Virus record (IMG/VR): IMGVR_UViG_3300025159_000321
Coordinates: 1-31,293 of that record
Source of the DNA: a virus
Reading direction: 5' to 3' (one strand)
Length of the DNA stretch: 31,293 nt
In this document: piece after piece, positions 1-31,293 of the stretch
Numbering within the stretch: position 1 is the first letter of the stretch
Layout of the letters: every line of letters starts with the position of its first letter
Program-made: the position numbers and the translations under genes
Notes under the pieces: model-generated
The model's database searches: none
What the model was told of the DNA's origin: nothing
What the model saw: the letters and a program-made list of their open reading frames with translations, nothing else

Positions 1-161
1 CCACCTGTTCCTTCTTGGCAAGTATCATCAGCCGCCACTACTGTCATCGTGGAACTATCAATAGAAATTAGACTAGTCCAACCTGTTCCTGTATCAGGAG
101 TATGAGAAGCTAAGGTTGTATTAGAAGCCTCTGTAAAGGTGTCGTTAAATATTACTGCCAT
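1..161 (-). CDS. Virion-associated protein, N-terminal part (runs off the window)
   Basis: The first 53 codons of a leftward gene that continues beyond the window edge. It starts at ATG 161, 3 nt after the TAA of the gene before it, so the two are probably co-translated. The visible N-terminus (MAVIFNDTFTEAS, then SHTPDTGTGW) resembles the opening of phage tail or appendage proteins that lead into a lectin/laminin-like beta-sandwich. That likeness is recalled from such proteins and not tested. The fold and function of the missing part cannot be judged here. Its location after other small virion-type genes fits a structural role. Confidence 0.6.
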   Translation of the reverse strand, partial: MAVIFNDTFTEASNTTLASHTPDTGTGWTSLISIDSSTMTVVAADDTCQEGTG

Positions 162-164
162 ACA

Positions 165-380
165 TTAGTGAATACACCTAAGTGAATCTATAGTATTTGA
201 GAGTTTCTCAGCCGTGAAAGTACTGTCTTCTTTTACAATTTCGGCCAATACGGCTGTGTTGTTTAGAGTACCTATATCCTGACCATCGCCTACCCTTGCT
301 AAAGCTCGAATAAACTTTTTTTGTTCAGAGGAAAGAACATTAAATTGTTCTCTGAAACGACCTTTAAATGTTATTGCCAT
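165..380 (-). CDS. Small hypothetical protein, 71 aa
   Basis: Unrecognised. The start was set at ATG 380 because a strong ribosome site (AAAGGAGGT) lies 4-5 nt before it; an in-frame ATG 33 nt upstream has no such site and falls inside the end of the preceding reading frame. The protein opens MAITFKGRFREQF and is otherwise a soluble, probably helical, charged sequence with a short Cys-Ile-His end. Its first residues loosely echo the MAVIFNDTFTE start of the next gene, which may be chance. It sits among small virion-type genes. Confidence 0.6.
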   Translation of the reverse strand: MAITFKGRFREQFNVLSSEQKKFIRALARVGDGQDIGTLNNTAVLAEIVKEDSTFTAEKLSNTIDSLRCIH

Positions 381-399
381 ATTTACCTCCTTTATTAGA

Positions 400-730
400 T
401 TATACCCCAACACCTATCACTAGGTCGCTCCTCTCTACATTTATTGGGTAAGGAACGGTAGTCGTGGTACTGGTGCTGCTACTCGTAGTCGTGGTGCTAG
501 TAGTAGTCGAGGATGTGGTGCTTGTCGTTGACGTACTACTAGTGGTACTCGTAGTGGAAGTGGATGTTGAGCTGGATGTAGTAGTAGACGTGGCATAGAT
601 TAATTGTACACGCTAGATATGAATTAGTAGCTCCCAGCTCTATTAACGCCCTGTTTTACTATATAAGACTTCCCAAACTTTGGAAACCCACTAGGCAGTG
701 CGTAAGGCCCAAGTACAATATACTCAAAGG
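400..730 (-). pseudogene. Frame-disrupted C-terminal part of a Ser/Thr-tract virion gene
   Basis: No intact gene covers this stretch, yet protein-like sequence continues through it in changing frames. Following the TAG at 731-733, another frame reads EYIVLGPYALPSGFPKFG and KSYIVKQGVNRAG until a TAA at 624-626. Removing one G from the GGG at about 633-635 would let it continue as ATNSYLACTINL. One further base shift near 590 leads into a 44-residue run of only Ser and Thr, then VPYPINVERSDLVIGVGV and a TAA at 400-402. The last frame has no start codon after its upstream stop. At least three single-base changes therefore separate this from one gene. It could be a decayed gene, an assembly or sequencing error, or a gene switched by slippage. 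Confidence 0.55.
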
Positions 731-922
731 CTATTTGGGAAAGCCTGTAGGTGTTGCTGCTGCACTACCATCAAAGGAAATTCCCCACTCCACTACTTTA
801 GCTGTATTAGTTGCCAAGGCATTCAGCTTCACTTGAAGCATTGTCTTAATTGCCGTGCCTGTAGTAACCGCCGCTTGAGCTGCAATTGTTGGTGAGGGGC
901 CATTAGGGATGAAATATAACAT
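731..922 (-). CDS. Virion-type protein, 63-aa (probably truncated) N-terminal fragment
   Basis: Reads MLYFIPNGPSPTIAAQAAV, then TAIKTMLQVKLNALATNTAK and VVEWGISFDGSAAATPTG, then stops at a TAG. The TAIKTMLQ and VEWG-SFDGSAAA motifs match a recurring phage structural protein that, as I remember it, is about 150 residues long, so the 63-residue length suggests truncation. Plausible continuation exists in a second frame just downstream (about +1 at position 740). There is no ribosome site before ATG 922; a perfect TATAAT at 929-934 ends 6 nt upstream, which would give a leaderless message. The interleaved inverted repeat at 939-997 lies immediately upstream. Confidence 0.5.
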   Translation of the reverse strand: MLYFIPNGPSPTIAAQAAVTTGTAIKTMLQVKLNALATNTAKVVEWGISFDGSAAATPTGFPK

Positions 923-928
923 AATTTA

Positions 929-934
929 ATTATA
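929..934 (-). promoter_or_regulatory. -10 box TATAAT, 6 nt before the start codon at 922
   Basis: A perfect TATAAT on the minus strand ends 6 nt before ATG 922. No good -35 is present (TTCCGC at the 17-nt position), and the -35/spacer area is taken up by the interleaved inverted repeats at 939-997, so an activator or other factor might be needed. If used, the message would begin at or next to the start codon. Confidence 0.4.
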
Positions 935-938
935 ACTT

Positions 939-997
939 ATTTAGGGGCTCAGCGGAAGGTACTCCCGTGACTAAGCCCCTAAATCTAAGTACCTTCC
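939..997 (-). promoter_or_regulatory. Two interleaved perfect inverted repeats (possible pseudoknot)
   Basis: Arm 1 at 939-949 pairs with 974-984 (11 bp, ATTTAGGGGCT and its complement). Arm 2 at 954-963 pairs with 988-997 (10 bp, GGAAGGTACT and its complement). The arms alternate 1-2-1'-2', with gaps of 4, 10 and 4 nt, the order of an H-type pseudoknot. The element starts at the last base of the glycosyltransferase gene's stop codon and ends just before the -10 box of the next gene. Full pairing of both stems would be strained by the 4-nt gaps, so alternating hairpins or a DNA-protein site are also possible. Confidence 0.6.
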
Positions 998-1938
998 TAA
1001 AGGGGTTCTATATGAACTTCTTTTACTCTTTTAAATGGTCGTCTAATTCCATTATCATCTTTATAGTGGCCCCAGGGATCCATTTTTCTACCTTGATTAA
1101 GTTCTGGTGGCCAGAGTTCATCTAAGTTATTCCAACGCAGTTTTTCATCAAATATATTTAATTCCTTTGGTAAACTAGCTGCCTCATCTTTGCTCTTACC
1201 CCACCAGTGCCAGACCCATGATCTCATTGATGATACTAGACGATAATGAAATCTATCATCACACTCATCTCTTTCATCTGGCCAAGCACAAGAGTAGGCT
1301 CTGGCGTTGAGTGAATAATCTTCCCCCCCACCAGGGTAAAACTTCTCATCGAAATAACCTACTAAATCAAAGAACTCTCTCTTGAAGACAGGAAACCACA
1401 TTGCAATAGCGTCGATAACTCCTCTTTTGATAAGAGGAAAAGCCTCTGGTATGTCGCTAACTCTTTCTTTGAGATCTTCATAGTTTCCGCTGCAAAGATA
1501 GTTCCAATCTTCTTCTGTATATTCCTCCTTATATTCTATTATATCAATATACTCACCATGATCTCTACCATAGCCCCACAAAGGCACACGGGGACTCTCA
1601 GGGCATACTGCAAGTATTTTCTCATCAGTAGCAAATTCATCTAATATTCCTTGAAACCACTTACTTCCCATGAATTCCGTGTCGTCATTAAGTACTCCTA
1701 TATACGGAATACCCCATCTTACAGCGTGTATAATGCCTTCATTAGCGGCTTTTGCGAAGCCTAGATTGCGTGCTGGACGTAGATATAGGTGAAATCTTTT
1801 ATCGTAATATCCGTTGACTGTTTGATCTACCCCAATAACATAAAAACTATCCTTCTCAGTATGTTTGTACATTGTGTCCAAACACTTACCTACGTAATCA
1901 TCACGAATATAGGGCAAAACGATTGCTAGTTGACGCAT
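997..1938 (-). CDS. Family 2-type glycosyltransferase (GT-A fold)
   Basis: A 313-residue nucleotide-sugar-dependent glycosyltransferase. The N-terminal Rossmann-like strand (QLAIVLPYIRDDYVGKCLDT) leads to an N-LGFAKAANEGI segment (about residues 58-69) and a VLNDDTEF motif (near 82-89), the metal-binding DXD equivalent. The acceptor half has a GYFDEKFYPGGGEDYSLNAR block (near 193-212), which carries the ED motif typical of the catalytic base region in this family. An unusually Trp-rich stretch (SWVWHWWGKS) follows. It is the last gene of the glycan cluster. The start at ATG 1938 overlaps the previous stop (TAATG) and has an AAGGAG ribosome site 6-7 nt upstream. Donor sugar and acceptor are unknown. 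Confidence 0.85.
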   Translation of the reverse strand: MRQLAIVLPYIRDDYVGKCLDTMYKHTEKDSFYVIGVDQTVNGYYDKRFHLYLRPARNLGFAKAANEGIIHAVRWGIPYIGVLNDDTEFMGSKWFQGILDEFATDEKILAVCPESPRVPLWGYGRDHGEYIDIIEYKEEYTEEDWNYLCSGNYEDLKERVSDIPEAFPLIKRGVIDAIAMWFPVFKREFFDLVGYFDEKFYPGGGEDYSLNARAYSCAWPDERDECDDRFHYRLVSSMRSWVWHWWGKSKDEAASLPKELNIFDEKLRWNNLDELWPPELNQGRKMDPWGHYKDDNGIRRPFKRVKEVHIEPL

Positions 1939-2330
1939 TATTTTCTCCTTGCTCTCTGATTTCCTAACATATGTATACGCTTATGTTGGTAATCTGTTAG
2001 TAATTCTAGATTACTTATATTATTATTTTTCTTATCACCGTTTGAATGATGTATATGCTCTGTAGGTAATAATTCTCTACCTAAATGCTGTCCCATAACC
2101 CAGCGATGTTCCAGATAAACCTTCCCGTTGCGAATAATTATATTATATCCGCCATTGTGAGGGGTTTTAGCATTTTTCCAATTAGGTGCTTTTTCCCCAA
2201 GTAACCTACTTTTATTTTTGTACCAACATTTACGTGAGCAAAACTGACGCTTGTTAGAAATCCAATCTAGAAATTCTTTTTTACAGAAACTACAGATAGT
2301 TTTTATTTTATTCTTTACTGGTTTTGACAT
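1938..2330 (-). CDS. Free-standing HNH endonuclease (homing type)
   Basis: 130 residues. The N-terminal zinc cluster has CSFC near residues 13-16 and CSRKC near 31-35. The C-terminal HNH module has LEHRWVMGQHLGR, then EHIHHSNGDKKNNNISNLEL with the catalytic His pair and the Asn of the HNH fold, ending in HKRIH. This is the layout of phage HNH_3-type homing nucleases, which nick DNA and spread between phage genomes. It overlaps the deacetylase gene by 16 nt at its start and the next glycosyltransferase by the shared TAATG at its end, so it was inserted without breaking the operon. A GGGGGAA ribosome site precedes the start. It is the only gene in the 16.7-kb cluster without an obvious glycan role. 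Confidence 0.85.
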   Translation of the reverse strand: MSKPVKNKIKTICSFCKKEFLDWISNKRQFCSRKCWYKNKSRLLGEKAPNWKNAKTPHNGGYNIIIRNGKVYLEHRWVMGQHLGRELLPTEHIHHSNGDKKNNNISNLELLTDYQHKRIHMLGNQRARRK

Positions 2331-2968
2331 TTTAATTGTTCCCCCGACAATTCTCGTATCAATAAAAACTCGGTATTTTCATCCCAAGGAAAAGGATCCC
2401 ACTCTTCTTCCATCTGCCTCATCCCATTTCTACCTTTGGGATCTGATACATTTATATCTTCTACGTGTCCGTGAACCATCAAGGGATTGCAAGAACAGTA
2501 TGAAAGTAACCCTTCGGGTCGCTTTTCTCGATTGTAATGCTGATCCGCCACTTTGTATCCTCTTTCCATGAGAACGTTATATACCAACTGGGGGGAAGAG
2601 TTGACTGGTTTGGTTTGATCGGGAGTTTCATTATAAGGCTGGGGATAAGTGATTTGCCAGCCTGGAGCCTTAAAAATCTTAGAGAAGCCCATATTTTCTG
2701 CTCTCTGGAGAAAAATATTAGCTGTATTAGTATCCCACTTAAGAACCTCGAAATTATCATCGTGTCTAAATCCGTGAACTAAAAGGTCAATCCAATCCCT
2801 GTATGGATCAAGTAATTTAATAAAGTCCACCGTCATTCGACCAGGGATGGCGAACATATTTACTTTAAGTTTAGGGTACTTTGACTTCCAGTATAGCAGA
2901 TAGTTCATACCATTCCTGTCTGCTTTTACCTCTTGGTCGTCAAAGTCCAAGCAAATTGTCGTATTCAC
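2315..2968 (-). CDS. Polysaccharide deacetylase-like protein (NodB/CE4-type)
   Basis: 217 residues. The order of motifs matches the NodB-type deacetylases: LDFDD (7-11) for the catalytic/metal Asp, HGFRH (65-69) as the His-x3-His zinc pair, KAPGW (100-104) for the active-site groove, and LMVHGHV (163-169) for the later catalytic His. Such enzymes remove N- or O-acetyl groups from sugars. There is no signal peptide, so it would act in the cytoplasm on a precursor or finished glycan. It starts at a GTG (2968) behind AAGGAT and overlaps the preceding glycosyltransferase by 29 nt. Substrate unknown; the family assignment rests on these motifs only. Confidence 0.72.
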   Translation of the reverse strand: MNTTICLDFDDQEVKADRNGMNYLLYWKSKYPKLKVNMFAIPGRMTVDFIKLLDPYRDWIDLLVHGFRHDDNFEVLKWDTNTANIFLQRAENMGFSKIFKAPGWQITYPQPYNETPDQTKPVNSSPQLVYNVLMERGYKVADQHYNREKRPEGLLSYCSCNPLMVHGHVEDINVSDPKGRNGMRQMEEEWDPFPWDENTEFLLIRELSGEQLKCQNQ

Positions 2969-3902
2969 GCATCATCCTTTCGATGGAATAGTTATCTTCT
3001 ATGTATTTTCTAAGTTTTTTAGGTTCTTCTTTCGGTAAATGTAGCATCTCTATCGCCTCTTGATGGGTTTGATATAAATAATCGTGAGGCCATATATCTC
3101 TACTGCCATAAAAATCATTTACTACTGGAGTAATACCTTTAGCCATAGCCTCCCCAACAGCGTAACAAAAGGCTTCTTTCATACCTGGGTGGAGAAGTAC
3201 ATCTATATTCTCGTACCATGTATTCATATCATCTTGAGGCGGGTACAACGTAACTACTTTTCTCAATCCCCTACTTTCAATATAATGATTGTACATCACT
3301 TCCCAGTAAGGCGTACCGCCTTCATGTTGGCCTCTGATGTGTAATCGCCACTTTGGATTTTCTTTATACAAAGTATTAAATATATCCAACCCGCCCATAT
3401 GGTTCTTCGGCATCCACATATCCCCAAGCACCATACCTAACTGATAACCGTTAGTTTTCTTTTTCTTCAAGGTAAACTTCTCTAAGTTCACGGCTGGTCT
3501 TATTAATTTCAACTTGCCTTTCCAGCTAGGAGCTTTCTCCAAAATATACTTCTCAATGTGCGGTGCGATACATATTCCCTGGTCAATAAAATCTATGTAC
3601 TGCTGCTCGTAGAAGGGCACATAAGCGTTCCAAACATCCCAATCTATCATCCTACAAACTATCTTTGGCTTCTTGTTATTATCCCAATCTGGGGTTCTAC
3701 TTACCCCATCTACTCCATTATATAGTTTCCACAGGTAGTTGATATTTCCTTCAAGCCATTCCACGTAATAAATATCCGCCCATTGTGCCAGATACTCACT
3801 AGCTCCACGCTCATATTTAACCTCATGGCCTTTTTTCTCCCAATGGTCAATAATATCCTGACAGAATTTCTTACCTGTGTTATCTGCTACTGCTATACGC
3901 AC
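2940..3902 (-). CDS. GT4-type glycosyltransferase (GT-B fold)
   Basis: 320 residues. The N-terminal half begins MRIAVADNTGKKFCQDII and carries a WADIYYVEW strand. The C-terminal half has the donor-site signature: LHPGMKEAFCYAVGEAMAKG followed by ITPVVND, the E-x7-E motif of family 4 retaining transferases. A PAVNLEKF segment at the domain junction (about 135-142) is also typical of the family. It is GTG-started at 3902, with GGAG six nt upstream, and overlaps the preceding GT4 gene by 23 nt. It is shorter than many GT4 enzymes (350-400) but both domains appear to be there. Confidence 0.82.
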   Translation of the reverse strand: MRIAVADNTGKKFCQDIIDHWEKKGHEVKYERGASEYLAQWADIYYVEWLEGNINYLWKLYNGVDGVSRTPDWDNNKKPKIVCRMIDWDVWNAYVPFYEQQYIDFIDQGICIAPHIEKYILEKAPSWKGKLKLIRPAVNLEKFTLKKKKTNGYQLGMVLGDMWMPKNHMGGLDIFNTLYKENPKWRLHIRGQHEGGTPYWEVMYNHYIESRGLRKVVTLYPPQDDMNTWYENIDVLLHPGMKEAFCYAVGEAMAKGITPVVNDFYGSRDIWPHDYLYQTHQEAIEMLHLPKEEPKKLRKYIEDNYSIERMMREYDNLLGL

Positions 3903-4893
3903 GGGCTACTCCTTCCCTGAAAAACTCTCGCCACGCTGGTAATTGTTTTTCCCAAGTCCAATTCCGTTCTATTTCCAGCCTACCCAATTTACCCATATCT
4001 TTTCTGTCCTCTGGGTTGTCCCTCATAAAAATTACTGCCTCTTTTATTTTCTCAGCCATTGCATCTAAATCTTCTAAGTAAGAGGCTCTATTACCTTCAA
4101 TCAATACTCCCCCACCAGCCTCGGTAATTATATGGTCTATACCGCTATCGGTAGCTATAACAGGCACGGAGCAACTTGCTGCTTCTAGTGTCGGGAAAGA
4201 ATACCCAGGGTCGTGGTCGGCTCTAACCAGCACATCAAGTCGGTTGTATATATTAGGTATCCCAGGCCAGTATTTATCTCCCGCTACAATGTAGTTTAGA
4301 TTACCTCCCATAGCGTCCAGTTCCTTTTGATCTCTTGGAGCCATATTAGGAAAGAACATTAGCCTGATTCCTTCAACATCTTTAAGAGCTTTGACTACAT
4401 TAGGAACAGCACGTCTTGGGTTATATAAAGTTCCTACCATCCCCACGTGGAGTAAGTCATCTTCTCTAACCATCTTTATTGGCTTAAACAAATCTGTATC
4501 AATACCAAACCTTAGGGAATGGCATTTAAACCTAGCTTTCAACCCTTCTTCTGCTTTTGGAGTGGCTGCACCGTAACAAGCTATTGTTTCCCAAGATCCT
4601 TCACCAGGCTGATACCATACTTCACAGACTTTATGTTTATACTTTTCCGCTTCGGTGATTACCCAATGGCTTGCCAGCATTACAAAGATAAGGTCATAGT
4701 CATCAGGCGACCTCTGAAAAGGATTAGTTTCCGGAAACCTAGATAAGAAGTTTGTATATGGTGGGTAGGGTACATCCGCTACTTCAATAAAAAACTCATC
4801 AGATAAATGCCGAATTAGGTACTCGGCGTGAGCTTCCATATACCACCCTTTCATGGGAGGTACTATCAAGATTTTCGGCGGAGAACTATACAT
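3880..4893 (-). CDS. GT4-type glycosyltransferase (GT-B fold)
   Basis: 337 residues. It opens with KILIVPPMKGWYMEAHAEYL, a GT-B N-terminal strand and loop, then PYPPYTNF. The central RFGIDTDLFKPI is the common domain-linker motif (GxDxxxF) of family 4 transferases. The donor site reads HDPGYSFPTLEAASCSVPVI followed by ATDSGID, with the expected Glu. The C-terminus has RLEIERNWTWEKQ, also usual in the family. It sits between a methyltransferase (28-nt overlap) and another GT4 gene, within the glycan cluster. No clear ribosome site other than AAGG about 9 nt upstream, so translation is probably coupled to the gene before it. Confidence 0.88.
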   Translation of the reverse strand: MYSSPPKILIVPPMKGWYMEAHAEYLIRHLSDEFFIEVADVPYPPYTNFLSRFPETNPFQRSPDDYDLIFVMLASHWVITEAEKYKHKVCEVWYQPGEGSWETIACYGAATPKAEEGLKARFKCHSLRFGIDTDLFKPIKMVREDDLLHVGMVGTLYNPRRAVPNVVKALKDVEGIRLMFFPNMAPRDQKELDAMGGNLNYIVAGDKYWPGIPNIYNRLDVLVRADHDPGYSFPTLEAASCSVPVIATDSGIDHIITEAGGGVLIEGNRASYLEDLDAMAEKIKEAVIFMRDNPEDRKDMGKLGRLEIERNWTWEKQLPAWREFFREGVARAYSSSR

Positions 4894-5549
4894 ACATCAA
4901 AACCTTTTACTTCTTGACCAACACCTTCTGCTAATTCCATCAATTCAAAGTCTTTCTTGTTTTCAATCCACTCCATAACCTTTTTACGTGAATAATCATT
5001 AGTGTATTCGTCCTTATAAGTGTAACCTTGATCTACTATATGTTTAATTTCATGTTCATCACCTGCTCCCAACGGCCTCCAAAGCACGACTATTACTAAT
5101 TTCTTGGCTACTCGACAATGCTCATCCATAGCTTCCTCAAAGGAGTTCATATGATCTACTACGTGGCGAGAATAAACTACATCCCAGCTTTTATCTAGCT
5201 GGTCTATTTTGTGGATTGATGGATTAACTTCAAAAAATCCTCCAGGGTATTGCTCATCGCACCAATAAACATTTTTAGGAATAACATCTACGCCCTTATA
5301 AAAAAGATGTTTATAAGGTCTGTCTTCCCAATCAAAATGTATATTTAGTAAATACCAATCGTCAGATTTTAAAGCCTCGAAGGTGGTGGCACTACCACAA
5401 CCATAGTCTAAGAAACTCATACCAGGCTTTACATATTTCTTAATCGCATAAAGCTGACTGGGGTGGTTTGGCCCGTTACCACCACCCCTACAAAGAGTAG
5501 GTACGTCTGGGGTATTGAACCATAGTTCTTTTGGATTTACTTTTGACAT
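4866..5549 (-). CDS. Class I SAM-dependent methyltransferase
   Basis: 227 residues. The SAM-binding motif I reads MSFLDYGCGSATTFEAL. A WDVVYSRHVVDHM segment corresponds to motif IV and the following helix, and a VAKKLVIVVLWRPL strand ends the fold. It resembles the methyltransferase at 10502-11128, which has matching DVGCG, MHTLDHL and VIIILWRSF segments, so the two are likely paralogues. It overlaps both neighbours in the glycan cluster. O- or N-methylation of a sugar is the likely job by context, but the substrate cannot be read from the sequence. No ribosome site is visible before the start, so translational coupling is assumed. Confidence 0.82.
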   Translation of the reverse strand: MSKVNPKELWFNTPDVPTLCRGGGNGPNHPSQLYAIKKYVKPGMSFLDYGCGSATTFEALKSDDWYLLNIHFDWEDRPYKHLFYKGVDVIPKNVYWCDEQYPGGFFEVNPSIHKIDQLDKSWDVVYSRHVVDHMNSFEEAMDEHCRVAKKLVIVVLWRPLGAGDEHEIKHIVDQGYTYKDEYTNDYSRKKVMEWIENKKDFELMELAEGVGQEVKGFDVCIVLRRKS

Positions 5550-6049
5550 TCTAGTATTAATTTTGCTTCTGTTGGACGTTCTGGCAATACTCCTTTTTCA
5601 ATTTTTACTTCTTTAAAGTCGTGCTTTTCAAATAATGTTTTTAATGTTTCTTGCGTGTATATATATTTATGCGTTTGAGGCCCGCCATAACCATACATAT
5701 CTTCAATCACCTTAGCCTTATTAGTAGGGTATTCTTCCATCAATACATCCATATCAGGAGTACTTATTCTTATTTTTCCACCATTAATCAAAACTCTTTT
5801 CCAATCATCTAATACTTTATTAACTTCAAACATATCAAAATGTTCAAGTAATTCATAGGCTTCGATAATCTCAACCACACTTTCTTGAAATGGCAATCCA
5901 TTTCTAATGTCCCAAAGCATATCAGTACCCCCATAAACATCAATATCAATATTAATGTAACCATCAAGCCAATAATCACCGCAACCCAAATGTAATTTAA
6001 TACCCCTACCTTCTGGTCTTAAATAATGCTTTATGGTAGAGAATTCCAT
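5537..6049 (-). CDS. Class I SAM-dependent methyltransferase
   Basis: 170 residues from ATG 6049. This start has a GAAAGGAAGAG ribosome site; a longer in-frame extension to 6124 lies inside the preceding gene and adds nothing conserved. Motif I is IKLHLGCGDYWLDGYINIDI, typical of small methyltransferases encoded in LPS and glycan clusters. A DIRNGLPF segment, EAYELLEHF (motif IV area) and LINGGKIRISTPD (the post-motif strand) follow in the usual order. It overlaps the CgeB-like gene by 19 nt. Substrate unknown; sugar methylation is suggested by neighbours. Confidence 0.82.
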   Translation of the reverse strand: MEFSTIKHYLRPEGRGIKLHLGCGDYWLDGYINIDIDVYGGTDMLWDIRNGLPFQESVVEIIEAYELLEHFDMFEVNKVLDDWKRVLINGGKIRISTPDMDVLMEEYPTNKAKVIEDMYGYGGPQTHKYIYTQETLKTLFEKHDFKEVKIEKGVLPERPTEAKLILECQK

Positions 6050-6993
6050 TCTCTTCCTTTCGCTAAATAATTTTCTATTAGTTCTCCTAATTGAGTCATA
6101 CGGCAAGCAGATGTATACTCCCAATGCTCGCTATCACAATCTTGGTCAGGTATATCTTTTAACATTTCTATAGCCTCTTTTGGGGTACTAAAAAAACCTA
6201 TAGTTGGACAAGGTATCAGTAATTCCATTCCTGGGGCGTATTGCTGACACAACCTTCCCCCAGCCCGAAGCACTTTACCTACTCGATTACTCCAATAACC
6301 CCAACAATTAGGATTGACACTAAATCCTAATACTACCTTACTTCTAGCTATTAACGCATTATATGCAGCACCATAAACCGCAGGAACAGCATCAAAGCCT
6401 TCTTTTTTCCACTCCTCGTGATTCCAAGAAAATATCTTGATGGGTATTTCCTTATTGATTTCCTTAAGGAAGGGAACTCTATCACCTTGCTGTAAGTAAC
6501 TCCCAGTAAATACCACGTCATATTCTTTTGGTGACCCTTTGAAAGTAGGCAAATCGCCATCACAAACATCCATCTGGAAATAACAAGGCTTTACTTCTTG
6601 TTTTACATATTCAGGGAAAAGTCCTCCTTCTCCTGATAAATATAAATCGGCCGCTTGAGCCATTTTAATATGCCAATCTGGAAAGCCTTGATCCCACATG
6701 TAATCCCATACCCAGTAGAAAACGGGAGCTTCTGATAGTCCCCGAAGTTTGTCAATAAAGCTCCCGTCATAAAAATGGTGCCATTTACAGATAATATTTA
6801 TATCCGCTTTCAAATCCTCTGGTACGTCATACTTACCTTTGGGAAAGTTCTCTATTACATACTCACGCCAGGCATCTCTAGGTATCCTACGGACTGTATT
6901 TCCTAGCCTTTCCAGTTCTCTGGATAGATGTACTTCGTCTGCCTCTTCGCCCACATATCCTTGGGCATAATTACCTACAAAGTTTATGGTCAT
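6031..6993 (-). CDS. CgeB-like glycosyltransferase (GT-B type)
   Basis: 320 residues. The opening MTINFVGNYAQGYVGEEADE followed by HLSRELERLG is a GT-B style start. The middle has APVFYWVWDYMWDQG and DVVFTGSYLQQGDRVPFLKE. The C-terminal half has YNALIARSKVVLGFSVNPNC and NRVGKVLRAGGRLCQQ, matching the layout of CgeB/DUF3880-type transferases, where a small invariant-like set of residues replaces the classical E-x7-E. It is joined to the methyltransferase before it by an ATGA overlap. Without a search the CgeB assignment is moderate, though a glycosyltransferase role is well supported by fold pattern and context. Confidence 0.68.
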   Translation of the reverse strand: MTINFVGNYAQGYVGEEADEVHLSRELERLGNTVRRIPRDAWREYVIENFPKGKYDVPEDLKADINIICKWHHFYDGSFIDKLRGLSEAPVFYWVWDYMWDQGFPDWHIKMAQAADLYLSGEGGLFPEYVKQEVKPCYFQMDVCDGDLPTFKGSPKEYDVVFTGSYLQQGDRVPFLKEINKEIPIKIFSWNHEEWKKEGFDAVPAVYGAAYNALIARSKVVLGFSVNPNCWGYWSNRVGKVLRAGGRLCQQYAPGMELLIPCPTIGFFSTPKEAIEMLKDIPDQDCDSEHWEYTSACRMTQLGELIENYLAKGREWNSLP

Positions 6994-7538
6994 CTTTTAA
7001 TCCCCCAAAAAGAAGTAAAACCATCATCATAAGGATTTAAACCTAAGTAATAGTCACTAAATAATTCCTCTGGATTTGTATAAACAGTTCTAATGTCATC
7101 AGGCGTTACGTTACGATAGTAATCTCCCCATTTTTTACTAATCTTTGTTGTATACGATTGTTCTGGAGATGTTCTATTAGTCCCATGTTCTTCCCAATTA
7201 GAGGGACAATTAAATAGAATTAAACCACCTGGTCTAGTAAGTTCTAACATTTTCTTTAAGGTCTTCTTCCAATACATATCATGCTCAAGTTCTGAAAAAG
7301 AAATAACCGCATCAAACGAATTTGGTTCTCCTTTATACTTATGAGCAATCGAAACTATGTCAACATTTGCTGATTCGTGAACATCAAGTTTTAAATATTC
7401 TCTGCAATTAGGGAACACACCATCTTTTGACTCAATCGCTGCTCCTATTTCTAAAATTCTCGCATTATCAAAAATACTACTGAACTTGTCAACCATTTCT
7501 CTAAGCCATTTATGTTCCGAACGGGATCCAGCCATCAT
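6990..7538 (-). CDS. Class I SAM-dependent methyltransferase
   Basis: 182 residues. Motif I is NARILEIGAAIESKDGVFP, an atypical form with GAA in place of GCG. It continues as EYLKLDVHESANVDIV (motif II, acidic end of strand 2) and DAVISFSELEHDMYWKKTL (motif IV and helix), then TRPGGLILFNCPS. The order and spacing fit a small Rossmann methyltransferase. ATGA overlaps tie it to the genes on both sides. By context it could methylate a sugar hydroxyl; no substrate-specific feature is visible. Confidence 0.78.
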   Translation of the reverse strand: MMAGSRSEHKWLREMVDKFSSIFDNARILEIGAAIESKDGVFPNCREYLKLDVHESANVDIVSIAHKYKGEPNSFDAVISFSELEHDMYWKKTLKKMLELTRPGGLILFNCPSNWEEHGTNRTSPEQSYTTKISKKWGDYYRNVTPDDIRTVYTNPEELFSDYYLGLNPYDDGFTSFWGIKR

Positions 7539-8071
7539 TTCCTCACCCTCACAATTTTTCCACCAATAACTTCTTTATTATTCCCATAGTGCTCATCAAG
7601 CCATCTTTTAACATCTGGATGGTCGTAGTCGTGGAAAAGAATTATACCATTAGGCTTTACCATTTCTTCCCACCTTTCGGTATTTTTTCTTACTGATTCA
7701 TAGTCGTGGTGTCCATCAATAAACATCAAATTTACAGAAATTCGTGCCATAAAAAAGGCAAATTCATCAGCATCTCCATGCACATAGAATCCCTTTTTAC
7801 CTATTCCTACCATACCTTCCTGCTCCATCCAAGGTGCTCTGCCGATGCTCTTTTCGTGGGGCACTACATCGTGAATATCTATAAATAATTTATACACATC
7901 AGGGTGAGCGTATTCGTGCAATACTCTAGCACTTTTACCTTCATCTACTCCAATTTCTACATATACATCCCCTGGCTTTAGCTTCTCGGCTTCCTCTTTC
8001 ATTACGTCAAATTCAGAGAATACGCCTTGGATATGTTTAGTTATGTGAGTATCTAATTCTTCAAAGTTCAT
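7535..8071 (-). CDS. Methyltransf_24-type SAM methyltransferase (copy 2)
   Basis: 178 residues. The SAM site reads GDVYVEIGVDEGKSARVL. The later block NLMFIDGHHDYESVRKNTER, then PNGIILFHDYDHPDV, carries the paired Asp/His residues seen in TylF/macrocin O-methyltransferase-type enzymes, where they bind a divalent metal and the acceptor hydroxyls. The gene immediately upstream (8068-8580) has the same layout, and the pair look like a tandem duplication that has diverged. ATGA overlaps join it to both neighbours. Sugar O-methylation is the best guess from the family and the setting. Confidence 0.82.
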   Translation of the reverse strand: MNFEELDTHITKHIQGVFSEFDVMKEEAEKLKPGDVYVEIGVDEGKSARVLHEYAHPDVYKLFIDIHDVVPHEKSIGRAPWMEQEGMVGIGKKGFYVHGDADEFAFFMARISVNLMFIDGHHDYESVRKNTERWEEMVKPNGIILFHDYDHPDVKRWLDEHYGNNKEVIGGKIVRVRK

Positions 8072-8580
8072 AACTGTACCTTAGACATAGATGTATTTTT
8101 ATCTGTTCTCTTAAACAATTCCCATTTCTTAACTGTATGGGTATTCACAAACTCCGCTACCGCTTGGACTACCCCAGGACTAGATTCATCACAATCGTGG
8201 AAAAGCATTACTCCGCCTTCTTTCATGTAGGGATACCACGATTCAATATCTGTTTTACACCCTTCGTATGAATGATCCCCATCTATGAAAAGCACTGATA
8301 TTTTTCCATTTGCCCAAGTTTTAGCAATCTCCTCACTTTTTCCTTGCTTAAATACCGCCCCTTCAATGAAGACTGGGTCTTTAATATCTATACCGACTAG
8401 AAAAACTCCTGTTTTTGCAGCTTGACTGGCAACCCATAAACTTCTACCCTTATCCACCCCGATTTCTACATAACTATCACCAGCATTTAATTTCTCTACC
8501 TCCGGTATAAGTACCTCTGCATCAAAGGTACTAAACGCTCCCTCTGGTGCTTCTTTGTCTAGTCTTTCAAGTATTTGCAT
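8068..8580 (-). CDS. Methyltransf_24-type SAM methyltransferase (copy 1)
   Basis: 170 residues from ATG 8580, chosen because GGGAGGG lies at the correct distance; a longer in-frame extension to 8778 is the antisense-free overlap inside the preceding glycosyltransferase and carries no conserved feature. SAM site: GDSYVEIGVDKGRSLWVA. Metal/acceptor block: SVLFIDGDHSYEGCKTDIES, then GGVMLFHDCDESSPGV. The VEIGVD-GRS, FIDG-H-YE and LFHD motifs are shared with the next gene (7535-8071), so they are paralogues in tandem. A metal-dependent sugar O-methyltransferase is likely. Confidence 0.82.
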   Translation of the reverse strand: MQILERLDKEAPEGAFSTFDAEVLIPEVEKLNAGDSYVEIGVDKGRSLWVASQAAKTGVFLVGIDIKDPVFIEGAVFKQGKSEEIAKTWANGKISVLFIDGDHSYEGCKTDIESWYPYMKEGGVMLFHDCDESSPGVVQAVAEFVNTHTVKKWELFKRTDKNTSMSKVQL

Positions 8581-9415
8581 ACTTACCCTCCCAATCTGGA
8601 CTGAAAATTCTTCCTTCCTCTTTTGTCGGTATTCGGAATGTAGCCTCCCAAATACCATCATCCGTCCTGTCAAAGCCCCATTTCTCTTTAAAGTAGGCAT
8701 AGTTTCTAAATCTGGCTGTGTCGTTGTCTGGGTGGAATGTCCCGCTAGTCTGGCTGAAGTGATAAACAATGGCGTCAATGCTCTGGTAAGGTTGTACTCC
8801 TGCCAACTTGATCTTGTACTCTAAGTCACTGTCTCCGTTACTTCCCCAAGGGTCGTAGTTAATATCATAACCACCAATTAAATCCCAAAGCTCTTTGCTT
8901 ATAATAAAAGGTAGATTAAAACCCGTGCGGAATTTACCAGGTGTAGCAACTGCCCATTTCTTTGCAAACTCTAACCATTTCTCTTTATCAAAATCCCCAC
9001 CAGCTCCACCAAATGGTTGTACTTGAAATGTTGGTGCTCCTGCTCTTGGCTCCACGAGTTGTGGCGACACACACCCAATTGGTTTTTCTCCAAACCATGA
9101 AAAATCTGTTAGCCTCTCCCACCACCCAGGGGCGTATATCATGTCATCATTGGTAATAAATATCCAAGGGGTATTGATTGTTGCTACTGCTGCATTGACG
9201 GCTTTACATTGACCTTGTTCTGATAAATTGATAAAAGTTTCTTCTTCTTCTTGGTCAAACCTTTCAGGACACTTCGAGCCATTAATAGCAACGATCCTTT
9301 TAATTTCGGGAGCTGTTTCTCTCAAAGAAATCAAACATTGATCCATACTATATTCTTGCTGTTCATCTGCTCCTAGATGTGGAATTATAATCGTAACTTC
9401 AGATGGTTTTATCAT
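8567..9415 (-). CDS. Family 2-type glycosyltransferase (GT-A fold)
   Basis: 282 residues from ATG 9415, preceded by GAGGAG; an upstream TTG (9427) is less likely. The N-terminus reads VTIIIPHLGADEQQ, with LISLRETAPEIKRIVAINGS as the first beta-alpha unit. GQCKAVNAAVATI is followed by WIFITNDDMIYAPGW, with the NDD metal-binding motif. The acceptor part has GGYDINYDPWGSNGDSDLEY, with the ED-type acidic pair as GDSD. It lies between the PLP enzyme and the tandem methyltransferases. Donor and acceptor unknown. Confidence 0.87.
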   Translation of the reverse strand: MIKPSEVTIIIPHLGADEQQEYSMDQCLISLRETAPEIKRIVAINGSKCPERFDQEEEETFINLSEQGQCKAVNAAVATINTPWIFITNDDMIYAPGWWERLTDFSWFGEKPIGCVSPQLVEPRAGAPTFQVQPFGGAGGDFDKEKWLEFAKKWAVATPGKFRTGFNLPFIISKELWDLIGGYDINYDPWGSNGDSDLEYKIKLAGVQPYQSIDAIVYHFSQTSGTFHPDNDTARFRNYAYFKEKWGFDRTDDGIWEATFRIPTKEEGRIFSPDWEGKYANT

Positions 9416-10517
9416 TAAACTCCTCAATCGAATTTACAATATAATCAAGATCAGCCTTTGTAAGTCCTTGATGACAACCGAATAACAATCCGTATCTATT
9501 TATTCGTAACGCCTCTGGATAATTTCTATTGTTTACCTTAATATACGGTTGGTTTATCAGTGGCATTATAGTTCTAGTAGTAATTCCCTTCTGCTCTAAA
9601 TACAACATCAACTCGTTCCTTTTCAGATGAAAAAAGGGAAACATCATAAAAGCGTGGTTTTCCAAATAACTATCGGGGTGGTGGTTGCCAAGTTGCTTTG
9701 ATAAGTATCTAGCGTTTTCTTGCCTCTTACTTAACATATCCTGCCAGTTTTCTAGCTCTACCAGCCCCAAGGCAGCTTCCATCTCCGTACCCCTACTTGA
9801 ATACCCCGGGTAATTAAACTTGAACCTTGCTCCAATTACTTCCGGATTGTATTTATCATCATCATCTATCTTTAAGTATTTGTTATCCCTGCCGTGAAAG
9901 ATTAAACTACGAATAAGTTCAGCTAACTTTTGGTCGCTAGTACAAGCCATACCACCTACTCCTGTTATCAAAAGGTGAGCTATATAGAAAGAAAAGCAAG
10001 TTACATCTCCTAATCCTATCCCATCTACAAACATAGTTTCACAAGAATCCTCAATAACCTTCAATTTATGCTTCCTAGCAATCGCCATAATCTCCATCAT
10101 TTTTGCTGGTTTACCTAAAAGGTGGACTGGCATAATTGCACGGGTTTTTGGCGTTATGGCAGCCTCGATCAAATCTGGGTTTAGGTTAATATCCTTGCCT
10201 ATATCGACTATTACTGGGGTTAAGTTGTTATGTATAACCACGTTGTAAGTAGCTACAAAGGTCACTGAGGGAATGATTATCTCATCCCCATCTTTCCACT
10301 TACCCATTATCTTCAAAGCGTGTATGGCTGCTTGAAGGGCTGAAGTACCGCTATTTGTGAATACCCCATACTGATTGTTGTGTAATTTAGAGAATTTATC
10401 CTCAAACTCAGCCGTCATTGGGCCATAGGAGAGTCTATTGCTCTTCAAGGCTTCGACTACTTTATCTATATGTTTCTGACTCACATGGAGTGTACCAACA
10501 TCTATTGCTTTTTGCAT
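9399..10517 (-). CDS. DegT/DnrJ-fold PLP sugar enzyme with His in place of the catalytic Lys
   Basis: 372 residues, a full-length sugar-aminotransferase-fold protein (family PF01041). Visible hallmarks: LKSNRLSYGPMTAEFEDKF, FTNSGTSALQAAIHAL for PLP phosphate binding, IPSVTFVATYN, and VIEDSCETM with the Asp that holds the pyridine nitrogen. The segment that normally reads S-F-x-x-x-K-x-x-T-x-G-E-G-G is CFSFYIAHLLITGVGG here, so His181 occupies the Schiff-base Lys position. In the known enzyme ColD (GDP-4-keto-6-deoxymannose 3-dehydratase) the same Lys-to-His change turns the transaminase into a sugar 3-deoxygenase. Making a 3,6-dideoxy sugar is therefore a better guess than amino-sugar synthesis. 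The 4-keto-6-deoxy substrate enzyme is not encoded in this window. No clear ribosome site; 16-nt overlap with the preceding gene. Confidence 0.85.
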   Translation of the reverse strand: MQKAIDVGTLHVSQKHIDKVVEALKSNRLSYGPMTAEFEDKFSKLHNNQYGVFTNSGTSALQAAIHALKIMGKWKDGDEIIIPSVTFVATYNVVIHNNLTPVIVDIGKDINLNPDLIEAAITPKTRAIMPVHLLGKPAKMMEIMAIARKHKLKVIEDSCETMFVDGIGLGDVTCFSFYIAHLLITGVGGMACTSDQKLAELIRSLIFHGRDNKYLKIDDDDKYNPEVIGARFKFNYPGYSSRGTEMEAALGLVELENWQDMLSKRQENARYLSKQLGNHHPDSYLENHAFMMFPFFHLKRNELMLYLEQKGITTRTIMPLINQPYIKVNNRNYPEALRINRYGLLFGCHQGLTKADLDYIVNSIEEFNDKTI

Positions 10518-11128
10518 ATAAACATAAAATTATAATGACTAGAATCTGAATTAAGCTGTTCGCCTTCGGCTGTTTCTTCTATAGTTAGTCCTGCCTCTTT
10601 AAATGCTTCCTCTAAGGCTTGTTTAGAGTATTCTTGCAAATGGGTATCTTCCCAAGGTTCTTCCCCCTCTTTTTTCCCCATTGTATTTCTATCATTTAAG
10701 TTAGTTCCTTCAGCTACAAAGCTACGCCAAAGGATAATAATTACGTACTTTTTAGCTACCCTAACCATTTCTTTTATGGCTGATTTATAGTCATCGAGAT
10801 GATCTAAAGTGTGCATACAAACCACTGCATCCCAAGAATTGTCTGGTTCTTTTAGTTTTCTGGCATCTTGTATCTCGAAATTTCCATCTGGAAAGGTATC
10901 TTTAGCTATGGCTACCATCGCCCAAGAATAATCTGTACCCTTGTATTCAAACCCATAATCTTTATTCAATTCATACAATGGGCCTGTACCGCAACCAACG
11001 TCAAGAAAGCTCTCAATTCCTAATTCTTTCATCTTATCCAATAGATAAATTCGGTGCTTTTGCGGCCCCATCTGGTAAGAATTTTTAAACGAATCCCAAT
11101 AAGTTTTTTCAGTTTGTCCGTTTTGCAT
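10502..11128 (-). CDS. Class I SAM-dependent methyltransferase
   Basis: 208 residues from ATG 11128, which has GGAGG three nt upstream; a further in-frame ATG at 11164 lies inside the preceding gene without a ribosome site. Motif I: ESFLDVGCGTGPLYEL. Motif II: YKGTDYSWAM. Motif IV region: WDAVVCMHTLDHLDDYKSAI, then VRVAKKYVIIILWRSF. It shares the D-GCG, LDH/VDH and VIIxLWR features with the methyltransferase at 4866-5549, suggesting common origin. The gene before it is a GT2 and the one after is the PLP sugar enzyme. Target unknown; sugar methylation suggested by context. Confidence 0.84.
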   Translation of the reverse strand: MQNGQTEKTYWDSFKNSYQMGPQKHRIYLLDKMKELGIESFLDVGCGTGPLYELNKDYGFEYKGTDYSWAMVAIAKDTFPDGNFEIQDARKLKEPDNSWDAVVCMHTLDHLDDYKSAIKEMVRVAKKYVIIILWRSFVAEGTNLNDRNTMGKKEGEEPWEDTHLQEYSKQALEEAFKEAGLTIEETAEGEQLNSDSSHYNFMFICKKQ

Positions 11129-11768
11129 CTTCCTCCATTTTGTGATTGTATGATTCTGGGTCATTGTCTAAAAGCTGTAAATTAGTACCAGCCATAATAT
11201 GAGTAATAATCACTTTGTTAGTATCTGTCCATTTACCTAAACGCTTATACAAATCTTGCTCTGCCAACAACGAAAGGTTTTCATCCCACCTGCCTATTTC
11301 CTCAAAATGCTTCTTTGTAATCATCATCAACCCTGCATCCCTACCACCTTTCATACTCTCTGGATCAAACGGATGTCTGTCATAAGTAGCCTTTACATAC
11401 TCTCTGCTTCTTGGAACTTGATCTGGAAATACTGCATCGTAACCTTGTTCAATGTATTGCCTAAGACTTGGTAACCAACCTTCGTGAACAAAAACATCGT
11501 TTTGGATAAATACTAAATACTCACCCTTAGCAGACTGCGCTCCCAGATTCATACAAGCAGTGTAGCCTGGATCATTAGGTAAGTTAAAATATTTATCTAC
11601 TTTCAATACATTATAATCATCTCTTATCGGGAATTTAGATATTGGATTCATCACAATTAATTCGTAATCTTCTGGGTCGGTAAACTTAGTTATATTGGCA
11701 ATACAAGCCATACTCATGTGAGCGTTAAATCTGGAATTATTAAAACAGGTCAAAATTATACTGGTCAT
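11109..11768 (-). CDS. Family 2-type glycosyltransferase, short form
   Basis: 219 residues. The N-terminus MTSIILTCFNNSRFNAHMSM and YELIVMNPI form the first Rossmann units; NDPGYTACMNLGAQSAKGEY and LVFIQNDVFVHEGW give the donor-binding area with QND in the DXD place. Later GRWDENLSLLAEQDLYKRLG has the E-D pair expected for the catalytic base. It starts with an ATGA overlap on the epimerase gene. It is at the short end for GT2 enzymes and lacks an extra C-terminal domain. Cytoplasmic, with no membrane segment. Confidence 0.84.
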   Translation of the reverse strand: MTSIILTCFNNSRFNAHMSMACIANITKFTDPEDYELIVMNPISKFPIRDDYNVLKVDKYFNLPNDPGYTACMNLGAQSAKGEYLVFIQNDVFVHEGWLPSLRQYIEQGYDAVFPDQVPRSREYVKATYDRHPFDPESMKGGRDAGLMMITKKHFEEIGRWDENLSLLAEQDLYKRLGKWTDTNKVIITHIMAGTNLQLLDNDPESYNHKMEEDAKRTN

Positions 11769-12646
11769 AAATTCGCCTTTATATCTCTTTCTAAACTGGT
11801 AAGCAGGGGCCGCTTATAAATACTTTTGAGAACCTGAATATCGGCTACGGCACTTTTTACTCCAAAGTCAGTATTCTCATAAACTACTTCGATATTCTTC
11901 TTGCGACTGGCCTTCTTAAATATCTCGGCCAATTTGTTCATTGAGGTTCCCACACCACTACCTACGTTAATAAATTTACCCTCGAAATCTGGATTCTTAA
12001 TTGCTTCAAGTATTACTTGGACTATATCCACTATACTGACAAAATCCCGCACTTGCGTACCATCCCCGTGAATTACCAATTTTTTATCTTGTACCCCGTT
12101 TAGGAATCTATTTATCACGCTGTCATCCTGCGGGGTCGGATTAAAACCATAGATATTAAAAAACCTAAATACAACAATCGTAAGTCTATATCTGAAAGCC
12201 GCACACAAGTATTCACATTCTATCTTGCTTTGCCCATAAGGGTTATTTACTTCCAACTCATCTGTTTCTCTTATCGCTGTCCTCCCAACAATTTTATATA
12301 CAGAGGCCGAGGAGGGAAATATAACCTTAGCCCTGTTTTGCTCGGCGGCTAGTAATACCCTCAATGTTCCTTTTGTATTTAAGGCCAAAGTAAACTCTGG
12401 GTCTTTTATTGATTGGCTGACCGATACCTGAGCCGCTAGGTGAATAATTACGTCAGCGTCTTTGGTTTCTTCCATAAACTCTGGACTAAATATATCTTTT
12501 CCATCCCGAATATCCCATCCAACAGCGTTTGGTAAAGCACGCATTAAGTGAGTGCCAATGAACCCACGACTACCTGTTACGACAATCTTCTTTTGTTTAG
12601 TTAATTTTTTTAGCATTTCATTTAGGGAGCCAAGTTTGGTTGTCAT
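11765..12646 (-). CDS. NAD-dependent sugar epimerase, GalE-like extended SDR
   Basis: 293 residues from ATG 12646, which has GGAGG three nt upstream. The NAD motif is VVTGSRGFIGTHLM (GxxGxxG). IIHLAAQVSVSQS follows, then FPSSASVY (catalytic Ser) and NNPYGQSKIECEY (Tyr-x3-Lys). The Ser motif is of the epimerase SSAxVY form, not the TDEVYG form of nucleotide-sugar 4,6-dehydratases, so a 4-epimerase acting on a UDP- or dTDP-sugar is more likely than an RmlB-type dehydratase. The C-terminal region is complete (RDFVSIVDIVQVILEA, then INVGSG). It lies between two GT2 genes. Confidence 0.86.
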   Translation of the reverse strand: MTTKLGSLNEMLKKLTKQKKIVVTGSRGFIGTHLMRALPNAVGWDIRDGKDIFSPEFMEETKDADVIIHLAAQVSVSQSIKDPEFTLALNTKGTLRVLLAAEQNRAKVIFPSSASVYKIVGRTAIRETDELEVNNPYGQSKIECEYLCAAFRYRLTIVVFRFFNIYGFNPTPQDDSVINRFLNGVQDKKLVIHGDGTQVRDFVSIVDIVQVILEAIKNPDFEGKFINVGSGVGTSMNKLAEIFKKASRKKNIEVVYENTDFGVKSAVADIQVLKSIYKRPLLTSLERDIKANL

Positions 12647-13319
12647 ATGCCTCCATCTGGTCAAATTGCTTTACATACTCTGCTAATTCTGGATTGTGTT
12701 TTTGCATCTCTGGTGTAAATTCTTTTTTGTAACCCCAGTTATCACCGAAAGGATGGTAGGCTCTAAGCCTAGTGGTTCTACCTGTTTTCCAGCCATTAGT
12801 TTGCAACCTACTACAAATCCACCTTTCTTCGTTATTTCTTCCCGAACTTATTTTATGCTCCCAACCACCAGCTTGCCTTACCGCCTCGGTTCTCATTATT
12901 CTCATTACCGCCCCACACATATTTACTTCTTTTACATCCTCTGGATCTTTGGGGTCAAAACCAGCCGCTCCAATAAGAATATGAGGATGTAAACTGATAG
13001 CTCCATAATCTGGTCTATCATCCATAAATTGGATCATTTGGTTAAGCCAATCTGGATCTGTCTGCGGTACATAAATATCATTATCGGAAGTTATAAAATA
13101 TTCGGATTCCGCTAATGCCAAGGCTATATTCCATGCAGAGTGTATGCCTACATTCTCCGATAATCCAACGTATAAATCCACCTCATCCTTAAATTCTTCA
13201 TTTCCACCGTTGTCAATAATCGTCAGTTTGTATGGGGTTTTGGTGCGCTCTTTCAAATACTTAATTGTATTTGCAGTGAAATGTTGTCTTAGAAATGTGG
13301 TCAGGAATATGTCTATCAT
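12618..13319 (-). CDS. Family 2-type glycosyltransferase
   Basis: 233 residues. MIDIFLTTFLRQHFTANTIK, then KLTIIDNGGNEEF is the beginning of the GT-A fold. NVGIHSAWNIALALAESEYF and ITSDNDIYVP provide the donor site with an SDND metal motif. A GAVMRIMRTEAVRQAGGWE block follows, where GT2 enzymes contact the acceptor, and NNEERWICSRL may give the acidic base. It is joined to the GT2 gene before it by an ATGA overlap with GGAG upstream. No membrane segment. Donor and acceptor unknown. Confidence 0.84.
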   Translation of the reverse strand: MIDIFLTTFLRQHFTANTIKYLKERTKTPYKLTIIDNGGNEEFKDEVDLYVGLSENVGIHSAWNIALALAESEYFITSDNDIYVPQTDPDWLNQMIQFMDDRPDYGAISLHPHILIGAAGFDPKDPEDVKEVNMCGAVMRIMRTEAVRQAGGWEHKISSGRNNEERWICSRLQTNGWKTGRTTRLRAYHPFGDNWGYKKEFTPEMQKHNPELAEYVKQFDQMEAYDNQTWLPK

Positions 13320-14116
13320 TCGACTCCTTGTTTGGGGTGCACGACATACAAAAATTCATCATCTATCGGTTTACTATGATATTTCCTTGTATACTTGTAA
13401 AAGAGAGCGTGGTCATTTCCCCAGGGGTTACCTAATTCTTTTATTATTTTGTTGGGCTCTGCTTCATGATCCACCATAAAAAATTGCCTTTGCTCAGGAA
13501 ACTCTAATTGAAACCAAGCCGAAAAATCGTATGGACTTCCGATATATAAATCCCTAACACCACCGTAATTTATTTCTGTACAGTCTATATCCTTAATATG
13601 CGTAGAAGGATAAGCTCCCAAGTCATCATAAACACTCCTATGCCAAACAAACGTCCCATTAACTATATTTCCACCACCAAACACCTCATGGCCTACTTTT
13701 AATTTCTTGGGTCTAAAGGCACCTCTCAAAGCATTACCGCCATCTGCGTGAACATATCTGGCTCCGAAGTTAAACATTTTATACTTAGGCCACTTTCTAA
13801 AAAAGTAATCCACTCGTTCCAAATAGTGTGGTTCGTATTCATCATCAGAGTCTAGTAGGCAGAATATCTGTCCTTGAGCGTGCTTGAAGCCTTCATTCAA
13901 GGCCACTACTCGTTCATTATGAGGTACATTTACCACGTTCAGTCTTGGATAGGGCGGTATTTCAAAGTCTTGAGTGCTGCCATCATTGACTACGATATGC
14001 TCATAATCTCTAAAGGTTTGAGCCTCAACGCTATCTATAGCCCTTTTTAGACTCTCTTTCCTATAATTATTCCAAATATTTACTGGAGTTATTACACTTA
14101 TTCGTAAATTAGCCAT
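13316..14116 (-). CDS. Family 2-type glycosyltransferase
   Basis: 266 residues with very typical GT2 features: ISVITPVNIW, RAIDSVEAQTFRDYEHIVVN followed by DGSTQD, NERVVALNEGFKHAQGQIFC, and LLDSDDEYEPHYLER, with DSDD as the metal-binding DXD. It continues with NIVNGTFVWHRSVYDDLG. The match in the first 110 residues is strong; the later part (YIGSPYDFSAWFQLEFPEQ) is less familiar and may define the acceptor. It begins 1 nt after the RmlA-like gene ends. Cytoplasmic. Donor not determinable. Confidence 0.88.
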   Translation of the reverse strand: MANLRISVITPVNIWNNYRKESLKRAIDSVEAQTFRDYEHIVVNDGSTQDFEIPPYPRLNVVNVPHNERVVALNEGFKHAQGQIFCLLDSDDEYEPHYLERVDYFFRKWPKYKMFNFGARYVHADGGNALRGAFRPKKLKVGHEVFGGGNIVNGTFVWHRSVYDDLGAYPSTHIKDIDCTEINYGGVRDLYIGSPYDFSAWFQLEFPEQRQFFMVDHEAEPNKIIKELGNPWGNDHALFYKYTRKYHSKPIDDEFLYVVHPKQGVE

Positions 14117-14117
14117 A

Positions 14118-14828
14118 TTATAATTGATATTCTTGGCGTTGTCCGAGCCATCCTACAGTCCTCCAAAGTGAGTGTGGCGTTCCTGCATCTGACCAGAAAC
14201 AACCTTCTAAATAATTAACCAACATTTCCCCCTTCTCCAAGTAAGCGTTATTTACATCAGTTATTTCTAACTCGCCTCTTTTTGACGGTTTCAAGGTTTG
14301 GATTATATCAAATACGTCTGGGGGATAAATATATAAACCAGTCACAGCCCACTCCGACTTTCCATCTTTAGGTTTTTCTACTATTATTCCTTCTGACAAC
14401 ACACCAAATCTTTCGGGATCAGGCACCTTTTTAACGAATATCTGAGCCCTAGTTTTATCTTCGTGTATACTTAACACTTCATTATCAAAAATATTGTCTC
14501 CTAAAATAACCATTAATGGTTCGTTACCCACAAAATCTTTAGCCAACCCCAAAGCCTGGGCTATACCACCAGCCTCCTTTTGAATCTTATAGGTAAGATT
14601 AACCCCGAACTCCGAACCATCACTCAAATATTCAGCAAAGCCCCCAATATGTTCACCGCCAGATACAATCAGAATATCTTCGACCCCAAACTTTTTTAGT
14701 GTTTCTAATGGATAAGTAATCATTGGAATATTTAATAATGGTATAAGGTGCTTATTTACTACCTTAGTAGCTGGCAATAACCTAGTTCCCTGACCACCCG
14801 CCAACAAAATTCCTTTCATGCTCCCCAT
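14118..14828 (-). CDS. Sugar-1-phosphate nucleotidyltransferase, RmlA-like
   Basis: 236 residues, the short form of the glucose-1-phosphate thymidylyltransferase family, which joins a sugar-1-phosphate to a nucleotide (dTDP in the best-known members) and releases pyrophosphate. Signature MKGILLAGGQGTRLLPATK includes the nucleotide loop GxGTRL. Later EAGGIAQALGLAKDF, VILGDNIFD with the catalytic Asp, DPERFGVL, GELEITDVNNAYLE and FWSDAGTPHSL all match RmlA order. The start is ATG 14828 (AAGGAG just upstream) or ATG 14819, where the family's usual MKGI beginning lies. With the dehydrogenase, epimerase and PLP enzyme it forms the activated-sugar branch of the cluster. Confidence 0.88.
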   Translation of the reverse strand: MGSMKGILLAGGQGTRLLPATKVVNKHLIPLLNIPMITYPLETLKKFGVEDILIVSGGEHIGGFAEYLSDGSEFGVNLTYKIQKEAGGIAQALGLAKDFVGNEPLMVILGDNIFDNEVLSIHEDKTRAQIFVKKVPDPERFGVLSEGIIVEKPKDGKSEWAVTGLYIYPPDVFDIIQTLKPSKRGELEITDVNNAYLEKGEMLVNYLEGCFWSDAGTPHSLWRTVGWLGQRQEYQL

Positions 14829-15589
14829 TTCTCCTTGAATTTTTCTCTGCTTTCGTTCATCAAATCTGGTGTTTCTACCATTCCCGTGCTAGTACCCCCA
14901 ATCACATGGTAGGTATTTACCTTTTTAGTACTGGCGTATTTTTTACCTGCTTCATCCATTCTTTTGAGAAAATCTAAATCTTCTAAATAAACAAAAAACT
15001 GCTCATCAAAAGTTCCAATTTCTCTAAAAAGGGATTTTCTAGCCAAAACGCAGGAAAAGTCCCGAAAATCACTAAAAGCCTCTCTAAAATCCCGGCCCTC
15101 CCAAAGTTTTGCCTTATCAGAAGCCTCCACAGCCCTAGAAAATGGTTCACCGTACATAGGGGTCGCCATAACTAGGTCAAGGTCTTGTAGAGCCTCCTGC
15201 AACCCCTCAAGCCAAGAGTCAAAAACCATAGTGTCATTATTAAGCAAGCAAACATATTCGCCACTACTAACTCTAATTGCTTGGTTCCAAGCAGCGGCTA
15301 TTCCTTTATTTTCCTCATTTTGGATAACTTTATCCGCTTTATAATCGGATAATCTTTGAGGCTTTATCGGAGAACCATTGTCGACAAGAATAATTTCATA
15401 AGGTAATTTTGTGTGTTCCCTTACCGAACCTATGCAATTACCTGTGTAATGAAACAAAGGATAGTTGAGGTTATGGCAAAGGATAATTATTGAAGTTAAT
15501 CCTGCGACTTCGCTAGGGTTATCAGCAACATTTTGTTGGCTATCAACAGTAGTCCACGTTTCTTGGGTGCTAGTTTCCGTATCCTGCAT
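14816..15589 (-). CDS. Family 2-type glycosyltransferase
   Basis: 257 residues. A ~30-residue polar N-terminal extension rich in Thr, Ser and Gln precedes the GT-A fold, which begins LTSIIILCHNLNYPL. Donor-site segments follow: PYEIILVDNGSPIKP, NKGIAAAWNQAIRVSSGEY and CLLNNDTMVF, with NND as the metal motif. FVYLEDLDFLKRMDEAGKKY holds the ED acid pair common in rhamnosyl- and galactosyltransferase-type GT2 enzymes. AGGAGG precedes the start; it overlaps the dehydrogenase gene by 20 nt and the nucleotidyltransferase gene by 13 nt. Confidence 0.88.
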   Translation of the reverse strand: MQDTETSTQETWTTVDSQQNVADNPSEVAGLTSIIILCHNLNYPLFHYTGNCIGSVREHTKLPYEIILVDNGSPIKPQRLSDYKADKVIQNEENKGIAAAWNQAIRVSSGEYVCLLNNDTMVFDSWLEGLQEALQDLDLVMATPMYGEPFSRAVEASDKAKLWEGRDFREAFSDFRDFSCVLARKSLFREIGTFDEQFFVYLEDLDFLKRMDEAGKKYASTKKVNTYHVIGGTSTGMVETPDLMNESREKFKEKWGA

Positions 15590-16325
15590 TTATCCTCCTT
15601 ACAGTTTCTAATAATTCACTTTTACTAAAATTAGCAAATGCTTCTAGGTCTTTGGGCAAACATTTACCACCTGCACCTTTGTGGCCTTTATGACCTACGT
15701 AAAAGTGGTGCTGGCTTCCCCAGGGGTGTTCCAGCAACCTATCTCTAATATAGGTGTAATTTGCACCTATTTTCTGCGCAATATCATTCATCTCCTCGGC
15801 AAAGACCACTTTCAAAGCAAAAAAGCTGTTAAAAACATATTTAGTCATTTCGGCAGTTATTGTATCCGTCATTTTAGGTTGAAGGTATTTATACCTAGCA
15901 TCATAAATAGCTTTTACCTCATTACCGTAGTTTGGACTATCAGCTCCAATTACTACCATTGAGGGTCTTTTGGCATCTAGTTCCCATCGGCTTTCGGTAA
16001 GAAATTCTGGGTTGGAAACTACCCTATCCATATTCATATTTTCCATAATGGCTCTGGCAGTTCCTGGAATTACTGTGGAGCGGATAATGTAGAGGGGATT
16101 CGCCCTTATCCCCTCAATTTGCTTTATAGTGTCCCTGATTGCCCCTGTATCACAGGTACCTTCCTTGGTAGGCGTGGGCAAACAGAGAAAAACGTAGCGG
16201 CAATTTGCAGCATCATTTAAGGTTATATTGCTATCTCCGTTTATATCAAAATGTTTGGTTATTCCAAAAGCTAGGGCGGTGGCACGTCCTACGACTCCAA
16301 ATCCGATTATGCAAGAATTGTCCAT
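15570..16325 (-). CDS. UDP-glucose/GDP-mannose dehydrogenase-like protein lacking the C-terminal domain
   Basis: 251 residues; full-length family members have about 390-450. Present: NAD site CIIGFGVVGRATAL, CLPTPTKEG, IRSTVIPGTARA, SNPEFLTE, and the central helix AEMTKYVFNSFFALKVVFAE followed by EMNDI with the conserved Lys/Asn/Glu. The catalytic Cys222 lies in GAGGKCLPKDLEAF. The protein ends about 30 residues later, so the C-terminal UDP-binding domain is absent. The catalytic residues are intact, so it may still oxidise a nucleotide sugar to its uronic acid, perhaps using another chain for nucleotide binding. It begins 2 nt after the first gene of the cluster. Confidence 0.82.
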   Translation of the reverse strand: MDNSCIIGFGVVGRATALAFGITKHFDINGDSNITLNDAANCRYVFLCLPTPTKEGTCDTGAIRDTIKQIEGIRANPLYIIRSTVIPGTARAIMENMNMDRVVSNPEFLTESRWELDAKRPSMVVIGADSPNYGNEVKAIYDARYKYLQPKMTDTITAEMTKYVFNSFFALKVVFAEEMNDIAQKIGANYTYIRDRLLEHPWGSQHHFYVGHKGHKGAGGKCLPKDLEAFANFSKSELLETVRRINAGYGN

Positions 16326-16327
16326 AT

Positions 16328-17647
16328 TTAGTAAAGTAGAGGCTCAAGCTCTTTCTTGAAAATTGTATCGAGGTTTCTTTCTTTTCTTAATTTCGTAGCT
16401 AGAGCCATCTCTGGATGTTGTAATCTGGCCGATATCGCACCTGCTGTACCGTAGTGATAATCTTTTTCATATTTCTTTCTTTCTTCATCAGATACATTCT
16501 GAGGCCCGTAAGCGGTATTGGTATTGCCATCCATAGCGTTCATTATGTCTATATTGCTCGAATACTTCCTAAATATGGCGTTTTCACCAAATATATCTCT
16601 AAATGGCGGAAAGTCAAAGTTAAGTACCACTACCTGTTTAGTCAATCCCGCCTCTTGGGTAATAAGAGAATAGCTTTCACTAGCCGAAGGCATAATAAAT
16701 ACATTGGAAAGAAGCTGGAAATCTCTTACCACACTTTGAGGCACTTCTACCTTCCAATTCTCGTTTTCTTCGCTGGTAAAGGTAATTTCGTTGCTGTTTA
16801 GGCCATAATCTATGGCTATCTGTTTTAGTTCTTCCCGATAAGTAATCTTATCCCCACCTGTAGAGTGGAAATCAATTATTATTACTCTTACCGATAGGTC
16901 AAAGTCTTTCAGTTTAGCCATTGTTTTGATAACATACTGAACCTGTTTACCTCTATCCAGCCTTATTGGATAAGTAGTAATAGCGTCTGCTGAGAGTATC
17001 TTTTTCCTATCAACCACCTCTTGTACTTCTTTACTTATACCTAAAAATCCGCAAACATCAGTTGGGTGATGGACTACTTTCACCAGTGCATCACTTACCC
17101 CAAAGTTCTCGGCTATTCTGGGTATTGAATAATGATTAAAGAAAACATAGTAGGAGTTGGGGAAGGGTTTTTGGACTAAATCAGTATATTCGCTACCAAA
17201 ATCACGCAACGCTCCTAAAGTAACAGGAGAAGTAGCCGAGTGTATCCAATGCAGCCATCTGACGTTTTTCTTGGCTGCGATTCTTCTTGAAGCAAAGTTA
17301 TGTTTAAGGTGGGCTGGCTGATAAATAATATCGTGGGTCAGTACTACGCTACCGTCAGTAATTATCTCATCCAGCCTTCTTTCAATATTAGCCACATCTT
17401 CATCAAAACTGGGGTCTTTTTTTATCTCATTATGACAAGGAACTAGGGGTATCTTTTCTATAGTTACATCTGGGTGGGCATACATCTGGTCTGGCTGGAA
17501 ACTTTCCTGGACAATAACAGTAACTTTATACCCGTTACGGGTAAACATCTTTATTTGGTCTTGGACTACTCTATTAAGACTGTAGGCTTCGCTAATTTCT
17601 GAAAATGCGGTAAATAAAATGATTTTCTTGGAGTCAGTACCTTCCAT
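16328..17647 (-). CDS. GT4-type glycosyltransferase, first gene of the glycan cluster
   Basis: 439 residues from ATG 17647; an in-frame TTG at 17656 overlaps the -10 box and is unlikely. The N-terminal domain begins KKIILFTAFSEISEAYSLNR with DQIKMFTRNGYKVTVIVQES; later VVHHPTDVCGFLGIS is the domain junction, TTYPIRLDRGKQVQYVIKTM starts the donor domain (the family's R-x4-K area), and MPSASESYSLITQEAGLTKQ is the donor-binding E-x7-E site. It is the largest transferase here and may start or extend the glycan. A promoter (TTGACA, 17 nt, TAGATT) ends 7 nt before the start, suggesting a leaderless message. Confidence 0.88.
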   Translation of the reverse strand: MEGTDSKKIILFTAFSEISEAYSLNRVVQDQIKMFTRNGYKVTVIVQESFQPDQMYAHPDVTIEKIPLVPCHNEIKKDPSFDEDVANIERRLDEIITDGSVVLTHDIIYQPAHLKHNFASRRIAAKKNVRWLHWIHSATSPVTLGALRDFGSEYTDLVQKPFPNSYYVFFNHYSIPRIAENFGVSDALVKVVHHPTDVCGFLGISKEVQEVVDRKKILSADAITTYPIRLDRGKQVQYVIKTMAKLKDFDLSVRVIIIDFHSTGGDKITYREELKQIAIDYGLNSNEITFTSEENENWKVEVPQSVVRDFQLLSNVFIMPSASESYSLITQEAGLTKQVVVLNFDFPPFRDIFGENAIFRKYSSNIDIMNAMDGNTNTAYGPQNVSDEERKKYEKDYHYGTAGAISARLQHPEMALATKLRKERNLDTIFKKELEPLLY

Positions 17648-17654
17648 CACTATC

Positions 17655-17683
17655 AATCTAACAAACTATTGCTTATCTGTCAA
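17655..17683 (-). promoter_or_regulatory. Leftward promoter of the glycan cluster
   Basis: TTGACA (17678-17683) and TAGATT (17655-17660) are separated by 17 nt on the minus strand. The -35 is perfect and the -10 matches 4 of 6. It sits in the 48-nt gap between the last head-type gene and the first glycosyltransferase, so the cluster can be transcribed apart from the head genes. The predicted start of transcription falls at the start codon. Confidence 0.6.
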
Positions 17684-17695
17684 TGTCCTATAATA

Positions 17696-18019
17696 CTAAT
17701 CGTACACTATAAATGCTTCTCCATTAAAGGGGGCTCCTTGCTCTAGTTCTACATAAAGTCCCCTTGTCATATTTATTGGCCTAGCAGGAGTAAAACAGGT
17801 GCTTTCACCTGTATTAGCAGCCACCACAAAAGCGTCTGCCGAAGGAGCAGGTTCAGCCGCACCATTAGCCGAGTCATATACTCTTACCGCTGCAGCCGAA
17901 CCACCAGCAGTAATTACAACAGCAATCACCTCTATGCCACCCGCAGTTGAAAGTTGTTTGCTGGTTTCGTTGCTGGTTAGAGTATATTTATATCTGGCTC
18001 TGCTAGGTTTGTTTATCAT
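17696..18019 (-). CDS. Small virion-type hypothetical protein, 107 aa
   Basis: Unrecognised by name. It has alternating hydrophobic/small residues (GGIEVIAVVITAGGSAAAVR, then VYDSANGAA) and ends GLYVELEQGAPFNGEAFIVY, the pattern of a single beta-sandwich found in many small phage head or tail accessory proteins. It sits between the Ser/Thr-tract genes and the glycan cluster. No ribosome site is clear; it begins 3 nt after the previous stop. A structural role is suggested by position and composition only. Confidence 0.6.
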   Translation of the reverse strand: MINKPSRARYKYTLTSNETSKQLSTAGGIEVIAVVITAGGSAAAVRVYDSANGAAEPAPSADAFVVAANTGESTCFTPARPINMTRGLYVELEQGAPFNGEAFIVYD

Positions 18020-18022
18020 AGA

Positions 18023-18469
18023 TTAAAAATGACCTGGCTTTCTCTTAAAGGAACTCATAAATTCATCATCAGTCTGTAAACCTTCGCCATACCAAGGAAT
18101 CCCATCTCTATCGGTTCCTTCTCCTTGGGGTATCCCGTCAGGGTCAACTAGTCTGGCCGCCTTTTCTCTATCAGAAAATTCCTGTGGAGTAATGAACTCC
18201 TGGCCTTCTTCTGCTTTTGGTTCTTCAGTATGCTGTTTCTCGTGTTGTATCACCGCCACTTTATAGTCGTTAGCATAATCTCCATACTTACAAGTAAATT
18301 TACCTTCCAGTTTCACTTCTTCCAACCAAGGGTAAGTCTGTTGCAATCTATTAGCCACAGGGTTATCGAAAGTTTTAGTTTCCCCTAAACCAAGAGCGTA
18401 CATTTTCTTCTGGAATAAAAAGTCTTTTATTGGTGCTCCTTTTTCCTTCGAGTTAGTTAATGTAATCAT
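18023..18469 (-). CDS. Hypothetical protein, 148 aa
   Basis: Unrecognised. The first ~75 residues look globular (MITLTNSKEKGAPIKDFLFQ, with NRLQQTYPWLEEVKL and FTCKYGDYANDYKVAVI), with the rest polar and Glu/Asp/Gly rich (EEPKAEEGQEF, then DPDGIPQGEGTDRDGIPWYG), probably flexible. DGIP occurs twice. ATAGGAG lies at the normal distance before ATG 18469. It is the gene directly after the three Ser/Thr-tract proteins and may belong to the same virion set. Confidence 0.62.
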   Translation of the reverse strand: MITLTNSKEKGAPIKDFLFQKKMYALGLGETKTFDNPVANRLQQTYPWLEEVKLEGKFTCKYGDYANDYKVAVIQHEKQHTEEPKAEEGQEFITPQEFSDREKAARLVDPDGIPQGEGTDRDGIPWYGEGLQTDDEFMSSFKRKPGHF

Positions 18470-18476
18470 AATTCTC

Positions 18477-18749
18477 CTATAAAGTAGTAGTTGTGCTGGT
18501 AGTAGTACTAGTAGATGTCGAGGTACTAGTAGAGCTACTGGTACTGGTAGTCGTTGTACTGGTACTCGTAGTAGTCGTGGAAGTTGATGTACTGGTAGTC
18601 GTCGTTACATCCCCAAATACCCACTGTGTACCGTTATAAACTACCCACTGGTTAGTATCATTTTTGAAAAAGAAATCACCCTCCAACGGTTCGGCTGGAA
18701 AGGTTGTCTGGACTCTTCTTTTGCTTTCAAATGAACTAAATCTAGTCAT
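18477..18749 (-). CDS. Ser/Thr-tract protein, paralogue 3 (90 aa)
   Basis: Two parts. Residues 1-48 form a small domain (FSSFESKRRVQTTFPAEPLE, then GDFFFKNDTNQWVVYNGTQW), a version of the GD-x-(Y/F)-x-N-x-x-x-N-x-W-x-x-Y-x-G-x-x-W unit common in phage appendage proteins. Residues 49-89 are only Thr and Ser, ending in Leu. Such a tail has no hydrophobic core and would be extended; it resembles eukaryotic mucin domains in composition and offers about 40 hydroxyl groups for O-glycosylation. It follows paralogue 2 by 3 nt. The Ser and Thr codons are mixed (ACN, TCN, AGY). No signal peptide. Confidence 0.75.
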   Translation of the reverse strand: MTRFSSFESKRRVQTTFPAEPLEGDFFFKNDTNQWVVYNGTQWVFGDVTTTTSTSTSTTTTSTSTTTTSTSSSTSTSTSTSTTTSTTTTL

Positions 18750-18752
18750 AAT

Positions 18753-19025
18753 TTACCCCGTAGTCGAAGTACTAGTACTGGTTGATGTACTGGTAGTAGT
18801 ACTTGTACTTGTAGTAGTAGTACTAGTACTCGTACTCGTACTTGTTGTCGTACTTGTGCTAGTACTCGTAGTGCTAAAAACATAAACCAACCAGTTATTA
18901 CCCGAATATCTAGCCCAAGCGTTAGTACTGGTATTGAAATACTCATCACCAGATATTGGCCCGGTCGGGTCGCTTGTCGCTGTTCGTATTCTTCCCTTTA
19001 GATTGCTTAAATGTGTGTCAGCCAT
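18753..19025 (-). CDS. Ser/Thr-tract protein, paralogue 2 (90 aa)
   Basis: Residues 1-50: MADTHLSNLKGRIRTATSDP, then PISGDEYFNTSTNAWARYSG and NNWLVYVF, the same small domain as in the neighbours (shared L-x-G-R/H-I/L-x-T-x-T-x-(D/N)-P and GDEY-N). Residues 51-89: Ser and Thr only, with a final Gly. AAGGAT lies at the right distance before ATG 19025. As one of three tandem copies just after the major capsid gene, it is probably a head or neck accessory protein made in quantity. The tail is a candidate acceptor for the phage's own glycosyltransferases (inference). Confidence 0.77.
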   Translation of the reverse strand: MADTHLSNLKGRIRTATSDPTGPISGDEYFNTSTNAWARYSGNNWLVYVFSTTSTSTSTTTSTSTSTSTTTTSTSTTTSTSTSTSTSTTG

Positions 19026-19034
19026 AGTTTATCC

Positions 19035-19382
19035 TTATATAGTCGTAGTAGTACTTGTACTAGTAGTCGTGGTACTGGTGCTAGTCGTAGTCGTACTGGT
19101 GCTGCTACTGGTGCTGGTTGTACTGGTGCTAGTCGTAGTCGTACTGGTGCTGCTACTGGTGCTGGTTGTACTCGTGCTTGTTGTTGATGTACTGGTAGTC
19201 GTTGTCGACGTTGACGTTGTGCTAGACTGCGCAAACGCCAAACCTCGCCATTGAACACCATCCCATCTCATCCAAGTATTCTGGGTAGTATTGTAGTATT
19301 CATCCCCCACGTCAGGGCTGCTTGGGTTTCCTGTTCCTGTTTTTAGATGTCCTCTTAAACTTGATACTTTAGTTGTTGGCAT
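19035..19382 (-). CDS. Ser/Thr-tract protein, paralogue 1 (115 aa)
   Basis: Residues 1-52: MPTTKVSSLRGHLKTGTGNP, then SSPDVGDEYYNTTQNTWMRW and DGVQWRGLAFAQ, the shared head domain. Residues 53-114 are Ser and Thr only, 62 in a row, with a final Ile. It is the longest of the three, partly because of an exact 48-bp tandem duplication (19072-19167) that adds 16 residues to the tract. It is the first gene after the major capsid protein, with GGAG before its ATG and a strong hairpin between the two genes. The small domain probably anchors it to the virion, with the tract projecting outward (inference). Confidence 0.78.
   Translation of the reverse strand: MPTTKVSSLRGHLKTGTGNPSSPDVGDEYYNTTQNTWMRWDGVQWRGLAFAQSSTTSTSTTTTSTSTTSTSTTSTSSSTSTTTTSTSTTSTSSSTSTTTTSTSTTTTSTSTTTTI
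19072..19167. repeat. Exact 48-bp tandem duplication in a Ser/Thr tract
   Basis: Positions 19072-19119 are repeated base for base at 19120-19167. The unit is a multiple of 3 and keeps the frame, adding 16 residues of Thr/Ser. The lack of any mismatch indicates a recent event, probably replication slippage or unequal crossing-over, and suggests that tract length varies between related phages. Confidence 0.9.
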
Positions 19383-19409
19383 AAAACTCCTGACTTAACG
19401 GTTCTGGAC

Positions 19410-19432
19410 AAGGGGGCCGAGTAAGCCCCCTT
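19410..19432 (-). terminator. Strong hairpin between capsid gene and first Ser/Thr-tract gene
   Basis: AAGGGGGC at 19410-19417 pairs perfectly with GCCCCCTT at 19425-19432 around a 7-nt loop. It lies about 15 nt after the major capsid stop codon. There is no U-tract, so it may be a partial terminator or a 3' stabilising structure that sets capsid message levels above those of the downstream genes. Confidence 0.5.
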
Positions 19433-19446
19433 CGCCCAATTAGTTA

Positions 19447-20364
19447 CTAGCCACTGTAGGCTGCCCCATCCCCTTGTGAGCCCCAGATACCTCGCCAATC
19501 AGACCAACCACGAGAAAATCGTTGTCGGCTCTTAAATAGCGCCATATCGGTGTCAAAGGAATCGTCCTGTTTGAATTCTGGCTTTATTCTGTCAAACCAA
19601 TTTAGCTCATGAACACTTGAATCAATCAAGAACCAATGAGTTGCGTTTCGATCCATGTAGATCCAATCGATTATCTTTAGCTTTCCCTGATAAACATTAG
19701 CGTCATTGTCCGCTGTACCAGGTCGGGAAGGCGTATCAACTAGGATATGGGCTTCCTTTGCTAAATCGATAGGAACTAACAATGTATCGGGCATTATATC
19801 GATTCTTTGCCCTTTGTCATCAAGCTGGTTTCTCGCTGCAAGCAAACCAGTTTCCAAGTTTTCCTCGGTAAGAGTTATACCTGTAGCTGATGCATTGCTT
19901 TGAGAAGCACCACCATCGCTTCTTGGGTGAACAGTAGAAGCGAGCTCTTGCCCATCACCACCAAGATAAGAGCTGTTGAAGGCTCGGTTTAATACCTGAG
20001 CAGCTTCTCGTTCTCTAGTTCTTCTAGCACTTCGTGCTAAAGCGGCTGGTTTCTTGTTGATAACATTGTAAAGGTCGTCTTCCCACATTTCTCGGCTGAC
20101 CTTAAAGCCTTTGGTGTACTTGAGATGGGTGTACACCGTGTCATACATCTGGACTGGGTCTTCGTAATCAATCGGTGCGCCTTCTGCGGTTTGCTGCATG
20201 TAGCCAAACCCAGTTACACCACTGTCACGCTCATCCTGTTTTCCTGATGTATTTACGTGGAATATTGAGTTAAGAACCTGCGGAACCTCGTTATATCGGT
20301 CATCAAAGATTTCCCGAAATCCAGGCTCAAGCAGGTCACCGAAATCTGATCTATAAGTTGCCAT
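19447..20364 (-). CDS. Major capsid protein (HK97-fold, by position and pattern)
   Basis: 305 residues. It begins MATYRSDFGDLLEPGFREIF and has YTHLKYTKGFKVSREMWEDD followed by LYNVINKKP, an extended central helix with many Arg (ARSARRTREREAAQVLNRAF), and IDIMPDTLLVPIDLAKEAHI, the pattern of a Mu gpT-like or other HK97-fold head protein. The middle has the YLGGDGQELASTVHPRSDGG loop. It follows scaffold and decoration genes in the standard order and has a perfect AAGGAGG ribosome site, as expected of the most highly made protein. Assignment to a precise capsid family is from memory of the pattern. Confidence 0.82.
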   Translation of the reverse strand: MATYRSDFGDLLEPGFREIFDDRYNEVPQVLNSIFHVNTSGKQDERDSGVTGFGYMQQTAEGAPIDYEDPVQMYDTVYTHLKYTKGFKVSREMWEDDLYNVINKKPAALARSARRTREREAAQVLNRAFNSSYLGGDGQELASTVHPRSDGGASQSNASATGITLTEENLETGLLAARNQLDDKGQRIDIMPDTLLVPIDLAKEAHILVDTPSRPGTADNDANVYQGKLKIIDWIYMDRNATHWFLIDSSVHELNWFDRIKPEFKQDDSFDTDMALFKSRQRFSRGWSDWRGIWGSQGDGAAYSG

Positions 20365-20378
20365 ATTTCTTTACCTCC

Positions 20379-20972
20379 TTAAGCTGCGACTTTAGCGTTA
20401 CCTTGGTCAACGCCAACCGCAAGTTCCCCTTCTGCGATTCTAAATAATCCTTTGGAGAGATCGCCGTCTCCATCGGGGTCTAGCTGTACTAGCTGAAACT
20501 GTCCGTTGCTATCAGAAGCAGATGTATTATCAATTTGGCCTGAAGCGGCCACTACGTCAAAACATTGAAGTAGGTTCGTTCGAGCCAAATCCCCATCTGC
20601 ATCGTTGTACCAAAGGACATCTCCTGATGGGTCACAAGCAACCGCCCCCGAAACGAAAGTTTGTCTCGTTTGGTTGTCTGAAGCGGTAGCTGCTTGGTCA
20701 TCCTCAGTTAGAGTCGCCCCAGTTGTGGGTGCTCCGAAGGCGAACAAGTTTAACCCATCATTCTCACTATCCCCGCCATAAAGACCGACAAGAACACCAA
20801 GAACTGGGTTTCCTGCTGCTGCCCGTACCAAGAACCCACCTGTATTTAGTCTAACTGCATCACCAATTTTTAGGGTTGAACTATTAGCAACCCTAAAGTT
20901 GACGGCAGCGGGTTCATCTTTCCCAGAAAGGGACTTTCTGAACCTGAATCCTGTACTTGCACTATATGCCAT
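20379..20972 (-). CDS. Capsid decoration/stabilisation-type protein
   Basis: 197 residues, between scaffold and major capsid. The N-terminus FRFRKSLSGKDEPAAVNFRV leads to LKIGDAVRLNTGGFLVRAAA and PVLGVLVGLYGG, the beta-rich pattern of small head-coat proteins that sit on the lattice. Residues 165-176 (DPDGDGDLSKGL) match the 12-residue EF-hand/dockerin calcium loop at positions 1, 3, 5, 6 and 8, but the last position is Leu and not Glu. DADGDL at 124-129 is a second acidic loop. AAAGGAGACT precedes the ATG. Confidence 0.68.
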   Translation of the reverse strand: MAYSASTGFRFRKSLSGKDEPAAVNFRVANSSTLKIGDAVRLNTGGFLVRAAAGNPVLGVLVGLYGGDSENDGLNLFAFGAPTTGATLTEDDQAATASDNQTRQTFVSGAVACDPSGDVLWYNDADGDLARTNLLQCFDVVAASGQIDNTSASDSNGQFQLVQLDPDGDGDLSKGLFRIAEGELAVGVDQGNAKVAA

Positions 20973-20976
20973 ATTT

Positions 20977-21798
20977 TTAGTCTCCTTTTGCTATATCTTC
21001 AGCAATTTGTTTTTTTCTTTCTAAGTATTTATCTTCGCTTATCTTCATCTTCCTAGCTGTTTCCCGTTCTGATGGTGTCAAACTCAAATCAGAAGTAGAT
21101 CCGCTAGAAGAAGGTATAGACCCGATTGCTGCTCCTTCGTTTTCCCTACTTTGCGTCAATGCCTTTAACTTCTCTTTTTCTATCAGTTCATCCCGATTAG
21201 CTAAAAAGAACGCATTTTCCAAGTACTTAGGCAACCGTGCCAAAGAAACACCGTTAAGTATTTCCTGATAAGTTTTGGTTCCACCTGGATCTAGCATTTC
21301 TGCCAGGGCGGTTCCAAGTTTAGTGTGCGCTTCTCGACGTTTGGTTGGGTCTAGGCCATCAAGGCCATATTTCCTCTCAAACTGATCGATAATTTGTGCC
21401 TCCAAAGCTCTCCTAGTGTCTGTATCAACAGGACTAGGTGTTTGGGGACTGCCCTCCACATTAGTTTGGGTTTGGCCGTTTTCGACAGGGACTCCTCTTT
21501 GCTCTTTGATTTTTTTATCAACAGCGTTATAGACATCCTGATCGGCCCAGATAGCTTGTAAAACAACGTCCATCTGTTCCCTAAACTTTCTTAGTTCTCC
21601 AAGTTCGTTTGAGGAATCACCCAGTTTCTTTTCTAGCTCAGAATAAGCCTTAGCTAGTTCTTCTGGGCTTTTTCCAGCGAACTTGTTTTCTGAAGGTGCT
21701 ACCTGTTTATCAGTTGCTTGTCCAGTATCAGGCGTTACTGGGGCCTTTGGTTCCTCAGGTTGTCCACTTTGTGGGGCCTGATTAGTTTCATCTAACAC
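20977..21798 (-). CDS. Capsid scaffold-type protein
   Basis: 273 residues from a GTG at 21798, chosen because AAAGGAG lies 6 nt upstream; an in-frame TTG 27 nt earlier would sit in the terminator's U-tract. The protein is Pro/Gln/Glu rich at the start (ETNQAPQSGQPEEPKAPVTP), followed by charged helices (KFAGKSPEELAKAYSELEKK), and ends in the basic/acidic helix KMKISEDKYLERKKQIAEDI. This is the usual profile of an internal scaffold, which fills the prohead and leaves. Position just before the decoration and major capsid genes supports it. Confidence 0.75.
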   Translation of the reverse strand: MLDETNQAPQSGQPEEPKAPVTPDTGQATDKQVAPSENKFAGKSPEELAKAYSELEKKLGDSSNELGELRKFREQMDVVLQAIWADQDVYNAVDKKIKEQRGVPVENGQTQTNVEGSPQTPSPVDTDTRRALEAQIIDQFERKYGLDGLDPTKRREAHTKLGTALAEMLDPGGTKTYQEILNGVSLARLPKYLENAFFLANRDELIEKEKLKALTQSRENEGAAIGSIPSSSGSTSDLSLTPSERETARKMKISEDKYLERKKQIAEDIAKGD

Positions 21799-21823
21799 TT
21801 TGGGCTCCTTTCCAGAGTTGTCC

Positions 21824-21857
21824 AAAAAAATAAGGCACTCGAAAAATCGAGTACCTT
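21824..21857 (-). terminator. Intrinsic terminator upstream of the scaffold gene
   Basis: On the minus strand, AAGGTACTCGA (21857-21847) pairs with TCGAGTGCCTT (21842-21832) around TTTT, with one G-U, followed by A and seven T (21831-21824). It is a textbook rho-independent terminator placed about 26 nt before the scaffold start codon and 15-20 nt after a predicted promoter start. Confidence 0.8.
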
Positions 21858-21880
21858 CCTATTTATAATGTATTATCTAA

Positions 21881-21910
21881 ATTATGAACTATGCTAACTC
21901 AAGTTGTCAA
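21881..21910 (-). promoter_or_regulatory. Leftward promoter before the scaffold/capsid genes
   Basis: TTGACA (21905-21910) and CATAAT (21881-21886) on the minus strand, separated by 18 nt. The -35 is perfect and the -10 matches 5 of 6. The predicted start, near 21874, is just before the terminator at 21824-21857, so the two may act together as an attenuator for the head genes. Confidence 0.55.
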
Positions 21911-21911
21911 G

Positions 21912-22058
21912 CTATCGTTTCTTTTTAGTTCTAGTTGGTCGTTTTCCAGAGGCCACCAATCCCATAAACCTGCGTTGTTTGGATGTCAGTTTATGACCTC
22001 GAACTTCTTTATCGTGCAAAATCTTCTTAGCTTTCGATTTACTTAGACTTTTAGCCAT
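21912..22058 (-). CDS. Small basic phage protein, 48 aa
   Basis: Reads MAKSLSKSKAKKILHDKEVR, then GHKLTSKQRRFMGLVASGKR and a basic tail. The K-A-K-x-I-L-H-D-x-E-V-x-G-x-x-L-T-x-K-Q-R-x-F-x-G core recurs in small proteins encoded next to phage portal genes, though I know no proven function. High Lys/Arg content suggests nucleic-acid or scaffold contact. It begins at ATG 22058, overlapping the previous stop (TAATG). It is the last gene before the leftward promoter/terminator pair. Confidence 0.68.
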   Translation of the reverse strand: MAKSLSKSKAKKILHDKEVRGHKLTSKQRRFMGLVASGKRPTRTKKKR

Positions 22059-22135
22059 TATTTCTTCTTTTTTTTCTTAGGTTTTTTATGTCCAGGACTA
22101 GATTCGTAGTCCCTCCTACCCGATTTGTGGGGCAT
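22058..22135 (-). CDS. Tiny basic protein, 25 aa
   Basis: Reads MPHKSGRRDYESSPGHKKPK and ends with five more Lys. It is short, but a strong AGGAGGT ribosome site lies 6-7 nt before its ATG, its start overlaps the end of the preceding gene by 20 nt and its stop overlaps the next start, so it is probably translated. The Lys-rich tail suggests DNA or RNA contact. Function unknown. Confidence 0.6.
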   Translation of the reverse strand: MPHKSGRRDYESSPGHKKPKKKKKK

Positions 22136-22541
22136 TTACACTACCTCCTACACCACCCTCTATCGGCTGCTCTGGCGGTAAACCACCACCTAAGCCAGTC
22201 GCAGGACTTTGAGATGTTAATAATCCAATTAAAAGAGCATCCAATCCCATCCCAAGTAAGTCTTTTAGGGTAATTGCTCCAAGAGGCGGAACTTGGGCTG
22301 CTTCTGGAGCAGGTAAACCACCTTGAGCTTGGGGAATTCCACCTAAATCGCCTCCAGCCAAACCTTGATCGGGATTAAATTGTTCTAAACTAGAAGGGCC
22401 TTGCTGAGGGATACCTAAATCGGGTGCTACTGGAGGTTGGCCAAAATCTGGAGGCAGAGCGCCGCCAACTGCTCCCTGTTGAGGGGCGAATTGCTCGGTA
22501 AGAGTATTTTTTATGTTGTCTAAAAAGTCAAATTGAGGCAT
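22116..22541 (-). CDS. Pro/Gln/Gly-rich hypothetical protein, 141 aa
   Basis: A low-complexity protein: a short amphipathic start (MPQFDFLDNIKNTLTEQFAP), about 75 residues dominated by Pro, Gln and Gly, a hydrophobic helix (ITLKDLLGMGLDALLIGLLT) and a Gly-rich end. The hydrophobic segment is long enough to enter a membrane or core but is flanked by disorder. It lies just after the portal and a small gene. It may be a head-completion or internal virion protein; this is inference from location only. Confidence 0.6.
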   Translation of the reverse strand: MPQFDFLDNIKNTLTEQFAPQQGAVGGALPPDFGQPPVAPDLGIPQQGPSSLEQFNPDQGLAGGDLGGIPQAQGGLPAPEAAQVPPLGAITLKDLLGMGLDALLIGLLTSQSPATGLGGGLPPEQPIEGGVGGSVNAPQIG

Positions 22542-22542
22542 A

Positions 22543-22839
22543 TTATTCGTTTTTTAATCTCTTTTCTAATTCTACCACGCTACCAGTAATTATGTAAACT
22601 AACTCTGTCAAAGAAGCAACCTTTCCCCTAGAGTGGGACTTCTCTATTGCTAATGCTTGGGGGTCATTTTCTTTAAAATTGAAGAAATACTCCTTCTCAT
22701 CGTCAATCATCCGCCTTACAAAGTCCTTAAACTTACCAAAATCCTTGTTTTTGCCTAAATTTGCAAAGAATTGGAGTTCTTCAATGCTCATATCGTCAAT
22801 CATTTTGCGTATTTTAGGAGAAACCCGTATTTTTTCCAT
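22543..22839 (-). CDS. Hypothetical protein, 98 aa
   Basis: Unrecognised. Fully helical in pattern (KIRKMIDDMSIEELQFFANL, then FVRRMIDDEKEYFFNFKE and VYIITGSVVELEKRLKNE), soluble, mixed charge. Its start overlaps the portal's stop (TAATG), so it is translationally coupled to it. It could be a portal accessory or head-completion protein; the sequence alone does not tell. Confidence 0.62.
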   Translation of the reverse strand: MEKIRVSPKIRKMIDDMSIEELQFFANLGKNKDFGKFKDFVRRMIDDEKEYFFNFKENDPQALAIEKSHSRGKVASLTELVYIITGSVVELEKRLKNE

Positions 22840-25058
22840 TAAATAGAACTTGGTACTTGGCCACCACCCTGAATTAACGCTGGAATCGTATCTTGTATCT
22901 GTTGGTTGCCTCCTGATTGGTCACCAACTAGCTTAGTCCTTCCCGCCTCCGGGCTTTGCTGGTCTTGCGGTCTGGGCGGCAAGGTTCCTTCGGCAGTGGT
23001 TCCAGCTTGGTTCCTTCCTGTTTGGGCTATCAATTCACCAATTACGTGGTCAATAAACATTATAATAATAGTGGATTCGTTTGGTAACGCCTGAAATACA
23101 TCAGAATTCATAAATTCAGCGTGTAATTGGGTATGAGCGGGGCTGGCGTAGGGCGTCGGTGGAACATTTTGCCCCTTCATCATCAATTCGTTTTCTCTCA
23201 TGGCCAGTTCTACCTCTTGTTGAAGCCTAGCCTCGGGAACATCCTGCTGAACCTCTTTTTCTATCTTGTAATCGTCTGGATTAAGATCGTTTACTTTTAA
23301 TAACTGGTCGCCAAGTTTCACTGGATCAAAACCTACACCAGCTATCGCCAACTGGATTAACCTGTCATACATCTCCGTAACTTTACTTTGCATAAGGGGC
23401 TTGGAAATTGGTAGGCTGCTTCCCGCTGCAAATTTTATATCATAACCACCCCTAGCTACTGGAATAAAGTACTCTGGTTTTAATCGGAAAAAGCTGTTAC
23501 CGTTTATCGGTCTTTCAATCGGATTTCCGACCTCGTCAAACTGGAGTTCTTTGTTTTCTAGTCGTATTTCCTTAAATTCTTTTTTGAAAGGTTCCCCTTC
23601 AATAACCTCCACCATTCCCTGCTGGGCTAACTTGGCAACTTCGGCCTTAAATTCTTGAGTACCTTTTTGGCCAACTATTTTCTCCAGCCTTGGCTGGGAA
23701 TAAAACTGAATTATATTGGCTACTCTTAGCCTCGCTATCCTGACCAAAAATTCTCTCTCCAACAGCCTCATCTTCAGTCTTATTCTTTTAAGAGCGCTTT
23801 CCTTTAAAATAGCCGCTTCAGTGGCGGTTCCTGGCGTTGGTAGAGAAGCGCTTCTTGGGTCGATCCCAGTTGAAATGGTGGCGTCGTCGCCAAGAAGTTT
23901 TATACTCATTTCTACGCTTCTGGGTATATCACCGTATTCTATCGGTACGGCGTCATTAGGATTATCGCTAGGGATCATCCCGTGAGGCCTGGCAATTAAA
24001 TCTTCATCGTTCAAACCAAGGTTATTGCTGACCAAAAACATCTTGTCTATATCAAGGTGGTTTCGGTCAATTACCATTCTTCTAAGAGTGTTGATTTCGT
24101 CTTGGGTTGATTCAAGTATTTCGGCCTCCCCCTTGCCATAAAAACTGTGAGGTCTTTTTACGTCAACTACCCTTGCAAATGGGAGCTGTTTGTGACGGTA
24201 AATATTAGGGCCATTTCTTATCACCACATCATTGGCCACGATCATCAAGGTGTCGTCTGGTTTTTTGGCCCAGTACCAAAGCACCTCGACCTCTTTGCTG
24301 TGATCTATTCCTTGCGGTGGTTTGTAAAACTCGTAATACTCGGTATCACCACCTGGCTTTACATATTTTGCATTATCTAGCGGATTCCAAACATCTCCGT
24401 TAAAGAAAATATTGAAATCGTCAATATTCATTATGTAGCGACGGATACAATCTCTTGCTGCGTAAGGGCCATCAAAGCCTCTGGCTTTCTCGTCAATGTA
24501 AAAATCATTTAACTTGACTGTTTCCATATAACAGTCGTCATAATCGAAGACTTCTTCCTCAACAAACTCCTCTTTACCTTTCTTATTTAACTGCAGGTGC
24601 CTAACCAACCGCCTGTCTTTGAGGTAGTATTCCTGGGCAATACCAGTTCCGTAAATAAGGGCGTCTTTTTCCACGTTATAGAGTTCGCTGTCGCCGTCGG
24701 CAACATCCCAAGTGTATTTGAATATATGGCTCATTACGGTAGCCTTATGCTGGTCTTCGCTACTTCTAGGTAAAATTAGAGGCTGGGGGGTCTGGTCAAT
24801 AATTTCCGCTAATGCTGTTTCTACAACAGCAGTGGTCAGGGGAACATAGTGATTACTCTGCCAATCATTACCCTTTTCCCGTTCTTTCCTTTGGGCCTCC
24901 CATTGCTTAGCGGCTTTATCCCACTTTCTCTCCGCCTCGATTCTATCGGAAGAATCTTTCATGTTTTGGTAGCGGGTATAAACCCGTTCCAAAGCCTCCG
25001 CTTCTTTATCGGTTGGTTTATATTCCGAACGAATTTTTGGTTTTTTATCTATTGCCAT
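22839..25058 (-). CDS. Portal protein
   Basis: 739 residues, at the length of P22-type portals. The N-terminus has the usual long helical, charged lead (AIDKKPKIRSEYKPTDKEAE), then NDWQSNHYVPLTTAVVETAL with IIDQTPQPLI, a membrane-free virion pattern, and DALIYGTGIAQEYYLKDRRL. Later ALKRIRLKMRLLEREFLVRI, the long stem/wing helix, and FAAGSSLPISKP follow. The C-terminal region is Pro/Gln rich. The ring of portal subunits forms the DNA entry vertex and binds terminase. It is directly after the large terminase gene (4-nt gap) and before head genes, the canonical order. Confidence 0.85.
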   Translation of the reverse strand: MAIDKKPKIRSEYKPTDKEAEALERVYTRYQNMKDSSDRIEAERKWDKAAKQWEAQRKEREKGNDWQSNHYVPLTTAVVETALAEIIDQTPQPLILPRSSEDQHKATVMSHIFKYTWDVADGDSELYNVEKDALIYGTGIAQEYYLKDRRLVRHLQLNKKGKEEFVEEEVFDYDDCYMETVKLNDFYIDEKARGFDGPYAARDCIRRYIMNIDDFNIFFNGDVWNPLDNAKYVKPGGDTEYYEFYKPPQGIDHSKEVEVLWYWAKKPDDTLMIVANDVVIRNGPNIYRHKQLPFARVVDVKRPHSFYGKGEAEILESTQDEINTLRRMVIDRNHLDIDKMFLVSNNLGLNDEDLIARPHGMIPSDNPNDAVPIEYGDIPRSVEMSIKLLGDDATISTGIDPRSASLPTPGTATEAAILKESALKRIRLKMRLLEREFLVRIARLRVANIIQFYSQPRLEKIVGQKGTQEFKAEVAKLAQQGMVEVIEGEPFKKEFKEIRLENKELQFDEVGNPIERPINGNSFFRLKPEYFIPVARGGYDIKFAAGSSLPISKPLMQSKVTEMYDRLIQLAIAGVGFDPVKLGDQLLKVNDLNPDDYKIEKEVQQDVPEARLQQEVELAMRENELMMKGQNVPPTPYASPAHTQLHAEFMNSDVFQALPNESTIIIMFIDHVIGELIAQTGRNQAGTTAEGTLPPRPQDQQSPEAGRTKLVGDQSGGNQQIQDTIPALIQGGGQVPSSI

Positions 25059-25062
25059 TTAG

Positions 25063-26559
25063 TTAATATAAGTAGCGGCCAGCGAAATACTCCTTTTTCT
25101 CTCTTGGCCTAGCTAAAAGAGCCAGCGAATAGGAAAGGGCGTCTATAACATCGTCGTGTTGTCCCCTGGGAAATCGCAGAAGCTCATCCTCCAAATATTG
25201 GTTGTTCGGCATCTGTTTCCAGTGGAAAACCTTCCCCGCCGCATAAAGGGGTTGGAAAGCCTGGATACGCTGATCTTTGCTTCGCCCACCTGGCCTAACT
25301 TCTTGTATCGGCAGGTAACGCCCTCTCCTAACCGCTTCCTCTCTTATTGAATAAGCCAAAGCCTTTTGGTAAGCCACGTCTTCGATTCCAATTCGATTGG
25401 GGTGCCAACGCTCTGTTAGTTTAAACAACTCGTTAATAATTTCTGTCGGTTTATACTTGGCCCTGACCACTTCTCTTAAGAATATATTACCATATTGGTC
25501 GATTGATGTAACTACAATAGCCGTATAATCAGCTTGTTTTTCCATTGAAATGGCGGGATCGACAGTTATGTAGGTATGAAATAGCTTGCCTGGAACGTCA
25601 GCTGGCTCGTAATAGTGAAACCATTCTTTTTTGAAAGTAGCATCCTCGGAGGGCACGGCCTCATTAAGATACTGGGTGCTAAATTCGTAGGGCCCCTTCT
25701 CTCTATACCTGGTTAGAAGTTCTTTCTGATCGAATTTCTCAGGCCAAAGAAAACTTTTCAGCCCCTCACCAGTACTTAAAGCGGTTTCTATCGGCCCCTC
25801 CCATTCAAACGCCCGTTTTAACATCACGTCGTAGCTACTAATTACGTGATTGTCTTTGTCCATTATCCAAGAATATAAATCACCGTCAGTCCACTTTGTA
25901 CCCACAACAATCATTTGCCCTCCTGGGTCAAGAAGGTCAAGCGAGTCTTTATAACGAAGAATAACTTTATCAATCTGGTCACGGGTTCCAATATTTTCCC
26001 TCTCCACTAAATCGTCATGGATAATTAAATCGTAATGCTGACCTGTTTTTGTAGTTTCTACGCCCCAACCCGTAACCGTTGGCTCCTTACCTTTTTGACC
26101 TGTTTTTGATTGTCTTAAAGTAACTCGGTTCTCACTCCATTCTTCGGGATCCTTAGCCAAATCCCCAAAAATTCTCTTAAAGTCCTCGTTTTCTGCCAGG
26201 TGCCGTTTAATAGCCCTGACGAAGTCGGCGGCGGTTTGGTAAGTGGCGTTCTGGATTAGAATACGGACAGCAGGATTGTTAGCGATTCTGTAAAGAGAGT
26301 AACCGACAGTGAGTAAAGTACTTTTTAAATGGCCTCTGGGAACCAGAATTAGTTTTTTCTTGGATATATTGTCAGTAACAAAGTGGCAAAGATCCTTGTG
26401 GAAAGACGACAGGGGAACTTTCCCATCACCATCTTCAGCCTTGAGAATGTATTTATTGAAAATGAACAAGTCTTTAGCGGCCTTCTCCTTAAGAAGGGAG
26501 TCTTGCAGGGCCTTTTCCTGTTCGATTTGGGCTATAGCCAATCTAAGATTTTCGTTCAT
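25063..26559 (-). CDS. terL: Terminase large subunit
   Basis: 498 residues from ATG 26559 (an adjacent TTG is not needed). ATPase: Walker A-like VPRGHLKST (73-81), Walker B LIIHDD (178-183) and VVGTKW (218-223), the coupling motif. Nuclease: TVDPAISMEKQADYTAIVV (332-350), with the first metal Asp334; IGIEDVAYQKA (390-400) with the central Glu/Asp; and HDDVIDALSYS (468-478) with the last Asp group. This is the motor that packages DNA into the prohead and cuts it. The motif set is complete, so it should be active. It overlaps the 169-residue gene upstream by 17 nt. Confidence 0.93.
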   Translation of the reverse strand: MNENLRLAIAQIEQEKALQDSLLKEKAAKDLFIFNKYILKAEDGDGKVPLSSFHKDLCHFVTDNISKKKLILVPRGHLKSTLLTVGYSLYRIANNPAVRILIQNATYQTAADFVRAIKRHLAENEDFKRIFGDLAKDPEEWSENRVTLRQSKTGQKGKEPTVTGWGVETTKTGQHYDLIIHDDLVERENIGTRDQIDKVILRYKDSLDLLDPGGQMIVVGTKWTDGDLYSWIMDKDNHVISSYDVMLKRAFEWEGPIETALSTGEGLKSFLWPEKFDQKELLTRYREKGPYEFSTQYLNEAVPSEDATFKKEWFHYYEPADVPGKLFHTYITVDPAISMEKQADYTAIVVTSIDQYGNIFLREVVRAKYKPTEIINELFKLTERWHPNRIGIEDVAYQKALAYSIREEAVRRGRYLPIQEVRPGGRSKDQRIQAFQPLYAAGKVFHWKQMPNNQYLEDELLRFPRGQHDDVIDALSYSLALLARPREKKEYFAGRYLY

Positions 26560-27052
26560 CAATAAAAGTTTTCACTTCTTGTTCTTTTTTCCAGTTATTT
26601 ACCGCTATCCAACCACTTTCCATAAACTGTTCAATAGCCTTAAAGTCAAATTCTGGTATGTGGCTTGGTTTAAACGCTCTGGCGAACTTTCTTTTATCTG
26701 GCGAATAAAGAACAAATACCAACCCTTTGTCCTCTATGAAGGTATGGCTTGTCCACCCTTGAGGAAATTCTTCTTCCGCTGCTGCCTTAGACAGAATATC
26801 GGCTAAGGCTCGCCAGTAATCGGCAATTCTAAATCTATTCTTTCCCTCTAAGGTTTCTAAGGTGTCACCAACAACTCGCTTGGTTTCCTTATCAGCCTCT
26901 TTTCCCTTTTCTTTGACCCACTTAGACGCTTTAACTTCAGATTCTTGACCTAAAACATCAATTTCTTCTTCAAGTTCAGCCGCCGTTTTTTTACTTTGTT
27001 TTTCGGCTTCTAATTTAGTTAAACCGTTTAAAGAAACTTTCTTTTCTTTCAC
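26543..27052 (-). CDS. Hypothetical protein, 169 aa, between terminase genes
   Basis: Unrecognised. The first half is a long, highly charged helix, probably coiled coil (NGLTKLEAEKQSKKTAAELE, then EEIDVLGQESEVKASKWVKE). The second half looks globular (RIADYWRALADILSKAAAEE and LVFVLYSPDKRKFARAFK, ending in a Trp/Lys-rich helix). Starts at GTG 27052; there is no separate ribosome site, but an extended -10 (TGATATACT) ends 6 nt upstream, so the message may be leaderless. Between the small zinc protein and the large terminase, it may help packaging, though nothing specific shows this. Confidence 0.62.
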   Translation of the reverse strand: MKEKKVSLNGLTKLEAEKQSKKTAAELEEEIDVLGQESEVKASKWVKEKGKEADKETKRVVGDTLETLEGKNRFRIADYWRALADILSKAAAEEEFPQGWTSHTFIEDKGLVFVLYSPDKRKFARAFKPSHIPEFDFKAIEQFMESGWIAVNNWKKEQEVKTFIDERKS

Positions 27053-27058
27053 CCCTAA

Positions 27059-27067
27059 AGTATATCA
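27059..27067 (-). promoter_or_regulatory. Extended -10 promoter element before the gene at 27052
   Basis: TGA plus TATACT on the minus strand, the extended -10 form TGn-TATAAT, ending 6 nt before the GTG start. The -35 position is occupied by a polypurine tract and not by a consensus box. The predicted start of transcription is at the start codon. Confidence 0.5.
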
Positions 27068-27075
27068 TACAAACT

Positions 27076-27112
27076 TTTTTCTTTTCTTTTTAGTAGTTTT
27101 TCTTTTCTTTTT
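27076..27112 (-). repeat. Polypurine 16-bp direct repeat upstream of a start
   Basis: TTTTTCTTTTCTTTTT occurs at 27076-27091 and again at 27097-27112 (plus strand), separated by AGTAG. On the minus strand it is a polypurine run covering the -35 and upstream region of the extended -10 promoter at 27059-27067. It may act as an upstream promoter element or a protein/triplex site. Confidence 0.7.
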
Positions 27113-27152
27113 GCTTAATTATTAACCTTAAAGGGTTTACCCTCTTGCACGA

Positions 27153-27168
27153 AAGGTCTTTAGACCTT
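27153..27168. promoter_or_regulatory. 16-bp palindrome (operator-like)
   Basis: AAGGTCTTTAGACCTT is a perfect inverted repeat with 7-bp arms and a 2-base centre. It lies in the gene-free stretch 27053-27227, between the leftward gene at 27052 and the rightward promoter at 27228. No U-tract, so it is more like an operator than a terminator. Confidence 0.45.
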
Positions 27169-27227
27169 GAGTGAATTTTGAAGAGGGGTGGTGGGGAGAA
27201 ACTTTTACCGCAAATTTCCCATAGGGG

Positions 27228-27256
27228 TTGACATTGCTACTTGGATTGTATATTAT
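27228..27256 (+). promoter_or_regulatory. Rightward sigma70-type promoter of a small RNA
   Basis: TTGACA (27228-27233), 17-nt spacer, TATTAT (27251-27256): 11 of 12 consensus bases at ideal spacing. It faces right in a block where all protein genes run left. The only thing downstream before a terminator is the ~97-nt stretch 27263-27359. Confidence 0.8.
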
Positions 27257-27262
27257 GGCATT

Positions 27263-27359
27263 AGAAAACCACCGTTTTTAATGTACGAAAACGGGACAGA
27301 AAAAAATATTGTGTTTTGCAAAACTACTTAAAACCACTCTAACAACCGAGTGGTTTTTT
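27263..27359 (+). ncRNA. Candidate small RNA, about 97 nt
   Basis: Bounded by a near-consensus promoter and an intrinsic terminator on the plus strand. Two or three folds are visible: CCGTTTT (27272-27278) with AAAACGG (27288-27294); a 12-nt palindrome GTTTTGCAAAAC (27313-27324); and the terminator stem (27330-27357). A 16-codon reading frame (27281-27331, MYENGTEKNIVFCKTT) exists but has no ribosome site, so a non-coding role is favoured. It is antisense to nothing coding except possibly the 3' end of the zinc-protein message. Function unknown; it could be regulatory. Confidence 0.6.
27330..27359 (+). terminator. Intrinsic terminator (probably works in both directions)
   Basis: AAAACCACTC (27330-27339) and GAGTGGTTTT (27348-27357) form a perfect 10-bp stem around an 8-nt loop, followed by two more T on the plus strand, giving six T in a row. 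It ends the small RNA. The minus-strand zinc-protein gene stops 2 nt before it (at 27361), and the A-rich left arm would also serve that message. Confidence 0.8.
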
Positions 27360-27360
27360 G

Positions 27361-27567
27361 TCAAGTATTCTTCTTGAACATACATTTCTTACAAAGACGT
27401 TTCATCATTCCGTGTTCACACCTCTTCGGTTCTACATCGTAATTTTCTTTTATGTATCGGGTAGTCTCCTTAAGGACTTCTTTTTTCAAATGAAACATCA
27501 CCTTGTGAGAGTTACTACAAAACACTTTCCTATCCAATTCTTTATCACAGAAGCTACAATTAACCAT
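27361..27567 (-). CDS. Small zinc-cluster protein, 68 aa
   Basis: Two probable zinc sites. First: CSFC (4-7) with CSNSHKVMFH (Cys17, His21 or His26), like the end of a phage zinc-ribbon/HNH-related cluster. Second: CEHG (Cys50, His52) with CKKC (59-62). The linker is a basic helix. It could be a DNA- or RNA-binding regulator. The promoter (TTGATT, 17 nt, TAATAT) overlaps three TTAAC-N5-GTTAA operator-like sites, one of them across its start codon, so it is probably tightly controlled, perhaps by itself. No ribosome site, so a leaderless message is likely. Confidence 0.68.
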   Translation of the reverse strand: MVNCSFCDKELDRKVFCSNSHKVMFHLKKEVLKETTRYIKENYDVEPKRCEHGMMKRLCKKCMFKKNT

Positions 27568-27626
27568 TAGTTAATATATTAACGATAAGTTAATAATAAA
27601 TCAAGGTTTATTTAACGATTAGTAAA
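27560..27626 (-). promoter_or_regulatory. Three operator-like repeats, TTAAC-N5-GTTAA
   Basis: TTAACCATTAGTTAA at 27560-27574, TTAACGATAAGTTAA at 27579-27593 and TTAACGATTAGTAAA at 27612-27626. The first two are perfect palindromes in their arms; the third has one mismatch. Start-to-start distances are 19 and 33 nt. The first covers the start codon of the zinc-protein gene, the second its -10, and the third lies just upstream of the -35, the layout of a repressed promoter. Confidence 0.65.
27576..27604 (-). promoter_or_regulatory. Leftward promoter of the zinc-protein gene
   Basis: TTGATT (27599-27604) and TAATAT (27576-27581) on the minus strand with 17 nt between. The -10 ends 8 nt before ATG 27567, so transcription should begin within a base or two of the start codon. 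It is overlaid by the three operator-like repeats. Confidence 0.55.
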
Positions 27627-27742
27627 ATACCCCCTAGAAATTATTCTGCGCTGCGTTTAGCTTTTGAGTCCCCTTCGTAAATAAAAAAAGTTTTAGAAAT
27701 TTATGTCTTATTTAATATTTGCTTATACAGTACTATTTAAAT

Positions 27743-27805
27743 ATGAAAGGGGTGCTATGGGGGTTCGTACCTGTAGCCTTAGTTTATACCTATGACTGGG
27801 TATAA
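27743..27805 (+). CDS. Possible 20-aa hydrophobic peptide
   Basis: Reads MKGVLWGFVPVALVYTYDWV and stops. It is a short hydrophobic peptide with a charged start, like a single membrane helix. A TACTAT box (27731-27736) ends 6 nt before the ATG, the same spacing as at several other gene starts here, but the -35 is weak and the peptide is so short that chance is a fair explanation. It lies in the otherwise gene-free stretch 27568-27862, opposite in direction to its neighbours. Nothing else coding is seen there. Confidence 0.25.
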   Translation: MKGVLWGFVPVALVYTYDWV

Positions 27806-27862
27806 TAAGAGTTATACTCTATACTTTAGCTTCAAACCTGAGTATCTATTATATATAGGCTG

Positions 27863-28312
27863 TTATTCTATGTCCTTGAGGAGCTTCTCTGTAGCCTCTC
27901 TAGTCTTCCTTAGCTCTGATATTATCTCCTTATATGATAGGTTCTCATATGGATTTATATTTACATTAAGATTGGCCCTCTTTTGAGTAGGATAATAATC
28001 AAAGACTTTAATCATAGTTTCTAGCCCTCTCAAAGCGTCAGCAGCAGTTGGTTTCTCTTCTACTCCCTTCTCTATTACTTTATTCAGTTTACTAGCTATA
28101 TAATCACTGTCATAGCCTAGTTTTCTAAATACCACTTCAAGCTCATTCTTTATTTCTGGTTTAGATAAATTATCGTAGGCTATATTTCTAGCATTATTTC
28201 TACTTTTAGTATTGTAAGATAATAAAGCAGCGTCGGTCGCACTACCGAGTGTTGCATATTCTTTGACAAAGTGTCGTTGTTTTGGAGTTAGTTTTGCACG
28301 TATTCTTGGCAT
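27863..28312 (-). CDS. terS: Terminase small subunit
   Basis: 149 residues. The N-terminal DNA-binding helix-turn-helix reads LTPKQRHFVKEYATLGSATD, then AALLSYNTKSRNNARNIAYD with the NLSKPEIKNELE end, the signature of the Terminase_2 family (LTPKQ-FV-EY...GNATxAA). The C-terminal part holds the oligomerisation helices (YIASKLNKVIEKG, DALRGLETMIKVFDYY and a final coiled coil). The subunit recognises the packaging site and loads the large subunit. It is the first leftward gene, with AAGGAT just before its ATG and an extended -10 (TGGTAGAAT) 6 nt upstream. The large-subunit gene is two genes further on. Confidence 0.9.
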   Translation of the reverse strand: MPRIRAKLTPKQRHFVKEYATLGSATDAALLSYNTKSRNNARNIAYDNLSKPEIKNELEVVFRKLGYDSDYIASKLNKVIEKGVEEKPTAADALRGLETMIKVFDYYPTQKRANLNVNINPYENLSYKEIISELRKTREATEKLLKDIE

Positions 28313-28318
28313 ATCCTT

Positions 28319-28327
28319 ATTCTACCA
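28319..28327 (-). promoter_or_regulatory. Extended -10 element before the terminase small subunit
   Basis: TGG plus TAGAAT on the minus strand (28327 to 28319), ending 6 nt before ATG 28312. The -10 matches 5 of 6 and has the TGn extension; no good -35 is visible. It would give a nearly leaderless packaging-operon message. The AAGGAT between it and the ATG would otherwise act as a ribosome site. Confidence 0.4.
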
Positions 28328-28407
28328 TATTTAGATGTTTACACTAAATGAGTAGTGAAGCGTTTATATCGAACATAGTGAGATGATACACTTAATATAT
28401 AAGGAGT

Positions 28408-28436
28408 TTGACAATACGTGGTTCTTGTGTTATACT
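28408..28436 (+). promoter_or_regulatory. Strong rightward promoter of the plus-strand operon
   Basis: TTGACA (28408-28413), 17-nt spacer, TATACT (28431-28436). 11 of 12 consensus bases match and the spacing is ideal. It lies in the divergent region 28313-28607 between the leftward terminase operon and the rightward genes, and would transcribe everything from the HNH-AP2 gene on. Confidence 0.82.
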
Positions 28437-28442
28437 ATGTTT

Positions 28443-28607
28443 ACTAGGTTGAAATAGTTTACTCAGAACGAGGTGAAGAATACTTTAAAAATCATTTGTC
28501 TTTTAATTCCCAGGCTGAAGCCTCTTGGAGACACACCAAGTATAATGGTATAAGCCTAAGCCTGTCACTTAGGCAGTTAAGCCTGGCGATTAGATGAGAA
28601 AGGGTAT
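28443..28607 (+). ncRNA. Long structured 5' leader of the HNH-AP2 gene
   Basis: About 165 nt separate the predicted transcription start from ATG 28608. Visible folds: AGGC-TGAA-GCCT at 28512-28523 with flanking UCC/GGA pairing (28508-28529); and GCCTAAG (28554-28560) with CTTAGGC (28568-28574), 7 bp. A third AAGCCT (28580-28585) can pair with the same AGGC, so two forms are mutually exclusive, as in attenuators. No U-tract and no intron core was recognised. The rest of the divergent region holds only the promoters. It may be a regulatory leader or a remnant of a mobile intron. Confidence 0.4.
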
Positions 28608-29051
28608 ATGTTAGAGAAACAGAAGAAATACCTACGAGAGTACAGTTACAGACAACATTTCGGTGGGTTTCGGGAAATAGCCATCCAACGAGATAAGCAG
28701 TGTTGCGTTAGATGCGGAATGACAAGAAAACAGCACCAAGCTAAATGGGGTAGAGATATTACAGTCGATCATATTGATGGACGAGGTAGGTATTCTACAG
28801 AAAAAAATCATCATTTGGACAACTTACAAACTATGTGTGTTAAATGTCACGCCAAAAAGGATAGGCTGCAAACTAGAGAAAGGATGAGATTGGCAGATTC
28901 TGGAATTAGAGGGGTAAGACAAATTGGCAAAAAATGGCGTGCCGAGATCAGAGTAAATAGTAAAACTGTACATTTGGGTTACTGGAAATCTAAATTAGCG
29001 GCAGCGTTGGTGTATAAACTGGCTTTTAGACGCTATCATATCTGGGGATAA
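28608..29051 (+). CDS. HNH endonuclease with a C-terminal AP2-like DNA-binding domain
   Basis: 147 residues. HNH domain: CVRCGMTRKQ (Cys33, Cys36), DITVDHIDGRGRYS with the catalytic DH, HHLDNLQTMCVKCHAKK with the Asn and second Cys pair. AP2 domain: GIRGVRQIGKKWRAEIRVNS then TVHLGYWKSKLAAALVY, with the R-G-V, W-A-I and LG-(Y/W) residues of the three-stranded sheet that binds DNA in homing enzymes of this kind. HNH-AP2 nucleases are mobile and common in phages. It heads the rightward operon; AAAGGG precedes its ATG. Confidence 0.88.
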   Translation: MLEKQKKYLREYSYRQHFGGFREIAIQRDKQCCVRCGMTRKQHQAKWGRDITVDHIDGRGRYSTEKNHHLDNLQTMCVKCHAKKDRLQTRERMRLADSGIRGVRQIGKKWRAEIRVNSKTVHLGYWKSKLAAALVYKLAFRRYHIWG

Positions 29052-29056
29052 AATAT

Positions 29057-29251
29057 ATGAAAGATTATTCAAATCAAGATCACTTAATAAACCCGCCAAT
29101 AGAAACTTTTAAAGATTTAAAGTCTTGGGTTAAAAGAAACAGGCTTATTGTTATTACTGGATTAGTTCTATTTATTATATTTATATTACTGCTCAGTTCC
29201 ATAAACGGAAATATTTGCATGGAATATCAGCAAGGGCGTGGTTGTATATGA
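29057..29251 (+). CDS. Single-span membrane protein, 64 aa
   Basis: A charged N-terminus (about 28 residues) is followed by a clear membrane helix, LIVITGLVLFIIFILLLSS (29-47), and a short tail with two Cys (ICMEYQQGRGCI). By the positive-inside rule (KSWVKRNR before the helix) the N-terminus is cytoplasmic. GGGGAT lies before the ATG, 5 nt after the HNH-AP2 stop. It is joined to the next gene by an ATGA overlap. Function unknown; size and place would suit a host-membrane or superinfection protein. Confidence 0.62.
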   Translation: MKDYSNQDHLINPPIETFKDLKSWVKRNRLIVITGLVLFIIFILLLSSINGNICMEYQQGRGCI

Positions 29252-29412
29252 AACATCGAAAACAGAAACTAACGCTGGCAGAAACTTATGAAGAACTCTA
29301 CGAGGAGTGGATGGACACGTTTCATGGTTCTACCAATGATGAAAGGCAATCTCTTAGAGAGGCGGCTTTGCACGTATATTTAGGAAGAACCGAACGAAGC
29401 AGAATAAAATGA
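29248..29412 (+). CDS. Hypothetical protein, 54 aa
   Basis: Starts at ATG 29248 in an ATGA overlap with the previous gene; a longer in-frame start at 29215 would lie inside that gene. It is charged and helical (MKHRKQKLTLAETYEELYEE, then WMDTFHGSTNDERQSLREAA and YLGRTERSRIK). Its end overlaps the next start by ATGA too. Unrecognised; no motif of known function. Confidence 0.6.
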   Translation: MKHRKQKLTLAETYEELYEEWMDTFHGSTNDERQSLREAALHVYLGRTERSRIK

Positions 29413-29492
29413 AACCATTGATATTATTCCTTAGTTTATCTATAGCAATTACTTATATATTACTTTGGATTTTGCTTGGTTTGTTTGTATGA
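29409..29492 (+). CDS. Tiny membrane protein, 27 aa
   Basis: Reads MKPLILFLSLSIAITYILLW and seven more hydrophobic residues, i.e. essentially one membrane helix. ATGA overlaps at both its start and its stop lock it into a translational chain between the 54-residue protein and the methyltransferase-like protein, which supports its being real despite its length. Function unknown. Confidence 0.6.
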   Translation: MKPLILFLSLSIAITYILLWILLGLFV

Positions 29493-30112
29493 AAAAGATA
29501 ATTCTTGACCTTTGTGGTGGTACAGGAGCTTGGTCAGCACCTTACAAAGAAGCTGGGTATGAGGTAATAAATGTTACCTTGCCTGACCACGATGTTATGG
29601 ATATAGAGTTTACCGATAGACAGTTAATAATAAACGGGAGAGGTCAGTTAATTTATTTCACAAAAGATATTTACGGAATTTTAGCAGCCCCGCCTTGCAC
29701 AATGTTTAGTTTAGCTAGAACTAGAGCAAAAAAGCCAAGAGATTTTAACGAGGGTATGATATTAGTTGAAAAATGTTTAGAAATAATTTGGGAGGTTCGT
29801 AAACGTACGGAATTAAAGTTTTGGGCTTTAGAGAATCCAACAGGTTATCTCCGGCAATTTCTAGGTAAGCCACCTTTTACTTTCCACCCGACAGACTTTG
29901 GTGAAAGATATACAAAGAGAACTGACCTTTGGGGTTACTATAATATCCCGACAAAAAGACCAATAAAATTAACAGCAGAGGAGCAGAAACTTATGTCAAC
30001 CAATAGTAGAAAACTACCGAGTATCAGCGATTTAACAGGTAGTAAGCAAGCCGACAAAAGAGCAATCACACCAAGAGGCTTTGCAGAGGCTTTTTATAAG
30101 GCAAATAAGTAG
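29489..30112 (+). CDS. C5-cytosine methyltransferase-like protein, small form
   Basis: 207 residues from ATG 29489, set by an ATGA overlap with the tiny membrane gene. Motif I, ILDLCGGTGAWSAPYKEAG (5-23), binds SAM. ILAAPPCTMFSLAR (64-77) has the PPC of the catalytic Cys (Cys70). FWALENPTGYL (111-121) has ENP, as motif VI. TPRGFAEAFYKAN (194-206) matches the final motif that packs the SAM domain. There is little room for a target-recognition domain between motifs VI and the end. It probably methylates phage DNA against restriction, but other modified-base chemistry using the same fold is possible. Cytoplasmic. Confidence 0.75.
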   Translation: MKKIILDLCGGTGAWSAPYKEAGYEVINVTLPDHDVMDIEFTDRQLIINGRGQLIYFTKDIYGILAAPPCTMFSLARTRAKKPRDFNEGMILVEKCLEIIWEVRKRTELKFWALENPTGYLRQFLGKPPFTFHPTDFGERYTKRTDLWGYYNIPTKRPIKLTAEEQKLMSTNSRKLPSISDLTGSKQADKRAITPRGFAEAFYKANK

Positions 30113-30144
30113 CACTTTTCGTTTGAAGGGGGGTGATAAATAAA

Positions 30145-30396
30145 ATGAATTTGCCAAAGAGAGAGAAAGTATTGTCTTGGGCTATAAACTTGGCTCTTGT
30201 CGGTATATTGGCTTTTATTGCTTACAGTACCTTTAAGACTCAAGACGTGATGCTCATAGACAAGGAAGCTAGAGAGGCTGTAGAGTTCTGTGAAGATAAG
30301 ATTGAGGTTTGCAGTGAGGCCAAGAGGACTTATGAAGGCAATGTAAAGAAACCTTTATTTAAAGTTCTTCCAGAAGAAATTGGCCCCATGCCATAA
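30145..30396 (+). CDS. Single-span membrane protein, 83 aa
   Basis: Start at ATG 30145, following a strong AAGGGGGGTGA ribosome site; a GTG at 30133 overlaps that site and is not used. A basic start (MNLPKREKVLSWAINLALVG) runs into a membrane helix at about 10-30 (NLALVGILAFIAYSTF), and the rest is soluble, acidic, with two Cys (EFCEDKIEVCSEAKRTYEGN). This suggests an N-in, C-out protein with a possible disulfide outside. Function unknown. Confidence 0.62.
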   Translation: MNLPKREKVLSWAINLALVGILAFIAYSTFKTQDVMLIDKEAREAVEFCEDKIEVCSEAKRTYEGNVKKPLFKVLPEEIGPMP

Positions 30397-30419
30397 GGAA
30401 GTTAGGAGAGAGATAACGA

Positions 30420-30503
30420 AACAAGCAGGTTAGATTATTATTACTCTTGATACCTAACCTGTTTGTTCCGGCACGCTGGTTCCGATTAAATATCGGGACT
30501 GGC
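30420..30503 (+). ncRNA. Two strong hairpins in a gene-free stretch
   Basis: First hairpin: 30420-30433 pairs with 30454-30467 over 14 bp with one G-U (AACAAGCAGGTTAG), around a 20-nt loop. Second: 30475-30486 pairs with 30492-30503 over 12 pairs, three of them wobble, around TAAAT. They follow the membrane-protein gene and precede a promoter at 30513. There is no U-tract, and no tRNA-like arrangement was found. They may end or process the upstream message, or be a structured RNA. The 158-nt gap has no other content but the promoter. Confidence 0.55.
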
Positions 30504-30512
30504 TGTCAGGTA

Positions 30513-30541
30513 TTGATGTACTTGACATTATAGATTATAAT
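30513..30541 (+). promoter_or_regulatory. Rightward promoter of the second part of the plus-strand genes
   Basis: TTGATG (30513-30518), 17 nt, TATAAT (30536-30541). The -10 is perfect, the -35 matches 4 of 6. It would start transcription near 30548, only a few nt before the start of the next gene at 30555. Confidence 0.6.
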
Positions 30542-30554
30542 AGGACTTGATAAA

Positions 30555-30677
30555 ATGAAGAAAATGATCCTTAAACCAATGTGCCATGATTGTATAGCCG
30601 CACCAATAAGTAGTAACTATAAATATTCAACTAAAAGTAGATGTCAATGTTCGTGCCATAAAAATAAACAGAAATAA
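30555..30677 (+). CDS. Small Cys-rich (zinc-binding type) protein, 40 aa
   Basis: Reads MKKMILKPMCHDCIAAPISS and then a basic stretch to CQCSCHKNKQK. Cys10, Cys13 and Cys30, Cys32, Cys34 with His35 can form one zinc cluster. It starts just after a promoter and has no clear ribosome site. Its stop is followed by the excisionase-type gene after 1 nt. Function unknown; such tiny zinc proteins in phages may bind nucleic acid or be anti-defence factors. Confidence 0.5.
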   Translation: MKKMILKPMCHDCIAAPISSNYKYSTKSRCQCSCHKNKQK

Positions 30678-30678
30678 A

Positions 30679-30843
30679 ATGAACTTACTAACGATACAAG
30701 AAACCGCCGACTTTTTAAGAGTTCACCATGAAACAGTTCGTAGGTGGGTACGTGAAGGGAAATTAAAGATTGTCAGGATAAACAAAGAACCACGGATAGA
30801 CAAAGACTATTTATTAGAGGAGTTTATTAAGGAGGAAAAGTGA
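30679..30843 (+). CDS. Excisionase/MerR-type helix-turn-helix protein, 54 aa
   Basis: Reads MNLLTIQETADFLRVHHETV, then RRWVREGKLKIVRINK and RIDKDYLLEEFIKEEK. This matches the HTH_17 excisionase fold: LTxxEAADxLxVxxxTVRRWxREGKLxxxRI. It is a winged helix DNA-binding protein that can act as a recombination directionality factor or a small repressor. No integrase is in the window, so regulator or excisionase cannot be told apart. It ends in a GTGA overlap with the following gene. Confidence 0.8.
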   Translation: MNLLTIQETADFLRVHHETVRRWVREGKLKIVRINKEPRIDKDYLLEEFIKEEK

Positions 30844-31112
30844 GTAAATACACACTACCAATTATAGATACTGCCAAATATGCAGAACTACAAACTAAAA
30901 TGAGGGAAATTCCTTTGTTCCGTAAAAGTGTAGAGCAAAAGGCTAAAGAGGCTGCCGAGCAGATATTCTACTTTGAAACAATCAACCTCCCAAAAAAGGA
31001 AAAGCAGGAGTTAAATCAATATGCCCAGCTTATTGAGATTATGCTTATTAAAGCCTTTAGTAACGGAGCAGTTTTAGGTAAGTACATACAGGAGGTTGAA
31101 GATGGAAAATAA
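30840..31112 (+). CDS. Hypothetical protein, 90 aa
   Basis: Starts with GTG 30840 in a GTGA overlap with the HTH gene's stop, preceded by AAGGAGG. Helical and charged (AKYAELQTKMREIPLFRKSV, then EQKAKEAAEQIFYFETINLP and QLIEIMLIKAFSNGAVLGKY). No recognised motif. Its end overlaps the next gene by 11 nt. It may be part of an early regulatory or nucleotide-handling operon. Confidence 0.6.
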   Translation: MSKYTLPIIDTAKYAELQTKMREIPLFRKSVEQKAKEAAEQIFYFETINLPKKEKQELNQYAQLIEIMLIKAFSNGAVLGKYIQEVEDGK

Positions 31113-31272
31113 TGACGGCGAAAAGATATTGGAAACTATTGCCAGTATTAACAGACAGCTTCAAGACGGCAAGTTTGCCGAGCCTTGGGAAGGCGTGGAA
31201 GTTATGAGCAAGCTACTTAAAAGATACAATAATTATTTAAAACAGTATAATAAAGAAAAGGAGTTTAATTAA
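31102..31272 (+). CDS. Hypothetical protein, 56 aa
   Basis: Reads MENNDGEKILETIASINRQL, then QDGKFAEPWEGVEVMSKLLK and a Tyr/Asn/Lys-rich end. AGGAGG lies 6-7 nt before ATG 31102. It overlaps the previous gene by 11 nt and its TAA overlaps the next ATG (TAATG). Unrecognised, helical, acidic to basic. Confidence 0.58.
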   Translation: MENNDGEKILETIASINRQLQDGKFAEPWEGVEVMSKLLKRYNNYLKQYNKEKEFN

Positions 31273-31293
31273 TGACTGTATATTGCAAGGTTC
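31272..31293 (+). CDS. Start of a further gene (partial)
   Basis: Only MTVYCKV is visible before the window ends. The ATG overlaps the preceding stop as TAATG, and a GGAG (AAAAGGAG) lies about 9 nt upstream, so a real gene probably continues to the right. Confidence 0.4.

Follow-up and report, generated by a model that had tools for sequence, protein, structure and literature searches.

A candidate phage-encoded O-glycosylation system pairing Ser/Thr scaffolds with a GT4 glycosyltransferase family

Animal mucins carry dense O-glycans on very long Ser/Thr domains, and in mucin PTS domains proline is abundant and the sequence repeats in tandem. In bacteria, O-glycosylation of the long Ser/Thr polypeptides of serine-rich-repeat adhesins is started in the cytosol by a GT4 enzyme (GtfA/GtfB). 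Autonomous glycosylation has been described for chloroviruses and Mimivirus (PMC4691112), and also for the fibrils of Megavirinae (PMC10117803). Among phages, virion glycosylation has been documented for a few mycobacteriophages, where structural proteins are the acceptors: in Che8, Corndog and Myrna, phage-encoded glycosyltransferases decorate the phages' own virion proteins, reportedly at the capsid and tail-tube C-termini (Freeman et al. 2023, as cited in PMC12363180 and PMC12619734).

The window studied here (the whole 31,293-nucleotide stretch; every gene located below lies on its minus strand) encodes a major capsid protein (19447–20364; Pfam Phage_capsid_4/Mu-like gpT), an SU10-type portal (22839–25058; SU10_portal, PF23899) and a large terminase (25063–26562; Terminase_6C), and an SU10-like adaptor (PF24175) was found in one relative, G002. 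The predicted gene content identifies the window as a fragment of an SU10-like podovirus, one of an uncultured group of bacterial viruses, and those relatives whose record ends match are probably complete genomes. At least a quarter of the genome is seemingly given over to a dedicated acceptor scaffold and a complete sugar pathway. We consider it likely that the locus works as a self-contained O-glycosylation system in the cytosol, acting on Ser/Thr scaffolds of the phage itself and yielding a mucin-like coat.

Ser/Thr tails and giant Ser/Thr proteins

Right behind the capsid gene, three small proteins each join an N domain to a pure Ser/Thr tail closed by a single other residue. Protein 1 (115 aa, 19035–19382) has an N domain of about 50 aa, 62 Ser/Thr residues and Ile (tail at 19041–19226); protein 2 (90 aa, 18753–19025) has 39 and Gly (18759–18875); protein 3 (90 aa, 18477–18749) has 41 and Leu (18483–18605). 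These tails agree in place and length with the original prediction. Since Ser plus Thr make up 9.8% of the 34 other window proteins, whose longest Ser/Thr run is 3, the chance of each tail is about 1e-40 or less. The N domains gave weak fold matches to phage fibre and decoration proteins, and phmmer/hmmsearch comparison with the PDB returned nothing useful for them. Taken together in one alignment, the N domains were too diverse for scanning, as were very distant GT4s.

Tandem Ser/Thr-tail genes also stand right behind the capsid gene in relatives whose capsids share 57% identity or more. Tails are 55–99 aa long in orthologues of protein 1 and 39 aa in most of those of protein 2; for protein 3, all 11 orthologues compared have a tail of 41 aa with zero substitutions to a residue other than Ser or Thr. 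Between orthologous tails, the third base of Thr codons differs at 72% of positions and the Ser codon box is switched at 46–47%, whereas Ser-versus-Thr identity differs at 11–14% of positions, against an expected 46–48%. Length and position identity are thus conserved while codons are randomised, and selection therefore acts on the tail protein. Such position-by-position conservation of Ser versus Thr was unexpected. Proline was absent from the 2,570 tail residues counted.

Relatives with matching record ends retain the tails and encode, in addition, giant Ser/Thr proteins of 1,122 aa (G002_052) and 1,606 aa (G010_016), which are 96–98% Ser/Thr; the largest has 1,566 Ser/Thr among 1,606 residues. 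Both share the C-terminus VPYPINVER with the window's reading frame around a tract of 45 residues at 457–591; this frame has no start codon and, beyond the tract, ends in ...VPYPINVERSDLVIGVGV before a stop codon near 401. This tract had been taken for a broken fourth Ser/Thr gene with a tail of 44. It is indeed truncated, and on comparison with these relatives it is the remnant of a giant Ser/Thr protein that is intact in them.

That truncation, which may be a collapsed assembly, is what could be said for treating the tracts as low-complexity DNA or assembly artefacts. We regard this as extremely unlikely and, on the sequences compared, as already contradicted: contigs from many samples agree in tail length and Ser/Thr order while their codons are randomised, and no repeated 48-mer occurs in the DNA coding for the 1,122- and 1,606-aa proteins. 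The same two observations rule out DNA-level repeats as the nature of the tracts.

As to possible hosts, one Ca. Zambryskibacteria MAG includes a 4-kb contig that carries a capsid relative (61%) and the start of a Ser/Thr-tail gene. The tail gene was found in 0 of 379 other genomes of that MAG's phylum, and the GT4 family described below in none of them.

The glycan gene cluster

Two genes without a known family, one conserved (18023–18469) and one small (17696–18019), separate the tails from a retaining GT4 glycosyltransferase (16328–17656; Pfam Glycos_transf_1, GT-B fold), our candidate for a tract-initiating polypeptide O-glycosyltransferase. The annotation of the cluster rests on Pfam matches to window proteins. 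After the GT4 come a UDP-glucose/GDP-mannose dehydrogenase-type enzyme (15570–16325), a GT2 glycosyltransferase (14816–15589), a sugar nucleotidyltransferase of the RmlA type (14118–14828; NTP_transferase), for which no homologue was found among the relatives compared, two further GT2 enzymes (13316–14116 and 12618–13319), an NAD-dependent sugar epimerase/dehydratase (11765–12664), another GT2 (11109–11768), a SAM methyltransferase (10502–11164), a DegT/DnrJ/EryC1 sugar aminotransferase (9399–10517) and a GT2 (8567–9427). A run of methyltransferases comes next: one like Methyltransf_24/TylF (8068–8778), one of Methyltransf_24 (7535–8071) and a third at 6990–7538. Beyond them lie a GT1/GT4-like glycosyltransferase (6031–6993; a weak match just under the curated cut-off), methyltransferases at 5537–6124 (weak match) and 4866–5549, two GT4 enzymes (3880–4893 and 2940–3902) and, at the far end, a GT2 (997–1938) that also falls just below the cut-off.

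With those two included, Pfam recovers the full count of 10 glycosyltransferases, four sugar-nucleotide enzymes and six methyltransferases that the first reading of the sequence had given. The deacetylase of that reading found no such backing: the protein at 2315–2968 is conserved and occurs in relatives, and it had no Pfam match at E ≤ 5 and no PDB match. An HNH endonuclease (1938–2330; HNH_3), probably a homing gene within the cluster, had been absent from that tally.

Phage glycosyltransferases are known to alter host serotype (PMC12619734), and in a study of groundwater Patescibacteriota phages the sugar genes of the phages were interpreted as acting on the host surface (PMC12911398). The sugar genes could likewise remodel the host surface, through O-antigen or capsule conversion or superinfection exclusion, with the Ser/Thr tails as unrelated flexible spacers. 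We regard this as unlikely. Among 92 cluster proteins of 4 genomes, no convincing membrane helix was predicted (one was borderline, at an extended start), and hence the cluster has no member of the Gtr, Wzx, Wzy or WbaP type. A tyrosine integrase (PF00589) was found in 0 of 12 records by a search for this family that was positive in 14 of 14 controls. The cluster also sits on one strand between capsid and tail genes, and across phages the Ser/Thr tracts track the GT4, not generic GT2 genes. Selection on the tails, the lack of membrane glycosyltransferases and the lack of a tyrosine integrase together argue for cytosolic glycosylation of phage proteins.

Virus-encoded glycosyltransferases that hypermodify DNA are known as well (Pyle 2024, to the extent cited in PMC12619734), and phage DNA might be the acceptor here. 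We hold this to be very improbable, as it would leave the conserved Ser/Thr tracts and their link to the GT4 unexplained. A Tet/JBP dioxygenase was found in 0 of 15 records, which weighs little given that control genomes gave no signal either.

Pairing of tracts and glycan genes across phages

The GT4 at 16328–17656 is 58–94% identical across most of the clade. Its predicted structure has a GT-B fold that compares best with MshA and further generic GT4s, and acceptor specificity cannot be read from so generic a model. A tblastn search of 50,697 phage records of an isolate collection, Che8 included, gave no match at 1e-3. Searching with the GT4 sequence alone yielded 56 viral loci, and 51 of them had a mixed Ser/Thr run of at least 15 nearby. 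The association extends to phages with unrelated capsids: where no relative of the terminase, portal or capsid was detectable, such runs accompanied the GT4 at 12 of 15 loci, against 1 of 58 random control loci (p = 3e-10) and 0 of 28 generic-GT2 loci, the latter being on average shorter than the GT4 loci. The other 3 of the 15, together with loci L294 and L308, had no tract of at least 15 in the stretch covered.

Within the clade, 12 of 13 tail-bearing records of at least 20 kb carry 3–8 GT2 genes, and the thirteenth has one, at its broken end; because the records with N-domain tails all come from a single phage clade, these are not independent events. At least three GT2 genes were present in 0 of 24 random viral records, and ten tail-less records whose N domain is similar had no GT2 gene at all. 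Records found by Ser/Thr pattern alone, using a Thr-anchored DNA pattern, had at least three GT2 genes in 5 of 10 cases with a run of at least 40 and in 1 of 43 with shorter runs. The idea that any Ser/Thr linker goes with a glycosyltransferase cluster is thereby ruled out, short linkers being mostly without one.

Many phages lacking glycosyltransferase clusters do carry Ser/Thr linkers, with an alternating run pattern of a similar kind, and the Ser/Thr proteins could function unglycosylated as entropic bristles or fibres, the pairing reflecting a shared host lineage or habitat. This appears quite unlikely to us: hydrophilic disorder would suffice for such a role, yet each Ser/Thr position is conserved despite randomised codons, and the clusters go with long tracts, not with short linkers. 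The pairing of tracts and glycan genes is, in the records compared, strongly supported. As one sugar-transferase family accompanies Ser/Thr stretches even with unrelated capsids, it is probable that the viruses make a sugar-brush coat of their own.

The proposed coat and its comparison with known systems

The best reading of the locus is a portable, phage-encoded O-glycosylation system predicted to build a mucin-like coat. Late in infection, the small proteins with their beta-rich N domain of about 50 residues and pure Ser/Thr tail would be made, along with a further Ser/Thr-tail protein encoded beside the head–tail adaptor and one or more giant Ser/Thr proteins. The GT4 at 16328–17656 would add the first sugar to the tracts and the other GT2 and GT4 enzymes would lengthen the glycan; the dehydrogenase, nucleotidyltransferase, epimerase and aminotransferase would provide charged or amino sugars, and the methyltransferases would complete it. 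Gene order and the weak N-domain matches to fibre and decoration proteins suggest that the tails are displayed on the virion. The product would be a bottle-brush, mucin-like coat over head, neck and tail, which may serve in shielding, adhesion to surfaces or hydration.

The self-contained glycan coat of the original prediction is supported in part: tract and glycan genes do co-occur above expectation, as it had proposed to check, both in the clade and in phages without a detectable capsid relative, and the tails are under selection. Its deacetylase remains putative, and it saw only part of the system, as relatives encode Ser/Thr proteins of more than 1,000 residues. We put forward more tentatively, as a possibility somewhat short of even, that the GT4 family is a new polypeptide O-glycosyltransferase moving between phage lineages with Ser/Thr scaffolds, and that Ser/Thr order is a conserved positional code setting where or which glycans attach, giving a templated glycan brush. 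If the coat is real, it would add a class of bacterial mucin-like glycoproteins and provide glycoengineering with a candidate polypeptide glycosyltransferase whose substrate is simple; the rule "Ser/Thr tract beside a GT4 of this family" would then find sugar-coated phages in metagenomes.

Like Che8, Corndog and Myrna, this phage encodes its own glycosyltransferases (10 by Pfam). In those phages the reported acceptors are the structural proteins themselves, whereas here the Ser/Thr tails are separate proteins encoded beside the capsid gene; Ser/Thr runs in the Che8 capsid and tail-tube proteins do not exceed 2 residues. The window also differs from the three in its dedicated Ser/Thr scaffolds, about ten glycosyltransferases, sugar-nucleotide synthesis and methyltransferases, and its GT4, the one enzyme compared, is unlike anything in Che8 at the tblastn threshold given above. 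With chloroviruses and Mimivirus it shares virus-encoded synthesis of activated sugars together with glycosyltransferases for a surface glycan, here predicted; those are giant viruses of eukaryotes, whereas this is a bacterial virus. The GtfA/GtfB system likewise combines a GT4 enzyme with a long Ser/Thr polypeptide, the initiator role being a candidate one in our case; its adhesins, however, are cell-surface proteins exported by SecA2, and phmmer/hmmsearch found no PDB chain matching the window GT4 at E ≤ 0.001. The giant tracts resemble mucins in the length of their Ser/Thr domain; unlike mucin PTS domains, the tracts of these phages are without proline and essentially without repeats.

Ser/Thr tails, giant Ser/Thr proteins and the sugar cluster

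The window, a viral record of 31,293 bases and probably a fragment, carries its head genes, TerL (25063-26562), an SU10-type portal (22839-25058) and the capsid (19447-20364), together with its glycan cluster, all on the minus strand. Relatives carry an SU10-type adaptor and a beta-helix protein resembling tail spikes, and this gene content places the phage in a group of SU10-like podoviruses that has no close isolate, the best capsid match among isolates being 36%. A single MAG contig of Ca. Zambryskibacteria gives a hint of the host; on it, a relative's capsid gene lies in two parts (2046-2264 and 2998-3723), interrupted by about 700 inserted bases, such as an intron or mobile element would add. 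An ORF of the window (29465-30112, plus strand) resembles a cytosine-C5 methyltransferase, with a PPC-type motif by eye and no Pfam match.

The three tails of 62, 39 and 41 residues proposed after the capsid gene were confirmed as Ser and Thr only; the remaining window proteins have 9.8% Ser plus Thr and a longest run of 3. A fourth, broken tract, also proposed, was found at 457-591 (45 residues, truncated). As for the enzymes of the original prediction, Pfam supports ten glycosyltransferases (GTs), two of them just below the cut-off, and backs all six methyltransferases and four sugar-nucleotide enzymes, whereas neither Pfam nor PDB supports a deacetylase at 2315-2968. The cluster genes overlap tightly, and an HNH endonuclease, probably a homing gene, lies among them at 1938-2330.

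The fourth tract ends in VPYPINVERSDLVIGVGV, a C-terminus identical to that of giant Ser/Thr proteins in relatives, and for this reason its gene is read as the terminal part of a giant gene. At the left end of the window (1-1000), a fragment of a gene like G002_049 is joined directly to the last part of the giant tract, with two genes missing between, through either a deletion or an assembly collapse. Matching ends occur in two relatives, G002 (48,850 bp, 75-bp direct terminal repeat) and G020 (51,215 bp, 124-bp repeat). The giant of a third, G010 (63,603 bp), has 1,606 aa, 98% of them Ser/Thr, and runs from MARLLRSYG... through a tract of about 1,560 residues with three interruptions to ...VPYPINVERSDLVIGVTV; its orthologue in G002 has 1,122 aa (96% Ser/Thr). 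No 48-mer is repeated within the giant tracts. Relatives encode further Ser/Thr-rich proteins, among them a conserved short one with a Ser/Thr tail, whose gene adjoins the adaptor gene. A module of about 12 genes is duplicated in the G010 glycan cluster (G010_068-079 versus G010_001-012; stretches L229, start, and L231-L232, end), a route to glycan diversity.

Co-occurrence of tracts and glycosyltransferases

Of the 13 records that have tails and reach 20 kb, 12 carry 3-8 genes of the GT2 family, and the thirteenth (G001) has one, at its broken end. Of 24 random viral records in this size range, 2 had any GT2 and none had three; GT2 was also absent from ten tail-less records with a similar N domain (the N-terminal ~50 aa of the tail proteins), six of which are shorter than 20 kb. 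Capsid and terminase are common to all tail-bearing records, which are therefore a single lineage and not 13 independent events. A more distant relative (L015 and L018, capsid 47% identical) is an intermediate form: the three tails are replaced by a Ser-rich tract protein, with runs of 25 and 16, and GT2 genes are present together with a GT4 at 38%.

With a Thr-anchored Ser/Thr DNA pattern, viral contigs bearing tracts were sampled without selection. Among sampled contigs of at least 20 kb from outside the clade, three or more GT2 genes were found in 5/10 with runs of at least 40, versus 1/43 with shorter runs (p = 0.0005). Three of these contigs (G121, G112 and G102) carry a homologue of the window's GT4 enzyme (47, 32 and 31% identity) and no relative of its capsid. 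In the reverse direction, GT4 as sole query returned 56 loci, and a mixed Ser/Thr run of at least 15 was present at 51 of them within the stretch available. Such a run occurred at 1/58 random viral loci and a tract at 0/28 loci around other phage GT2 genes, so the predicted co-occurrence beyond expectation was borne out, with several association sets small and controls imperfectly matched in length. Fifteen GT4 loci lack relatives of terminase, portal and capsid, and a capsid model able to detect distant relatives elsewhere had no match in their whole records; 12 of the 15 have a tract (longest, 371 residues). Phages with other heads fall in at least two, probably three, groups of the GT4 tree, and one of these groups branches from within the window's relatives; movement of GT4 and tract between phages would produce such a pattern.

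Selection on the tails and a candidate mechanism

Tails 2 and 3 keep 39 and 41 residues across a comparison of 11 orthologues, from which existing phages with tails of other lengths were excluded. Where both sequences have Thr, the third base differs 72% of the time, with transversions at 45%, close to saturation; Ser codons have crossed between the TCN and AGY boxes in 46-47% of comparisons. Ser/Thr identity, on the other hand, mismatches in only 14% of comparisons for tail 2 and 11% for tail 3, where random placement would give 48% and 46%, and tail 3 shows no substitution other than Ser/Thr exchange among these orthologues. What is conserved is therefore the protein, down to the choice of Ser or Thr at each position, with the DNA free to vary. 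The favoured lengths are 1 or 3 for Ser runs and 1, 3 or 4 for Thr runs, and runs of 2 are avoided. Ser/Thr linkers in unrelated phages (viral contigs L024-L142) have a similar grammar, preferring single Ser alternating with Thr and avoiding Ser-Ser pairs.

GT4 (16328-17656, minus strand) is the enzyme closest to the tails and among the most conserved of the cluster; its model is a two-domain GT-B enzyme (pLDDT 85) like generic retaining GT4s. In 92 cluster proteins no transmembrane helix is convincing (a single borderline one lies at an extended start), and this speaks against lipid-linked O-antigen chemistry. Tyrosine integrase was absent from 12/12 records, with a working control, and the N domain, a small beta structure, resembled phage tail-fibre and decoration proteins in fold searches, weakly yet repeatedly. 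Taken together, these observations suggest that GT4 would initiate glycans on the Ser/Thr tracts, the remaining GTs would extend them and the methyltransferases finish them, on proteins presumably displayed on head, neck and tail.

Relation to known systems

GT4 had no match among isolate phages, and a text search, with most subscription papers outside its scope, found no description of phage Ser/Thr-tract scaffolds paired with GT clusters. Autonomous glycosylation is known in chloroviruses and Mimivirus (PMC4691112). Mycobacteriophages reportedly glycosylate capsid and tail tube with phage-encoded enzymes (Freeman 2023, as related in PMC12363180 and PMC12619734); the Che8 capsid and tail-tube proteins, however, have Ser/Thr runs never longer than 2, unlike the pure Ser/Thr tails of the window.
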